Below, piece after piece: positions 1-64,000 of a stretch of DNA of 64,000 nucleotides (position 1 is the stretch's first letter; every line of letters begins with the position of its first letter). A model generated the notes under the pieces. That model saw only the letters and a program-made list of their open reading frames with translations. It searched no databases and was not told the DNA's origin. The position numbers and the translations under genes are program-made. The stretch is from Georgenia satyanarayanai (lineage in GTDB: Bacteria; Actinomycetota; Actinomycetes; Actinomycetales; Actinomycetaceae), in assembly GCF_900116375.1 (NCBI RefSeq), contig NZ_UETB01000003.1:234890-298889 (forward strand), written 5' to 3'.

Positions 1-1019
1 GACACCGGCGGCGCGCCGTGGACGACGGCGTTGCGCAGCGCCTCCCGGGTGGCGGCCAGCAGCGGCTCGGTCGTCGCGTGCGGGACCCGGTCACCGGCGG
101 TGACGACGTCGACGGCCACCCCGTGCTGGTCCTCCACCTCGGCGGCGACCTCCCGCAGCGCGGCCGCCACGGAGGTGCCGGCGGCGGGCCGGTCGGAGTA
201 GAGCCACTGCCGCAGCTCGCGCTCCTGGGCGCGGGCGAGCCGGGCGACCTGGTCGGGGTCCTCGGCGCGCGCGCGGATGAGGGAGAGCGTCTGGAGCACG
301 GAGTCGTGCAGGTGCGCGGCGATGTCGGCCCGCTCGGACTCCCGGGCGCGGGCGGTGCGCTCGGCGCTGAGGTCGCGGACCAGACGCAGCCACACCGGCG
401 CGAGGACCACGGCCACGCCGACGAGGATGGCGGTGCTCGCGAGGATCCCGGAGAGGAGCTCGTCGGCCCCCAGCCCGCGCCCCAGCAGGAGCACGATGCC
501 GACGACGGCGAGGAGCAGCCCGCCGCCCACGCGGGCCACGCGGTGCCACCGGGGCGCGGGTGCGGCGTCGTGCCCGGACAGCGACGCGTCGAGCTGGGTC
601 CACACCAGGGCGGCGCCGCCCACGACGACGAGGAGCGGCACCAGCCACTCGTTGGGCAGCGGGACGTCCGCGCGCCACAGGAGCACCGCGCCGGCGGCGA
701 GGAGCAGGAGCAGGCCGACGACGACGTCGGTCGCCGGCACCACGCGGCTCATGCGCCGCAGCCGCGGCGCCAGGCGCACCGAGGCGGCAGGGCGGGCGGC
801 CTCGGCGGCGTCCTCGGGGTCACCGCCGGGCACGAGCACCCACAGCCAGCCGTACAGGACGATGCCGGCCCCGAAGGCGAGCACCGACAGCAGCATGGCC
901 AGGCGCACCCGCGCCAGGGGCACACCGAGGTGGGCGGCGAGGCCGGCGCACACGCCGCCGATCCGTCGCTCGGCCGCCGGCCGGCGCAGCGGCAGCCGCT
1001 CGGGAAGGGAGGTGGTCAC
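1..1019 (-). CDS. PspC-domain sensor histidine kinase (3' end outside window)
   Basis: Membrane sensor kinase of a LiaS/NarL-type two-component system, truncated by the window edge after about 339 residues. A PspC domain (about residues 10-65, with GGVCAGLAAHLGV) is followed by several membrane helices to about residue 215. The HisKA_3 dimerisation region carries HLHDSVLQTL, in which His238 is the likely phospho-acceptor. The start of the HATPase N-box (TREALRNAVVHG) lies at the window edge. The GTG start at 1019 is chosen because the PspC domain begins just after it and a GACGAT -10-like element ends 6 bases upstream, which suggests a leaderless mRNA. The gene diverges from a PspC/LiaF-like protein, so both probably belong to one envelope-stress module. 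The response regulator is expected just outside the window. The family call is firm; the signal sensed is unknown. Confidence 0.85.
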   Translation of the reverse strand, partial: MTTSLPERLPLRRPAAERRIGGVCAGLAAHLGVPLARVRLAMLLSVLAFGAGIVLYGWLWVLVPGGDPEDAAEAARPAASVRLAPRLRRMSRVVPATDVVVGLLLLLAAGAVLLWRADVPLPNEWLVPLLVVVGGAALVWTQLDASLSGHDAAPAPRWHRVARVGGGLLLAVVGIVLLLGRGLGADELLSGILASTAILVGVAVVLAPVWLRLVRDLSAERTARARESERADIAAHLHDSVLQTLSLIRARAEDPDQVARLARAQERELRQWLYSDRPAAGTSVAAALREVAAEVEDQHGVAVDVVTAGDRVPHATTEPLLAATREALRNAVVHGAPPV

Positions 1020-1166
1020 GGGCCGATCGTCACACGCCGGGGGCCTCCACCGGGAGTCCCCCGGCGGAGGACCAGGGTCGCCCCGGGGCCCTCACGGCAT
1101 CGACCGGGGTGCGGATCAGGGGGGTCCCCGATACCGGGCGCGGCCGGCCCGCGCTTTGCTGGTCCT

Positions 1167-2732
1167 ATGAACGGCCAGAGTGCACCGCACACCTCTCCCC
1201 CACCCCCGCCGGCACCGTCCACCGGCTTCTTCGACTCCGTCCGCCGCGTCGGCATCTGGCGCGGCGCCGACCGGTGGGCCGGTGGCGTGGCCGCCGGCAT
1301 CGGCCGCCGCTACGGCCTCGACCCGCTGCTCGTGCGCGGGCTCCTCGTCGTCGTCACGCTCTTCGGCGGCCTCGGACTCGTCCTGTACGGCCTGGCCTGG
1401 GCGCTGCTCCCCGAGGAGGCCGACGGCCGCATCCATCTCGAGGAGGCGCTGCGCGGGCGGATCGACATCGCCCTCGCCGGTGCCGCCGCCGTCCTCGTCA
1501 TCGGTCTCAGCCGGCCGGTCTTCTGGTGGGGCGCCGCCTGGTGGTCCGTCCCGTGGGTCCTCATCGTGGCCGGGGTCATCGTGCTCGTCATCATGAGCAA
1601 GGACCGCGACACGACGACGGCGCCGCCCCCGCCCGGTAGCCCACCCCCCGTCGCGGCCGGCACGCCGGCCACCCCGCCCCCTCCCGCCGCACCCCGGCCC
1701 GCCTACGACGTCCCGGAGGACGCCATGCCCGCAAACCCCGCCCCGGCCACCGGGGAGACCTCCCCGTCCACGGAGGTGATCGAGGCGCCCACGCTGCCCA
1801 TGTCCACCTCCCCGGGGACGACCACCGAGGGGGTTCCCGGACCCACCGAGCCCACTGCCCCCGCAGGGCCCGGCGCGACCGCGCCGGGAGAGGGCGGCTG
1901 GCAGGGCAGCGGCGCCTGGCACGGCGGCTCGGGCGCCGGCGGTCCGGACGACTGGGACGGCACCGGGTGGAGCGGAGGACAGACACCCCCGGCACAGCCG
2001 CCAGCTCCTCCGCAGCCGCCCGTTCCTCCGCGCCCGCCCGTCCCCGGACCCGGGTCCCGGACGACGAGCCTCGTCCTGGCCATCTGCCTCCTCGGCGCTG
2101 CCGGCGTCGCCCTCGCCCACCAGCAGGGCGTGCTCGACGCCAACCCGTGGCTCATCGGGGGCGGCGGCGTACTCACCGTCCTCGGCGCCGCCGTCCTCGT
2201 CAGCGGCGTGCGGGGTCGCAGCCAGGGCGGCATCGGCGTCCTCGCCCTGCTCGTCGCGCTCGTCATGGTCCCGGCCGCGGCGGCAGCGGCCACGCTGCCC
2301 GGCTTCGCCCGCTTCGGGGCGGACGCGACGACGTGGGCCGGGGACCCCACCTGGGCGCCGCGGACGGCCGAGGAGGCCGAGGGCGGGTACTCGCTCGTCG
2401 CCGGTCAGCTCGAGGTCGACCTCCGCGCCCTCGAGGAGGACGCCGTCGTCCCGGTCGACGTCACCTTCGGCAACCTCACGCTCATCGTGCCGGACGACGC
2501 CGACATCACCGTCAACGCCGAGGTCGCGGCCGGGGAGGTCGTCGGGCCGCTCGACGACGACTGGTCGGGGCCCGGCGCACCGTGGTGGGGGTCCACCAGG
2601 ACCGACGACTCCATCACGAACGGCACCGGCATCAGCACGACCCTGGTCCAGGAAGGCAGCGGCCGCGGCCCGCAGATCGTCGTCGACGCCGGTGTCACCT
2701 TCGGCCAGCTCTACATCGAGGAGACGTCATGA
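1167..2732 (+). CDS. PspC / LiaF-like membrane protein
   Basis: A 521-residue envelope protein. An N-terminal PspC domain (about residues 20-75) is followed by a helix pair near 95-135, a long Pro/Gly/Ser-rich linker (about 145-300), three hydrophobic helices (about 305-390), and a LiaF-type beta-rich C-terminal domain containing VDVTFGNLTLIVP and VDAGVTFGQLYIE. LiaF proteins restrain their partner kinase in cell-wall stress systems, and the divergent PspC kinase supports that role here. The reading frame is open far upstream, but ATG 1167 is chosen because the PspC domain starts 20 residues later and the upstream extension is compositional noise complementary to the kinase gene. The stop overlaps the next start (ATGA), so the two genes are translationally coupled. 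Confidence 0.8.
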   Translation: MNGQSAPHTSPPPPPAPSTGFFDSVRRVGIWRGADRWAGGVAAGIGRRYGLDPLLVRGLLVVVTLFGGLGLVLYGLAWALLPEEADGRIHLEEALRGRIDIALAGAAAVLVIGLSRPVFWWGAAWWSVPWVLIVAGVIVLVIMSKDRDTTTAPPPPGSPPPVAAGTPATPPPPAAPRPAYDVPEDAMPANPAPATGETSPSTEVIEAPTLPMSTSPGTTTEGVPGPTEPTAPAGPGATAPGEGGWQGSGAWHGGSGAGGPDDWDGTGWSGGQTPPAQPPAPPQPPVPPRPPVPGPGSRTTSLVLAICLLGAAGVALAHQQGVLDANPWLIGGGGVLTVLGAAVLVSGVRGRSQGGIGVLALLVALVMVPAAAAAATLPGFARFGADATTWAGDPTWAPRTAEEAEGGYSLVAGQLEVDLRALEEDAVVPVDVTFGNLTLIVPDDADITVNAEVAAGEVVGPLDDDWSGPGAPWWGSTRTDDSITNGTGISTTLVQEGSGRGPQIVVDAGVTFGQLYIEETS

Positions 2733-2941
2733 CCGACACCGACCACACCACCGCGTCACCTGTCCGCAGCGGGCCCCGCGTGGGGACCGTCGTGTGGGGG
2801 ATCATCCTCCTCCTGCTCGGCCTGGGCGTCCTCGGGGTGGGGGCCGGCCTCACGGTCGACCTGCAGGCCGCACTCATCGCGCTGCTCGCCCTCGCGGGCG
2901 TGGGCCTGCTCGTCAAGGCCCTCCTCACCCGCTCCGACTGA
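2729..2941 (+). CDS. small two-helix membrane protein coupled to the PspC/LiaF-like protein
   Basis: A 70-residue protein with two predicted transmembrane helices (about 20-40 and 45-65) and a short polar N-terminus. The start ATG shares the sequence ATGA with the stop of the upstream PspC/LiaF-like gene, so it is almost certainly co-translated. Small proteins with a DUF2273-like or LiaI-like look often accompany PspC/LiaF genes. No catalytic motif is visible and no specific family is claimed. A C-rich tract (2951-2992) follows the stop. Confidence 0.65.
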   Translation: MTDTDHTTASPVRSGPRVGTVVWGIILLLLGLGVLGVGAGLTVDLQAALIALLALAGVGLLVKALLTRSD

Positions 2942-2950
2942 CCCGTTCCG

Positions 2951-2992
2951 CCCCCACCCCCACACCCCCACCCCCATACCCCCCACCCCCCG
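2951..2992 (+). repeat. C-rich low-complexity tract
   Basis: Runs of four to six cytosines separated by A or T directly after the small membrane protein gene. The opposite strand is G-rich with at least four G-tracts and could form a G-quadruplex. It lies between convergent genes and may assist transcription termination. Confidence 0.6.
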
Positions 2993-3067
2993 CCGAGAGC
3001 TGAGCTCTTCCAGCCCGCACGGAGCAGGTCAGCGCTCGGCAGGACCGGTGGAGCGGGGGCGGACATG

Positions 3068-3106
3068 CCGAGAGCCGGGCTCCTCGTGGAGGAGTCCGGC
3101 TCTCGG
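3068..3106. terminator. hairpin between convergent genes
   Basis: Perfect 11-bp arms CCGAGAGCCGG and CCGGCTCTCGG enclose a second stem (CTCCTC/GAGGAG). It lies 13 bp beyond the stop of the minus-strand gene at 3119 and serves the convergent pair. No clear U-tract is seen. Confidence 0.75.
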
Positions 3107-3118
3107 CGTGTGGTGGAG

Positions 3119-3631
3119 CTAGGCGACGGGCTGGCGGACCGGCTCACGGGCCGGCTCGACGGCCACGGTGGCCTTGGAGAGCTGGTTCATGCCCAGACCG
3201 ATGACGATGAGCAGGGCGCCGAGGCCGATGACGAGGGCGGCGACACCGTAGGAGACGACCGAGGTGAAGAGCGAGGCGCGGAGGAAGGACGCGTTCATCA
3301 CGGAGTCGCGCTGGGCCTGGAGCTCGGTGTGCTCCGGGCTGCCCGCCTCGACCTCACGCATCGCGGCGCCGAGCTCGGCGTAGGTGCGGCCCTCGGTGCC
3401 GGCCAGCGCGTGGGTGTTGATGATGTCGGCCTGCGCGTAGGCGGAGAAGGGACCCTGGACCTCGGCGCCGGCGAGGAACGCGGCGTCCTCCGGGACGGTG
3501 ATGTTCTCGGCCTTGAGCTGGCTCGTCACCATGCCCCAGGTGACGCCGCCTGCGACGATGAAGACGATTCCGGCGACGATCGCGAGGATGCTGGCGATGC
3601 GGGCGATGCCGGTGCCGCGGGTGGTGCTCAT
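3119..3631 (-). CDS. membrane protein of the actinobacterial 'LigA-like' family
   Basis: A 170-residue protein with an N-terminal helix (about 10-32), an extracytoplasmic region rich in small and acidic residues (about 35-115), and a C-terminal helix (about 118-142). Relatives are often labelled aromatic ring-opening dioxygenase LigA, but no metal ligands or dioxygenase fold signature is visible, so that name should not be trusted. The start has a good ribosome site (GAAAGGA 7 bases upstream). A 12-bp palindrome (CATTCCGGAATG, 3698-3709) lies upstream and may be an operator. Function unknown. Confidence 0.7.
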   Translation of the reverse strand: MSTTRGTGIARIASILAIVAGIVFIVAGGVTWGMVTSQLKAENITVPEDAAFLAGAEVQGPFSAYAQADIINTHALAGTEGRTYAELGAAMREVEAGSPEHTELQAQRDSVMNASFLRASLFTSVVSYGVAALVIGLGALLIVIGLGMNQLSKATVAVEPAREPVRQPVA

Positions 3632-3697
3632 GGTGTGGTCCTTTCAGAGTGGCTCTTTGCCGTGAGGCCCGTTCTGGGCTTCTGAGGACAATCCTGG

Positions 3698-3709
3698 CAT
3701 TCCGGAATG
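3698..3709. promoter_or_regulatory. 12-bp palindrome upstream of the 3631 membrane protein gene
   Basis: Perfect palindrome CATTCCGGAATG, 67 bp upstream of the minus-strand start at 3631, in an intergenic region that must hold that gene's promoter. A dimeric repressor site is plausible. No regulator is identified. Confidence 0.35.
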
Positions 3710-3790
3710 TCCGCTTTCCGGGCCCATGGTCCCAGGGCCGGGCGCCGGCGCCCAGGCGCTGGGGTGACCCGCGTCACGGCGGGCGGCGGA

Positions 3791-6561
<2,771 letters not shown>

Positions 6562-6563
6562 GC

Positions 6564-6983
6564 TCACCTCGCCAGGGTAGCCGTGGGGCGGGCGACGACG
6601 TCGGGCAGGTCCGTCTCGAACCAGCCCTGCGCGCGGTGCTCCATGACGAAGGACAGGACGGGGACCACACCGGCGACGACGAGGGCCGCCATCCGGCCCA
6701 GGCCCCAGCGCATCGCCGACCACAGGTTGAGCACGCTGACGAGGTAGACGACGTAGATCCAGCCGTGCGCGAAGGGGATCCACCCGATCCACGACTCGAC
6801 CTCCGGCCCCACCCCCACGAGGTAGACCAGGACCATCTCCACGCACAGGAGCAGCAGCATCACACCTGTGACAAATGCCATGGCCCGGTAGAACCTCCAG
6901 GCGCCGCGTGCCTTGCGCTCGCGCTCCGCCCGCAGGGCCGCACCCGGTACGGTCCCCGATGCGGCCGTGGTCTCCTCGCTCAT
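6564..6983 (-). CDS. DUF3817 membrane protein
   Basis: A 139-residue integral membrane protein. After a charged N-terminus ([18 protein letters not shown]) there are three or four helices, with the family's conserved features [15 protein letters not shown] and [16 protein letters not shown]. Function is unknown across the family. It directly precedes guaA, a pairing often seen in actinobacteria. ATG 6983 has a good ribosome site (GGAGGA); an in-frame ATG 33 bases further upstream lacks one. Confidence 0.85.
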
Positions 6984-7078
6984 GCGTCCTCCTCGCGCCC
7001 GCCCGTGCGGACTCACCCCCAGTGTCTCAGGCGCCGTCGACGGCGGAAAACAGGCTGCCCCGTGTCCTCGCCGACACC

Positions 7079-7084
7079 TAGGCT
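7079..7084 (+). promoter_or_regulatory. -10 element of a leaderless promoter
   Basis: TAGGCT ends 6 bases before the GTG at 7091, which has no ribosome site. This is the spacing expected when transcription starts at the start codon. Confidence 0.55.
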
Positions 7085-7090
7085 CAGCCC

Positions 7091-8863
7091 GTGCTCGACG
7101 TCCCGACCGGCCACCCCGGTCACCCCCCTCTCGGTGCGCCCACCGCCTTCCTCGCCTGGGCGGCCCGTGGCGCCTGGCCCGCCCTGCTGGTCGGCTGCCT
7201 CCTCGCCGCCGTCGTCTCCCTCGCGGGGGCCGCGGTGCCCCTCGTCCTGGGCACGGCCCTGGACAGCGGCCTCACCGACGGCGTCTCCACCCGGCTCCTG
7301 TGGCTGGCCCTCGCGCTCGTGGGGATCGGGCTCCTCAGCGCCGTCGCGACGAGCGTCGGCCACGCCGCCGAGGTCGGCGGCTGGCTGCACGGCGCCTTCA
7401 GCGCCTCCCGCCTCGTGGGGCACCACGTCACCCGGACCGGGCCGGCGATCGGTGAGGAGCTGCCCACCGGTGAGGTCGTCAGCGCCGTCGCCAACGACTC
7501 CTTCCAGGTCGGCAACGTCCTCGAGCTGCTGCCCGCCTTCGTCGGCGGGCTCGTCGGCTACCTCGCCGTCACCGTCTACATGCTCCAGCAGTCCCCCACG
7601 CTCGGGGTCGTCGTCGCGCTGGGCCTGCCCGTTGTCACCGTCGTCGTGTCCTTCCTCATCAAGCCGCTCCAGGCCCGGCAGAAGGAGCAGCGCGACGCGG
7701 CCGGCCGCCTCGCCACGCTCGCGACCGACACCGTCTCCGGCCTGCGGATCCTGCGCGGGATCGGCGGTGAGGACGTCTTCGCCGAGCGCTACCGCGCCCA
7801 GTCGCAGCGGGTGCGGCGGGCCGGGGTGCGGGTCGCCGGGCTGTCCTCGGTGCTCGAGGCGCTCCAGATCCTCCTGCCCGGCCTGTTCGTCGCCTGCGTC
7901 GTCTGGCTCGGGGCCCGGCTCGCGGTCACCGGGGAGATCTCCCCCGGCCAGCTCGTCACCTTCTACGGCTTCACCGCCTACCTGACCGAGCCGCTGCGCT
8001 GGGTCACCCAGTTCATCAACTTCCTCACCCGCGGCCGCGTCGCCGCCCGCAAGATCACCGGCGTCCTGTCGGTGACCCCGGAGGCGGGGACGCTCGCCGA
8101 GTCCGAGGCCGCCGACTCGCTGCCCCGCCCCACGGTCCCGTCCACGCCGGGCACGCTCGTCGACACCCTCACCGGGCTCGCGCCCCGGCCGGGTGCGCTC
8201 ACCGCCGTCGTCACCCCGCGGCCCGGGGAGGCCGAGGCGGTGGCGAGCCGGCTCGGGCGGCTGGACGACCGCAGCACCAGCGAGGTGCTGCTCGACGGCG
8301 TACCGCTGCGTGAGCTGCCGCTCGCCGAGGTCCGCCACCGCGTCGTCGTCACCTCCTCCACCCCGCAGCTGTTCACCGGCCCGCTGCGCGCGGCGCTCGA
8401 CGCCCGCGAGGACGGCCTGGACGACGCCGCCCTCCTCCGCGCCCTCCACACGGCCGACGCGCACGACGTCCTGGAGTCCCTGCCCGAGGGCCTGGATGGG
8501 GAGATCACCGAGAAGGGCCGCTCCCTGTCCGGCGGTCAGCGCCAGCGAGTCGCGCTCGCCCGCGCGCTGCTCACCGAGCCCCAGGTGCTCGTCCTCGTGG
8601 AGCCGACCAGCGCCGTCGACGCGCACACCGAGGCGCGGATCGCCGCCCGGCTGGCCGAGTACCGTCGTGGTCGCACCACCGTCGTCCTCACCGCCTCCCC
8701 GCTCGTCCTCGAGCACGCCGACGAGGTCGTCCTCCTCGACGACGGCGCCGTGCGCGCCCGCGGCCACCACCGGGACCTGCTGGCCCGCGCCGCGGCCGGT
8801 GAGCCGGACGCGCAGGCCTACCACGCCGTCGTCGGCCGGTCCCTCACCACGGAGGTGGTCTGA
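7091..8863 (+). CDS. ABC exporter half with degenerate ATP site (subunit 1)
   Basis: A 590-residue type IV ABC half-transporter: six-helix membrane domain (about 25-320) then a nucleotide-binding domain. The Walker A loop is absent (TAVVTPRPGEAEAVASRLG where GxxGxGKS/T is expected), Walker B reads VLVLVEPTSAVD with Val for the Asp, and the H-loop His is missing (VVLTASPLVLEH). The signature LSGGQRQRVALARAL is intact. Together with subunit 2 this predicts one working composite site, made of Walker A/B from subunit 2 and the signature from this subunit. The GTG start has a TAGGCT -10 six bases upstream, so the mRNA is probably leaderless. The stop overlaps the next start (TGATG). Substrate unknown. 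Confidence 0.9.
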   Translation: MLDVPTGHPGHPPLGAPTAFLAWAARGAWPALLVGCLLAAVVSLAGAAVPLVLGTALDSGLTDGVSTRLLWLALALVGIGLLSAVATSVGHAAEVGGWLHGAFSASRLVGHHVTRTGPAIGEELPTGEVVSAVANDSFQVGNVLELLPAFVGGLVGYLAVTVYMLQQSPTLGVVVALGLPVVTVVVSFLIKPLQARQKEQRDAAGRLATLATDTVSGLRILRGIGGEDVFAERYRAQSQRVRRAGVRVAGLSSVLEALQILLPGLFVACVVWLGARLAVTGEISPGQLVTFYGFTAYLTEPLRWVTQFINFLTRGRVAARKITGVLSVTPEAGTLAESEAADSLPRPTVPSTPGTLVDTLTGLAPRPGALTAVVTPRPGEAEAVASRLGRLDDRSTSEVLLDGVPLRELPLAEVRHRVVVTSSTPQLFTGPLRAALDAREDGLDDAALLRALHTADAHDVLESLPEGLDGEITEKGRSLSGGQRQRVALARALLTEPQVLVLVEPTSAVDAHTEARIAARLAEYRRGRTTVVLTASPLVLEHADEVVLLDDGAVRARGHHRDLLARAAAGEPDAQAYHAVVGRSLTTEVV

Positions 8864-10596
8864 TGCAGCTGCCCGTCGCCGACTCCCCGCGCGTGCGCGC
8901 CTTCGCCGGGCGCCTGCTGCGTTCCCACCGGCGTCCGCTCGCCGCCGTCGTCGTCCTCCAGGCCCTGGCCGCGGTCGCCGCGCTCGCCCTGCCGTGGCTG
9001 CTCGGCGGGCTCGTCGACGCCGTCGTCGCCGGCACCACCCGCCGCTACGTCGACACCGTCGCCCTGTGGCTCGTGGGCGTGGTCCTCCTCCAGGCGCTCG
9101 TCACCCGCTACGCCCAGCGCAGCGCGATGGTGCTCGGCGAGGAGGTCTTCGCCGAGCTGCGCGAGCGCTTCCTCTCCGGCGTCACCCACCTGCCGCTGTC
9201 GACCGTCGAGCGCGCCGGCACCGGCGACCTGCTCGGACGGACCACCAACGACATCGACCGGGTGCAGTGGGCGGTGCGCTTCGGCGTCCCCCGCGTCCTC
9301 GTGACGACGACGACGATCGCGCTCACCTTCGGCGCGGCACTGCTCGCCTCCCCGCTCGTGGCGCTGGCGATGCTCGTCGGGCTGCCGGTGCTCGCGCTCG
9401 CCACCCGCCGCTACCTGCGCCGCTCGGCGCCCGCCTACCGGGAGAACGCCGCCGCCTACGCCGACCTCAACGGGGTGCTCACCGAGTCCGTCGAGCACGC
9501 CGCGACGGTCGACGCGCTCGCGCTGGGCCACCAGCGCCGCCGGCGGGCCGACGCCGTCGTCGCCGCCGCGTGGGACACCGAGAAGGTGACGCTGCGCCTG
9601 CGGATGTCGGTGTTCTTCTGGCTCGTCACGTCCTTCGCCCTGCCGGTCGCCGCCGTCGTGCTGTGGGGCGCGCACCTCGTGGGCGCCGACCTCGTCACCC
9701 TGGGCGCGGTCACCACGGTGGCGCTGTACGTCATCCAGGTCCGCGGCCCGCTCTTCGAGCTGCTCATGTGGGTGGACGAGATCCAGGTCGCGACGGCGAG
9801 CCTCGCGCGGATCGTCGGCATCGAGCTCGTCCCGCCCGACCGCGAGGCCGGCACCGCGCGACCCGAGCGCGAGGACGTGCGCGCCCGCGAGGTGCGCTAC
9901 GCCTACCGCGACGGCGAGGACGTGCTCCACGGCATCGACCTCACCCTCGCGCCCGGTGAGCGGCTGGCGATCGTCGGCCCGTCCGGGGCGGGCAAGTCGA
10001 CCTTCGGGCGCATGCTCGCCGGCATCCACCCGCCCACCGGTGGACGCGTGACGATCGACGGCGTGCCGCTCGTCGACCTGCCCGAGGAGGAGCTGCGCCG
10101 GCACGTCGCGCTCGTCACCCAGGAGCACCACGTCTTCGTCGGGTCGGTCGCCGACAACCTGCGGCTGGCCAAGCACGACGCCGACGACGCCGAGCTCGCC
10201 CGCGCCCTCGCGGCCGTCGACGCCGGCGACTGGGTGGCGGCGCTGCCCGAGGGCATGGAGACGGCCGTCGGCTCGGGAGGCGTGACGTTGACGCCCGCGC
10301 AGGCCCAGCAGCTCGCGCTCGCGCGGCTCGTGCTCCTCGACCCGCACACCCTCGTGCTCGACGAGGCCACCTCCCTGCTCGACCCGCGCGCGGCCCGGCA
10401 CCTGGAGCGCTCGCTGTCCGCGCTGCTCACCGGTCGCACGGTCGTGGCGATCGCCCACCGCCTGCACACCGCGCACGACGCCGACCGCGTCGCCGTCATG
10501 GAGGCCGGCCGCATCGCCGAGATCGGCCCTCACGACGAGCTCGTCGCCGCCGACGGCGAGTACGCCTCCCTGTGGCGGTCCTGGCAGCAGGACTGA
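8863..10596 (+). CDS. ABC exporter half with canonical Walker motifs (subunit 2)
   Basis: A 577-residue partner of subunit 1, starting inside its stop (TGATG). The membrane domain spans about residues 15-310. The nucleotide-binding domain has Walker A GPSGAGKST, a Q-loop (LVTQEHH), Walker B TLVLDEATSLLD and H-loop His (IAHRLHTAHDADR). The signature motif is degraded to LTPAQAQQLALAR. This complements the loss in subunit 1, so the heterodimer keeps one consensus and one degenerate ATP site, as in TM287/288 or TAP but more extreme. Possible roles include lipid, peptide or drug export. Confidence 0.9.
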   Translation: MQLPVADSPRVRAFAGRLLRSHRRPLAAVVVLQALAAVAALALPWLLGGLVDAVVAGTTRRYVDTVALWLVGVVLLQALVTRYAQRSAMVLGEEVFAELRERFLSGVTHLPLSTVERAGTGDLLGRTTNDIDRVQWAVRFGVPRVLVTTTTIALTFGAALLASPLVALAMLVGLPVLALATRRYLRRSAPAYRENAAAYADLNGVLTESVEHAATVDALALGHQRRRRADAVVAAAWDTEKVTLRLRMSVFFWLVTSFALPVAAVVLWGAHLVGADLVTLGAVTTVALYVIQVRGPLFELLMWVDEIQVATASLARIVGIELVPPDREAGTARPEREDVRAREVRYAYRDGEDVLHGIDLTLAPGERLAIVGPSGAGKSTFGRMLAGIHPPTGGRVTIDGVPLVDLPEEELRRHVALVTQEHHVFVGSVADNLRLAKHDADDAELARALAAVDAGDWVAALPEGMETAVGSGGVTLTPAQAQQLALARLVLLDPHTLVLDEATSLLDPRAARHLERSLSALLTGRTVVAIAHRLHTAHDADRVAVMEAGRIAEIGPHDELVAADGEYASLWRSWQQD

Positions 10597-10627
10597 CCGC
10601 CCCGTCCCGGGGGTCCGCACACGGCAG

Positions 10628-10683
10628 AGCTCCGCGTCGGGAGCCCGGCGCCCCCCGTGCACGCATCGCCCGGGTGCGGAGCT
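10628..10683. terminator. possible hairpin between convergent genes
   Basis: AGCTCCGC (10628-10635) pairs with GCGGAGCT (10676-10683), with further G/C-rich pairing inside, just after the exporter genes and before the convergent nitroreductase stop. The loop is long and imperfect. Confidence 0.4.
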
Positions 10684-10702
10684 GTGGTGGGCGCTGGGCC
10701 GC

Positions 10703-11161
10703 TCAGCGGGGCGTGATGCGGACGACGGGGAGGCGGGCGCTGACGTCGGGCGGGAGAGGCGTGCCCGACCGGAGCGGCGCGAGGCGGAGGGCCCGACCCA
10801 GGGCCTTCGCCGCGGCCGGGTGCTCGCGGCGGTACCGCGCGATCACGGCGCGCGCCTCCTCGGGCGGGAGGATCTCGGCGCGGGCGGCGCGGCCACGCCC
10901 CCACCCCGACCAGAGGCGGACGCGTGGGTCGGCGTGGACGTTGCGCAGCCACTGGGCCGACCAGCCGTACCCGGAGACGACGACGTGCGCCGGCCCCTGC
11001 CGGGCCACCGTCTCCAGCACGACCTGCCTGACACGCCCCGACGTCCGGCCGCGGTGCTCGACCATGACGAGACGTCCGCCGAACACCCCGCCGGCGCCGA
11101 GCCGGAAGACCCGGACGGGTGCTCGGGCGAGCGGTCGGGGGATGCGGCGCGGAGAGCTCAT
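10703..11161 (-). CDS. deazaflavin (F420)-dependent nitroreductase family protein
   Basis: A 152-residue single-domain split-barrel protein of the DDN type. The conserved block VMVEHRGRTSGRVRQVVLE, followed by GYGWSAQWLRNVHADPRV, is the typical deazaflavin-binding signature. Members reduce nitro compounds, quinones or cell-wall-related substrates with F420H2; the natural substrate here is unknown. ATG 11161 gives the usual length. A longer open frame upstream is the shadow of the glycerate kinase gene. The ribosome site is weak (GGACGG). The gene diverges from glycerate kinase. Confidence 0.8.
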   Translation of the reverse strand: MSSPRRIPRPLARAPVRVFRLGAGGVFGGRLVMVEHRGRTSGRVRQVVLETVARQGPAHVVVSGYGWSAQWLRNVHADPRVRLWSGWGRGRAARAEILPPEEARAVIARYRREHPAAAKALGRALRLAPLRSGTPLPPDVSARLPVVRITPR

Positions 11162-11281
11162 CCGTCCATCGTGACCGGTCGTCCCGCTCGCGGACCAGGC
11201 CTGTGCGGGCGCACGACGGCGAAACCCCCTGGCCCGCCCTACGCTGCCTCGTACGTGACGGAACGGGTGGGGGGTGACGCA

Positions 11282-12403
11282 GTGGTCGTCGTCGTCGTGG
11301 CACCGGACTCCTTCAAGGGGACCGCGAGCGCTGCCGCCGTCGCCTCGGCGATGGCGCGCGGGGTGCGCAGGGCCCTCGGCCCGGCAGCGGACGTCCGCGA
11401 GATCCCCATGGCCGACGGCGGTGAGGGCACCCTCGACGCCGTCGTCGCCGCCCTGGGCGGCGCCGTCCGCACCGCCGCCGTCCACGACGCGCTGGGGCGC
11501 CCGCGCACGGGCCGCTACGGGCTGGCCGGGGGCACCGCCGTCGTCGAGACCGCCGAGGGCACCGGCCTGCCGCACGTCACCGATGTCGCCCTCCAGCCAC
11601 TGCGCGCGGACAGTCGCGGCGCCGGTGAGCTCGTCCGTGCCACCCTCGACGACGGCGCCGACGAGATCATCCTCGGCCTGGGCGGCTCCGCCTCCACCGA
11701 CGGCGGGACCGGCCTCCTCTCCGCCCTCGGTGCCCGGTTTCTCGACGACGACGGCGCTCCGGTCCCGCCCGGCGGCGCCGGCCTGTCCGAGGTCGCGTCC
11801 GTCGACCTCGCCGGGCTGCACCCGCGGGCACGGACGGTGCGGTGGCGGGTGGCCGTCGACGTCGACAACCCGCTCCTCGGCCCGCGCGGAGCCGCGCGGG
11901 TCTTCGCGCCGCAGAAGGGCGCCGGCCCGGAGGAGGTCGAGCGGCTCGAGCGCGGGCTCGACCACCTCGCGCAGGTCCTCGACGCCGAGGAGCTCGCCCG
12001 GACACCCGGGTGCGGCGCGGCCGGCGGCCTTCCCCTCTCGCTCGGCGCCCTGCTCGGCGCCCGCACGGAGCCCGGCTCCTCGCTCGTCGCCGACGCGGTC
12101 GGACTGCCCGCGGCGCTGGCCGACGCGGACCTCGTCCTCACCGGCGAGGGCTGCCTGGACGAGCAGTCCCTCTCCGGGAAGGTCGTCGCCGCCGTCCGGG
12201 CGCTCACACCGCCCGGTTGCGCCGTCGTCGTCGTCGCCGGGCGGGTGGAGCTGTCACCGGCCCAGGTGCGTGCCGCGGGCCTGACGGCCGCCCTGCCGAT
12301 CACGTCGGGGCCGGTCGACCTGAGCGCACTCGCCGCGCGCACGCCCCTGCTCGTCGAGGCCACCACCGCCGACGCCTGCACACTGCTCCACCACCGGCTC
12401 TGA
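11282..12403 (+). CDS. glycerate kinase (GckA/GlxK family)
   Basis: Phosphorylates D-glycerate, probably to 2-phosphoglycerate (class I enzymes), feeding lower glycolysis from glyoxylate or serine breakdown. The 373 residues start with the family hallmark VAPDSFKG and contain MADGGEGT, GLGGSASTDGG and GEGCLDEQSLSGK. GTG 11282 is chosen because the family begins a few residues before APDSFKG and a G-rich ribosome site (GGGTGGGGGG) lies upstream. GTG 11255 is an alternative that would add nine residues. A TACGCT -10-like element lies near 11240. Confidence 0.9.
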   Translation: MVVVVVAPDSFKGTASAAAVASAMARGVRRALGPAADVREIPMADGGEGTLDAVVAALGGAVRTAAVHDALGRPRTGRYGLAGGTAVVETAEGTGLPHVTDVALQPLRADSRGAGELVRATLDDGADEIILGLGGSASTDGGTGLLSALGARFLDDDGAPVPPGGAGLSEVASVDLAGLHPRARTVRWRVAVDVDNPLLGPRGAARVFAPQKGAGPEEVERLERGLDHLAQVLDAEELARTPGCGAAGGLPLSLGALLGARTEPGSSLVADAVGLPAALADADLVLTGEGCLDEQSLSGKVVAAVRALTPPGCAVVVVAGRVELSPAQVRAAGLTAALPITSGPVDLSALAARTPLLVEATTADACTLLHHRL

Positions 12404-12572
12404 CCCACGCACGCCGGCCGCGCCGGGGCGCAGGCGGGCCGTTGCGCTAATGTGGCGCACACCACCCCTGGACGCGAGGAGAGCGTGATGGGGTCCTCGG
12501 CGCCGCGGCAACGAGGCCCGGGGCGCGTCCCCCGAGCCTGCCTGGGGTGACGCCTCAGCGGGTCCGCCGGCC
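12404..12572. other. 169-bp gap with no supported gene
   Basis: Lies between the glycerate kinase and the GDPD gene. A 12-codon ATG reading frame near 12450 has no supporting features. No convincing promoter or hairpin was found, although it must carry the GDPD promoter if that gene is not read from upstream. Confidence 0.5.
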
Positions 12573-14360
12573 GTGACTCAGGACTCGCGGCCGTCCCCGT
12601 CGCTGCGCGATGCGGGCCGGGCAGGCCTGCGAGTGGTCGCCGCGCACTGGCGGACCTGGCTCCGGGCGGGCGTCACCTTCCAGCTCCTCACGGCGCTCGT
12701 CGCCGGTCCTGCCGTCGCCCTGCTGCTCCGTGCGGCCCTGCGCGCCGCGGGCGTCCCCGCCCTGACCGAGGCGAGCCTCGGCCAGGTGCTGCGCCATCCG
12801 GTGGCGGTCCTCCTCCTCCTCGTCCTCGCCGTCGTCGCCACCTCCGCCGCGCTCCTCCAGCACGCCGCCTTCGTCCTGCTCGCCCGCGAGCTCACCGCCG
12901 GACGCGTCCCGAGGCTGCGCGACCTGGCCGGCCAGGGAGCCGCGGCCGTGCGCCGCGCCGTCGGGCCGCAGCTCGCGATCCTCGCGCTCTACCTGCTCGT
13001 CGTCGCACCCCTCGGCGGCTTCGCGCTCGGCGCCTCGTTCGTCCGTGCCCTGGAGGTGCCGGCCTTCGTCGCCGGCGAGCTGCGCAAGACGCCGACGGGG
13101 ACAGCGGCGTGGCTGGGTGCCCTCCTCCTGCTCTGGTACCTCAACCTCCGGCTCCTGCTCCTGCCCACGGCCGTCCTGGCGTCCGGCCGCACGCCTGCCG
13201 CCGCCGTCGTCGAGAGCTGGCGCGCCACCAGGGGCCGTGCCGTTCCGCTGGCAGCGGCCGCGGGAGCACTGTGGGTCCTCGCGGCGCTCTGCGTCGCCGC
13301 GCTCGCCGCCGGGGCCGTCACCGCCACCAGGGTCGCCGACGCCCTGTGGCCGGCTGCCTCGCCGGTCGTGGCCGGTCTCGCGCTCGCCCTCGCCCAGACC
13401 GTCGTCGTGGCGGGTGGCGGGCTGGCCGCGGCCGTCGTCGCCGTCGCGCTGCTCACCCTGCTCTCGGTGCACCCACCGGTGGTCGGCGCGGGGCCCGCAC
13501 CTGCCGGGGCGCCGCAGACGGTCGCGGTGGTCGTCGCCGGTGCCCTCGTCACCGGGGCCGCCGTCGTCGCCGCGGCCGGCCTCACCGCCGTCCCCGAGCA
13601 GACCACGCTCGTCATCGCCCATCGCGGGGCGACCGACGGCGCCGTGGAGAACACCCTCGAGTCGCTGGAGGCGGCGGCCCGTCTCGGCGTCGACGTCGTC
13701 GAGCTCGACGTCGTCCAGGCCGCCGACGGCGGGCTCGTCGTCTTCCACGACACCACCCTGGGCCGACTCGCGGGGATCGACCGCGGCGTCGCTGACCTGA
13801 CGACGGCGCAGCTCACCGCGACGACGGTGCGTCAGGCGGGCCACGAGTCGACCATCCCCAGCTTTGCCGCCTTCGCCGCGCGCGCGGCCGAGCTGGACGT
13901 CCCGCTGCTCGTCGAGATCAAGGAGCACGGCCGTGAGCGCGGTGACCCCGTCGGTGACGTCGTCGCCGTCCTGGAGACCCACGGTCTCGCGGACAGCTCC
14001 TACGTCCAGGCGCTCGCCCCCCGCACCGTGACGGAGATCGAGACCCGCTTCCCCCACGTGCGAGCCGGTGGTGTCGTTGCCATCCTCCGCGGACGCCTGG
14101 ACCCGGGCGCCACCGACTTCCTCACCATCGAGCAGGGCTCCTACTCCCCGGAGCTGCTGCGGCAGGCACACACCGCGGGCGTGCAGGTGTTCGTCTGGAC
14201 CGTCACCGACCCTCGGCAGGTCCGGGTCTTCACGAGGGACGGCGTCGACGGGCTCATCACCTCGGCCCCCGGCACAGCGCTCGAGCAGCGCGCCGCGGTC
14301 GCCGCGGAGACCGGCGTGTCGGACCGCCTTGCGGACGCCGTGCGCGACCTCGTCAGCTGA
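12573..14360 (+). CDS. membrane-anchored glycerophosphodiester phosphodiesterase
   Basis: A 595-residue protein. Residues 1-345 form a multi-helix membrane domain of the GDPD-membrane family (about eight helices). The C-terminal part is a GDPD TIM barrel with IAHRGATDGAVENTLES (catalytic His/Arg and Glu), ELDV (metal Glu/Asp) and VFHD (second catalytic His). It would cleave glycerophosphodiesters or teichoic-acid-like polymers to glycerol-3-phosphate and an alcohol. GTG 12573 is the first plausible start but has no clear ribosome site. The gene ends inside the convergent SURF1 gene, overlapping it by 8 bp. Confidence 0.88.
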   Translation: MTQDSRPSPSLRDAGRAGLRVVAAHWRTWLRAGVTFQLLTALVAGPAVALLLRAALRAAGVPALTEASLGQVLRHPVAVLLLLVLAVVATSAALLQHAAFVLLARELTAGRVPRLRDLAGQGAAAVRRAVGPQLAILALYLLVVAPLGGFALGASFVRALEVPAFVAGELRKTPTGTAAWLGALLLLWYLNLRLLLLPTAVLASGRTPAAAVVESWRATRGRAVPLAAAAGALWVLAALCVAALAAGAVTATRVADALWPAASPVVAGLALALAQTVVVAGGGLAAAVVAVALLTLLSVHPPVVGAGPAPAGAPQTVAVVVAGALVTGAAVVAAAGLTAVPEQTTLVIAHRGATDGAVENTLESLEAAARLGVDVVELDVVQAADGGLVVFHDTTLGRLAGIDRGVADLTTAQLTATTVRQAGHESTIPSFAAFAARAAELDVPLLVEIKEHGRERGDPVGDVVAVLETHGLADSSYVQALAPRTVTEIETRFPHVRAGGVVAILRGRLDPGATDFLTIEQGSYSPELLRQAHTAGVQVFVWTVTDPRQVRVFTRDGVDGLITSAPGTALEQRAAVAAETGVSDRLADAVRDLVS

Positions 14361-15189
14361 GCGGGGCGCGCGCCCGGTCCGCCTGGGCCAGACGTCCCTC
14401 GCGCACGTCGTCGCGCAGGATCTTGACCCAGAAGACGACGGCGAACAGCGCGAAGGCCCACCACTCGACGGCGTAGGCCAGACTCTGGAGGTTCGGGTCG
14501 ACGTCGAGCTCGTCCACGGGGGACGGCGCCGGGGCGAGACCGCCGGGCTGCGCGGGCTCCTCCAGGACGAGGTAGGCGCTGTACATGGGTGTCCCCCACA
14601 GGCCCGCGAGCTCCCCGGCGCTGATGCCGCCGGCGAACCCCTCGGGCAGGCCGGACTCCCCCGCGGCCTCGGAGTCGCTCAGCACCCCGACGATCTCCAG
14701 CCGGGCGGTCGGTGGCGGGGCCGTCACGTCCGTCCCGCCCGCGGCACCCGCCTCCAGCCGGTCCGCGGTCCGCAGCCAGCCGCGCAGGACCGGCATGATC
14801 GCGCCGTCGTGCGGGCCGCCGTCGACGTGGAAGGCCGTGACGACCATGAGGGCGTCCCGCCCGCCGACGGTGCGGCCGGCCACGAGGACCTGCTGCTCGG
14901 GGTCGAAGCGGCCCTCGAGGCTGACCCGGCGCCCGAAGTGCTCCGCGCCGAAGGCGGTCTGCGGGGCGAGCACCTCGGTGATCGGCACGGCCGGCGCGGC
15001 CATGAGCTCCTCACGCTCGATCCGCGCGGCCTCCTGCCCGCGGATCCCGGCGCGGTCCAGCTGCCAGAAGCCCAGACGCGTGCACACCGAGGCCACGACG
15101 ACGACGAGCAGCAGGAGGACGAGCATCCGTCTCGTCGTCGCCGCCCGCAGCCAGTCGCGGGCGTCGGCACGCTGGGCGGTGGGGGGCAC
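14353..15189 (-). CDS. SURF1-family cytochrome oxidase assembly protein
   Basis: A 278-residue protein with the SURF1 layout: an N-terminal helix (about 22-40) followed by the hallmark GFWQLDRAG, a large extracytoplasmic domain with GRFDPEQQVLVAGRT and VLRGWLR, and a C-terminal helix (about 240-260). SURF1 assists heme a insertion into cytochrome aa3 oxidase. No oxidase genes are nearby. GTG 15189 has TACCCT ending 6 bases upstream, so the mRNA is probably leaderless. Its last codons and stop (TCAGCTGA) are palindromic and shared with the convergent GDPD gene. Confidence 0.88.
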   Translation of the reverse strand: MPPTAQRADARDWLRAATTRRMLVLLLLVVVVASVCTRLGFWQLDRAGIRGQEAARIEREELMAAPAVPITEVLAPQTAFGAEHFGRRVSLEGRFDPEQQVLVAGRTVGGRDALMVVTAFHVDGGPHDGAIMPVLRGWLRTADRLEAGAAGGTDVTAPPPTARLEIVGVLSDSEAAGESGLPEGFAGGISAGELAGLWGTPMYSAYLVLEEPAQPGGLAPAPSPVDELDVDPNLQSLAYAVEWWAFALFAVVFWVKILRDDVREGRLAQADRARAPLS

Positions 15190-15195
15190 GTTCCC

Positions 15196-15201
15196 AGGGT
15201 A
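15196..15201 (-). promoter_or_regulatory. -10 element of a leaderless promoter (SURF1)
   Basis: TACCCT on the minus strand, 6 bases before the GTG at 15189. The same hexamer stands 6-7 bases before tsaB and tsaD. Confidence 0.55.
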
Positions 15202-15275
15202 GTTCGCCCCGCGGACCGCACGGGCCTAGGACCTTCTCCGGTGGCTCGTGCGCCCAAAGACCGCAAGGCTGGGAA

Positions 15276-15288
15276 GCGACCACCGACA
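15276..15288 (+). repeat. 13-mer leader repeat, copy 1
   Basis: GCGACCACCGACA, 13 bases before the xfp start. An identical copy lies at 17879-17891 upstream of pta. Confidence 0.5.
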
Positions 15289-15301
15289 AGGGAGCTGCCC
15301 C

Positions 15302-17791
15302 ATGAGTACTGCCTCCGTCCCCGTCACGACCGGCGCGTGGCGCCGCCGCACGCGTCCCTCCGTGGACGACGAGACCCTCGCCCGCCTCGACGCCTGGTGG
15401 CGCGCGGCGAACTACCTGTCTGTCGGCCAGATCTACCTCCTCGACAACCCGCTGCTGCGCGAGCCGCTACGTCCCGAGCACGTCAAGCCCCGCCTCCTCG
15501 GCCACTGGGGCACCACACCCGGGCTCAACTTCCTCTACGCCCACGCCAACCGCGCCATCCAGGACCGCGAGCAGCCGATGATGTACATCACCGGCCCCGG
15601 CCACGGCGGGCCCGGCCTCGTCGCCAACACCTACCTCGAGGGCACCTACTCCGAGGTCTACTCCGACATCACCCAGGACGCCGAGGGCCTGCGGCGGCTC
15701 TTCCGGCAGTTCTCCTTCCCCGGCGGCATCCCCTCCCACGTGGCCCCCGAGACGCCCGGCTCCATCCACGAGGGCGGCGAGCTCGGCTACGCCCTGTCCC
15801 ACGCCTACGGCGCCGCCTTCGACAACCCCGACCTCCTCGTCCTCGCCGTCGTCGGCGACGGCGAGGCGGAGACCGGGCCGCTCGCGACGAGCTGGCACTC
15901 GACGAAGTTCGTCAACCCCCGCACCGACGGCGTCGTCCTGCCCGTCCTCCACCTCAACGGGTACAAGATCGCCAACCCCACGGTGCTCGCCCGCATCGAG
16001 GAGGACGAGCTCACCGACCTCATGCGCGGCTACGGCCACCGGCCCTACGTGTTCACCGCGGGCTTCGACGACGAGGAGCCGGCCTCGGTCCACGCACGGT
16101 TCGCCGCGCTGCTCGACGAGGTCCTCGACGAGATCGCCGAGATCAAGCAGCGAGCCGCGCAGACCGAGCCGGAGGAGGTCGAGCGGCCGCAGTGGCCGAT
16201 GATCGTCATGCGCACCCCCAAGGGCTGGACCTGCCCGAAGGTCATCGACGGCCAGCAGGTCGAGGGCTCGTGGCGCTCCCACCAGGTGCCGCTGTCCAGC
16301 GCGCGCGACACCCCCGAGCACATGAAGGTCCTCGAGGACTGGATGCGCGGCTACCGCCCCGAGGAGCTCTTCGACGCCGACGGCCACCTCGTCGACGACG
16401 TCGCCGCGCTCGCCCCCGCCGGCCAGCTGCGGATGAGCGACAACCCGAGCACGAACGGCGGCCTGCTCCTGCGGGACCTGCGCCTGCCGGACATGCGGGA
16501 CTTCGCCGTCGACGTCCCCTCCCCCGGCGGCGCCGTCACCGAGGCAACCCGGGTGCTGGGCCAGTGGCTCACCGAGGTCATCCGCCGCAACCCGGACAAC
16601 TTCCGGCTCTTCGGCCCGGACGAGGTCGCCTCCAACCGGCTCCAGGCCGTCTACGACGTCACCGCCAAGCAGTGGAACGCCGAGATGGTGCCCACGGACC
16701 GCGAGGAGCACCTCGCTCGCGCGGGCCGCGTCATGGAGGTCCTCTCCGAGCACCAGTGCCAGGGGTGGCTCGAGGGCTACCTCCTCACCGGGCGCCACGG
16801 CCTGTTCACGTCCTACGAGGCCTTCATCCACATCGTCGACTCGATGGTCAACCAGCACGCGAAGTGGCTCAAGGTCACCGACGAGCTCGAGTGGCGCCGG
16901 CCCATCGCCTCCCTCAACTACCTGCTGTCCTCCCACGTGTGGCGCCAGGACCACAACGGCTTCTCCCACCAGGACCCCGGCTTCATCGACCACGTCGTCA
17001 ACAAGGGCGCCGACATCGTGCGCGTCTACCTGCCGCCGGACACGAACACGCTGCTGGCCACCTACGACCACGTGCTGCGCACCCGCCAGTACGTCAACGT
17101 CGTCGTCGCCGGCAAGCAGCCCGGCCCGGACTTCCTCACGATCGAGGAGGCGCAGGACCACTGCCACCGCGGGGTGGGCATCTGGGAGTGGGCCGGCACG
17201 GAGGAGGAGGGCCAGGACCCCGACGTCGTGCTCGTCTGCGCCGGTGACATCCCCACCATCGAGGTGCTCGCCGCCGCCGACCTCCTGCGCCAGCACCTGC
17301 CCGAGCTGCGGGTGCGGGTGGTCAACGTCGTCGACCTCATGCGGCTCCAGGACGAGAAGGAGCACCCGCACGGGATGAGCAACCGGGACTTCGACACCGT
17401 CTTCACCACCGACCGGCCGGTGATCTTCGCCTACCACGGCTACCCGTGGCTCATCCACCGCCTCACCTACCGGCGCACGGGCCACGCCAACCTCCACGTC
17501 CGCGGCTACAAGGAGGAGGGCACGACGACGACGCCCTTCGACATGGTCATGCTCAACGACCTCGACCGCTACCACCTCGTCATGGACGTCATCGACCGGG
17601 TGCCGGGGCTGGGCTCGCGGTACGCGGGCCTGCGCCAGCGGATGGCCGACGCCCGCCTCGCCGCGCGCCGCTACACCCGCGAGCACGGCACCGACATCCC
17701 CGAGGTCGCCGAGTGGCAGTGGCCCGACGTCGGGGAGACGGGCACCGCCTCGGGCGGACCGACGTACGACACCGGCGGCGACAACGCGTGA
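15302..17791 (+). CDS. xfp: xylulose-5-phosphate/fructose-6-phosphate phosphoketolase
   Basis: A thiamine-diphosphate enzyme that splits xylulose-5-P or fructose-6-P with phosphate to acetyl phosphate plus glyceraldehyde-3-P or erythrose-4-P. The 829 residues are full length. Signatures: [41 protein letters not shown], and the ThDP/Mg motif [19 protein letters not shown]. The ATG at 15302 follows a GGGAG ribosome site. It stands upstream of pta and ackA, so acetyl phosphate can be turned into acetyl-CoA or into acetate and ATP. This gives a carbon-conserving alternative to glycolysis and pyruvate decarboxylation. Confidence 0.97.
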
Positions 17792-17798
17792 GCCGCCC

Positions 17799-17858
17799 GG
17801 GGGCACCGGACGTGGCCGGGCACACACGACCAACCGGGACAAAGTCCCAGGTGCCCCC
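17799..17858 (+). promoter_or_regulatory. nested inverted repeats between xfp and pta
   Basis: Outer arms GGGGGCACC (17799-17807) and GGTGCCCCC (17850-17858) enclose an inner inverted repeat GGGAC-aaa-GTCCC (17836-17848). The outer pair could form a terminator or attenuator after xfp. The inner one resembles a dimeric regulator site. This lies in the 120-bp gap before pta. Confidence 0.45.
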
Positions 17859-17878
17859 GCGGCCGCCGGGAGAGACTG

Positions 17879-17891
17879 GCGACCACCGACA
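17879..17891 (+). repeat. 13-mer leader repeat, copy 2
   Basis: GCGACCACCGACA, 20 bases before the pta start. Identical to the element at 15276-15288 upstream of xfp. Confidence 0.5.
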
Positions 17892-17911
17892 CAGCACTGA
17901 GAGGAGACGTC

Positions 17912-19984
17912 GTGGCGCGCAGCATCTACATCGCCTCACCGGAGGGTGACACCGGGAAGTCGACCATCGCGCTCGGCCTGGTCGACCTGTTCGTCAGGCG
18001 GGTGGAGCGCGTCGGCATCTTCCGACCGGTGGTCCACGCCGGGGACGAGCCGGACAACGTCCTGGAGCTCCTCCTGTCCCACGACGGCGTCGACCTCGCC
18101 TACGAGGACTGCGTCGGCGTCACCTACGACGAGGTCCACGCCGACGAGACGGCGGCCCTCACGCGGATCGTCGAGCGCTTCCACGCCGTCGAGCAGCGCA
18201 GTGACATCGTCGTCGTCGTCGGCTCGGACTACACCGACGTCGCCGGCCCGGCCGAGCTCTCCTTCAACGGGCGCGCCGCCGCGAACATCGGCGCACCGGT
18301 GCTGCTCACGGTGCGCGGGCTGGACCGCACCATCGAGGAGATCCGGCAGGTCGTCGACATCGCCTCGGCCGAGCTGCGCTCCGACCACGCGACCGTCGCC
18401 GCCGTCGCCGTCAACCGCTGCGAGGCCGAGCGGATCGAGGAGGTGCGCGCCGCCGTCGCAGGCCTGGACGTACCGGTGTGGGCCTTCCCCGAGCTCCCGC
18501 TCCTCTCGGCCGCGACGATCGCCGACCTCGTCGCGGCCCTGGACGGCACGGTCATCGCCGGTGACGAGGACCTGCTCACCCGCGAGGCGGAGTCGATCCT
18601 CGTGTGCGGGATGAACGTCGAGCACATCCTCGAGCGGCTCAAGGAGGGCCAGCTCGCCATCGCCGCCGGAGACCGCTCGGAGGTCCTCATCGCGCTCGCG
18701 GCGGCACACGCGTCGCAGAACTTCCCCTCCCTCGCCGGGATCGTCCTCAACGGCGGCTACGAGCCCAACGCGGAGGTCCGCACGCTCGTCGAGGGCCTGG
18801 GCCGCTCGCTGCCGATCGTCACGACCGAGCACAACACCTACGAGTCGGCACGCATCGCCTCGACCACCCGCGGCCTCATCTCCCGGGGCAGCCAGCGCAA
18901 GCGGGACCTCGCCCTGAGCGCCTTCGAGCGCAACGTCGACGGCGACGCCGTCCTCGCGGCGCTCGACGTCCCGCGCAGCTCGGTCGTCACCCCGCTCATG
19001 TTCGAGGCCGAGCTCCTCGAGCGGGCACGCGGGGACCGCAAGCACATCGTGCTGCCCGAGGGCACCGACGACCGCATCCTGCGGGCCGCCAGCACGCTGC
19101 TCTCCCGCGGCGTCGCCGACCTCACGCTCCTCGGCAACGAGAGTGCCGTGCGCGACCGGGCCAGCGACCTGGGCCTGGACATCGAGGCCGCCCAGATCAT
19201 CGAGCCCCGCACGAGCGAGTGGCTGCAGCCCTTCGCCGAGGAGTACACCCGCCTGCGGGCCCACCGCGGCATGACGATGGAGAGGGCGCTGGAGGTCCTC
19301 CCGAGCGTCTCGTACTTCGGCACGATGATGGTCCACCTCGGCCACGCGGACGGCATGGTCTCCGGCGCGCAGCACACGACCGCGCACACCATCAAGCCCT
19401 CCTTCGAGATCATCAAGACGCGCCCCGGCACGTCGATCGTCTCCTCGGTCTTCCTCATGTGCCTGGCCGACCGGGTGCTCGTCTACGGCGACTGCGCCGT
19501 CAACCCCGACCCCGACGCCGAGCAGCTCGCCGACATCGCGATCTCCTCCGCCGAGACCTCCGCCCAGTTCGGCATCGACCCGCGGATCGCGATGCTGTCC
19601 TACTCCACGGGCACCTCGGGCAGCGGCGCCGACGTCGACAAGGTGCGGGCGGCCACCGAGCTCGTCCGCGAGCGCCGGCCCGACCTCTTCGTCGAGGGCC
19701 CGATCCAGTACGACGCCGCCGTGGACGCCTCGGTCGCGCAGACGAAGCTGCCGGAGTCCGACGTCGCGGGCAAGGCCACCGTCTTCGTCTTCCCCGACCT
19801 CAACACGGGCAACAACACCTACAAGGCCGTGCAGCGCTCGGCGGGGGCCGTGGCGATCGGGCCGGTGCTCCAGGGCCTGAACAAGCCTGTCAACGACCTC
19901 TCCCGGGGCGCCCTGGTCCAGGACATCGTCAACACCGTGGCCATCACCGCCATCCAGGCGCAGGCCAGCGAGGAGCAGCAGTGA
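17912..19984 (+). CDS. pta: phosphate acetyltransferase (long form)
   Basis: Interconverts acetyl phosphate and acetyl-CoA. The 690 residues give the long three-part form: an N-terminal P-loop domain (ASPEGDTGKSTIALGLVD), a central DRTGG domain (about 215-330), and the C-terminal catalytic PTA_PTB domain (about 365-685) with SYSTGTSGSGADVDKV and FPDLNTGNNTYKAVQR. GTG 17912 is preceded by a strong GAGAGGAG ribosome site. The stop overlaps the ackA start (GTGA), so Pta and AckA are cotranslated. It probably shares an operon or regulation with xfp 120 bp upstream. Confidence 0.97.
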   Translation: MARSIYIASPEGDTGKSTIALGLVDLFVRRVERVGIFRPVVHAGDEPDNVLELLLSHDGVDLAYEDCVGVTYDEVHADETAALTRIVERFHAVEQRSDIVVVVGSDYTDVAGPAELSFNGRAAANIGAPVLLTVRGLDRTIEEIRQVVDIASAELRSDHATVAAVAVNRCEAERIEEVRAAVAGLDVPVWAFPELPLLSAATIADLVAALDGTVIAGDEDLLTREAESILVCGMNVEHILERLKEGQLAIAAGDRSEVLIALAAAHASQNFPSLAGIVLNGGYEPNAEVRTLVEGLGRSLPIVTTEHNTYESARIASTTRGLISRGSQRKRDLALSAFERNVDGDAVLAALDVPRSSVVTPLMFEAELLERARGDRKHIVLPEGTDDRILRAASTLLSRGVADLTLLGNESAVRDRASDLGLDIEAAQIIEPRTSEWLQPFAEEYTRLRAHRGMTMERALEVLPSVSYFGTMMVHLGHADGMVSGAQHTTAHTIKPSFEIIKTRPGTSIVSSVFLMCLADRVLVYGDCAVNPDPDAEQLADIAISSAETSAQFGIDPRIAMLSYSTGTSGSGADVDKVRAATELVRERRPDLFVEGPIQYDAAVDASVAQTKLPESDVAGKATVFVFPDLNTGNNTYKAVQRSAGAVAIGPVLQGLNKPVNDLSRGALVQDIVNTVAITAIQAQASEEQQ

Positions 19985-21168
19985 GCACCACCGTCCTTGT
20001 CATCAACTCCGGCTCCTCCTCGATCAAGTACCAGCTGATCGAGCCGGAGGAGGGCGTCGTCGTCGCCTCCGGCCTCGTCGAGCGCATCGGTGAGGCGGCC
20101 GGGCTGCTGCGGCACACCTTCGAGGGCGTCGACACGCGGCTGACCGAGCCGGTCGCCGACCACGGCGCGGGCCTGCGCCGCGTCCTGGAGCTCTTCGCCG
20201 AGGTGGGGCCGGACCTCGGTGCCGCCGGGATCGTCGCCGTCGGGCACCGCGTGGTCCAGGGCGGGGCGCGCTACTCCGGCCCGGCCCTCGTCGACGAGAA
20301 GGTCCTCGCCGACATCGAGGAGCTCATCCCGCTCGCCCCCCTCCACAACCCGCCGAACCTGCGCGGGATCCAGGTGGCGCGCGAGCTGCTGCCCGACGTC
20401 CCGCACGTCGCCGTCTTCGACACCGCCTTCTTCTCCGACCTGCCCGACGCCGCCGCGACCTACGCCCTGGACCGCGAGGTGGCCAAGAGGTACCGGGTGC
20501 GCCGCTACGGCGCCCACGGCACCTCCCACCAGTACGTCTCGCGCACGGCCGCGACCGTCGTCGGCCGCCCGCTCGAGGAGCTGCGCCAGGTGGTGCTCCA
20601 CCTCGGCAACGGGGCCTCGGCCTCCGCCGTCGTCGGCGGGCGCGCCGTCGACACGTCGATGGGGATGACACCGCTCGAGGGGCTCGTCATGGGCACCCGC
20701 ACCGGGGACATCGACCCGGCGGTCATCTTCCACCTCAGCCGCAACGCCGGTTTCACGATCGACGAGATCGACGACCTGTTCAACCGGCGCTCGGGCCTCA
20801 AGGGCCTGTCGGGCCAGAACGACATGCGCGAGGTCCACGCCCTCGTCGCGGACGGTGATGCCGGGGCGAGGCTCGCGCTCGACGTCTACGCCCACCGGCT
20901 GCGCAAGTACGTCGGCGCCTACGCCGCCGTCATGGGGGGCCTGGACGTCCTGTCCTTCACCGCCGGCATCGGGGAGAACGACGACATCGTCCGCGCCGAG
21001 GCGCTGCGCGGGCTGGAGTTCCTCGGCATCGAGCTCGACGCCGCGCGCAACACCGGCCGGTTGAGCGAGCCGAAGGTCGTCTCGACCGACGGTTCGCGCG
21101 TCACGGTGCTGGTCGTGCCGACGAAGGAGGAGCAGGAGATCGCCCGCCAGACCGTCTCCCTGCTGTAG
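19981..21168 (+). CDS. ackA: acetate kinase
   Basis: Transfers the phosphoryl group of acetyl phosphate to ADP, giving acetate and ATP. The 395 residues match the family length. Motifs: VLVINSGSSSIKYQL (phosphate 1), GHRVVQGG (substrate Arg), YGAHGTSHQYVS, LHLGNGASASAV (phosphate 2) and FTAGIGEND (adenosine). GTG 19981 overlaps the pta stop. A long inverted repeat (21182-21250) follows, before the convergent aspA. Confidence 0.97.
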   Translation: MSTTVLVINSGSSSIKYQLIEPEEGVVVASGLVERIGEAAGLLRHTFEGVDTRLTEPVADHGAGLRRVLELFAEVGPDLGAAGIVAVGHRVVQGGARYSGPALVDEKVLADIEELIPLAPLHNPPNLRGIQVARELLPDVPHVAVFDTAFFSDLPDAAATYALDREVAKRYRVRRYGAHGTSHQYVSRTAATVVGRPLEELRQVVLHLGNGASASAVVGGRAVDTSMGMTPLEGLVMGTRTGDIDPAVIFHLSRNAGFTIDEIDDLFNRRSGLKGLSGQNDMREVHALVADGDAGARLALDVYAHRLRKYVGAYAAVMGGLDVLSFTAGIGENDDIVRAEALRGLEFLGIELDAARNTGRLSEPKVVSTDGSRVTVLVVPTKEEQEIARQTVSLL

Positions 21169-21181
21169 CCCCCCTCGTCGT

Positions 21182-21250
21182 CGAGTACGCACATCCAGTC
21201 ACCTGGAGCGGCCCGGGAAGCGGTTGCCCGTGACCGGATGTGCGTACTCG
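21182..21250. terminator. large 15-bp-arm inverted repeat between ackA and aspA
   Basis: CGAGTACGCACATCC (21182-21196) and GGATGTGCGTACTCG (21236-21250) are perfect complements. GTCAC (21198-21202) and GTGAC (21230-21234) extend the stem after one mismatch, leaving a 27-nt loop. The position between two convergent stops fits a bidirectional terminator. The size and exactness also fit a dispersed palindromic repeat. Confidence 0.6.
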
Positions 21251-21260
21251 GCGGGTGAGG

Positions 21261-22777
<1,517 letters not shown>

Positions 22778-22778
<1 letters not shown>

Positions 22779-24175
22779 CAGTTCGGGCGGGTCATCGCGA
22801 CGACGTCGAGCGAGCTGTCGAGCTGCTCGGGGCTGATCTCCCCGCGCTCGACGTAACCCAGCTCCTCGACGGCCTCGCGGATCGTCGTGCCGTTCTTGAC
22901 CGCGTGCTTGGCGATCGCCGCGGCGGCCTCGTAGCCGATGACCCGGTTGAGGGGCGTGACGATGGACGGGGAGGACTCCGCGAGGGCGCGGGCCCGCTCG
23001 ACGTTGGCGGTGATGCCGTCGACGGTGCGGGTGGCCAGCGCGACGCTCGCGCCTGCGAGCAGGGTGATCGACTCCAGCAGGTTGCGCGCGATGACCGGCA
23101 GCATGACGTTGAGCTCGAAGGAGCCCGAGGCGCCGGCGAAGGCGATCGTCGCGTCGTTGCCGATGACCTGCGCGCTCACCATGAGCGTGGCCTCGGGGAT
23201 GACGGGGTTGACCTTGCCGGGCATGATCGAGGAGCCCGGCTGCAGGTCGGGGATGGCGATCTCGCCCAGGCCGGTGTTGGGGCCCGAGCCCATCCACCGC
23301 AGGTCGTTGCAGATCTTGACGAGCGAGACGGCGACGGTGCGCAGCGCTCCCGACATCTCGACCGCGCTGTCCTGGGCGCTCTGCGCCTCGAAGTGGTTGG
23401 TCGCCTCGGTGAGCGGCAGACCGGTGTTCTCGGCGATCTTCGCGATGGCCGCCGGTGCGAAACCGGCCGGGGTGTTGATCCCGGTCCCGACGGCGGTGCC
23501 ACCGAGCGCGAGCTCGGCCAGGCGCGGCAGCGCGGCCTCGACGCGGGCGATGCCGTAGCGCAGCTGGGTGGCGTAGCCGCCGAACTCCTGGCCCAGGGTC
23601 ACCGGCGTGGCGTCCATGAGGTGGGTCCGGCCGGACTTGACGACGTCGGCGAGCTCCTCGGCCTTGCGCTCCAGGGACGCCGCGAGGGTGTCGAGCGCCG
23701 GCAGCAGGTCGTGGACGACGGCGGCCGTGGCGGCGATGTGGATCGAGGAGGGGAAGACGTCGTTGGAGGACTGCGAGGCGTTGACGTGGTCGTTGGGGTG
23801 GACGCTGCGCCCCAGCAGCGTGCTCGCGATGTTCGCGACGACCTCGTTGGTGTTCATGTTCGACGACGTGCCCGAGCCGGTCTGGAAGACGTCGACCGGG
23901 AAGTGCTCGTCGTGCTCGCCCGCGATGACCTGCTCGGCGGCCTCGGCGACGGCCCGCGCGAGGTCCTCCTCGAGAACCCCGAGCTCGGCGTTGGTGAGCG
24001 CCGCGGCGCGCTTGACCTGCGCGAGGGCAGCGATGTGGTGACGCGACAGGCGCGTCCCGGAGATCGCGAAGTTCTCCACGGCGCGCTGCGTCTGGGCGCT
24101 GTAGAGGGCGCCGCGCGGGACCCGCACCTCCCCCATGGTGTCGTGCTCGATGCGGAAGGCCTCGTCCTGCGTCAC
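22778..24175 (-). CDS. fumC: class II fumarate hydratase
   Basis: Interconverts fumarate and malate in the TCA cycle. The 465 residues fit the oxygen-stable class II enzyme. Signatures: [49 protein letters not shown] and the catalytic loop [15 protein letters not shown] 24175 has a GGAG ribosome site; the open frame extends upstream, but that part is the shadow of ptsH and guaB3. It is paralogous to aspA, which it overlaps by one base. Confidence 0.95.
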
Positions 24176-24222
24176 TGCTGCTCCAAAACGTGGTGGGCGG
24201 GTAACTCGCGGTGCGGGTGGTG

Positions 24223-24492
24223 CTACTTCTCGTCCAGGTCCTTGCTCAGCAGCTCGGCGAGGGAGTCGAGGACCTCCTCGGCGCGCTCGCCCTCGGCGGT
24301 GAGGACGACGTTCTCCTGGTACTTGGCGCCCAGGGTCATGACCCCGAGGATGCTGGCGGCGTCGACGGGCGTGCCCCCCTCCTTGGCGATCTTCACCGGG
24401 ATGCCGGCCTCGCCTGCGGCCTTGACGAAGAGGGAGGCCGGACGGGCGTGCAGGCCGACCTTCGAGCCGATGGTGACGGTGCGCTCTGCCAT
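24223..24492 (-). CDS. ptsH: phosphocarrier protein HPr
   Basis: An 89-residue phosphocarrier of the sugar phosphotransferase system. The active-site His lies in [14 protein letters not shown], and the conserved serine loop is [12 protein letters not shown]. Enzyme I and sugar permeases are not in the window. It follows guaB3 by 8 bp and precedes fumC by 47 bp on the same strand, so it is probably cotranscribed. ATG 24492 has a GGAG ribosome site. Confidence 0.95.
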
Positions 24493-24500
24493 GGGAACTC

Positions 24501-25634
24501 CTACCGGTTGTTGTTTGGCGTGTAGGGGGAGACGACGACCTCGACCCGCTGGAACTCCTTGAGGTCGGAGTAGCCGGTCGTGGCCATCGCCCGACGCAGG
24601 GCGCCGATGAGGTTGACGGTGCCGTCGGGGGTGTCGCTGGGGCCGTGGAGGATCTGCTCGAGGGAGCCGACGGTGCCCACGCGCACGCGCTCGCCGCGCG
24701 GCAGCTGCGGGTGGTGGGCCTCCGAGCCCCAGTGCCAGCCGCGCCCGGGCGCCTCCTGCGCGCGGGCGAGGGAGGAGCCGAGCATGACGGCGTCGGCCCC
24801 GACCGCGACGGCCTTGACGAGGTCGCCGGAGCGGCCCACCCCGCCGTCGGCGATGACGTGGACGTAGCGGCCGCCGGACTCGTCGAGGTAGTCGCGGCGC
24901 GCGGCGGCGACGTCGGCGACGGCGGTGGCCATCGGGGTGTGGATGCCCAGGGAGGTGCGGGTCGTGTGGGCGGCGCCGCCGCCGAAGCCGACGAGGACGC
25001 CGGCCGCGCCGGTGCGCATGAGGTGCAGGGCCGCCGTGTAGGTGCCCGCGCCGCCGACGACGACGGGCACGTCGAGCTCGTAGATGAAGCGCTTGAGGTT
25101 GAGCGGCTCGGCCGTGGACGAGACGTGCTCGGCGGAGACCGTGGTCCCACGGATGACGAAGAGGTCGACGCCCGCCTCGACGACGGTGCGCCAGTGCTGC
25201 TGGGTGCTCTGCGGGGAGAGCTTGCCGGCCACGGTGACGCCGGCGGCGCGGACCTCGTGGAGCCGCTGGGTGATGAGCTCTGGGACGATCGGGGCGGAGT
25301 AGATCTCCTGCATGCGCCGGGTGACCTCGGCGCCCTCGAGGGTCGCGATCTCCTCGAAGAGCGGCTCCGGGTCCTCGTAGCGGGTCCACAGGCCCTCGAG
25401 GTCCAGGACCCCGATGCCGCCGAGCTTGCCGAGGAGGATCGCCGTCGCCGGGCTCATCACCGAGTCCATCGGCGCGGCGAGGACGGGGATGTCGACGTAG
25501 TACGCGTCGATCTGCCAGCCCACCGAGACGTCCTGGGGGTCACGCGTGCGGCGGGAGGGCACCACCGCGACGTCGTCGAAGGAGTAGGCCCGTCGTCCCC
25601 GCTTGCCTCGGCCGATCTCGATCTCGTTGCTCAC
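24501..25634 (-). CDS. guaB3: GuaB3-family IMP dehydrogenase-related protein
   Basis: A 377-residue TIM-barrel protein of the IMPDH/GMP-reductase superfamily without CBS domains. It has the actinobacterial GuaB3 N-terminus ([25 protein letters not shown] shortened here to its first part) and the [11 protein letters not shown] and VMLGSSLA phosphate-binding segments. The catalytic loop reads [16 protein letters not shown], with His where IMPDH and GMPR have the nucleophilic Cys (GSICTTR), so classical covalent chemistry is doubtful. GTG 25634 has a TAACCT -10 seven bases upstream and is probably leaderless. It heads the guaB3-ptsH-fumC-aspA cluster. Confidence 0.9.
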
Positions 25635-25641
25635 GCACGCC

Positions 25642-25665
25642 AGGTTACCCGGCGGTCGGTAGATT
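25642..25665. promoter_or_regulatory. compact divergent leaderless promoters of guaB3 and the Rieske gene
   Basis: In the 38-bp gap, the minus-strand -10 TAACCT occupies 25642-25647 (7 bases before GTG 25634). The plus-strand -10 TAGATT occupies 25660-25665 (7 bases before ATG 25673). The two -35 regions must lie in or beyond each other's -10 region, so RNA polymerase binding is likely to be mutually exclusive. Confidence 0.6.
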
Positions 25666-25672
25666 GCGGCTC

Positions 25673-26089
25673 ATGGTCTGCGCGCACCCCTCCGGCCCGT
25701 CCCGTCGCCAGGTCCTCACGTGGGCGGGAGCGGGCGCCGCGGCGCTCACGCTCGCCGCGTGCTCGGGCGAGGAGGACGCGCCGCCGCCGGAGCCCGGTGA
25801 GCGGCTGGTCTCCCTCGACGAGGTCCCGGTCGGCGAGTCGGTCTCGGTCCGCACGAGCGAGGGCGCCGAGGTCGTGGTCACCCGGGTGAGCGAGGAGGAG
25901 GTCGTCGCACTCAGCGCCGTGTGCACCCACCAGGGCTGCACGGTCGTGCGGGAGGCCGAGGACCTCTCCTGCCCCTGCCACGGCTCGCGGTTCGCGGTCG
26001 CCGACGGCGCCGTCCTCCAGGGCCCCGCGGAGGAGCCCCTCCCCCGTGTCGAGGTGCGTGTCGAGTCCGGAGCCGTCGTCACCGTCTGA
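25673..26089 (+). CDS. Tat-exported Rieske [2Fe-2S] lipoprotein
   Basis: A 138-residue protein with a twin-arginine signal (SRRQVLTWAGAGAAALTL) ending in a lipobox (LAAC, Cys30). A small Rieske domain follows: C84-T-H86 with Cys89, and C100-P-C102-H103. The cluster ligands are Cys84, His86, Cys100 and His103, with Cys89-Cys102 as the disulfide typical of high-potential Rieske proteins. It should be a membrane-tethered extracytoplasmic electron carrier. No cytochrome bc or oxidase genes are adjacent. ATG 25673 is chosen because the Tat motif follows and a TAGATT -10 lies 7 bases upstream; a TTG 9 bases earlier is less likely. Confidence 0.88.
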   Translation: MVCAHPSGPSRRQVLTWAGAGAAALTLAACSGEEDAPPPEPGERLVSLDEVPVGESVSVRTSEGAEVVVTRVSEEEVVALSAVCTHQGCTVVREAEDLSCPCHGSRFAVADGAVLQGPAEEPLPRVEVRVESGAVVTV

Positions 26090-26127
26090 CGGCGCTCGGT
26101 GCGCGCTCGGCGCGACGGGCGAGAAGG

Positions 26128-26844
26128 TCAGGGGGCGGGAGTGAGGGCGGGGAGCCACTCGGGCTCGGGCCCGGGGCCGGTGAGGCCCTGCTCGGTCCGC
26201 CAGGAGCTGAGCTCGGCCGCCCACTCGCGGTGGCACTCGCGCTGCCACGTGTGGAGCTCCGCCAGGCTGCGGGCGGACAGCTCCGGGAAGGCGCGGACGA
26301 GGCAGTCGAGCACCTCCAGCGTGGCGGCGACGTCGACCTCGGCGGTGTGCAGCCGGGCGAGGGCCTCCACCCGGTAGTGCTGGCACAGGTCGACGAGCTT
26401 GCGGGCCCCCTCCCGCGATCGGTCGAGAGCCCGGTCGAGGACGAGCGGGTCGAGCACCGGGCCCGGCGCGCGACCGAGCCGCGCGGCGAGCGTGGGCAGC
26501 TGCCAGCGGGCGAGCTCGTGGTCCAGCAGCGTGAGGTCGAAGCTGGCGTTGTACGCGACGACGGGGATCCCCGTGCGGAAGGCCCCGGCGATCTCAGCGG
26601 CGATCTCCTCCAGCGCCACCCGCGCGACCATCCCCTCGGCGCGGGCGTGGTCGGTGGTGATGCCGTGGATGTCGCTCGCGACGGTGGGGATCTCGACGCC
26701 GGGGTCGATGAGCCAGGTCCGCTGCCGGCTGGCGGCAGGCCCGCGCAGGACGAGGGCGGCCGTGACGATCCGGTCCTCGCGCACGTCGACCCCGGTGGTC
26801 TCGGTGTCGAAGCCGAGCAGTGGTCCGTCCGTCCAGCCGTCCAT
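26128..26844 (-). CDS. DEDDh 3'-5' exonuclease (DnaQ-like)
   Basis: A 238-residue exonuclease related to the DNA polymerase III epsilon subunit. ExoI is GFDTETTGVD, ExoII NASFDLTLLDHE, ExoIII HTAEVDVAAT, giving the complete DEDDh set of metal ligands and catalytic His. The C-terminal 60 residues are Trp/Glu-rich without a recognised domain. Actinobacterial stand-alone proteins of this kind may act in RNA or DNA end trimming; a true polymerase subunit role is not shown. ATG 26844 follows a GAGGGGA ribosome site. It lies 87 bp downstream of guaB on the same strand. Confidence 0.88.
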   Translation of the reverse strand: MDGWTDGPLLGFDTETTGVDVREDRIVTAALVLRGPAASRQRTWLIDPGVEIPTVASDIHGITTDHARAEGMVARVALEEIAAEIAGAFRTGIPVVAYNASFDLTLLDHELARWQLPTLAARLGRAPGPVLDPLVLDRALDRSREGARKLVDLCQHYRVEALARLHTAEVDVAATLEVLDCLVRAFPELSARSLAELHTWQRECHREWAAELSSWRTEQGLTGPGPEPEWLPALTPAP

Positions 26845-26931
26845 GCCCGTCCCCTCACCCACGGTGCGTGCCGTCGTCCATGGCGTCACTGTGCCAGAGG
26901 GCACCGACATCACGGGCGAGCCACGGACGCG

Positions 26932-28488
<1,557 letters not shown>

Positions 28489-29403
28489 TCACGGGACGGT
28501 GGCCGCGATCTCCGCCACCGCCGCCGCCGCCGTCCGCACCCGGTGGACGTGCGGCAGCCACAGGGAGGGGCTCTCGTCACCGAGGAGGAAGACGTTGACG
28601 TCTCCGCGCTCGGAGCAGCGGGTGACGACGTCCTCCGCGCCCGGCGGGTTGCCGATCACCGCGAGCACGGTGGCCTCACCCTCGGGCAGCCACGCGAGCG
28701 GCTCGGCGTCCACGGGCAGGTGCTCGGCTGGCACGACGAGCGCACCGACACCGGCCTCCGCCAGCCCACCGGCGATGACGTGCGCCGCCACGCGATCGGC
28801 TGCGGCGGCGAGGACCCGGACCGGCGCCGTTCCGGAGACAGCACGCTCGCGGATCGCCTGCATGAGACCGACCTGCATGACGCCGTGCGGATCGTTGCCC
28901 GGGCGCTGGGCGAGGCGGTGGCGTCCCTTGTCGACCATCTCCGCCGCGGGCCGCACGAGGTCGGTCCACACGGCCACCACCCCGGCCTCCCGGGTGGCGC
29001 GGCTGAGCATCCGGTGGACGCGCCGCAGGTCCGGCTCGACGGCGGCCGCCGCGAGGGTGAGCGGGTCGAGGGCGAGGGAACCGTCGTCGGCCTCCTCCGC
29101 GGGCCCGGTCTCCTGCCCGTCGCGGGAGTCGGCGCTACCGGACTCGGTGGCGATACGAGCGGCGTCGACGGGCGCGACCCCGCGCAGGGTGAGGCGCCGC
29201 ATCGTCTGGAGGCGGGCGACGTCGTCGGGCGTGTACCGACGGTGGCTGCCCGCCTGGTGCGCCGAGGGCCCCAGGCCGTAACGGCGGTCCCACGTGCGCA
29301 GGGTCGAGGCGGCCACGCCCAAGGTACGCGCAACGGCCGCCACGGTGAGGGGCGCAGCGTCCATCCGGGAGTCCCCGCCCGATCCGGGGGTCGCTCGAGC
29401 CAC
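28489..29403 (-). CDS. MerR-family regulator with CarH/LitR-like C-terminal region
   Basis: A 304-residue regulator. The N-terminal MerR winged helix (about 15-80) includes LTVAAVARTLGVAASTLRTWDRRYGL and the wing SHRRYTPDDVARLQTMR. After an acidic linker, residues about 115-300 resemble the helix bundle plus Rossmann layout of CarH/LitR B12 photoreceptors, but the DxHxxG and EH ligand motifs are not visible, so cobalamin binding is unlikely. GTG 29403 has an excellent ribosome site (GAAGGAGGA). The open frame upstream lacks one. It precedes guaB on the same strand with a 48-bp gap. Targets unknown. Confidence 0.75.
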   Translation of the reverse strand: MARATPGSGGDSRMDAAPLTVAAVARTLGVAASTLRTWDRRYGLGPSAHQAGSHRRYTPDDVARLQTMRRLTLRGVAPVDAARIATESGSADSRDGQETGPAEEADDGSLALDPLTLAAAAVEPDLRRVHRMLSRATREAGVVAVWTDLVRPAAEMVDKGRHRLAQRPGNDPHGVMQVGLMQAIRERAVSGTAPVRVLAAAADRVAAHVIAGGLAEAGVGALVVPAEHLPVDAEPLAWLPEGEATVLAVIGNPPGAEDVVTRCSERGDVNVFLLGDESPSLWLPHVHRVRTAAAAVAEIAATVP

Positions 29404-29556
29404 CAGTCCTCCTTCGTCGGCCTCGATTCTGCACCCCGGCGACGGCGGGAGCACGTCCGCCGCGCCAGAGCGGCGTGGGGCGCGCACCCCTGCCCCGTTC
29501 ATGGCGCGCTCCATGCCCGTTCACGGATCGTTATCTGAACTACTTTCGCGAGGGGC

Positions 29557-29586
29557 TTGAACAATGCATGCATCGGTTGCTAGGTT
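29557..29586 (+). promoter_or_regulatory. predicted promoter of the whiB gene
   Basis: -35 TTGAAC (29557-29562), 18-bp spacer, -10 TAGGTT (29581-29586), leaving a leader of about 55 nt before the AAGGAG ribosome site and ATG 29646. A TGCATGCA palindrome lies in the spacer. Confidence 0.6.
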
Positions 29587-29645
29587 CATCCTCATTGGCC
29601 CCGCGGCACCGAGGTCGCGCACCACGGAAGTGAAGGAGTACGACG

Positions 29646-29936
29646 ATGGCAGAGCTCAGCAGGCTTCCCGGCCCGGTCATGGACCTCTGGGAGTGGCAGT
29701 ACCAGGGCAAGTGCCGTGAGGCCGACCCGAACCTCTTCTTCCACCCCGAGGGCGAGCGGGGCGGCACCCGGCGTCGCCGCGACGAGGCGGCCAAGGCCGT
29801 GTGCGCCGAGTGCCCGGTCATCCAGCAGTGCCGTGAGCACGCGCTCAAGGTCCGCGAGCCCTACGGCGTGTGGGGCGGCCTGTCCGAGGACGACCGCCAG
29901 CAGATCCTCACCACCCCGCTGCGCCGCGCGAGCTGA
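29646..29936 (+). CDS. WhiB-family iron-sulfur regulator (WhiD/WhiB3-like)
   Basis: A 96-residue transcription factor that binds a [4Fe-4S] cluster. Ligands are Cys23, Cys53, Cys56 and Cys62 (C-x29-CxxC-x5-C), followed by the YGVWGGL turn and a short basic C-terminus. The N-terminus (LSRLPGPVMDLWEWQ) and the FFHPEGERG segment match WhiD of Streptomyces and WhiB3 of mycobacteria, which tie redox state to sporulation or lipid metabolism. The target set here is unknown. It is followed by a strong bidirectional hairpin and the convergent groES. Confidence 0.93.
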   Translation: MAELSRLPGPVMDLWEWQYQGKCREADPNLFFHPEGERGGTRRRRDEAAKAVCAECPVIQQCREHALKVREPYGVWGGLSEDDRQQILTTPLRRAS

Positions 29937-29957
29937 CACCACACACCCGTCGTACGA

Positions 29958-29991
29958 CGAAGGGCCCCGGTCAGATGACCGGGGCCCTTCG
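29958..29991. terminator. bidirectional terminator between whiB and groES
   Basis: Perfect 16-bp arms CGAAGGGCCCCGGTCA and TGACCGGGGCCCTTCG with a 2-nt loop. It lies 22 bp after the whiB stop and 18 bp after the end of groES on the other strand, so it closes both transcripts. Confidence 0.9.
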
Positions 29992-30008
29992 CTTGTCCTA
30001 GAAGGACG

Positions 30009-30305
30009 TCACTTCTCGACGACGGCGAGGACGTCGCGCGCGGAGAGGATGAGGTACTCCTCGCCGGCGTACTTCACCTCGGTACCGCCGTACTTGCTGT
30101 AGATGACGACGTCACCCACGGCCACGTCCACGGGGACGCGGTTGCCCTTGTCGTCCACGCGGCCGGGGCCGACGGCGACGACGGAGCCCTCCTGGGGCTT
30201 CTCCTGGGCGGTGTCCGGGATGACGAGGCCAGACGCGGTGGTCTGCTCGGCCTCGAGGGTCTGCACGACGATGCGGTCCTCGAGGGGCTTGATGGAGACC
30301 GACAC
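30009..30305 (-). CDS. groES: co-chaperonin GroES
   Basis: A 98-residue GroES subunit, lid of the GroEL folding chamber. It starts [15 protein letters not shown]; the mobile loop ([19 protein letters not shown]) and the roof region ([13 protein letters not shown]) are present. GTG 30305 has a GGGGAGG ribosome site. It stands alone: the transcript runs into a strong terminator with no groEL after it, so GroEL must be encoded elsewhere. Expression should be heat-inducible through the CIRCE element at 30451-30477. The leader is about 125 nt. Confidence 0.96.
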
Positions 30306-30436
30306 TGCGGACCTCCCCTTCGCATAGGTGAGTAACGGAACAAGGTCAGGTCGCACCGTCACCGGCGGGCCGCCGTCGCGGGGGTCGGCCCGTGGTTCTG
30401 GTGCAGTCACGGGGCCCGGGGGCCACCGCACCGCCA

Positions 30437-30465
30437 AATCTATGCCCGCGTTAGCACTCGGTCAA
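30437..30465 (-). promoter_or_regulatory. groES promoter
   Basis: On the minus strand, -35 TTGACC (30465-30460), a 17-bp spacer and -10 TAGATT (30442-30437). The -35 hexamer lies inside the CIRCE spacer, so HrcA binding would block polymerase. Confidence 0.75.
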
Positions 30466-30477
30466 GGCGAGTGCCAA
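30451..30477. promoter_or_regulatory. CIRCE operator (HrcA site)
   Basis: TTAGCACTC, 9-bp spacer, GAGTGCCAA. It matches the CIRCE consensus (TTAGCACTC-N9-GAGTGCTAA) at 17 of 18 arm positions. It overlaps the groES -35 and lies just upstream of the divergent methyltransferase gene. Confidence 0.92.
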
Positions 30478-30502
30478 CGAGTCGGGGACCTACGATCGTC
30501 GG

Positions 30503-31711
30503 GTGGACGCCCGTGCGCTGAGCAAGCTGCTCTCCCCCGAGGGCTGGGCCCTGCTGGGCCAGCTGCCGCCCTACGACGAGACGACCGCGCTGCCCCTGTC
30601 GAGCGCCCTGCGCGACCGGGGCCTGGACCCCGAGCTCGTCGCCGCCGCGATGACCCAGTCGCGGCTGCGTGCGAAGGGACGGGCCAAGTTCGGGGAGTTC
30701 GCCGACGGGATGATCTTCACCCAGGCGGGGCTCGAGCAGTCCACCCGCCTGACCGTCGCCGCGCACCACGCCGCACGCTTCGCGGCGGCCGGCGCCACGC
30801 GGGTGGCCGACCTCGGCTGCGGCATCGGCGGGGACGCGATGGCGATGGGCGCCCTCGGCCTGCCCGTGCTCGCCGTCGAGCTCGACGAGCTCACCGCCGC
30901 CGTCGCGACCGTCAACCTGCGCCACTTCCCCGAGGTCACCGTCGTCCACGGGGACGCGCTCGCCACCGACCTCGACGGCGTCGACGCCGTCTTCGCCGAT
31001 CCCGCCCGGCGCACCCGCGGCGGGCGGCGCGTCTTCGACCCGAGCGCCTACTCGCCGTCGCTCGACGACGTCCTCGCCCTGCGCGAGCGGGTGCCCGCCC
31101 TCGGGCTCAAGGTCGCCCCCGGGATCCCGCACGCCGGGCTGCCCGCCGACGCCCACGCCCAGTGGGTGAGCGTGGCGGGCGACGTCGTCGAGGCAGGCCT
31201 GTGGTTCGGGCCGCTCGCCCCCGAGGGCCCGGGGCGCAGCGCCCTCGTGCTCGACCGCGACGGCCACGCCCACCGTCTCACCTCTGAGGTCGAGGCCGCC
31301 GACGCTCCGGTGCGGGCCGGGCAGGTGCGGGACCTGGACCACTACCTCTACGAGCCCGACGGCGCGGTCATCCGGGCCGGGCTCGTCGCCCTCGCCGGGG
31401 AGGAGGTGGGCGCGGGCCTGGTGGCCGAGTCGATCGCCTACCTCACCGGCCCGCGGCTGGCCCACACCCCATTCCTCAGCGCCTACCGCGTGCTCGACTC
31501 CTTCCCCTTCGCGCTCAAGACGCTGCGGGCCTACCTGCGCGACCGGCAGGTGGGGACCGTGACGATCAAGAAGCGGGGCACGGCCGTGGAGCCCGGGCAG
31601 CTGCGCCGCCAGCTCTCCCCGAGCGGCCCGAACGCGGCGACCATCGTGCTCACGCGGGTCGCCGGCAGGCAGAGCGTCATCGTCGTCGAGCCCGTCGCCG
31701 CCCCCCGGTAG
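30503..31711 (+). CDS. class I SAM-dependent methyltransferase with THUMP-like C-terminal domain
   Basis: A 402-residue protein of an actinobacterial family. The Rossmann methyltransferase core has VADLGCGIGGDAMAMGALG (SAM binding) and an Asp-Pro-type motif FADPARR at the position of the catalytic loop in nucleic-acid methyltransferases. The C-terminal 90 residues (SFPFALKTLRAYLRDRQVGTVTIKKRGTAV in part) form the THUMP-like domain. An RNA substrate is likely but unproven. GTG 30503 has TACGAT six bases upstream and no ribosome site, so the mRNA is probably leaderless. The divergent groES CIRCE lies 26 bp away. Confidence 0.82.
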   Translation: MDARALSKLLSPEGWALLGQLPPYDETTALPLSSALRDRGLDPELVAAAMTQSRLRAKGRAKFGEFADGMIFTQAGLEQSTRLTVAAHHAARFAAAGATRVADLGCGIGGDAMAMGALGLPVLAVELDELTAAVATVNLRHFPEVTVVHGDALATDLDGVDAVFADPARRTRGGRRVFDPSAYSPSLDDVLALRERVPALGLKVAPGIPHAGLPADAHAQWVSVAGDVVEAGLWFGPLAPEGPGRSALVLDRDGHAHRLTSEVEAADAPVRAGQVRDLDHYLYEPDGAVIRAGLVALAGEEVGAGLVAESIAYLTGPRLAHTPFLSAYRVLDSFPFALKTLRAYLRDRQVGTVTIKKRGTAVEPGQLRRQLSPSGPNAATIVLTRVAGRQSVIVVEPVAAPR

Positions 31712-31766
31712 CAGCTGCAGCGGTCCAGTGGCGGCGCATCGCGCCCGTGGACGGCATCATGGCCTC

Positions 31767-32903
31767 ATGGAGATCGACTTCGCCCCGTCGGCGCGTTCGA
31801 CGGTCGGGATCGAGTGGGAGCTCGCCCTCGTCGACGTCGACTCCGGGGACCTGCGTCAGGTCGCCCCGACCGTGCTCGAGGCGGTCCGTCCGCCCGGCGC
31901 GGACGCCCACCCCCACATCCACCCCGAGCTGCTCCTCAACACCATCGAGGTCGTCTCCGGCGTCGCGACGACGGTGCGCGGGGCCGGCGCCGACCTCGCG
32001 CGGACCGTCGACGAGCTGCGCGCGGTGCTCGACCCGCTGCGCGTGGACCTCATGTGCGCCGGCACGCACCCCTTCGCGCGCTACGACTTCCAGCGGGTGA
32101 CGAACAAGGAGCGCTACGCCACGCTCATCGAGCGGACGCAGTGGTGGGGCCGGCAGATGGTCATCTACGGCGTCCACGTGCACGTCGGCATCGAGGACCG
32201 GCGCAAGGTCCTGCCGATCCTGCGCGCGGTGCTGTGCTACCTGCCCCACCTCCAGTCCCTCGCCGCCTCCTCCCCCTTCTGGGCCGGGCGGGACACGGGC
32301 TACGCCTCCAACCGCGCGCTCCTCTTCCAGCAGCTGCCGACGGCGGGGCTGCCCCAGGTCTTCGACGAGTGGCACGAGCTCGAGTCCTACGCGCGCGACA
32401 TGCTCCACACCGGCGTCATCGACGACCTCAACGAGATCCGCTGGGACATCCGGCCCGCGCCGCACCTGGGCACTCTGGAGATGCGCGTGTTCGACGGCGC
32501 CTCCAACCTCGCCGAGGTCCTCGCCCTCGCGGCACTCGTCCACTGCCTCGTCGAGCACTTCTCCACCATGCTCGACGACGGGGAGGAGCTGCCCCGGATG
32601 CCGCAGTGGTTCCTCCAGGAGAACAAGTGGCGCTCGGCGCGCTACGGCATGGACGCCATCGTCATCCTCGACGCCGCCGGCAACGAGCAGCTCGTCAGCG
32701 AGGCCGTCGCCGAGCTGCTCCCCCGCCTGGAGCCGGTCGCCGAGCGGCTGGGCTGCCTCGAGGAGCTCGACGGCGTCCGGACGATCCTCGCCAAGGGCGC
32801 CTCCTACCAGCGTCAGCGCCGGGTGGCCCGCCGCCACGACGGCGACCTCGACGCCGTCGTCGCCTCCCTCGTCGCCGAGATGCGAGCCGGCCGCCCCTTG
32901 TGA
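31767..32903 (+). CDS. glutamate-cysteine ligase family protein (YbdK/GCS2 type)
   Basis: A 378-residue carboxylate-amine ligase of the GCS2 family: TVGIEWELALVD (metal-binding Glu), CAGTHPFARYDFQRVT, YGVHVHVGIEDR, SPFWAGRDTGYASNRALLF and TLEMRVFDGASN are typical. It could join glutamate to cysteine or another amine; actinobacteria usually use mycothiol, so the true product is open. ATG 31767 is chosen over upstream starts because the family begins there; CATCAT ends 6 bases upstream as a possible leaderless -10. It follows the methyltransferase by 55 bp. Confidence 0.85.
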   Translation: MEIDFAPSARSTVGIEWELALVDVDSGDLRQVAPTVLEAVRPPGADAHPHIHPELLLNTIEVVSGVATTVRGAGADLARTVDELRAVLDPLRVDLMCAGTHPFARYDFQRVTNKERYATLIERTQWWGRQMVIYGVHVHVGIEDRRKVLPILRAVLCYLPHLQSLAASSPFWAGRDTGYASNRALLFQQLPTAGLPQVFDEWHELESYARDMLHTGVIDDLNEIRWDIRPAPHLGTLEMRVFDGASNLAEVLALAALVHCLVEHFSTMLDDGEELPRMPQWFLQENKWRSARYGMDAIVILDAAGNEQLVSEAVAELLPRLEPVAERLGCLEELDGVRTILAKGASYQRQRRVARRHDGDLDAVVASLVAEMRAGRPL

Positions 32904-33018
32904 CCGGCTGCGCCCGGACGTGCGCGATGACCTACCCGCTTGTCCTCCGAACTCCCCCGTCGGCGCACCACTGGATGAGGAGAAGCGGCTAGCTCGACGG
33001 AGTCGGGCGGGTGAGAGT

Positions 33019-34059
33019 TCAGGGTGCCGGACTCAGGGCGGGCTGCTGGCCGTCGACGGCCGGGCGCCGCCCGCGCACGGAGGGCAGGGTGTAGAGCCCG
33101 GGCACCTGGCGCGTGACCCTGTGCACGCCGAGGCTGAAGAGGATCGCACCGACCGTCAGCACCGGGGGGAGCACCGGGGCCGCCCATCCGAGCCGAGCGG
33201 CGACCGGCTCGAGCAGCGCGGACAGGACGACGATCGGGTAGAAGTGCAGGACGTAGATCGGGAGCGTGCGAGTCCCGAGGAACTCCAGCCACCGCATGCT
33301 TCTCCGCCTGCTGAGCGCCACGGCGAGCGTGACACCGAGGACGACTGCCAGGCAGCTCACGCCGAGACGGACCCCCGGCACCCACATCACATCCGCCGCG
33401 GACACCGCCGCCGAGACCGCGAGGTAGCAGGCCGCGGCCACGACCGCGTGGCGCGGGCGCACCCGCGTCGCCACCTGCCGGAACCTCCGCCCGAGGAGCG
33501 CGGCCGCCAGGAAGAAGACGAAGTACTCCGTCATCTTGTTGAACGTCATGTTCCCCGTGTCGAGGCCGCCGGCACCGAAGGCGAGGGACACCAGGGTCGC
33601 GAGCGTCAGCTGCGTCCACACCGGTAGCCGGCGGATGGCCCACGCGGCGAGGAAGTACAGCGCCAAGGAGTAGATGAACCAGGTGCTGGTGCTCGCGTGC
33701 GGCCACACGAGGACCAGGGCGAGCTCCCGCCAGGTCGGCACGTGGTTGAGGTTCGGCAGGATCTGGAACGCGAGCGTCCAGACGAAGGACCACAGGACGT
33801 AGAGCCACAGCAGCAGGAGGACCCGCCGGGAGACCATGCGGCGCAGGTCCAGTGACAGCGCCTTCGCGGCGAAGATCCCGGCGGTGAAGAAGAACAGCGG
33901 CATCCGGAAGGTCGTCAGCGCGCCGCCGGCCTCCGACCAGGACCAGGCAAGCCCGACGTCGTCGAGGAAGAACGCCGCGTGGTACAGCACGACGAGGACG
34001 ATCGCGCCGCCCTTGGCGACATCCACCCAGCCCTCACGAGGCGTGGAGCCTGTAGTCAT
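33019..34059 (-). CDS. acyltransferase 3 family membrane protein
   Basis: A 346-residue protein with about ten helices. The N-terminus (GWVDVAKGGAIVLVVLYHAAFF) carries the family His in the first loop. FFFTAGIFAAKAL follows, and the last helices (TLPIYVLHFYPIVVLSALL) carry the second typical motif. Members O-acylate extracytoplasmic sugars or lipids; the target is unknown. ATG 34059 and ATG 34080 are both possible, and neither has a clear ribosome site. Neighbours give no pathway context. The gene appears slightly less G+C-rich than its surroundings by eye. Confidence 0.8.
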   Translation of the reverse strand: MTTGSTPREGWVDVAKGGAIVLVVLYHAAFFLDDVGLAWSWSEAGGALTTFRMPLFFFTAGIFAAKALSLDLRRMVSRRVLLLLWLYVLWSFVWTLAFQILPNLNHVPTWRELALVLVWPHASTSTWFIYSLALYFLAAWAIRRLPVWTQLTLATLVSLAFGAGGLDTGNMTFNKMTEYFVFFLAAALLGRRFRQVATRVRPRHAVVAAACYLAVSAAVSAADVMWVPGVRLGVSCLAVVLGVTLAVALSRRRSMRWLEFLGTRTLPIYVLHFYPIVVLSALLEPVAARLGWAAPVLPPVLTVGAILFSLGVHRVTRQVPGLYTLPSVRGRRPAVDGQQPALSPAP

Positions 34060-34194
34060 GGCGGCGACACTATTGACCATCGACGTGGCCGCCGGGGTGA
34101 CCGGCGGACCGAGGACGAACGGCGCGGGGTGAGCCCGGGGTGAGCAGTCCGCCGCTCCACGCCCCGTCGGACGGTGCGACGCGAGCGGCAGGCG

Positions 34195-35238
34195 TCAGGC
34201 GCGGACGGTCGTGAGCGGCATCCCCGAGTCGGCCGGGATGCCCGCCGCCGAGGGAGCCACACCCGAGCGGAGCATCGCGGAGCCCAGCGCGGCGATCATC
34301 GCCCCGTTGTCCGTGCAGTAGCGGATCGGCGGGATGCGCACCTCGATGCCGTGCACCGCGCCCCGCTCGGCGGCCAGCTCACGCAGGCGGGAGTTCGCCG
34401 AGAACCCGCCGCCGATGACGACGGTCCGCGTGCCGGTCCGCTGGCAGGCCGCGAGGGTCTTGCTCACGAGGACGTCGGCGACGGCCTCGGAGAAGGAGGC
34501 GGCGACGTCGGCGGCGGGAAGCTCCTCCCCCGCGTCCTCGACGCCCTCGACGTACCGGGCGACGGCCGTCTTGAGGCCGGAGAAGGAGAAGTCGTAGGGG
34601 TGGCGGACCGCGTCCTTGCCCCTGGACAGGCCGCGGGGGAAGCGGATGGCGGTCCGGTCGCCCTGCTGGGAGAGGCGGTCGACGTGCGGGCCGCCGGGGT
34701 AGGGCAGGCCGAGGAGGCGGCCGACCTTGTCGAAGGCCTCACCGGCGGCGTCGTCCAGGGTCTGCCCGAGCTCGACGACGTCGGTCGCGATGTCGCGCAC
34801 CTCGAGCAGGCTGGTGTGGCCGCCGGAGACGACGAGGCCGACGAAGTGGTCGGGGAAGGCGCCGTGGACGAGCTCGTCGACGGCGATGTGCCCGATGACG
34901 TGGTTGACGCCGTAGAGCGGACGGTCCAGCGCCAGGGCGAGCGACTTCGCGGCGGCGAGACCGACGGTGAGGGAGCCGACAAGCCCCGGGCCCGCGGTGA
35001 CGGCGACGGCGTCGACGTCCTCCAGCCGGCAGCCGGCGGCGTCGAGGGCGGCGTCGAGCGTCGGGACGAAGGCCTCGAGGTGCGCGCGGCTGGCGACCTC
35101 GGGGACGATGCCGCCGAAGCGGGCGTGCTCGTCCATGGAGGAGGCCGTCACGTCGGCGAGCAGCTCGCGGCCCCTCACCAGGGCGAAGCCGGTCTCGTCG
35201 CAGCTCGTCTCGATGCCGAGGACCAGGGGTTCACTCAC
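34195..35238 (-). CDS. tsaD: tRNA N6-threonylcarbamoyladenosine transferase
   Basis: Transfers threonylcarbamoyl from its AMP adduct to A37 of ANN-decoding tRNAs, with TsaB and TsaE. The 347 residues contain the ASKHA motifs [10 protein letters not shown] and GPGLVGSL, the iron ligands His113 and His117 (NHVIGHIA), [10 protein letters not shown] and [16 protein letters not shown] 35238 has TACCCT six bases upstream and is probably leaderless. It is separated from tsaB/rimI by a nitroreductase gene on the opposite strand, so it needs its own promoter. Confidence 0.96.
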
Positions 35239-35335
35239 CCGTACAGGGTAGTGCGCCCACCAGTCGGCAACACCTGTGGCCGGCCTCACAGCGGCCCGGT
35301 GGATGGTTCCCCGCACCGGCGGGGTTGCCGTCGAC

Positions 35336-35944
35336 ATGACCACCGACGTGCTTCCCCCGGCCGACCTGCCCCGCGCGATCTTCCACGACGCGCGCACGAC
35401 CAGCTCCTTCACGCCGGAACCGGTCGACGTCTCGCTCGTGCGCGAGGTCTACGAGGCGGTGCGGTGGGCCCCGACGGCGATGAACGGGCAGCCGCTGCGC
35501 CTCGCGGTGGTCGAGTCCTCCGCCGCCCGCGAGCGCCTCGTGGCCCACCTCAAGGAGGGGAACAAGGCCAAGACGCTGGCCGCGCCGCTCACCATCGTCG
35601 CCGCCTGCGACCCGGACTTCCACGAGCACCTCGACGTCCTCGCCCCGCACCGCGCCGGGGCCCGGGAGAAGATGGCCGGCGACCCGCAGTTCCGCGAGTC
35701 CTTCGCCCGCACGAACGGGCTCATCCAGCTCGGCTACCTCATCCTCGGCCTGCGGGCCGCCGGCCTGGCCGTCGGGCCGATGACGGGCCTGGACGCCGCG
35801 GGCGTGGACGCCGCGCTCTTCGCCGACTCCGGCTGGCGGACGATGGCGGTCCTCAACGTGGGTCACGGTGCGAGCGACGAGCCCGGTGCCGTGCACCCAC
35901 GCGCCGGTCGGCTCGACTTCGAGACCGCCGCCGTCGTCCTCTGA
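35336..35944 (+). CDS. nitroreductase family protein (RutE/HadB-like)
   Basis: A 202-residue FMN-dependent nitroreductase. [15 protein letters not shown] near the N-terminus, [17 protein letters not shown] (FMN binding), and the C-terminal [28 protein letters not shown] match the malonic-semialdehyde reductase RutE subgroup. No uracil-degradation genes are nearby. ATG 35336 is taken because conserved sequence starts soon after it. It stands on the opposite strand between tsaD and rimI, convergent with rimI (4 bp between stops). Confidence 0.85.
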
Positions 35945-35948
35945 GTGA

Positions 35949-36410
35949 CTACGGGGCGGCCGTGAGGTCGCCCTGGCCCGTGCGCAGGGTCAGGCGCATG
36001 ACGACGGCGTCCTCGTCGCCGTAGTAGCGCGGCCGGGTGCCGATGGGCGCGAAGCCGGCGCGCTCGTAGAGCCGCTGCGCCCCGGTGTTGCCCGCCCGCA
36101 CCTCGAGGAACACGTGCCTGGCCCGCGCGACGCGCGCCCGCTCGATCAGGTCGGCGAGCAGCGCGGCGCCGGTGCCCCGCCCGCGGTACCCGCTCGCCAC
36201 ACCCACGGTCATGACCTCGGAGTCCTGCGCGAGCGCGATCCCCGCGTAGCCGACGACGACGCCGTCACTCTCCGCCGCGACGTAGTACCGGCCCGGCTGG
36301 CCGAGCTCGGTGCGGTAGACCGCCCGGGACCACGCCCCCCGACCGAAGAGCTCGTGCTCGAGCTCCATGACCCTGTCGAGGTCCTCCTCCCGCAGCGGCC
36401 GCAGGATCAC
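35949..36410 (-). CDS. rimI: ribosomal-protein S18-alanine N-acetyltransferase family protein
   Basis: A 153-residue GNAT acetyltransferase. RPLREEDLDRVMELEHELFG opens the fold, VGVASGYRGRGTGAALLADL is the acetyl-CoA motif A, and EVRAGNTGAQRLYERAGFAPIGTR is motif B typical of RimI. Its usual target is the N-terminal amine of ribosomal protein S18. GTG 36410 overlaps the tsaB stop (GTGA), matching the common tsaB-rimI pairing. Confidence 0.92.
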   Translation of the reverse strand: MILRPLREEDLDRVMELEHELFGRGAWSRAVYRTELGQPGRYYVAAESDGVVVGYAGIALAQDSEVMTVGVASGYRGRGTGAALLADLIERARVARARHVFLEVRAGNTGAQRLYERAGFAPIGTRPRYYGDEDAVVMRLTLRTGQGDLTAAP

Positions 36411-37111
36411 GAGGCGCGCTTGCGCGCTGCCGCCGGGGTGACGTCGGGGCGGCGCAGGTACAGCGGCTCGGTGCCGAGCGCCACGGCCTCCCCCGCCTCC
36501 GCGCGGGCCAGGCGCGCCCGCACGACGCGGGCCAGGACGGCGGCGTCCACCTCGTCGGGGGTGCCGGGGGTGGGTGGCAGGACGTCGCCGTACAGGAGGG
36601 CGCCGGGACCGGCGACGACGACGGGGCCCTCGTCCACCGCCGCGTCCACCGGGTCGGCGGCCAGCTCGGCGGCCGGCCCCACCCGGGGCCCGGACAGCAG
36701 CTCGACGTCGTCGCTGCCGAGCGCGCGGAAGCGGGCCGAGTAGACCTCCTTGCGCCGCGCGTCCCCCAGGACCAGGACGGTCGAGCCGGGGTGGAGGTCG
36801 AGGACCTGGCGCGCGAGCGCGTCGAGGCTGCTGACGCCGTGGACGGGCACCCCGCGGGCCCGGCCGAAGGCCAGGGCGGTGACGAGGCCGACCCGCAGGC
36901 CGGTGTAGGGCGCCGGCCCGGTGCCGACGGCCACCCGGTCGACGTCGGTGGCGCTCAGCCCGGCCGTCCCGAGGACCTCGGTGACGAGCGAGGAGAGGCG
37001 CTCGGCGTGACCACGGTGGTCGGCGCTGCGCGCGCGGGCCAGCACCCCGGCGTCGTCGTCGTGGAGGGCGACCGCACTGCCGGCGGAGGTGTCGATGCAC
37101 AGGGTTCGCAC
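36407..37111 (-). CDS. tsaB: t6A synthesis protein TsaB
   Basis: A 234-residue inactive paralogue of TsaD and its obligate partner. The ASKHA N-terminus is LCIDTSAGSAVALHDD, with GTGPAPYTGLRVGLVTAL and VLVLGDARRKEVYSARF as family segments. GTG 37111 has TACCCT seven bases upstream, consistent with a leaderless mRNA. The end overlaps rimI. A membrane-protein gene lies 31 bp upstream on the same strand. Confidence 0.95.
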   Translation of the reverse strand: MRTLCIDTSAGSAVALHDDDAGVLARARSADHRGHAERLSSLVTEVLGTAGLSATDVDRVAVGTGPAPYTGLRVGLVTALAFGRARGVPVHGVSSLDALARQVLDLHPGSTVLVLGDARRKEVYSARFRALGSDDVELLSGPRVGPAAELAADPVDAAVDEGPVVVAGPGALLYGDVLPPTPGTPDEVDAAVLARVVRARLARAEAGEAVALGTEPLYLRRPDVTPAAARKRAS

Positions 37112-37142
37112 GGCACCCAGGGTAGTCCGCCGCGGGCGGCCC

Positions 37143-37955
37143 TCACCCCTCGGGCCGCTCCTGGCGAGGACCGTCGCCGTCGCCGTCGCCGTCCTCGGGC
37201 GGGGGCGCCATCCCGGCATGGACGTCGGCCGCGATCCGGGAGTCCGCCTGCCGGTACTGCCGCAGCAGGAGGATGGCGACCCCCGCACCGGCGAGCACGA
37301 TGACGCCGATCGGGATGAGCGGGGACAGGGTGCCGCCGTCGTCCTCGGTGGTGCTCGGGACCGCCGCCGGCGGCGCCTCCCCGCGCCACGCGGCGAGGAA
37401 CTCCTGGAAGACCTCGGCGGGCAGGGAGCCCTGGAGGACGCTGCGGGCACCCTCGGTGAGCGGCCACACCTCACCGTCGAGAAGGCCGAACCAGCCCTCG
37501 ACCGTGTCGTCGCGGATGACCACCGTGCCCGAGGGGACCTCGTGGAGCGCGGCGGCGAGCTCGGCGTCCTCGGTGACGTCGAGCAGCTGCAGGGAGCCGT
37601 CGGCGGCACCGGCGCGGACCACCCCGACCGCCTCGGGAGCCTCGGCCCCCCTCCGGACAGCGGCGGCGACCCACTCCTGGACGGGGGTGGCGGGGACCTC
37701 GGGCTCCTCGCCGGCGACGTACGCCTCGTTCCACGTCGCGACCCGGCGCGCGGGTCCCAGCGTCAGCTCCTCGCCGAGGTCGGCGACGGCGTCGCCGCCC
37801 TCCTCGGCGAACCAGTCGGAGACCTCGGCGGGCACACCGGTGGCCGGGGCGCTGGGCGGCGGCTCGCTCGGTCCGTCCGTCGCCGCGGTGGCGACCACCG
37901 GGTGGAGCAGGGCGGCGGCCGCGAGGAGCAGCGTGACCAGCCGGCGGCTGGTCAC
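37143..37955 (-). CDS. secreted/membrane-anchored protein between tsaE and tsaB
   Basis: A 270-residue protein of unknown function. It has a cleavable-looking signal (SRRLVTLLLAAAALLHPVVATA), an extracytoplasmic region with WFAEEGGDAVADLGEE and a repeated pattern of short hydrophobic segments, a C-terminal helix (LIPIGVIVLAGAGVAILLL) and a cytoplasmic tail of Asp/Gly repeats. The arrangement is like type I membrane proteins such as the TPM group, but no TPM motif was recognised. GTG 37955 overlaps the tsaE stop (GTGA), so it is cotranslated with tsaE. Confidence 0.7.
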   Translation of the reverse strand: MTSRRLVTLLLAAAALLHPVVATAATDGPSEPPPSAPATGVPAEVSDWFAEEGGDAVADLGEELTLGPARRVATWNEAYVAGEEPEVPATPVQEWVAAAVRRGAEAPEAVGVVRAGAADGSLQLLDVTEDAELAAALHEVPSGTVVIRDDTVEGWFGLLDGEVWPLTEGARSVLQGSLPAEVFQEFLAAWRGEAPPAAVPSTTEDDGGTLSPLIPIGVIVLAGAGVAILLLRQYRQADSRIAADVHAGMAPPPEDGDGDGDGPRQERPEG

Positions 37956-38479
37956 CGGCCGGCCCCGGTCGTGTCCACCGGGTCGCCGAGGGCGGCGGTG
38001 AGGTCGACGTCCTCCCAGCGTGGGCCGTGGGCGTGGATCGTCACGGTGCGGGCGCCGGCGTCGGCGACCTCCTCGGCGTCCCGCAGGCCGCCGCGGGGCC
38101 GGCCCACCATGATCTCGAGGCGGTCCTCGGCCAGTCCCTCGACCATGCCCTCCCCCCACTCGACGACGGTCACGGAGTCCTCCAGGGAGCTGTCGAGGTC
38201 GAGCGCGTCCACCTCGGCGAGGGACTGGAGGCGGTAGGCGTCGACGTGGACGAGGTCGGGCCCCTGCCCCAGGTTCGGGTGGGCGCGGGCGATGATGAAC
38301 GTCGGCGAGGCGACCTGCCCGCGCACCCCGAGCCCGGCGCCGATGCCCTGGGTGAGGGTGGTCTTGCCGGCGCCGAGGTCCCCGGTGAGGACGACGAGGT
38401 CGCCCGCGCGCAGGAGTCCGGCGAGCCGGCGCCCGAGCTCGCGGGTGGCCTCGGGGTCGGCGGGCTGCCAGGTGCTCAT
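37952..38479 (-). CDS. tsaE: t6A synthesis ATPase TsaE
   Basis: A 175-residue P-loop ATPase that drives the TsaBD complex. Walker A is GDLGAGKTT (33-41), SPTFIIARAHP is the switch-like motif, and EWGEGM fits Walker B. ATG 38479 overlaps the alr stop (ATGA). It is part of the nnr-alr-tsaE-(membrane protein)-tsaB-rimI run. Confidence 0.96.
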   Translation of the reverse strand: MSTWQPADPEATRELGRRLAGLLRAGDLVVLTGDLGAGKTTLTQGIGAGLGVRGQVASPTFIIARAHPNLGQGPDLVHVDAYRLQSLAEVDALDLDSSLEDSVTVVEWGEGMVEGLAEDRLEIMVGRPRGGLRDAEEVADAGARTVTIHAHGPRWEDVDLTAALGDPVDTTGAGR

Positions 38480-39624
38480 CGGGGGTCCTCCTGCGAGACG
38501 TGGGTGCGTGGGATGCGGCTGCCGAGCCGGGTGACGATCTCGTAGCTGATGGTGCCGGCGGCGTCGGCCCAGTCCTGCGCCGTCGGCACGCCGTCGCGGG
38601 CGTCGCCGAGGAGCACGGCGAGGTCCCCGACCGACACGTCACCGCCGTCGGGCCCGAGGTCGACGACCACCTGGTCCATGCTCACCCGCCCGGCGAGCCG
38701 GCCGCGGTGCGCGCCGATGCGGACCGGCCCGGCGTTGCCGGCGTGGCGGGGGATGCCGTCACCGTAGCCGAGCGGCACGAGCGCCAGCCGCCCGGCCGAC
38801 GGCGTGGTGTAGGTGTGTCCGTAGCCCACGAGGGTGGCGGCGGGGACGTCCTTGACGTGGATGACCTCCGCCTCCAGGCGCAGGGCGGCGCGCAGGCCCA
38901 GCGCGACGGCGTCGGCGACGTCAGGGGCCGGCGAGAGCCCGTAGAGGGCCAGGCCCGGGCGCACGAGGTCGAGGCGCGTCCCGGGGTGGAAGAGGGTGCC
39001 CGAGGAGGCGGCGAGGTGGCGGACGGTGGGCCGCAGCCCCGCCCGCTCCGCCGTGGCGACGGCGTCGTGGAAGGCCGCGAGCTGGGTGGCCGTCGTCGGC
39101 TCCGCCGGCTCGTCACCGCGCGCGAGGTGGGACCACACCCCGACGACGTCGACGGTGCCCTCCGCCGCGAGACGGGCGGCGTGGTCGACGAGCGCGGCCC
39201 ACTGCTCGGGCCGGGCGCCGCCGCGCGCCATGCCGGTGTCGGCCTTGAGGTGGACGCGGGCGGCGCGGCCGGTGAGACGGGCGGCCGTGGCCAGCTCGTC
39301 CAGGGCCCACGGCGCCGACGCCGAGAGGTCCAGGTTCGCGGTCAACGCCTCGGCGAGCGGGGCCCCGGGGCCGTAGATCCAGGTGAGCAGGGGCGCGTCG
39401 ATGCCCGCGGCGCGCAGCTCCAGGGCCTCGCCGAGCTGGGCCACGCCCAGCCACGTCGCACCGGCGGCCAGGGCCGTGCGGGAGACGGGGACGATCCCGT
39501 GCCCGTAGGCGTCCGCCTTGACCACGGCCATGACCTCCGCGGCGCCCGCGACGGCGCGCAGCCGCGCCACGTTCGCGCGGATGGCCGCATGGTCGACGAC
39601 CGCCCGCGCCGGGTAGTAGCTCAC
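38476..39624 (-). CDS. alr: alanine racemase
   Basis: A PLP enzyme that makes D-alanine for peptidoglycan. The 382 residues include the PLP lysine Lys36 in VVKADAYGHG, the second-domain catalytic Tyr in GYGHTY, and GRVSMDQVVVDLG. GTG 39624 is supported by a CAGACT -10-like hexamer seven bases upstream. The stop overlaps tsaE. nnr lies 31 bp upstream on the same strand. Confidence 0.96.
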   Translation of the reverse strand: MSYYPARAVVDHAAIRANVARLRAVAGAAEVMAVVKADAYGHGIVPVSRTALAAGATWLGVAQLGEALELRAAGIDAPLLTWIYGPGAPLAEALTANLDLSASAPWALDELATAARLTGRAARVHLKADTGMARGGARPEQWAALVDHAARLAAEGTVDVVGVWSHLARGDEPAEPTTATQLAAFHDAVATAERAGLRPTVRHLAASSGTLFHPGTRLDLVRPGLALYGLSPAPDVADAVALGLRAALRLEAEVIHVKDVPAATLVGYGHTYTTPSAGRLALVPLGYGDGIPRHAGNAGPVRIGAHRGRLAGRVSMDQVVVDLGPDGGDVSVGDLAVLLGDARDGVPTAQDWADAAGTISYEIVTRLGSRIPRTHVSQEDPR

Positions 39625-39655
39625 GGTGCCGAGTCTGCCACGGTGCCGCGCAGCC

Positions 39656-41197
39656 TCAGCGGTCCGCGAGCAGCGCGGCGACCACGCCGGGAACGGCGTC
39701 GGCGACCTGCAGGGCGGTCACCGGGCCACCGCCCGCGGCGCGGGCCCCGGCGCGACCGTGGACGAGGGCGGCGGCAGCGGCGAGCTCGGCGGTGAGCGCG
39801 CCGTCGGGGTCCCGGCCGGCGGCGAGGTCCTCCCCACGGACGGCGAGCAGGGCACCGAGGATGCCGGCCAGGACGTCGCCGGTGCCGGCGGTGGCCAGCC
39901 ACGGGGTCCCGTCGGCCTGGCTGAGCACGGTCCCGCCGGGGGCGGCGACCACCGTGGTGGGGCCCTTGAGGAGGACGACGGCGCCGGTTCGGGCGGCGGC
40001 GCGGCGGGCGAACGCGAGGGGCGCCGCCTCGACGTCGGCGCGGTCGGTGTCCTCCCCGCGGGCGGACAGCAGGCGCGCCAGCTCCCCGGCGTGGGGCGCG
40101 AGGACGGTGGTGGGGGCGAGCCGGTCGGGGGCGAGGGACAGGGCGCCGGCGTCGAGCACGGCGGGGACGCCGTCGTCGAGGGCGCGCTGGAGCGTGTCAC
40201 GCACCTCCTCGGCACGGGCGTCGTCAGCGGGGTCGATGCCGCTGCCCAGCGCCCAGGCCTGGACGCGTCCGCTGCCGACCACGACCTCGGGGAAGCGCTC
40301 GTGGACCAGCCGGGTCACGGCGTCGGGGCCGAGGTAGCGGACCATCCCGAGCCCGGTGCGCAGGGCGCCGGCAGCGGCGAGGACGGCGGCTCCCGGGTAG
40401 GTGGTCGAGCCCGCGACGAGGCCGAGCACGCCGCGGGTGTACTTGTGGTCCGTGGCCACGGGCGCGGGAAGGAGGTCGGCGACGTCGGCCGCGGTGAGGC
40501 GGGACAGCGCCGGCTCACCGAGGTGGGGCCCAAGGCCGATGTCGACGACGACGACCCGCCCCGCCAGCGCCTCCGCGGGCCGCACGAGGAGGCCGGGCTT
40601 GGCGGCGCCCATCGTCACCGTGACGTCAGCGCGCAGGACGGGGCCGGGCACGGTTCCGTCGTCGGTGCCGAGACCGGAGGGGACGTCGACGGCGACGACG
40701 GTCGGCTCGTCGGGCATCGCGGCGCGCCGGTCCTCGAGGGCGGCGACGACGCCGGCGAGGGGCTCACGCAGGCCGCCGCGGGCACCGATGCCGGTGAGGC
40801 CGTCGACCCACACGCCGGCGCGGTCGGCGAGCACGGCGAGCTCCTCCCGGCGGGGGCGGCCGGCGTCGTCGAGGACCTCACGGACGTGGACGCCGGCGGA
40901 GCGGGCGGCGGCGAGGGCGCGCTCGTGCGGCCGGTCGGTGCACAGTGCGGCGACGACCTGCAACCCGCGCCGCGCGAGGTAGCCACCGGCGTACAGGGCG
41001 TCCCCGCCGTTGTTGCCCCCGCCCACGAGGAGCAGCACCGTGCTCCCGCTGCGGCGTGCCCCGAGCCGCCGCAGCTCACGCAGGACCTCGGTGGCGACGG
41101 CGAAGGCGGCCTGCTTCATGAGCTCGTCGGTCGCGGTGGAGGCGAGCAGCGGCGCCTCGGCCGCCCGGACCGCCTCGGCCTCGTACGCACGGATCAT
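39656..41197 (-). CDS. nnr: bifunctional NAD(P)H-hydrate epimerase / ADP-dependent dehydratase
   Basis: Repairs hydrated NADH and NADPH. The N-terminal YjeF epimerase domain (about 1-220) has LLVGGGNNGGDALYAGGYLA and VDVPSGL. The C-terminal ribokinase-like dehydratase (about 235-513) has YTRGVLGLVAGS, APHAGELARLL, VLLKGPTTVV and GTGDVLAGILGALL. At 513 residues it is full length. ATG 41197 has CACAAT six bases upstream, possibly leaderless, although GAGGG also stands close to the start. Confidence 0.95.
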   Translation of the reverse strand: MIRAYEAEAVRAAEAPLLASTATDELMKQAAFAVATEVLRELRRLGARRSGSTVLLLVGGGNNGGDALYAGGYLARRGLQVVAALCTDRPHERALAAARSAGVHVREVLDDAGRPRREELAVLADRAGVWVDGLTGIGARGGLREPLAGVVAALEDRRAAMPDEPTVVAVDVPSGLGTDDGTVPGPVLRADVTVTMGAAKPGLLVRPAEALAGRVVVVDIGLGPHLGEPALSRLTAADVADLLPAPVATDHKYTRGVLGLVAGSTTYPGAAVLAAAGALRTGLGMVRYLGPDAVTRLVHERFPEVVVGSGRVQAWALGSGIDPADDARAEEVRDTLQRALDDGVPAVLDAGALSLAPDRLAPTTVLAPHAGELARLLSARGEDTDRADVEAAPLAFARRAAARTGAVVLLKGPTTVVAAPGGTVLSQADGTPWLATAGTGDVLAGILGALLAVRGEDLAAGRDPDGALTAELAAAAALVHGRAGARAAGGGPVTALQVADAVPGVVAALLADR

Positions 41198-41250
41198 GCC
41201 CTCATTGTGTCGTGTGCCCCCGGACCCCGCCCCCGAGCCCCAGCCCCAGC

Positions 41251-41286
41251 CCGAACCCGAGCCCGAGCCCGAGCCCGAGTCCGAGC
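41251..41286 (+). repeat. hexanucleotide tandem repeat (CCGAGC)n
   Basis: Six units, four exact CCGAGC plus one CCGAAC and one CCGAGT, in the 222-bp gap between nnr and acpS. CCCCAG-type units precede it. No gene is seen in this gap. Confidence 0.8.
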
Positions 41287-41393
41287 CCCCACGCCCTCCC
41301 CCACCGTCGAGCGCTCAGTTGTTACCGGCGGCGGCACGCCGCAGCAGTGCGACCTCTCATCGCCAGGAACAACTCAGCTCTCGGCGGAGAGGA

Positions 41394-41419
41394 GGGAGGG
41401 AGGGAGGGAGGGAGGGAGG
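41394..41419 (+). repeat. tetranucleotide tandem repeat (GGGA)n abutting acpS
   Basis: Six perfect GGGA units (41394-41417) plus GG run directly up to the acpS stop codon. The plus strand has enough G-tracts for a G-quadruplex. Unit number may vary by slippage. Confidence 0.85.
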
Positions 41420-41773
41420 TCAGCGCTCGGCGAGGACCATGGCGGAGGCGATGCCGGCGTCGTGGGAGATCGACAGGTGCCAGGTCCGCACCCCGAGCTC
41501 CTCGGCACGCGCCAGCACCGAGCCGCGGACGTGGACGACGGGCGCCCCGCCGACCACACGCTCGACCGTGCAGTCCTGCCACGACATCCCGCCCGGCGCG
41601 CCGAGCGCCTTGGCGATCGCCTCCTTCGCCGCGAAACGGGCGGCGAGCGACGCGGGCGGCAGCTCGCGCTCCTCGGGCGTGAACAGCTTCTCCCGCAGCC
41701 GCGGGGTGCGCTCGAGCGTGAGCATGAAGCGCTCGACGTCGACGACGTCGATGCCCACCCCGACGATGCTCAC
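41420..41773 (-). CDS. acpS: holo-[acyl-carrier-protein] synthase
   Basis: Transfers 4'-phosphopantetheine from CoA to ACP. The 117 residues carry [12 protein letters not shown] (Mg-binding Asp) and [14 protein letters not shown] (catalytic Glu and Lys), and end with [19 protein letters not shown] 41773 overlaps the glmS stop (GTGA), so it is cotranslated with glmS. A GGGA repeat touches its stop codon. Confidence 0.96.
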
Positions 41774-43620
41774 TCGACGGTGACGGACTTCGCGAGGTTG
41801 CGCGGCTGGTCGACGTCGTAGCCCTTGGCCCGGGCCAGCTCGCCGGCGAAGATCTGCAGCGGGACGACGGACACGAGCGGCGTCATGAGCGTCGGGGTGG
41901 GCGGGTAGCGGAAGACGACGTCGGCGAAGGGGGTGACGTCGTCGTCGCCGTCCTCGGCGATGACGAGGGTGCGGGCGCCGCGGGCGCGGATCTCCTGGAT
42001 GTTGGAGATGACCTTGGCGTGCAGGGTGGGCCGGCGCGGGGTGGGGACGACGACGAAGACCGGCTGGCCCTCCTCGATGAGCGCGATCGGGCCGTGCTTG
42101 AGCTCACCCGCCGCGAAGCCCTCGGCGTGGATGTAGGCGAGCTCCTTGAGCTTGAGCGCGCCCTCGAGGGCCACCGGGAAGCCGACGTGGCGCCCGAGGA
42201 AGAGCACCGAGGTGGTGTCCTTCATCGCCCGCGCGACCTCGCGGACCTCCTCCTGGCGCCCGAGGACCTCCTCGATCTTCGCGGGGATGCGTCCGAGCTC
42301 GGTGAGGTAGTCGGCGACCTCCTCGATGTACTTGTTGCCGCGCAGCTGGGCGAGGTACAGGCCCAGGAGGTAGGTCGCGGTGATCTGCGCGATGAAGGCC
42401 TTCGTCGACGCGACCGCGACCTCCGGCCCGGCGTGCGTGTAGAGCACGGCGTCGGACTCGCGGGCGATCGTCGAGCCGTAGGTGTTGACGACGGCGAGCA
42501 CCTTCGAGCCCTGCTCGCGGGCGTGGCGCACCGCCATGATCGTGTCCATCGTCTCCCCGGACTGGGAGATCGCCACGACGAGGGTCTTCTCGTTGACGAC
42601 CGGGTCGCGGTAGCGGAACTCGTGGGCGAGCTCGACCTCGACCGGGATGCGGCACCAGTGCTCGACGGCGTACTTCGCGACGTGACCGGCGTAGGCGGCG
42701 GTGCCGCAGGCGACGACGATGATCTTGTCGATGCTCCGCAGGATCGTCTCGTCGATGCGCAGCTCGTCGAGCTTGAGGCGCCCCAGCTCGTCGGTGCGGC
42801 CCAGCAGCGTGTCGGCCACGGCCTGCGGCTGGTCGTGGATCTCCTTGTCCATGAAGGAGTCGAAGCCGCCCTTGACGGCGGCCGCGGCGTCCCACTCGAC
42901 GGTGAAGGCGCGCGGCTCCACCGGCTGCCCGGCGGCGTCGACCACGCTCACCGAGTCCCCGGTGATGGTGACGACCTGGTCCTGGTCGACCTCGAGCGCG
43001 GACTTCGTCTGCGAGACGAAGGCGGCGACGTCGGAGCCGAGGTAGTTCGCGCCGTCGCCCAGGCCGATGACGAGCGGGGAGTTGCGGCGCGCGGCGACGA
43101 TCGTGCCCGGGTGGTCGGCGTGCACGGCGAGGAGCGTGAAGGCGCCCTCCAGCCGCTTGGTGACCTCGAGCATCGCGGCGGTGAGGTCACCCGCGTAGGT
43201 GCGCCCGAGCAGGTGGGCCACGACCTCGGTGTCGGTCTGCGAGGCGAGGACGGCGCCGTCGGCGAGGAGCTCGTTCCTCAGCTTGGCGAAGTTCTCGATG
43301 ATGCCGTTGTGGATGAGCGCCAGACGCCCGTCCCCGGACAGGTGCGGGTGGGCGTTCTCGTCGGTCGGCGCGCCGTGGGTGGCCCAGCGGGTGTGCCCGA
43401 TCGCGGCGAGCGTCCCGGGCAGCGGCTCGCGCTCGAGCTCGTCGAGCAGCCCCTGGAGCTTGCCGGCCTTCTTCCGCACCGCGAGGCCCCCGTCCGCGAC
43501 GGCGGCGATGCCCGCGGAGTCGTAGCCGCGGTACTCGAGACGGGCCAGCCCGTCGAGGACGACGTCGGCAGGCGGGGTGCCTGCGGCCGAGACGGACACT
43601 GCTCCCACGATTCCGCACAT
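41770..43620 (-). CDS. glmS: glutamine-fructose-6-phosphate aminotransferase (isomerising)
   Basis: Makes glucosamine-6-phosphate for cell-wall UDP-GlcNAc. The 616 residues begin MCGIVGAV, exposing the Cys nucleophile of the glutaminase domain. [11 protein letters not shown] and [18 protein letters not shown] follow. Two SIS domains carry [10 protein letters not shown] and [10 protein letters not shown], and the protein ends in [12 protein letters not shown] 43620 must be the start for catalysis; TACGCT ends 7 bases upstream, indicating a leaderless mRNA. It diverges from coaA. glmM, the next enzyme, is 5 kb away beyond lasso locus 1. Confidence 0.98.
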
Positions 43621-43713
43621 GGGTTCCAGCGTACTTGCCGGTGGCCGCCCGCACGCACGTGCGTCACCGACGGCGGTGCGCGGCACCCGCCGCGGTACGC
43701 CAGACTGGTGCCC

Positions 43714-44685
43714 GTGACGTCCCCGCAGGCAGCGACGTCGGCGACGCAGCCGGCCACCTCACCCTTCCTCGAGTTCGACCGCGCGGCGTGGAGCCGGCTG
43801 TCGGCCGCCACCCCGCAGCCGCTCACCTCCGCCGACATCGACCGGCTCCGTGGGCTGGGCGACCCCGTCGACCTCAGCGAGGTCGACACGGTCTACCGGC
43901 CGCTGTCGCGCCTGCTGTCGCTGTACGTGGCCTCCTCCCGCCGGCTGGGCTCGGTGACCTCGACCTTCCTCGGGGAGCGGATGGGCCGCACGCCCTTCGT
44001 CATCGGGGTGGCCGGGTCGGTCGCCGTCGGGAAGTCGACGACGTCGCGGCTGCTGCGGGAGATGCTGCGCCGCTGGTCGGGGATGCCGCGGGTGGACCTC
44101 GTGACGACCGACGGCTTCCTGCACCCCAACGCCGAGCTCGAGCGCCGCGGCCTCATGTCCCGCAAGGGCTTCCCCGAGTCCTACGACCAGCGCGCGCTGC
44201 TCCGGTTCCTCAGTGCGGTGAAGTCCGGCGTCCCCGAGGTGACCGCCCCGGTCTACGACCACCTCACCTACGACATCGTGCCCGGCCGCGAGATCACCGT
44301 GCACCGCCCCGACGTCCTCATCGTCGAGGGCCTCAACGTCCTGCAGCCCGCGCGCACGACGGCGGACGGCGCCCCGAGCCTTGCGGTCAGCGACTTCTTC
44401 GACTTCTCGATCTACGTCGACGCCCGCACGAGCGACGTGCGGCGCTGGTACGTCAACCGCTTCCTCTCCCTGCGGGAGACCGCGTTCTCCGACCCTCGCT
44501 CCTACTTCCACCGCTACGCGGCGCTGAGCGACGAGGAGGCGGTCGAGACGGCGACCCGCATCTGGGGCTCGATCAACGAGCCGAACCTCGAGGAGAACAT
44601 CCTGCCCACGCGCGGACGCGCCTCCCTCGTGCTCACCAAGTCCGGTGACCACCGGATGCACCGGATGCGGCTGCGCAAGATCTGA
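43714..44685 (+). CDS. coaA: type I pantothenate kinase
   Basis: First step of CoA synthesis. The 323 residues include Walker [42 protein letters not shown] and the C-terminal [16 protein letters not shown] 43714 has a CAGACT hexamer seven bases upstream and lies in a 93-bp divergent region shared with glmS. It converges on the lasso kinase gene of locus 1. Confidence 0.96.
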
Positions 44686-44694
44686 GGCGCGCGC

Positions 44695-44715
44695 GGCCGG
44701 CGCGACGTGCCGGCC
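44695..44715. terminator. short hairpin between coaA and lasso locus 1
   Basis: GGCCGGC (44695-44701) and GCCGGCC (44709-44715) with a 7-nt loop, directly after coaA and before the convergent kinase stop at 44720. Confidence 0.45.
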
Positions 44716-44719
44716 CCGC

Positions 44720-45673
44720 CTAGTGCGCCGCCGGGCTCGGCAGCAGCGCCCTCACGCGGTCCGTCAGCTGCTCGACCAGGGTCGGCGCGAACGGTGGCCC
44801 CCACGGGACGCTCGCCGCGATGACCGGCACCCGGCCGGCGAGCGCCGCGGTGAGCGTGAGCTGCCGGCTCAGCACCTCCGGGTCGCGCCACCCGATGAGC
44901 CGGGGGAAGCCGGAGAGAGCGAGGACCGCGTCCGGGCCGCGCAGGCGTCGAACCTCCACCCGGTCCGTCGTGCGGCTGGGGAAGGGGATGATGAGGACGT
45001 CCAGCGGCAAGCGGTCCGCAGCGCCGTCACGGAGGCGGAGCACCTCTCGGTCGTCGGCGCTGCGCCGCACCTGCGGGGCCCCGTCGTCGAAACGCGCCAC
45101 GAGGCTGTCGGCACCCTTGCGCAGACGCAGCTCGGTCGCGCCGAGCCGGGCGACCGGACGGTCGGTGACGTCGTCGAGGCGAAGGACGTCGTCGGTGATC
45201 AGTGCGCCGCCGTCACCGCACAGCAGGGCGGCCATCGTCGACTTGCCCATCCCCGAGCGTCCGACGAAGCCCCAGGCGCTGCCTCCGACCTCGACGGCGC
45301 TGGCATGGAGCACCAGGTGGCCGCGCTGGTACAGCTGGAAGGCGAGGCTGGCGCCGGTCGTGAGGACGGAGGCCATCCCCTCGTCGCTCCCGTCGACGCT
45401 CCGAACCTCCATGCGGTCGAGGGCGGGCGAGACATGGACGTCGCAGGCCCCGAAGAACCGGAGGGTGAACCCGTTGTCGTGCCGGGTGAACGCGTAGACC
45501 GTCTGGGTGGCGCCGCCTGCCCGCAGGACCGTCTCGCCGGGCGGGAGCTCGGTGGTGGCACGGGTGGGGGCACCGCGCACGATGGTGACGTCCGGGACTG
45601 CACCGGGTGGTGCCGGCCGGTCCTGGTGGAGCTCGGTGTCGCTCGCGACGACCAGTCCGTAGAGCTCGAGCAT
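44720..45673 (-). CDS. HprK-like kinase of lasso locus 1
   Basis: A 317-residue protein of the HPr kinase-like group found in lasso-peptide clusters, where known members phosphorylate the C-terminal Ser of the precursor. It has Walker A GRSGMGKST (138-146), preceded by VLHASAVEVGG, and ends in VIAASVPWGPPFAP. It is clearly homologous along its length to the locus 2 kinase at 57141-58115 (LYGL-V-A-----LHQDRPAP near the start; HVPWGPPF/SVPWGPPF near the end). The start shares one base with the B2 stop (TGATG). The substrate is inferred: precursor 1 ends in Ser45. Confidence 0.82.
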   Translation of the reverse strand: MLELYGLVVASDTELHQDRPAPPGAVPDVTIVRGAPTRATTELPPGETVLRAGGATQTVYAFTRHDNGFTLRFFGACDVHVSPALDRMEVRSVDGSDEGMASVLTTGASLAFQLYQRGHLVLHASAVEVGGSAWGFVGRSGMGKSTMAALLCGDGGALITDDVLRLDDVTDRPVARLGATELRLRKGADSLVARFDDGAPQVRRSADDREVLRLRDGAADRLPLDVLIIPFPSRTTDRVEVRRLRGPDAVLALSGFPRLIGWRDPEVLSRQLTLTAALAGRVPVIAASVPWGPPFAPTLVEQLTDRVRALLPSPAAH

Positions 45674-46128
45674 CACGCGGCTCCTTCGCGTCGCGGGTCG
45701 ACGAGGCTCAGGTACGTCACCGGAGCCTCGGGGTCGAGGGTGCGGCCGTCGATCTCCAGCCAGGCGTGGGCCTTGACGACCCCGTCCGACTTCGTCACGC
45801 CGACCCGCAACGCCGGCCTGCGGTGGCGCAGGGCGTAGCCGGTCCCCAGGGCACGGCGCAGGCAGGTGTCCTCCCACGGCCAGTGCCGCAGGACGCGGCG
45901 CACCGCCCGGAGCGCGCGCCGCTCGTCGGCCGTGAGCCGGTCGGCGAACGGCTCGGTCGCGGCGTCGCCCGCGTCCGTGCTGAGGGGGACACCGAGCGAC
46001 GCGGCGAGCTCGGGCAGCGGCCGGCGGCGCACCGCCCACTCGATGCGCGCCTGGGCCACGAGCGCCGCGGCGACGGCGGCGTAGTCACGCAGCGTCCAGC
46101 TCCTCAGGATGCCGCCGACGGAGATCAT
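45673..46128 (-). CDS. lasso peptide leader protease B2 (transglutaminase-like)
   Basis: A 151-residue transglutaminase-fold cysteine protease that removes the leader of lasso precursors. The Cys-His-Asp triad is likely Cys89 (EDTCLRRALGTGYALRHR), His121 (KAHAWLEIDGR) and an Asp from the IDG or LDP segment. Its length is normal for a stand-alone B2. It starts within the cyclase stop (ATGA) and ends at the kinase start (TGATG). This is the only B2 in the window, so it probably also serves the precursor of locus 2, which has B1 but no B2. Confidence 0.9.
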   Translation of the reverse strand: MISVGGILRSWTLRDYAAVAAALVAQARIEWAVRRRPLPELAASLGVPLSTDAGDAATEPFADRLTADERRALRAVRRVLRHWPWEDTCLRRALGTGYALRHRRPALRVGVTKSDGVVKAHAWLEIDGRTLDPEAPVTYLSLVDPRREGAA

Positions 46129-47321
46129 CGCGCCGGCCCGTCGAGGGGCAGACCTTCGCTCGCCATCCACGCGGCCATGAGGGCGCTGTCGCTCCTGCCG
46201 ATGAAGTCCTCGTTCAACCAGGCCTCCCGCAGCAGCTCGGCGTCGACGTGCTCGAGGTCGAGCCCGGTGCCGGACCACTGCCGAGCGAAGGATCGTTCGA
46301 ACGGACCCATCCGGGCAGCGTTGAAGAACGACTTCGTCGACCGTCCCAGGATCGGCTCCGGCAGCACGTCGGCGAAGGCGTGGCGCATGGCGGCCGTCCG
46401 TCCGGTGAATCCCCAGCGCCCTCCTTCGTCGATCCAGGCGCTGACGAACTCCGGTGCCAGCAGGGGGTGGACGAGACGGATGTCGTAGTCACGCGCCACG
46501 AGGTCCATGTTGTGGTAGATGGCGCGTGCGAGCGGTCGCCGGATCGTCCTGCGGATGGACCGGTCCCACCGCAGTGGCTCGACGAAGTCCTCGGCGATCG
46601 CCTCGATGAACTGCTCCCGTGCGGGTCCGCGCAACCACGGAGCCACTCGGGCCCACGTCTCCTCCACCTCGGTGCGCACCTGCCGTCCACGCGGGAGCAA
46701 GGCCCGGGCGGCGTCACTCACGACGCGGAGCCGGGGGCGCTGCTTGCGCTGGATCGTGCGGCGCAGCCGTGCCACGGGCGCCGACCGCCGACCGATGAAC
46801 ATCTCGTCGCCGCCCTCGCCGGTCAGGAGGACGCCGCCACGGACCCGGTCGAACATCTCGTGCTGCAGGTTCAACGAGGGGGGCCAGACGAGGCCCCGCC
46901 GTGCCATGCTCTCCTGCGCGTTCTCACTGAGCAGCCGCTGCTGGCCGGTGATCGTCACGACGACCCGCTCGGTCACGCCGAGGTGCCGGAGGACGAGCTC
47001 CTGCCACTCGTCCTCGTTGGCTTCCGCGTTCCCGGGGTACCGGTACGTGATCGGCACGGGCAGCGGACGCCCGTGCTCACGTGCCACGGAGGTGGCGACG
47101 GCCAGCACGGCCGAGGAGTCACGGCCGCCGGAGAAGCTGACGAACACCGGTGTGGTGTCGATGATCGTCCTGAGCACGTCGCGCAGCGCGAGGCGGGCGC
47201 TGCCCGAGCTCGGTGGCAGCTGGACGTGCGGCAGGCCGTCGGCCGTCGCTGCCAGGGGGACGCCCATGACGATCTCGCGAGGGCCAAGTCTCAGGTACTC
47301 CGTGGACCGCGTTGTCAGCAC
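46125..47321 (-). CDS. lasso peptide cyclase C1 (short asparagine synthetase-like)
   Basis: A 398-residue protein of the asparagine-synthetase ATP-pyrophosphatase fold, with PP-loop SGGRDSS at 64-70 and GEGGDEM. In lasso synthesis C activates an Asp or Glu side chain as the AMP ester and joins it to the core N-terminus. The N-terminal glutaminase-like domain of typical lasso cyclases (about 500-600 residues) is absent. GTG 47321 is chosen over ATG 47363: it has a GGGAG ribosome site with 7-base spacing, and its N-terminus aligns with that of the locus 2 cyclase, while the ATG has none. It lies downstream of the precursor, beyond a hairpin. Confidence 0.85.
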   Translation of the reverse strand: MLTTRSTEYLRLGPREIVMGVPLAATADGLPHVQLPPSSGSARLALRDVLRTIIDTTPVFVSFSGGRDSSAVLAVATSVAREHGRPLPVPITYRYPGNAEANEDEWQELVLRHLGVTERVVVTITGQQRLLSENAQESMARRGLVWPPSLNLQHEMFDRVRGGVLLTGEGGDEMFIGRRSAPVARLRRTIQRKQRPRLRVVSDAARALLPRGRQVRTEVEETWARVAPWLRGPAREQFIEAIAEDFVEPLRWDRSIRRTIRRPLARAIYHNMDLVARDYDIRLVHPLLAPEFVSAWIDEGGRWGFTGRTAAMRHAFADVLPEPILGRSTKSFFNAARMGPFERSFARQWSGTGLDLEHVDAELLREAWLNEDFIGRSDSALMAAWMASEGLPLDGPAR

Positions 47322-47366
47322 TGCTGTTCTCCCGCCCGGCTCGTGAGGTCCTTGCTCCTTCATGGT

Positions 47367-47399
47367 TGAGGGAGGGGCCGGGTACCGGCCCCTCCCTCA
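47367..47399 (-). terminator. hairpin between precursor 1 and cyclase 1
   Basis: A perfect 15-bp stem with a 3-nt loop starts 10 bases after the precursor stop. It has no U-tract. It may stabilise the precursor mRNA or attenuate transcription, so that precursor exceeds enzyme. Locus 2 has a hairpin in the same place. Confidence 0.75.
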
Positions 47400-47408
47400 G
47401 ACCGTCGG

Positions 47409-47546
47409 TCAGGAGCCGACCGGCGGCTGGTCCGGCTTGTCGCCGAACTTGAACAGCCAGACCTGGTCGTCCCTGCCGTGACCCGTCAGTGCGAGCGTGA
47501 GCTCGGGCACTGAGCCGACCTCAGTGATGCGCGGAGATGTGTACAT
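47409..47546 (-). CDS. lasso peptide precursor A1
   Basis: A 45-residue RiPP precursor. The leader has the lasso pattern YxxP-x-[LI]-xxx-G-x-[FV]-xxx-T-x: Tyr2, Pro5, Ile7, Gly11, Val13, Thr17. Thr17 at -2 puts the core at Ala19-Ser45 (27 residues). Acidic residues at core positions 8 and 9 (Asp26, Asp27) are in the right place for macrolactam closure with Ala1. Alignment with precursor 2 favours Asp26. The tail carries Trp30-Leu-Phe32 as possible steric plugs and ends KPDQPPVGS, with a C-terminal Ser suited to kinase modification. ATG 47546 has an AAGGGA ribosome site. An N-terminal Ala instead of Gly is uncommon but known. Confidence 0.88.
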   Translation of the reverse strand: MYTSPRITEVGSVPELTLALTGHGRDDQVWLFKFGDKPDQPPVGS

Positions 47547-47582
47547 GCGGATTCCCTTCGTCGTCGGTGGAGGTGGTGCTCC

Positions 47583-47611
47583 GTCAGTGGAGTAACTGCG
47601 GCGGTTGTCAA
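47583..47611 (-). promoter_or_regulatory. possible promoter of lasso locus 1
   Basis: Perfect -35 TTGACA on the minus strand (47611-47606). The 17-bp-spaced -10 (ACTGAC, 47588-47583) is poor. CTAACTTGACA upstream could instead supply a -10. It lies 37-65 bp before the precursor start in a 238-bp gap that otherwise shows no gene. Confidence 0.35.
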
Positions 47612-47784
47612 GTTAGCGCAGCACCACCTGCCGACCGCGGGTCACGAACGGGTGAATCGCCGACCCCGCAGGGGTGAGACCGCCCGGGGAGGTGAGGGCG
47701 CAGTGAGCATGGTCGGCACCGGGTCGGGCACCGGGCGCGCCGTCACCGGGAGCGCCGTCTCGGGGCGCGTGGGGCTCCGGGCCG

Positions 47785-48516
47785 TCAGCCGGGCGTGCTC
47801 GTCCGCTCGTCGCAGTCGCGGCGGTCCTGCCGCCCCTCGGTGACCTCACCCTCCGACGGGGCCACGAAGTCCGGGTCCAGGACGTCGAGACTCTCCGGGA
47901 GCTTGCTGCCGAACCGCCGGTGCACCCACCGCAGGGCGGCGTCCACGACGAACCCGATGAGGACTCCACCGGTGACACCGGCGGCGATCGCGATGAGCGG
48001 GTGGTCGTGGAGGAAGACTCCGGCACCGATCCCGAGGGCCGTGGAGTAGCCGCCCCACACGATCGCCGCGATCGCGGCGATGAGGACGAACCGGGCGCGG
48101 GGGAAGCCGACCGCACCGGCCGTCATGTTGACCGCCACGCGCCCGATCGGGACGAACCGGGCGGAGAGGATGAGCACGGTGCCCCGCTGGGCGAGGGCAC
48201 GCCTGGCCCAGGCGAGGCTCGCCCGGCCGCGTCTGCCCTGGAAGATGCGCAGCCGGTCGATCGGGACCCTGCTGCCGATCGTGTACGCGATGACGTCGCC
48301 GGTGAAGGCACCGACCGCGGCGACCAGGATGAGCAGCCACAGGTTGGGGCCGTCGCCCGTCATCGCGAGGACGGCGACGCCGATGACGATCGACTCGCTC
48401 GGCACCGGCGGGAAGAACCCGTCGACGGTCGCCAGGACGAGGACGGCGACGAGCAGCCACGGGGAGTCGGCCATGCCGAGGACCCACGACTCGATCGCCG
48501 CCATGGCCGCCGTCAT
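47785..48516 (-). CDS. DedA-family membrane protein
   Basis: A 243-residue DedA/VTT protein with about five helices. Typical elements: PPVPSESIVIGVAVLA (re-entrant loop with Pro and Glu), GAFTGDVIAYTIGSRV, and RFVPIGRVAVNMTAGAVGFPRARF, whose Arg is conserved. Family members act as phospholipid or undecaprenyl-phosphate flippases and in membrane homeostasis. The C-terminus is acidic and cytoplasmic. ATG 48516 has no good ribosome site; ATG 48504 is possible. It lies between lasso locus 1 and glmM. Confidence 0.9.
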   Translation of the reverse strand: MTAAMAAIESWVLGMADSPWLLVAVLVLATVDGFFPPVPSESIVIGVAVLAMTGDGPNLWLLILVAAVGAFTGDVIAYTIGSRVPIDRLRIFQGRRGRASLAWARRALAQRGTVLILSARFVPIGRVAVNMTAGAVGFPRARFVLIAAIAAIVWGGYSTALGIGAGVFLHDHPLIAIAAGVTGGVLIGFVVDAALRWVHRRFGSKLPESLDVLDPDFVAPSEGEVTEGRQDRRDCDERTSTPG

Positions 48517-48599
48517 CGGGCACCGGTTCGCGTCACCGGACCATTAGACCTTGCCGGGCACCCCGGTGTCACCGGGGATGCCCCTGACGGACCCCTGAG

Positions 48600-49952
48600 T
48601 CAGCCCAGCGCGAGTCGCGTGCGCACGACGTCCGCGAGCTCCGCGGCGACGGCGTCGGCCTCCTCCTGGGTCGCGGCCTCGACCATGACGCGCACGAGCG
48701 CCTCGGTCCCCGAGGGGCGGAGCAGCACACGGCCGGTGTCACCGAGGCGCTGCTCGGCGGCGGCGACCGCGTCGCGCAGCCCCTCGTCGGTCCCGGCACG
48801 GGCCTTGTCGACGTCGGGGACGTTGACGAGCGTCTGCGGCAGGCGGGTGACGATCGCGCCGAGCTCGGCCAGCGAGCGGCCCGTCTCGACCACCCGGGCG
48901 GCCAGGAGCAGCGCGGTGAGGAGGCCGTCGCCGGTGGTCGCGTGGTCGCTGGCGATGATGTGGCCGGACTGCTCCCCGCCGAGGCTGAAGCCGCCGGCGC
49001 GCATCGCCTCGAGGACGTAGCGGTCCCCGACCGCCGTCTGGACGGTGCGGATCCCGGCGTCCCGCATGGCGAGGAGGAGCCCGAGGTTGCTCATCACGGT
49101 GACGACGAGGGTGTCCTCGGCGAGCCGGCCCTGCTCCTTGAACGCGGTGGCGAGCACCCCCATGATCTGGTCGCCGTCGACGATCGTGCCCTCGTGGTCG
49201 ACCGCGATGCAGCGGTCGGCGTCGCCGTCGAAGGCGACGCCCATGGCCGCGCCGGAGGCGACGGTGACCGCCTGGAGCTGCTCGGGGTGGGTGGAGCCGC
49301 AGTCGTCGTTGATGTTGCGGCCGTCGGGCGAGGCGTTGATGACGACGACGTCGGCGCCCGCCTCGCGCAGCGCGAGGGGCGCGATGTCGCTGGCCGCGCC
49401 GTTGGCGCAGTCGATGGCGATGCGCAGAGCCTCCAGCGGCCGGCCGGTCGCGGCGACGAGGTGGTCGATGTAGGTGCGGTCCGCGGCGCGCGCGTCCTCC
49501 TCGATGCGGCCCACGCCGTCGGCGACCGGGCGGTCCCACGCGGCGCCGAGGCTCGCCTCGATGGCGTCCTCGATGGCGTCCTCGAGCTTGAAGCCGCCGT
49601 GGGCGAAGAACTTGATGCCGTTGTCGGGCATGGGGTTGTGCGAGGCGGAGATGACGACGCCGAGGTCGACGTCCGTCGTCGCCGTGAGGTGGGCCACGCC
49701 CGGGGTGGGCAGCACGCCGACCTCGACGACGTCAACGCCCGCGCTCGTGAGCCCGGCGGCCAGCGCGGCGGAGAGGAAGTCCCCGGAGATTCGGGTGTCA
49801 CGGCCGATGACGGCGCGGGGACGGCGTCCCTCCGCGCCCGCGGTGGCGGTGAGGACCCGTGCCGCTGCCGCACCGAGGCCGAGGGCCAGCTCGGCGGAGA
49901 TGTCTCGGTTGGCGAGTCCGCGCACACCGTCGGTTCCGAACAGTCGGGGCAT
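48600..49952 (-). CDS. glmM: phosphoglucosamine mutase
   Basis: Converts glucosamine-6-P to glucosamine-1-P. The 450 residues have the four-domain hexose phosphomutase layout: active-site phosphoserine in [16 protein letters not shown] (about Ser104), metal-binding DGDADRC, GGEQSGH (sugar binding) and [14 protein letters not shown] (phosphate binding). ATG 49952 has an AAGGAA ribosome site. It lies downstream of rplM-rpsI on the same strand, as in many actinobacteria. Confidence 0.97.
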
Positions 49953-50116
49953 GGGATTCCTTCGTCTCGAGGCCTGGGGGCCGAGGGCCCCGACCCATGG
50001 TGCCAGAGGACCACACCCCCGCCACCCGCCCACGTGGTGAGTTGGGCGACGTTCGCGGCGCTCCCGGCGTCGTGCGACGCACCGGGTGCGACCTTCGGGG
50101 GACGGTGCAGAAACGC

Positions 50117-50148
50117 GGAACGGCCCCGCCGGTCGACGGGGCCGTTCC
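50117..50148 (-). terminator. terminator after rpsI
   Basis: GGAACGGCCCCG (50117-50128) and CGGGGCCGTTCC (50137-50148) form a 12-bp stem 13 bp after the rpsI stop. It separates rplM-rpsI from glmM. Confidence 0.8.
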
Positions 50149-50161
50149 ACTCAGCGCTGGA

Positions 50162-50653
50162 TCAGCGCTTGGAGTACTGCGGGGCCTTGCGGGCCTTCTT
50201 GAGGCCGGCCTTCTTGCGCTCGACGGCGCGGGCGTCGCGGGTGAGGAACCCGGCCTTCTTCAGCGCCGGACGGTTCGACTCGGAGTCGATCTCGTTGAGC
50301 GCGCGGGCAACGCCCAGGCGCAGCGCACCGGCCTGGCCGGAGATGCCGCCGCCGTGGATCCGCGCGACGACGTCGAAGCGGCCGTCGATGTCGAGCAGCG
50401 TGAACGGCGAGCTCACCAGCTGCTGGTGGAGCTTGTTGGGGAAGTAGTCCTCCAGCGAGCGACCGTTGATGGTCCACTGGCCCGTCCCGGGGACGAGTCG
50501 GACGCGCGCAACCGCTTCCTTGCGGCGGCCGAGCGCCTGACCCGGGGCGGTGAGGCTCTGACCGGCACCCGCGGCGGGTGCGTCGGTCTCGGTGGTGTAG
50601 CTGCTGGGGACGTTCTCGTCGTCCAGCTCGATCTCGGGAGTGGTCTCAGCCAC
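50162..50653 (-). CDS. rpsI: 30S ribosomal protein S9
   Basis: A 163-residue S9 with an actinobacterial N-terminal extension of about 35 acidic, Ala/Thr-rich residues before [16 protein letters not shown]. The body includes [19 protein letters not shown] and the C-terminal tail ends QYSKR, which reaches the P-site tRNA. GTG 50653 has a GAGGAG ribosome site. It follows rplM by 44 bp. Confidence 0.97.
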
Positions 50654-50697
50654 AGTTCTCCTCGTGTCCTGGTGAGAGGCTGCCGCGTCCTTGCGGA

Positions 50698-51141
50698 CTA
50701 CTGGGCAACCTGGGTGATCTCGAAGGCCTGCGGCTGCTGCGCGGCGTGGGGGTGCTCCGGGCCTGCGTAGACCTTGAGCTTCTTGAGCTGCTCGCGGCCG
50801 AGGGTCGTCTTGGGCACCATGCCGCGGACAGCCTTCTCGATCGCACGCTCCGGGAAGCGCTCGAGGAGCTGGGCGTAGCTCGTGGCCTTGAGGCCGCCCG
50901 GGTAGCCCGAGTGGCGGTAGGCGAGCTTGTCATCGAGCTTGCTGCCGGTGAGGGCGACCTTCTCCGCGTTGATCACGATGACGAAGTCACCGTTGTCGAC
51001 GTGCGGTGCGAAGCTCGGCTTGTGCTTCCCACGGAGCAGGGTGGCGACGTGGGTCGCCAGTCGGCCGAGGACGACGTCGGTAGCGTCGATGACGTACCAG
51101 TTCTTCTCGACGTCGCCGGGCTTCGGTGTGTACGTGCGCAC
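50698..51141 (-). CDS. rplM: 50S ribosomal protein L13
   Basis: A 147-residue L13 starting [20 protein letters not shown], with [19 protein letters not shown] and [28 protein letters not shown] 51141 is the family start. A GAAGG site lies about ten bases upstream. It is transcribed with rpsI from the promoter at 51295-51324, giving a leader of about 147 nt that could hold autoregulation. Confidence 0.97.
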
Positions 51142-51294
51142 GGGCGTAGCCTTCGTTTCTCTGTCGTCGGGCGGCGTCGTGCGCGTTGGCGCATGGGCCG
51201 TCCATGGTCTGGTGATGCTCGCTGCGCGCATCCGCGCCGCTGCGCCGGCGAGTGGGAGCACCGGGGAGCGCAAAGGGATGCACAACGACATCCA

Positions 51295-51324
51295 AGAGTA
51301 CCGCCGCCCGCCGCGCTGGGTCAA
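51295..51324 (-). promoter_or_regulatory. rplM-rpsI promoter
   Basis: Minus strand -35 TTGACC (51324-51319), 18-bp spacer, -10 TACTCT (51300-51295). Confidence 0.7.
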
Positions 51325-51364
51325 AGGCGGCGGACGGCGACCTGAGTGAGACGTGCCACCCGGG

Positions 51365-51829
51365 TCAGCCGGGCGTGCCGCCCTCCCCGGTGAGCCCGAT
51401 GGGGTCGTCCTCCTCGCGGACGCGCATCGCGGCCTCCTCGGCCGTGGCGGCGCCACCGGCGACGCCGACGTCCTCGGCCACCATGTCCTGCTCGCGCTCG
51501 CCGAGCGGTCCGGCGGCCTCCTCGGACACGGCCTCGATGCGCCCGGCGCGGTCCGGCTCGCGGTGCGCCTCGGGCTGCTGCGGCTCCTGCCAGACCTCGG
51601 GCTCCTCCTGGTCGAGCCGCTCGGTGATCGTGTCGCCCTCGATCTGCTCCGCCTGGGTGAGGTTCTTGCCGCGGAGCGGGTCGCGGTCCAGCGGGACGTA
51701 GCCCTCGTCCATGACGTCGTCGACGCCGCGCTGCTCGAGGGTGTCCTCCTGGGGCAGCTTGTCCGTGTCGCCCTCGCCGGGCAGCGACGGGTCCGGGCTG
51801 GTTGCTGGGGTGTCTCCTGGCTCGGTCAT
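51365..51829 (-). CDS. DUF5709 protein
   Basis: A 154-residue acidic, hydrophilic and probably largely disordered actinobacterial protein. Recognisable family segments are [23 protein letters not shown] and [24 protein letters not shown] in part, and the C-terminal [20 protein letters not shown]. There are no membrane segments. Function is unknown. ATG 51829 has a GGGAGG ribosome site. It lies downstream of truA on the same strand. Confidence 0.8.
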
Positions 51830-51878
51830 GCCTCCCAGGCTGCCACCGCCCTCCGGGGGGCGCACGAGGAAGGTCCGG

Positions 51879-52769
51879 CTACCGCGCCGGCAGGGTGCGC
51901 ACGTTACGAGCCTGCGCCGCCCGGGTGGCGAGCGCCTCGTCGGCGGGGTAGCCGACCTCCTCGAGGGTGAGACCGTGGGCGGCGACGACGGCGACACCCG
52001 GGTCACGGCGGCGGGCGGCGAGGACCGCGGCGGGCCAGTCCACCGGCCGGCGCCCCTCCCCGACGGCGAGGCTCGCCCCGACGAGCGCGCGCACCATCGA
52101 GTGGCAGAAGGCGTCCGCGCGGACGGTGGCGACGACGAGGCCGTCGGTCCGTCGCTCCCAGCGCAGCTCCTCGAGGGTACGGATGGTCGTGGCGCCCTCA
52201 CGGGGCTTGCAGTACGCCGCGAAGTCGTGCTCCCCGCGCAGCCACTGGGCGGCGACGTCCATGGCCGCGACGTCGAGCTCGCGCCCGTGCCACAGGACGT
52301 CGCGCCGCCGCAGCGGGTCACGTGCGGCGGGCGCGTCCGCCACCCGGTAGGCGTAACGCCGCCACACCGCGGAGAACCTGGCGTCGAAGCCGGGCGGCGC
52401 CACGCGCACGCGGTGGACGACGACGTCACCCGCCCCGCGGGGGCGCGCGTCCCGGCCGAGGACGCCGGCGAGCCGGGAGACGAGTGCCTCCTCCGGCGGA
52501 CGGTCGCTGCGCCCGGGCACCGTCCGCCAGGCGGTGAGCGGCACGTCCAGGTGGGCGACCTGGCCGCGCGCGTGGACGCCGGCGTCGGTGCGTCCGGCGA
52601 CCGTCAGCCGAGCGGGCACCCCCAGGCGCAGGACCGTGGTGAGCGCGTCCTCCAGGGTTCCCTGGACCGTGCGCAGACCGGGCTGGGTGGCCCACCCGGC
52701 GAAGTCCGTGCCGTCGTAGCCGAGGTCCAGCCGCAGCCGGACCGTCTCGTCGTCGGGGGCAGCGCTCAC
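51879..52769 (-). CDS. truA: tRNA pseudouridine(38-40) synthase
   Basis: Isomerises U38-U40 in the anticodon stem. The 296 residues include [22 protein letters not shown], the catalytic Asp in [18 protein letters not shown], and [25 protein letters not shown] 52769 has a TAGCCT -10 seven bases upstream, so the mRNA is probably leaderless. Only 27 bp separate it from the divergent ROK kinase start. In many actinobacteria truA follows rplQ directly; here lasso locus 2 lies between them. Confidence 0.96.
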
Positions 52770-52776
52770 GTCTCGC

Positions 52777-52789
52777 AGGCTAGTACCGT
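52777..52789. promoter_or_regulatory. back-to-back -10 elements of truA and the ROK gene
   Basis: TAGCCT (minus, 52782-52777) and TACCGT (plus, 52784-52789) are separated by one base, each 7 bases from its start codon, in a 27-bp divergent gap. The -35 contacts for each gene must lie inside the other's start region. Confidence 0.6.
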
Positions 52790-52796
52790 CGCGCGG

Positions 52797-53594
52797 GTGG
52801 ACCCACTGAGCACCGCAGGCCGCGGCCCGACCACCCTCGCCGTCGACTGCGGCGGCGGCGGGATCAAGGCCTCGGTGCTCGACGCCGCCGGCACGATGCA
52901 CGCCCAGCCGGTCCGGGCGGCCACGCCCTACCCGCTGCCCCCGCAGCGGCTCGTCGACACGATCCGGTCCCTGGCCGGGCAGCTGCCTCCCGCCGAGCGC
53001 GCCACCGTGGGGATGCCGGGGATGATCCGGCACGGCGTCGTCGTCACCACCCCGCACTACGTCACGCGCGCCGGGCCGCGGACCAAGGTGCTGCCCGACC
53101 TCGTCGCGGCGTGGGAGAACCTCGACCTCCAGGAGACCCTCAGTGCCGGGCTCGGCGTGCCGGTGCTCCTCCTCAACGACGCCGAGGTCCACGGTGCGGG
53201 TGTGGTCGCCGGGGCGGGCCTCGAGCTCGTCGTCACGCTCGGCACGGGCCTGGGCAACGCCCTGTTCGACGGCGGCCGGCTCGCCCCGCACCTGGAGCTC
53301 TCGCGCGCGCAGGCCCGGTGGGGGCTGACCTACGACGAGTACATCGGCGAGCACGAGCGGCTGCGGCTCGGGGACGCGATGTGGTCGCGGCGGGTGCGGC
53401 AGGTCGTCGACTCGCTGCGTCCGGTGGTGCTGTGGGACCGGCTCTACCTCGGGGGCGGCAACTCCCGTCGCATCACCGCGACGACCCTCGACCGCCTGGG
53501 CGACGACGTCGTCATCGTCCCCAACAGCGCGGGGATCGTCGGCGGGGTCCGTGCCTGGGAGCTCGGCGGGATCACGCCGAGCGGGCCGTCCTGA
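52797..53594 (+). CDS. ROK-family sugar kinase
   Basis: A 265-residue ASKHA kinase similar to polyphosphate/ATP glucokinases. [19 protein letters not shown] is the phosphate-1 motif, [13 protein letters not shown] carries the catalytic Asp region, and [16 protein letters not shown] is phosphate-2. The canonical ROK zinc motif (CxCGxxGC) is absent, as in polyphosphate glucokinases. GTG 52797 has TACCGT seven bases upstream and is probably leaderless. The 3' end overlaps the convergent hydrolase gene by 23 bp. Confidence 0.85.
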
Positions 53595-54312
53595 CCGAGC
53601 CGGGCGCGACCTCCTCGACGAGGTCCAGCACGATCCGGTTGAACTCCGCGGGCCGCACGAGCGAGACGAGGTGCGTGGCCCCGGGCACGATGTCGAGGCG
53701 CCCGTCGCGGCAGGCGGCGAGGAAGCGGCGCTCCTCGGTCCGGAAGTGGTCCCAGCGACCGTTGACGAGGCGCACCGGTGCGTCGATGGCGCGCAGGTCG
53801 GCGATCGGGTCCAGACCCCCGACCGCCGCGAGGGCTGCGTCCATGACGCCGAGCTCCATGCCGCCCTCGTGGAGGTCCGCGAGTGCCGCGGGCGGCAGCG
53901 CCACTCGCGCGAGGGTGTCGTTGAGCCGGCGTCCGCCGTCGGGCAGCCTGGCGATGAGCGCGGCGACCCGTCGGTACGCGGCCAGGCCCGGGCCGCGCGG
54001 ACGGGTGGAGCACCCCGCCGCCAGCACCCCGACGACGCGCTGCTCGGTCCGCGCCGCCCAGTGCAGGGTGAGGTAACCGCCGAGAGACAGGCCCACGACG
54101 ACGACGGCGCCCCCCGCCGAGCGGGCCGCCTCCTCCACCGCGGCCCGGGCGCCGTCGAGGGTGAAGGTCTCTCCCGCGCGCTCGCCGTGGCCGGGCAGGT
54201 CCGGGGCGAGGGCCGCCACCCCGGCCTCCTCGAGCGCGGCGAGCTGGGGGCGCCACATCGTGCGGGAGGCGCGGATGCCGTGGACGAGGAGGACCGTCAC
54301 AGCAGCGGTCAC
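53572..54312 (-). CDS. alpha/beta hydrolase
   Basis: A 246-residue alpha/beta-fold hydrolase: [17 protein letters not shown] (oxyanion region), nucleophile elbow [14 protein letters not shown] near the acid residue, and a late His ([10 protein letters not shown]). The substrate is unknown. GTG 54312 overlaps the stop of the lasso-associated nucleotidyltransferase gene (GTGA), so the two are cotranslated. A role in the lasso locus is possible but not shown, since known lasso isopeptidases are much larger proteins. Confidence 0.82.
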
Positions 54313-55442
54313 GGCGCCCTCCGTCCGCCGGCGGGGACCGGGGCGCCGGCCTCGACGGCGGCGAGGTAGGACTCGAGGGCCGCAGTCCCGGCGGTCGTGC
54401 GCACGGGCGCCGCGGACGGCGCGGGCCGCAGGCGGTCCACGACGCCCTGGCCGGCGTTACGGGCGACCTGCGTGAGGGTGCGGGCCGCACCGCGGCCGAC
54501 CGCGCGGGCGACGAGACGGGAGACCGAGGCGTCCTGCTGGAGCCGCGCCACGGGCGAGAGGCGGTCGACGGCGTCGAGCAGGAGCCGCTGGGGCCGGGAG
54601 GTGCCGAGCAGGTCGTGCACGCGCGCCGGCACCGGCGTGCCGAGCGTGGCCGTCGCCCGGCGCAGCGCCAGGGCCACCTGCGGCTGCGCGCCCCACTCCG
54701 CGGCCCGAGCGGCCACCGGCGTCCAGTCCTGGACCTGGCGCGCGAGCTGGTCGACGTCGACCATCCAGCCCAACCTGTTGGCGCCCGCGAGCGCCGCGTG
54801 GAGGCACACGTGGACGAGGGTGTCCGCCTCGTCCATCGTCCACGCCTGGCCCAGCCCGACGCCCACGCGGCGTCGGCGCCCGAGGATGTCCTCGGTCGAG
54901 ACGGTGAACTGCCGCCGCCGCGCCTGGGTGTTGATCATCGCCCAGTGGAGGTCCACCTGGATGCCGGCCGGCGTGAACCAGTGCATCTCCCCCGGCGTCT
55001 GGGGGTTGCGCAGCATGTCCTCGTAGTCGCCCACCCGCCAGCCGGCCCCGAGGAGGACCTCGCTCACCGCGCGCAGCGTGTGCGGCGCGACGAGGAGGTC
55101 GAGGTCGCCGTAGGGGCGCAGGCCGGGCACCGGGTGGGCGAGCTGCGAGAGCACCGGCCCCTTGAAGACCACCCAGGGGACGTCCCCGAGCAGCTGCCCC
55201 ACCTGCCCGAGCAGCATCGTGGCGCGGATGTGGAGCGACTTGGCGCCCTCCCGGTCGGGCCGCAGCACCTCGGCGACCGCCGGCGCGGCCTCGCGCAGCC
55301 GCACGTGGGCGAGCGGGGAGACCCGGTGGTGGCGCACCGCCGCGACGACGGCGTCCGTGGGCAGGGGTGGGGCGGTGGCGATCTCGCCGCGGCACACCGC
55401 CACGAGGAGGTCTCCGACCGCGCGTCGGGTGCTGTGCTGCAT
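54309..55442 (-). CDS. nucleotidyltransferase-fold protein of lasso locus 2
   Basis: A 377-residue protein of the putative nucleotidyltransferase family (NTP_transf_5). VFKGPVLSQLAHPVPGLRPYGDLDLLV contains the GDxD-type metal motif; EMHWFTPAGIQVDLHW supplies a further Asp. Such proteins recur in RiPP clusters, including kinase-containing lasso clusters, where they may modify the peptide. It diverges from precursor A2. ATG 55442 has a GGAAGGA ribosome site. A TACGCT -10-like element lies at 55494-55489 on this strand. Confidence 0.78.
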   Translation of the reverse strand: MQHSTRRAVGDLLVAVCRGEIATAPPLPTDAVVAAVRHHRVSPLAHVRLREAAPAVAEVLRPDREGAKSLHIRATMLLGQVGQLLGDVPWVVFKGPVLSQLAHPVPGLRPYGDLDLLVAPHTLRAVSEVLLGAGWRVGDYEDMLRNPQTPGEMHWFTPAGIQVDLHWAMINTQARRRQFTVSTEDILGRRRRVGVGLGQAWTMDEADTLVHVCLHAALAGANRLGWMVDVDQLARQVQDWTPVAARAAEWGAQPQVALALRRATATLGTPVPARVHDLLGTSRPQRLLLDAVDRLSPVARLQQDASVSRLVARAVGRGAARTLTQVARNAGQGVVDRLRPAPSAAPVRTTAGTAALESYLAAVEAGAPVPAGGRRAP

Positions 55443-55570
55443 CGCCGTCCTTCCACACCGTCGCCCGTCGCGGCGGCCTGCTAGCGGGAGCGTAGCGACC
55501 GCGAGCCGCATCGGGAGGCGGTCCGGCTGAGTCGTGAGGGGTGAGGCACTGCGGGTGAGGACACCACCCG

Positions 55571-55582
55571 GGGTGATCACCC
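55571..55582. promoter_or_regulatory. 12-bp palindrome upstream of precursor A2
   Basis: Perfect palindrome GGGTGATCACCC in the 298-bp divergent region between the nucleotidyltransferase and precursor A2, about 55 bp upstream of the predicted A2 -10. Candidate operator. No regulator gene is in the locus. Confidence 0.4.
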
Positions 55583-55636
55583 GGGCGTCACCTCGGTTCC
55601 CGCCCCGAGGCGGTTCGCGCAGCGAAGGGCCGCGCC

Positions 55637-55642
55637 TAGGCT
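55637..55642 (+). promoter_or_regulatory. predicted -10 element of precursor A2
   Basis: TAGGCT, the same hexamer as at 7079. The -35 region (near 55614) is weak. The leader would be about 92 nt, ending in a strong GGAAGGAGGA ribosome site before ATG 55741. Confidence 0.45.
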
Positions 55643-55740
55643 CGGACCACGTCACCGGCGACCGTGCCCGCCGGGTGACAGGTCCCTCCTCCGGGGGGTC
55701 CTCCCTACGACAACCGCACATCCCTGGAAGGAGGACCACC

Positions 55741-55890
55741 ATGGCTTACGAAGCACCGCGGGTGACCGAGGTCGGCAGTGTCCACGGCCTGACCCTGGGC
55801 AGTCAGTTCCTCGCCGCCTACACGGACAACACCGTCTACTGGGGCGAGTGGAAGCCCAACCAGCCGGGCCCCGCACCGGGCTCTCGCTGA
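55741..55890 (+). CDS. lasso peptide precursor A2
   Basis: A 49-residue RiPP precursor whose leader matches that of precursor A1 in pattern and largely in sequence: Tyr3, Pro6, Val8, Gly12, Val14, Thr18, with the shared run PR[IV]TEVGSV followed by LTL. Thr18 at -2 puts the core at Gly20-Arg49 (30 residues). The first acidic residue is Asp29, core position 10, not 7-9. Leader removal one or two residues later (Ser21 or Gln22) would give a 9- or 8-residue ring. The tail has Tyr33-Trp34 and Trp37 as plug candidates and a Pro-rich end, with Ser48 penultimate. The ribosome site is very strong. Confidence 0.85.
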   Translation: MAYEAPRVTEVGSVHGLTLGSQFLAAYTDNTVYWGEWKPNQPGPAPGSR

Positions 55891-55903
55891 GTCCCCACAC
55901 ACA

Positions 55904-55944
55904 CTGCGGGCCGGGGTGACCGTCAGGGTCCGCCCGGCCCGCAG
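55904..55944 (+). terminator. hairpin between precursor A2 and cyclase 2
   Basis: CTGCGGGCCGGG (55904-55915) and CCCGGCCCGCAG (55933-55944), a 12-bp stem with a 17-nt loop starting 14 bases after the precursor stop. It mirrors the hairpin after precursor A1. Confidence 0.7.
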
Positions 55945-55974
55945 CGTCCTGTCCGGCCGACTCCCGAGGGACCC

Positions 55975-57144
55975 ATGACAGCACCGACCGCGAGGGCCGC
56001 GTTCGTCCCGCTCTCCGCGCAGGAGACCCTCCTCGCCCTCCCCCGGAGCCGCTCCACCGTGCCCGTCACCTCGGCGCCACGGCTGCCGACGAGGCAGGTG
56101 CTCGAGGAGATCCTCCTGACCGCACTGAGCACGACGCCGTGCTACGTCCTGTTCTCCGGGGGCCGCGACTCCTCAGCCCTCCTCGCCCTCGCCGTCCACG
56201 TGGCACGCCGTGAGGGACTGCCCGCACCCGTTCCCGTGACGGTGCGCCACCCCGCCGCCCCGGAGTCCGACGAGACGCGGTGGCAGGAGCTGGTCCTGGC
56301 TCACCTCCGCCTGCCCGGGCAGGTGGTCCTCGAGTTCGACGGCGAGCAGCGCCTGCTCGGGGAGGTCGCCCGGGCCGCCCTGCGCCGGCACGGTCCCGTG
56401 TGGCCCGAGGCCGTCCAGCTGCACGGGGCGGCCTACCGGCACCTGGAGCCGGGGGCCACGGTCGTCTCCGGCGAGGGCGGGGACATCCTCCTGGACGGTC
56501 ACCGGATGGGGAACCTCCGCGACGCCCTGACCCTGCGCCGACCCCGTCGCGCGTCGCTCCGTGGCGGGCTGCGTGCCGTCCGTCCGCGCGCCCTGGTACG
56601 CCGCGAGGTGCGCCGCTCCGGCGCGGCCCCGCCCTGGCTGCGGCCCGCCGCGGCGACGGAGTACCTGCGGGAGCTGGAGCACCTGGTGAGCGAACCGCTG
56701 CGCTGGGACGCCGCCACCCGCACGATCATGGCCTCCCGCGCCCCCGCGGTCTTCGCGGCGAACTTCGACGCCGCCATCACCGAGTACGGGCTGCTCCCGG
56801 TCACGCCCTTCAACGACCCGCGGGTCGCCGGGGCGATCGCCCGCCAGGCGGGCCCCCTCGGGTGGGGCGACCGCACGGCCATCTTCCGGCGACTGTTCCA
56901 CGACCTCCTGCCGGACGAGGTGCTGCGCCGCCGGTCCAAGGCCGCGTTCAACTCCACCCGCTGGGGGCCCGAGGAGCGAGCCTTCGCCCGCGGCTGGGAC
57001 GGCAGCGGGCTCGACCCCGCGTGGGTCGACGCCGAGGAGCTGCGCGCCGCGTGGCTGTCCGACCGCCACCACCCCAGCGCGGACTTCCTGCTCCACGTGG
57101 CCTGGGCACGTGCCGAGGGCATCGACCTGGGGGACTCACCGTGA
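55975..57144 (+). CDS. lasso peptide cyclase C2 (short asparagine synthetase-like)
   Basis: A 389-residue homologue of C1: PP-loop SGGRDSS at 61-67, WQELVLAHLRLP, GEGGDILL, LRWDAATRTIM and LRRRSKAAFNSTRWGP (the equivalent in C1 is GRSTKSFFNAARMGP). It too lacks the N-terminal glutaminase-like domain. It should form the isopeptide bond in peptide A2. ATG 55975 follows GAGGGA. The stop overlaps the kinase start (GTGA). It is the middle gene of an A2-C2-kinase unit. Confidence 0.85.
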   Translation: MTAPTARAAFVPLSAQETLLALPRSRSTVPVTSAPRLPTRQVLEEILLTALSTTPCYVLFSGGRDSSALLALAVHVARREGLPAPVPVTVRHPAAPESDETRWQELVLAHLRLPGQVVLEFDGEQRLLGEVARAALRRHGPVWPEAVQLHGAAYRHLEPGATVVSGEGGDILLDGHRMGNLRDALTLRRPRRASLRGGLRAVRPRALVRREVRRSGAAPPWLRPAAATEYLRELEHLVSEPLRWDAATRTIMASRAPAVFAANFDAAITEYGLLPVTPFNDPRVAGAIARQAGPLGWGDRTAIFRRLFHDLLPDEVLRRRSKAAFNSTRWGPEERAFARGWDGSGLDPAWVDAEELRAAWLSDRHHPSADFLLHVAWARAEGIDLGDSP

Positions 57145-58115
57145 GCGTTGCCGGCACGAGCGAGCCTCCCCAGCTCCTGTACGGGCTCACGGTCGCCGCG
57201 GACTTCCCCCTCCACCAGGACCGCCCCGCGCCCGCGGGAACCCCCGTCGACCTCACGGTCGTCGACGGCCCGCCCGTGCCGGCGACCGGTGAGACGCCGT
57301 CCGGGGAGGTCGTCCTCGACTTCGGCGAGCACCCGGACCGCTGGTACACGGCGGTCCGTCGCCCCGACGGCTCGGTGCTGCTCCGCGTGTACTCCGTGTG
57401 CGACATCGTCCTCAGCCCCGACCTCGCCGACGTCACCGTCCATCTCGCCGAGGGCGCCGACCCGGGCATGCGCGCCATCATGACCACCGGCACCCTCCTG
57501 GCCCTGCAGCTCTACCTGCGTGGCAACGCGGTGCTCCACGCGAGCGCCGTCGAGCAGGACGGCCGGGCGATCGCCTTCGTCGGGCACTCGGGCATGGGCA
57601 AGAGCACCCTCGCCGCACTCATGTGCTCCTCCGGTGCCCGGGTGGTGAGCGACGACGTCGTGCCCGTCGCCCCCGCGGACGGGGAGCCTCCCCTGGTCCC
57701 CCTCGGCGCGACCGAGCTGAGGCTGCGCCCGGGGGCCGAGGTGCTCGCGGCCGGCTTCGCCCCCGGCTCCTTCCGCCGCCGGGTCAGTGCCGACCAGCGG
57801 GTCGTCGTCGGCCTGGAGCCCCCGCCCGTCCCCGCCGTCCCCCTCGCCGCGGTCGTGCTGCCCCGCCCGAACCGGGAGGACCACCTGGGCATGGAGCTGC
57901 TCGACCCCAAGGCCGCCGTGTTCGCCCTCATGAGCTTCCCCCGGCTCATGGGCTGGCGGGACCCGGCCGTGCTCGGCCAGGTGCTCGCCCACACGTCATC
58001 GCTGGCCCGGACGGTGCCCGTGCTCGTCGCCCACGTGCCCTGGGGGCCGCCCTTCCGTGACGACGTCGCCGAGACGGTCTGGGCGGCGGTGGACCGCTAC
58101 TCCAGCCGGGTGTAG
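57141..58115 (+). CDS. HprK-like kinase of lasso locus 2
   Basis: A 324-residue homologue of the locus 1 kinase. Walker A is GHSGMGKST (148-156), preceded by VLHASAVEQDG. The C-terminal half contains MSFPRLMGWRDPAVLGQ and HVPWGPPF, matching the other kinase. It probably phosphorylates a Ser near the precursor C-terminus (Ser48 of A2). GTG 57141 overlaps the cyclase stop. It abuts the convergent exporter gene with no intervening base. Confidence 0.82.
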   Translation: MSVAGTSEPPQLLYGLTVAADFPLHQDRPAPAGTPVDLTVVDGPPVPATGETPSGEVVLDFGEHPDRWYTAVRRPDGSVLLRVYSVCDIVLSPDLADVTVHLAEGADPGMRAIMTTGTLLALQLYLRGNAVLHASAVEQDGRAIAFVGHSGMGKSTLAALMCSSGARVVSDDVVPVAPADGEPPLVPLGATELRLRPGAEVLAAGFAPGSFRRRVSADQRVVVGLEPPPVPAVPLAAVVLPRPNREDHLGMELLDPKAAVFALMSFPRLMGWRDPAVLGQVLAHTSSLARTVPVLVAHVPWGPPFRDDVAETVWAAVDRYSSRV

Positions 58116-59984
58116 TCAGGTCTGCGGCTCGGCGTCGAGGTAGGCGGCCGCCTGGAGACGGAACAGCTCGGCGTACCTGCCCTCCTGGGCCATGAGCGTC
58201 TCGTGGGAGCCGGCCTCGACCACCCGCCCCTCCTCGAGGACGTAGATGACGTCCGCCGCGCGGACCGAGGAGAAGCGGTGGGAGATGAAGACCGCGGTGC
58301 GCCCGGCCAGGACCTCGCGCAGCGACTCGTACAGCGCGCTCTCCGCCCGCGGGTCCAGCGCCGCCGTCGGCTCGTCGAGGATCATGAGCTGCGCGTCGCG
58401 GTGGAAGGCCCGCGCGATGGCGACCCGCTGCCACTGGCCGCCCGACAGGTCCCGCCCGCCCTTGAACATCCGGGAGAGGATCGTGTCGTAGCCCTCGGGC
58501 AGCGCGGAGAGGAACCCGTCCGCGCCCGCGCGGCGCGCGGCCGCGACCGTCCGCGCGTCCTCGACCTCGTCGTCGAAGCGGCCGACGGCGATATTCTCCC
58601 GGGCCGTGAAGGCGTAGCGGACGAAGTCCTGGAAGATGACCGCCACCCGTGCGCGGACCGACGACCGCGCGTACGAGCGGGTGTCGCGCCCGTCCCAGCG
58701 CACCGTGCCGCCGGTGGGGTCGTACAGGCCCGCGAGGATCTTGGCGAGCGTCGTCTTGCCCGAACCGTTCTCCCCGACGAGCGCGACGACCTGGCCGCGC
58801 CGGATCCGCAGGTCGACGCCGCGCAGCGCCTCGGTGCGGCCACCGGGGTAGCTGAAGCGGACGTCGTCGACCACGATCTCCTCGAAGCTCGCGGGCGCCT
58901 CCGCGCCCGCCTCGTCCTCGCGGGCAGCCGCCCCGAGCTCCATGAACTGGTCGACGTCCTGGAGGAACAGGCCCGCCTCGAAGATCGACTGCATGCCCTT
59001 GAGGAGGGCCTGCACCTGCCCCTGGAGCATCCGGATGGCCACGATGGCCGCACCGGCCTCAGCGACGGAGACGGCCCCGCGGCCGATGAGCCACACGAGG
59101 ACGAGCAGGGTGCCGGTCAGCACGGCGGCGGCGCCGAGGTTGCCGAGGACACTGAGGACGCTGCGCCTGCGCAGGTGGCGGGCGAGGTCGGTGAGGTAGC
59201 GCCCGTACAGCCCGTCGAAACGCCCGCGCAGCGGCCGACCGATGTCGAAGGCCCGGATCTCCTTGGCCTCGTCGCGGGTGGTGAGGAGGTAGCTGAGGTA
59301 CATGCGCTGGCGCTGCCGGGGCGTCTGGTCGACGGTGAAGCCGAACTCCAGCCGGCTCTCCCGCCGGTTGGTGAGGACCATCGGCAGCCCGCCGAGGAGC
59401 AGCAGCGGGAGCAGCACCGGGTGGATCCCGATGAGGACGACCCCCACGCCCACCGTCGCGGTGAGCCCGCCGACGATCCCGAGCAGGGCCTGCGTCACCT
59501 GGAACGGCCGGGTCGGGGCGGCGGCCTGCACGCGCTGCAGCCGGTCGTAGAAGAGGGGGGACTCGAAGTGCCGCAGCGAGACGCTGGTGGCGACGTCGAG
59601 GACGTCCTGGTAGGTCCGGCGGGCGACGGCCTCCCCGAGGTAGCGGCTGAGGTTGGCGCGCAGCGACCCGAGGAGGGCACTCAGGGCCATGAGCCCGGAC
59701 AGCGCGAGCGTCGCCAGCAGCAGGGCCTGCGGGACCCCACCACCGGGCCCCAGCCCGAGCACCGCGGAGAGGAAGGACTCGACGACGACCACCTGCCCGG
59801 CGAGGACGAGCGCCGAGAGCACCTGCACGAGGAGCAGCGCCACGAACAGCAGCCGTCCGGCGCTCCACACGAGCCGGGTCGACCGGCGCAGCAGCTGCCA
59901 CAGCCGCCCGGCGGAGCGTCGCTGGTTGCGGCTCTCGATGCGCAGGTCGAGGGGGTCGACCAGGGCTGGGGGCTCGTCGCTCAC
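58116..59984 (-). CDS. lasso peptide ABC exporter (D)
   Basis: A 622-residue full half-transporter likely to act as homodimer: six helices (about 35-330), then a nucleotide-binding domain with Walker A GENGSGKTT, Q-loop VIFQDFVRYAF, signature LSGGQWQRVAIARAF, Walker B LMILDEPTAALD and H-loop ISHRFSS, all intact. There is no C39 peptidase domain, as in other lasso exporters. It lies 19 bp downstream of the B1 gene on the same strand and convergent with the A2-C2-kinase unit. It is the only exporter near either locus, so it probably exports both peptides. Confidence 0.86.
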   Translation of the reverse strand: MSDEPPALVDPLDLRIESRNQRRSAGRLWQLLRRSTRLVWSAGRLLFVALLLVQVLSALVLAGQVVVVESFLSAVLGLGPGGGVPQALLLATLALSGLMALSALLGSLRANLSRYLGEAVARRTYQDVLDVATSVSLRHFESPLFYDRLQRVQAAAPTRPFQVTQALLGIVGGLTATVGVGVVLIGIHPVLLPLLLLGGLPMVLTNRRESRLEFGFTVDQTPRQRQRMYLSYLLTTRDEAKEIRAFDIGRPLRGRFDGLYGRYLTDLARHLRRRSVLSVLGNLGAAAVLTGTLLVLVWLIGRGAVSVAEAGAAIVAIRMLQGQVQALLKGMQSIFEAGLFLQDVDQFMELGAAAREDEAGAEAPASFEEIVVDDVRFSYPGGRTEALRGVDLRIRRGQVVALVGENGSGKTTLAKILAGLYDPTGGTVRWDGRDTRSYARSSVRARVAVIFQDFVRYAFTARENIAVGRFDDEVEDARTVAAARRAGADGFLSALPEGYDTILSRMFKGGRDLSGGQWQRVAIARAFHRDAQLMILDEPTAALDPRAESALYESLREVLAGRTAVFISHRFSSVRAADVIYVLEEGRVVEAGSHETLMAQEGRYAELFRLQAAAYLDAEPQT

Positions 59985-60003
59985 CGTGCTGCCCCGGCGC
60001 GGG

Positions 60004-60255
60004 TCACCGCAGCAGCCCCTTGGTGCGCAGGTCCGCCACGAACGCCGCCGCGTCCTGCTCCGCGGTCGGCCGGTCGATGTCGTACTCCGCGGTCAGCGCG
60101 TCGGTGAGCTCCTCGAGCGACCGGTCCTCGGTGAGGAGCTTGGCCAGGTGCGCGCCGGCCACGTTCGTCGTCAGGTACACCGACCGGGCGGTGTCGAGGA
60201 TGACGAGCTCGCCGTCGATCTCCTGCCAGGTGATGTCCTCGCTCCGCAGCTGCAC
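60004..60255 (-). CDS. lasso peptide leader-binding protein B1 (PqqD-like RRE)
   Basis: An 83-residue PqqD-like protein, the RiPP recognition element that binds the precursor leader and delivers it to B2 and C. The winged-helix pattern is visible: a beta-hairpin with ELVILDTARSVYLTTN, then helices AGAHLAKLLTEDRSLEELTDALTAEYD in part and AAAFVADLRTKGLL. GTG 60255 has a GAGGGAG ribosome site, and longer open frames upstream lack one. It is the only B1 in the window. Because precursor A1 has the same leader motif, it probably serves both loci. Confidence 0.88.
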   Translation of the reverse strand: MQLRSEDITWQEIDGELVILDTARSVYLTTNVAGAHLAKLLTEDRSLEELTDALTAEYDIDRPTAEQDAAAFVADLRTKGLLR

Positions 60256-60393
60256 GTGTGCTCCCTCTCGAGTCGTCCGGCCGCTGCCGCGCGGCCACGC
60301 CGGTGCCGCGTGGGCGCGGGGCCGGCGGTCGTCTCGAGCGTAGTGCCGGTGCGGGCCGGCCCGTAGGGGTCGAGCGGACGATCGTGGGTGCAC

Positions 60394-60431
60394 GCGAGGC
60401 CCCACACCCGGGTGAGGGTGTGGGGCCTCGC
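60394..60431. terminator. terminator after rplQ
   Basis: Perfect 16-bp arms GCGAGGCCCCACACCC (60394-60409) and GGGTGTGGGGCCTCGC (60416-60431), 6-nt loop. It lies 64 bp after the rplQ stop and separates the ribosomal operon from lasso locus 2. Confidence 0.88.
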
Positions 60432-60494
60432 GACTCGTCGGGGTGACCTCGTGGGATCCCCGAGCAGGTGGACCGGCTCGACGCCGGTCGTCGG

Positions 60495-61112
60495 TCAGCC
60501 GCGCGGGTTGGCGTGCCCCGTGGGGGACTCGTCGGCCTGCGCGTCGGTGGCGGCGTCGGTGGCAGCCTGGGCGGAGGACTCGGCGGCGGCCTGCTTGGCC
60601 TCCTGGGTCTCCTCGGCCTTGGCGTCCTCGACGGCGTCGGCGGCCTCGTCCGAGACGGTGGTCTCGGGGGCCTCGACGGCGGGGGTGGTCGCGTCCTTCG
60701 CGGCACGCTCGACGGCCTTCTCGGCCTCACGGACGGTGGCCTGCTTGGGGCTCACCGGCTCCATGACGAGCTCGATGACCGCCATGGGGGCGTTGTCGCC
60801 CTTGCGGGGGGCCGTCTTGGTGATCCGGGTGTAACCACCCTGACGCTCGGCCATGGCCGGCGCGATCTCCGCGAACAGGTCGTGCACGACGCCCTTGTCA
60901 CGGATCGTGGCCATCACCTTGCGGCGGGCGTGCAGGTCGCCGCGCTTGCCGAGGGTGATGAGCTTCTCGACGACCGGACGCAGGCGCTTGGCGCGGTGCT
61001 CCGTCGTCGTGATGGCGCGGTGCTCGAGCAGCGCGGTGGCGAGGTTCGCGAGCATGTGACGCTCGTGAGCCGGGCTGCCACCAAGACGGGGGCCCTTAGC
61101 GGGAGTGGGCAT
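60495..61112 (-). CDS. rplQ: 50S ribosomal protein L17
   Basis: A 205-residue L17. The conserved body (about 1-120: [44 protein letters not shown] in part) is followed by an acidic Ala/Glu/Thr-rich C-terminal extension of about 85 residues, common in actinobacteria and probably disordered. ATG 61112 has a GGAGAG ribosome site. It is the last gene of the infA-to-rplQ run. Confidence 0.97.
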
Positions 61113-61142
61113 GATCTCTCCTGTTGTGAATCGTGGGTGGCG

Positions 61143-62162
61143 TCAGTCGCGCGCGTCGTCGCTGAACTCGACGTCGCCCTCGTAGTCCGACTCGTCGTCC
61201 TCGACCTGCGAAATGTCGAAGTCGACCGGGCTGTCCTTGAGGCCGAGGCCCAGGGCAGCGAGCTTCTCGCGGATCTCACCGATCGACTTGGACCCGAAGT
61301 TGCGGATGTCGAGCAGGTCGGCCTCGCTGCGGGCGACGAGCTCGCCCACCGAGTGGATGCCCTCGCGCTTGAGGCAGTTGTACGAGCGCGACTGCAGCCC
61401 GAGCTCCTCGATCGGCAGGGCGAGGTCGGCGGCGAGGGCGGCGTCGGTCGGCGAGGGGCCGATCTCGATGCCCTCGGCCTCGACGTTGAGCTCGCGGGCC
61501 AGGCCGAAGAGCTCGACGAGCGTCTTGCCGGCCGAGGCGAGCGCGTCACGGGGCGTGATCGCGTTCTTCGTCTCGACGTCGACGATGAGGCGGTCGAAGT
61601 CGGTGCGCTGCTCGACACGGGTGGCCTCGACCTTGTAGGTCACCTTGAGGACCGGGGAGTAGATCGAGTCGACCGGCACGCGGCCGATCTCGGAGTCGAA
61701 GCTCTTGTTCTGGCTCGCCGACACGTAGCCGCGGCCACGCTCGACGGTCAGCTCGACCTCGAGCTTGCCCTTGGCGTTGATGGTCGCCAGGTGCAGGTCG
61801 GGGTTGTGGACCTCGACGCCGGCCGGCGGGGTGATGTCACCGGCGGTGACGACGCCCGGGCCCTGCTTGCGCAGGTACATCACGACGGGCTCGTCGTGCT
61901 CGGAGGAGACGACGATCCCCTTGATGTTGAGGATGATCTCGGTGACGTCCTCCTTCACGCCGGGAACGGTCGTGAACTCGTGGAGGACACCGTCGATCCG
62001 GATGCTCGTGACGGCGGCACCGGGGATCGAGGAGAGCAGGGTGCGACGCAGGGAGTTGCCGAGGGTGTAGCCGAAGCCGGGCTCCAGCGGCTCGATGACG
62101 AACCGGGAGCGCTGCTCGGTGACGACCTCTTCGGTCAGGGTGGGGCGCTGTGCGATGAGCAC
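61143..62162 (-). CDS. rpoA: RNA polymerase alpha subunit
   Basis: A 339-residue alpha subunit. The N-terminal dimerisation and assembly domain has [24 protein letters not shown]. The C-terminal domain (about 250-315) has [22 protein letters not shown] and [14 protein letters not shown], which bind UP elements and activators. The acidic tail is short. GTG 62162 has an AAAGGA ribosome site. rpsD is not between rpsK and rpoA, the arrangement seen in Streptomyces and many Micrococcales. Confidence 0.98.
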
Positions 62163-62263
62163 GATGTGTTCCTTTCAGCAGGCATCCGCTATATGACGCC
62201 GTGCAGGGCACCCGCCGGGCATCGGTCCGGCCGGCGGGAGGGTGAGACGGGGCCTCACGTGCT

Positions 62264-62296
62264 GCCGCACGCCGCCCCGGTGGGGCGGCGTGCGGC
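62264..62296 (-). terminator. strong hairpin between rpsK and rpoA
   Basis: GCCGCACGCCGCCCC and GGGGCGGCGTGCGGC, a perfect 15-bp stem with a 3-nt loop, 8 bp after the rpsK stop inside the ribosomal operon. It may be an attenuating terminator or an RNA processing/stability element. Confidence 0.7.
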
Positions 62297-62303
62297 GCGA
62301 GAC

Positions 62304-62711
62304 TCAGACGCGGCGGCGCTTGGGGGGACGGCAGCCGTTGTGGGCCTGGGGCGTGACGTCCTGGATCGAGCCCACCTCGAGGCCGGCGGCCGTGAGGGAG
62401 CGGATCGCGGTCTCACGGCCGGAGCCGGGACCCTTGACGAAGACGTCGACCTTCTTCATGCCGTGCTCCTGGGCGCGGCGGGCCGCGGCCTCGGCCGCCA
62501 TCTGGGCGGCGAAGGGCGTCGACTTGCGCGAGCCCTTGAAGCCGACCTGGCCCGAGGAGGCCCAGGCGATGACGGCGCCGGTGGGGTCGGTGAGCGTGAC
62601 GATCGTGTTGTTGAACGTGCTCTTGATGTACGCGTGACCGTGCGTGACGTTCTTGCGCTGGTTCCGGCGCGGCTTGCGGGCCGTGGACGCCGAGCGGGTC
62701 TTGGGGGGCAT
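62304..62711 (-). CDS. rpsK: 30S ribosomal protein S11
   Basis: A 135-residue S11 with [43 protein letters not shown] and [18 protein letters not shown], all typical. ATG 62711 has a GGAGAG ribosome site. It follows rpsM by 73 bp. Confidence 0.98.
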
Positions 62712-62784
62712 GCGGTGCTTCTCTCCTGGTCGTCGGACCGGTGGCAGTCGGCGCGGTGAGCGCCGCGACGTGCGACCGGACTAC

Positions 62785-63159
62785 TTAGCGGGCCTTCTTC
62801 TTGCCGGCCACGGTGCGCTTGGGACCCTTGCGGGTACGCGCGTTGGTCTTCGTGCGCTGACCGCGGACCGGCAGTCCGCGACGGTGACGCAGGCCCTGGT
62901 AGGAGCCGATCTCCACCTTGCGGCGGATGTCGGCCTGGACCTCACGGCGCAGGTCTCCTTCGACCTTGAAGCTGCCCTCGATGTAGTCACGGAGAGCGAC
63001 CAGGTCGCTGTCGGTCATGTCCTTGACGCGAAGGTCGGGGCTGACGCCCGTTGCCTCGAGCGCCTGCTTGGCGCGGGTGCGCCCGACGCCGTAGATGTAG
63101 GTGAGCGCGATCTCAAGCCGCTTCTCGCGGGGGAGGTCGACGCCGACGAGTCGTGCCAA
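62785..63159 (-). CDS. rpsM: 30S ribosomal protein S13
   Basis: A 124-residue S13 with [40 protein letters not shown] and the basic tail [16 protein letters not shown] 63159 is the start: the family begins exactly there (M-ARLVGVD) and GGAG stands 7 bases upstream. The upstream in-frame stretch is not S13-like. Confidence 0.95.
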
Positions 63160-63295
63160 CTTGTGCTCCTTGTGCTGCTCGGAGGTCTCCCGCACCACCC
63201 TCCCGTCCGAGCCGGACGGGCCCCGGCCTCCGAGCCGAGGGTTGCTCCGTGGGAGCTAGCGGTGCGCTTGGCGGCAGGACGCCGCCGTCGTCAGA

Positions 63296-63409
63296 TCAGC
63301 CCTGACGCTGCTTGTGACGAAGGTTGGTGCAGATCACCATCACGCGGCCGTGACGACGGATGACCTTGCAGTTGTCGCAGATCTTCTTGACGCTGGGCTT
63401 GACCTTCAT
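63296..63409 (-). CDS. rpmJ: 50S ribosomal protein L36
   Basis: A 37-residue zinc-ribbon ribosomal protein: [19 protein letters not shown], then Cys and His near the end ([15 protein letters not shown]), the C-C-C-H zinc-binding form. ATG 63409 has a GGAGGAA ribosome site. It lies between infA and rpsM, the standard order. Confidence 0.97.
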
Positions 63410-63468
63410 GGCATTCCTCCGCCGCCGCGCCGGCGCACTGGGCACCGCGACGGCGATTGTCGAGTGGG

Positions 63469-63690
<222 letters not shown>

Positions 63691-63812
63691 ATCCTCCGCT
63701 AACTCTTCTCTCCTGCATGGCCGCCGTCGTCCGACGGCGGGGCGTACCGTGGAACACGCCCGTCCCCCAGGTTCCAGGCAGGGAAGTGGCAGGCACGCTC
63801 GTCCAGCGCTCC

Positions 63813-63818
63813 ATCATA
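63813..63818 (-). promoter_or_regulatory. predicted -10 of the infA operon
   Basis: TATGAT on the minus strand, about 123 bp upstream of infA and 49 bp downstream of the hairpin at 63867-63898. No good -35 is seen. Confidence 0.5.
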
Positions 63819-63866
63819 CGACATGGCCCCGGCCTGCGCGTGCATGACCTCCCTCACAGGGAGGCA

Positions 63867-63898
63867 CGGGCGGGGCCGTCCGAGGACGGCCCCGCCCG
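63867..63898. terminator. strong hairpin upstream of infA
   Basis: CGGGCGGGGCCGTCC and GGACGGCCCCGCCCG form a perfect 15-bp stem with a 2-nt loop. It probably ends the gene that lies beyond the window edge (on the minus strand) before the infA promoter. Confidence 0.8.
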
Positions 63899-64000
63899 GC
63901 TGGGGAGGCGGGTCGCACGGCTCGCCCCCGGGACCGATCACAAGCACCGGGGATTCGCGCGCCCTGCCTCACCCTGGACCCCGGCTGGCCGGGCAAGACC
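63899..64000. other. window end, no supported gene
   Basis: With 63691-63898 this makes a gap of about 310 bases upstream of infA. It holds the infA promoter region and one hairpin. No convincing coding sequence is visible in the last 100 bases. Confidence 0.5.

Follow-up and report, generated by a model that had tools for sequence, protein, structure and literature searches.

Two neighbouring lasso-peptide operons of Georgenia satyanarayanai with complementary gene content and a probable shared leader-processing apparatus

One region of the Georgenia satyanarayanai genome holds two lasso-peptide operons, 6.8 kb apart with housekeeping genes between them, and each is without some part that is present only in the other: the leader peptidase B2 lies in locus 1, and the leader-binding protein B1 and the exporter lie in locus 2. 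The region probably yields two lasso peptides whose leaders are processed by a single common apparatus, and that B1 and B2 serve both peptides is what we infer from gene content, as its best reading. The original prediction spoke of two loci; there are indeed two gene sets, but they are operons of a single region. Positions are those of the window, i.e., the whole stretch of 64,000 nucleotides that was analysed.

Gene content of the operons and of the genome

Locus 1 is read from the reverse strand and comprises the precursor A1 (47409–47546), the cyclase C1 (46125–47363; Asn-synthase-like, short form, with SGGRDSS kept), the transglutaminase-like leader peptidase B2 (45673–46128) and the HprK-like precursor kinase K1 (44720–45673; H..GKST..DDV kept). 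The ATG of B2 overlaps the stop of C1 (ATGA), and that of K1 overlaps the stop of B2 by one base (TGATG). In locus 2, the precursor A2 (55741–55890), the cyclase C2 (55975–57144) and the HprK-like kinase K2 (57141–58115) are on the forward strand, and the nucleotidyltransferase-like tailoring enzyme NT (54309–55442), the ABC exporter D (58116–59984) and B1 (60004–60255), a PqqD-type protein (RRE), are on the reverse strand. All the frames predicted at the outset are open and sited where they had been placed, with two corrections: K1 spans 44720–45673, and K2 most likely starts at the GTG at 57141.

The assignments rest on profiles and conserved residues. B2 matches PF13471 (3.6e-15) and the lasso_biosyn_B2 model NF033537 (1.5e-16), and in alignment it keeps its catalytic motifs (CLR, HAW and Asp). 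B1 matches PF05402 (2.9e-16), with NF033530 below its cut-off, and its PDB relatives are TbiB1 and TfuB1. PF00733 is matched by C1 (1.9e-15) and C2 (2.6e-16), and NT matches PF14907 (1.1e-41), a nucleotidyltransferase family present in some kinase-type clusters. K1 and K2 are HprK-like with scores below curated cut-offs, and both align with the lasso-kinase residues (H, GKS and DD), that is, with the H, K, D, D motif of phosphorylated lasso clusters as described in excerpts of two reports (PMC9266682, PMC10368454). No solved structure matched C1, B2 or K2 by sequence at E 0.01, and a tblastn search of PLSDB gave no plasmid-borne relative of C1.

The complementarity that had been predicted is borne out by the whole genome, a 3.9 Mb draft in 37 contigs with completeness given as 100. 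It has one B2 (locus 1), one PqqD even at E<=10 (B1 of locus 2), two cyclases, two kinases at E<=1e-10, two precursors at E<=1 and one lasso-type exporter (D, 1317.6 bits; the next ABC protein scores 178.7). The search for further copies that the prediction had called for thus turned up no additional B1, B2, lasso-type exporter or precursor across the 37 contigs, although such a draft could hide another B2. B1, B2 and C are all in the genome, and the usual (not strictly defining) arrangement of A, B1, B2 and C in one locus is absent. Among 34 kinase-bearing genomes counted (the kinase matches minus the weak G519, G692, G699 and G748, plus G003, and leaving out six kinase genomes found later and G877), B2 is kept in 33 and the cyclase to B2 ratio is 1:1 in 28; G. 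satyanarayanai alone (1/34) has two cyclases with one B2.

Precursors and congener loci

The acceptor Asp or Glu of a lasso ring lies at residues 7–9. A1 has a leader ending in ..YTSPRITEVGSVPELTL and the core ALTGHGRDDQVWLFKFGDKPDQPPVGS, with a YxxP leader motif, Thr at position -2 and Asp8/Asp9, and its predicted ring joins Ala1 to Asp9. A2 has a leader ending in ..YEAPRVTEVGSVHGLTL and the core GSQFLAAYTDNTVYWGEWKPNQPGPAPGSR; counted from TL, its conserved acceptor Asp lies at residue 10, as opposed to the usual 7–9, which means either a ring of 10 or a cut shifted by one. Both leaders pass the lasso leader model NF033521 (21.9 bits for A1 and 23.5 bits for A2, with a cut-off of 19 bits). 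The C-terminal residue of A1 is Ser, as in phosphorylated lasso peptides, and this Ser is conserved in the precursors of relatives. A2 ends in Ser-Arg, with the Ser last but one, and GSR rather than Ser terminates 6/7 locus-2-type precursors of the genus group.

These comparisons draw on a table of 41 precursors found by pattern, from which non-fitting precursors are missing and in which one L019 row is incomplete. Leader P-R occurs in all eight genus-group precursors of the table (A1 included) and in none of the 33 others, and A1 also has in common with the genus precursors a PVGS near the C terminus. Overall, A1 is closest to a precursor of family f38 (about 56–62% identity; the 62% match scores 49 bits). 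Over the 17-residue leader it is equally near several outside precursors and the genus ones (12/17 identical each), with BLOSUM scores of 57–61 for the former and 55 for the latter; the P-R signal thus amounts to one residue. The proposed compatibility of the A1 and A2 leaders is supported. A candidate promoter motif upstream of both precursors (GACAACCGC) was rejected, as its distances differ and it is not seen at most relatives' precursors.

The congener loci are those of Georgenia and Oceanitalea at rplQ-truA (L019, L020, L021 and L023), all from near-complete genomes. In all four, the locus-2 site holds one complete locus in which NT, A, C, K, D and B1 are orthologous to those of locus 2, in the same place and order (NT, 72–75% identical); it differs in that B2 is kept between C and K, and no locus 1 is present, the coaA-dedA site being empty in 4/4. 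In G. satyanarayanai, B2 is gone from between C2 and K2, and by comparison with the four congeners an overlap of the C2 stop with the likely K2 start (GTGA, 57141–57144, forward strand) is retained at this junction; the absence of B2 from locus 2 has the look of a scarless deletion. Beyond NT, three of the four congeners show another frame resembling a precursor, which looks degraded in L020 and is absent from G. satyanarayanai. Relatives with a single locus, which had been named as a possible refutation, do exist, but their locus is complete, and therefore they do not refute sharing.

Shared processing, its alternatives and the history of the loci

If the two operons share their parts, B1 of locus 2 would bind the Y-x-x-P-R leaders of A1 and A2, and B2 of locus 1 would cleave both after TL, with the cut in A2 possibly shifted by one residue. 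Ring closure would fall to C1 for A1 and to C2 for A2. K1 and K2 would each phosphorylate, in the precursor of its own operon, a Ser at or beside the C-terminal end; NT may attach another group to this phosphate, and D would export both peptides. Actinobacterial lasso B1 proteins are said, in an excerpted source, to have relaxed leader specificity (PMC13381572). The B2 of G. satyanarayanai may nevertheless cut an A2-type leader poorly, because it is just 46–54% identical to the congener B2s. In addition, the absence of a B2 need not mean sharing, since surveys often meet lasso clusters with missing parts, as in rumen bacteria (PMC7533575).

It is conceivable, but unlikely, that only A1 is made, with shared parts, and that A2 has been dead or dying since the loss of B2, so that locus 2 supplies B1, the exporter and NT. 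The distance of the locus-1 B2 from the native type agrees with this idea, and the degraded precursor frame of L020 indicates that precursor decay happens; intact genes are no proof of use, and the loss of B2 could be recent. The dN/dS of C2 is also on the upper side (0.35–0.40, against 0.31 for the L021–L023 pair). Against it, A2, C2 and K2 show no damage: their motifs are conserved and the overlap is kept. The locus-2 genes as a whole have dN/dS values of 0.23–0.40 against L021 and L023 (0.19–0.41 within that pair), and those of K2 (0.23–0.36 against 0.25), NT (0.31 against 0.30), D and B1 are not clearly raised. A quite unlikely reading is that locus 2 works without B2, through a cut by a host protease or through peptidase-free cyclisation, which would leave the operons less interdependent. 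Pseudomycoidin is reportedly made in the absence of leader and leader peptidase, to judge by the title of a 2019 paper by Zyubko; by that title, however, the leader is absent too, whereas A2 has one. For lanthipeptides, proteases encoded away from the cluster have been described (PMC8960859), and yet the near-universal retention of B2 in the kinase-bearing genomes counted, and its place between C and K in every congener, speak against a dispensable peptidase.

As for the origin of the two loci, the proposed pairs of cyclases and kinases are there, two of each. A simple duplication followed by complementary loss is only partly borne out: C1 and C2 are 40–41% identical and K1 and K2 48–49%, against 67–78% between C2 or K2 and their counterparts in congeners that have no locus 1. 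Loss is shown for the B2 of locus 2 alone; no sign was seen that locus 1 ever lost a B1 or an exporter. A recent in-place duplication of a complete locus, with reciprocal part loss, is accordingly very improbable, even though the gene content is complementary, A1 shares P-R and PVGS with the genus, and in a concatenated C-B2-K tree locus 1 falls beside the genus locus-2 clade as its sister (93/91, not starred, long branch); locus 1 is missing from every congener and A1 is closest to the f38 precursor. C2 is placed inside the genus clade with 100/100 support, and the place of locus 1 in the trees is uncertain, with long branches. All trees exclude L028–L033 (other lasso types or no match), the concatenated tree excludes L106–L112, and one further tree excludes L107, L108, L109 and L111; eight outgroup loci were chosen for a separate analysis. 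With C1 and C2 about 40% identical, locus 1 is either an import from outside or an old paralogue whose duplication would predate the sampled genus.

Locus 2 itself is probably a divergent allele swapped in by recombination, since DNA identity falls along its cassette and the synonymous distance to L021 is raised (0.51–0.63 for NT, C2, K2 and D, against 0.31–0.32 for truA and dedA), with B1 not raised (0.33). Faster protein evolution after the loss of B2 was rejected as unneeded, given that the synonymous distance itself is raised. In the history that would go with sharing, a complete resident locus was joined by an adjacent A-C-B2-K operon, after which the resident B2 could be dispensed with and was lost by deletion, and the present allele of locus 2 probably entered from an unsampled relative. 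There is about an even chance that the outcome is a reciprocally obligate two-lasso system, in which neither operon finishes alone, and which arose as the satellite operon let the resident locus drop its peptidase.

Comparison with known systems

A lasso cluster is normally discovered and refactored as a unit complete in itself. The clusters of the paeninodin, pseudomycoidin and Bsf type likewise have A, separate B1 and B2, C, D, an HprK-like kinase and a nucleotidyltransferase, with one set each as described in excerpts (PMC9266682, PMC10368454), whereas in G. satyanarayanai the set extends over two operons, with two A-C-kinase sets and single B1, B2, D and NT. The paeninodin family proper (Bacillota) is marked by a WxxP leader motif, according to an excerpt (PMC13381572), and A1 and A2 carry YxxP instead. 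With the citrulassin PAD and the unclustered lanthipeptide proteases, too, a RiPP step is performed by an enzyme encoded outside the cluster; in these reports a remote tailoring enzyme or protease serves one cluster (PMC12971885, PMC8960859), while here dedicated core parts are split reciprocally across two. Searches of the open PMC library showed no lasso system divided likewise among the listed papers, which is no proof that none is published.

A leader peptidase and its partner split over two clusters suggest that such parts can be pooled, and genome mining that requires A, B1, B2 and C together may discard working clusters. The region offers a natural test of B1/B2 promiscuity toward divergent leaders and cores: if the obligate reading is true, one B1/B2 pair handles both the nine-residue ring of A1 and the residue-10 acceptor of A2. 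The region also illustrates clearly how a satellite operon could end up bound to its host operon. In a genome of the same family (G877), an orphan precursor-cyclase pair lies on the same contig as a locus that has B1 and B2, at a distance of 35 kb; this is possibly a second, one-sided case, and under the obligate reading such satellite A-C operons would be an intermediate stage.

Two operons and one set of leader-processing genes

The two operons lie 6.8 kb apart, both within a stretch of the window occupied by what we take to be the housekeeping genes coaA, dedA, glmM, rpsI, rplM, truA, rplQ and rpoA (names read from the ORFs and backed only by conservation in the congeners). Locus 1, on the reverse strand, consists of the precursor A1 (47409-47546), the cyclase C1 (46125-47363; PF00733), the leader peptidase B2 (45673-46128; PF13471 and NF033537) and the kinase K1 (44720-45673), with overlaps of ATGA between C1 and B2 and of TGATG between B2 and K1. 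Locus 2 comprises the nucleotidyltransferase-like NT (54309-55442, reverse; PF14907), A2 (55741-55890, forward), C2 (55975-57144, forward; PF00733), K2 (57141-58115, forward), the exporter D (58116-59984, reverse) and the leader-binding protein B1 (60004-60255, reverse; PF05402, and also NF033530 under its cut-off). Both precursors score higher than the cut-off of the lasso leader model NF033521. K1 and K2 match HprK families below cut-off, and nevertheless align with the H, GKST and DD residues given as the lasso-kinase motif in two papers (PMC9266682, PMC10368454). The system is a phosphorylated-type lasso cluster in a new arrangement and not a separate class. Cyclases of this type were extracted at 339–445 residues, counting up to 20 residues upstream of the match, and the albusnodin-type cyclase model (561 positions) matches C1 only from position 195 on, so that an N-terminal glutaminase-like domain seems to be absent from these cyclases.

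The original prediction was that each operon lacks what the other holds and that leader processing is shared in trans, which implied that no further copy of the shared genes would be found. A search of the whole genome (3.9 Mb, 37 contigs, completeness given as 100) returned two precursors (E<=1), two cyclases and two kinases (E<=1e-10), together with one B2, one PqqD protein (B1) even at E<=10, and one lasso-type exporter (1317.6 bits, against 178.7 for the next ABC protein); no second B1, exporter of this type or B2 was found.

Gene complements in relatives

Four of the four near-complete congeners (G001, G002, G003 and G004) carry one complete locus (NT, A, C, B2, K, D and B1) at the rplQ site, and in the same four the coaA-dedA junction, where locus 1 sits in the window, is empty. 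In the fifth, G005 (57% complete), B2 had no counterpart among the matches and the cyclase search gave a weak one only. Among 34 genomes with this kinase type, a non-random sample made up of the kinase matches minus four weak ones plus G003, cyclase and B2 stand at 1:1 in 28, 2:2 in G528, 1:2 in G513 and G601, 0:1 in G488 and 1:0 in G533, whose cyclase is close to a contig end; a ratio of 2:1 occurs solely in the window's genome.

Taken together, the single B1 and B2 genome-wide and the complete single locus of the congeners make one B1/B2 pair common to both lasso peptides the best reading, one that comparative anatomy strongly indicates and that we hold to be probable. Sharing of B1 between A1 and A2 is plausible, since relaxed specificity is described for actinobacterial lasso B1 proteins (PMC13381572).

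A family-wide cyclase search (213 genomes, E<=1e-20; 6 matched, including the window's own) yielded a possible second case of sharing, one-sided and known from a single 116-kb contig, in G877, a genome of another genus of the same family that was discovered later and lies outside the 34-genome count. Its two cyclases are 35 kb apart on that contig: locus L119 holds NT, A, C, K, B2 and B1, with no exporter of this type seen nearby, and L121:6169-7580 is a lone precursor and cyclase pair adjoining what, by eye, are presumably mfd and a NeuD-like acyltransferase gene. The remainder of the contig gave no B1, B2, kinase or NT match, and the orphan cyclase groups weakly with C1 (83/67). If the L121 pair depends on L119, such one-sided sharing would be a natural step toward the two-sided state of the window.

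Origin of the two loci

C2 and K2 are 67–78% identical to the congener genes and both fall in the genus clade (support 100/100), whereas C1 and K1, 39–43% and 46–48% identical to those same genes, fall outside it. The B2 of the window most likely belongs to locus 1 and not to the old resident set, because the congener B2s form one clade that excludes it (98/99) and it is 46–54% identical to them, against 81–98% among themselves. The duplication originally proposed as the source of the paired genes thus survives only in part: the cyclase and kinase identities and trees reject a recent event, and locus 1 may derive from an old duplication on the stem or from import. Placing locus 1 as sister of the genus clade is not rejected by single-gene tests (AU p 0.07 for C, 0.23 for K and 0.25 for B2), and the concatenated tree recovers that position (93/91) on a long branch.

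Compared with the congener loci L019–L021, the flanks of the window show mostly 85–98% DNA identity and the interval from ~54.3 to 60.4 kb mostly 65–85%; L021 and L019 are near 87–92% identical over the same locus-2 genes. Synonymous distance is raised for NT, C2, K2 and D (0.51–0.63 vs 0.31–0.32 in truA and dedA) and not for B1 (0.33). In a tree of C2+K2+D+NT+B1 all four congeners group to the exclusion of the window (87/93, not starred); this gene set weakly rejects the housekeeping grouping of the window with L019–L021 (AU p 0.03). On these comparisons, the simplest reading is that the locus-2 allele recombined in from an unsampled relative, in which case the loss of B2 may have happened in that donor and not in the lineage of the window.

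In the congeners, a GTGA contains both the stop of C and the likely start of B2, and an ATGA both the stop of B2 and the start of K. The window has a GTGA (57141-57144) that unites the stop of C2 with the likely start of K2, and the gap between C2 and K2 holds no B2 remnant, being too small for any. This clean, overlap-preserving deletion suits a locus 2 kept in use. Its genes have dN/dS of 0.23–0.40 against L021 and L023 (0.19–0.41 for the L021–L023 pair), C2 lying toward the upper side (0.35–0.40 vs 0.31).

Precursors, rings and leaders

The A1 core, ALTGHGRDDQVWLFKFGDKPDQPPVGS, has Thr at -2 and Asp at 8 and 9, and its ring is most likely Ala1-Asp9, given that Asp occupies position 9 in 20/20 tabulated precursors of family f38, which includes the nearest precursor to A1 (L102, core ALSGKGSADQILWIKFGDKPGGGGGIS). 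A leader P-R occurs in all eight genus-group precursors, A1 and A2 counted, vs 0/33 others in the table, and the A1 tail PPVGS resembles their PPVGSR; against the P-R signal, A1 over the whole 17-residue leader is tied with several outside precursors (12/17 identical). These mixed features, with few residues behind them, would fit a history in which A1 adapted to the resident B1 or descended alongside it.

In A2 and the six congener precursors of the table (window 55741-55890; L019:7012, 8616; L020:8410; L021:6811, 8417; L023:8873) the acceptor Asp is residue 10, not 9, after TL, and positions 7–9 hold neither Asp nor Glu. Asp is also at 10 in L027:13180, L092:11886 and L119:9589, which have an additional Asp or Glu at 7, and the cyclases adjoining Asp-10 precursors form one clade (95/97). 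Known lasso rings have 7–9 residues; the Asp-10 precursors would have a leader cut displaced by one residue or else rings of ten.

The C terminus is Gly-Ser-Arg in six of the seven locus-2-type genus-group precursors of the table, the seventh (L019) having a different tail, and Ser in 33/33 precursors outside the genus group. Lasso kinases are reported to phosphorylate this C-terminal Ser, and the extra Arg might be removed by trimming or might change how the kinase is used. Beyond NT, the precursor frame L020:6800 is apparently degraded (no start codon, leader Tyr altered); L019 and L021 keep the same frame intact. This points to gain and loss of precursors at the site.
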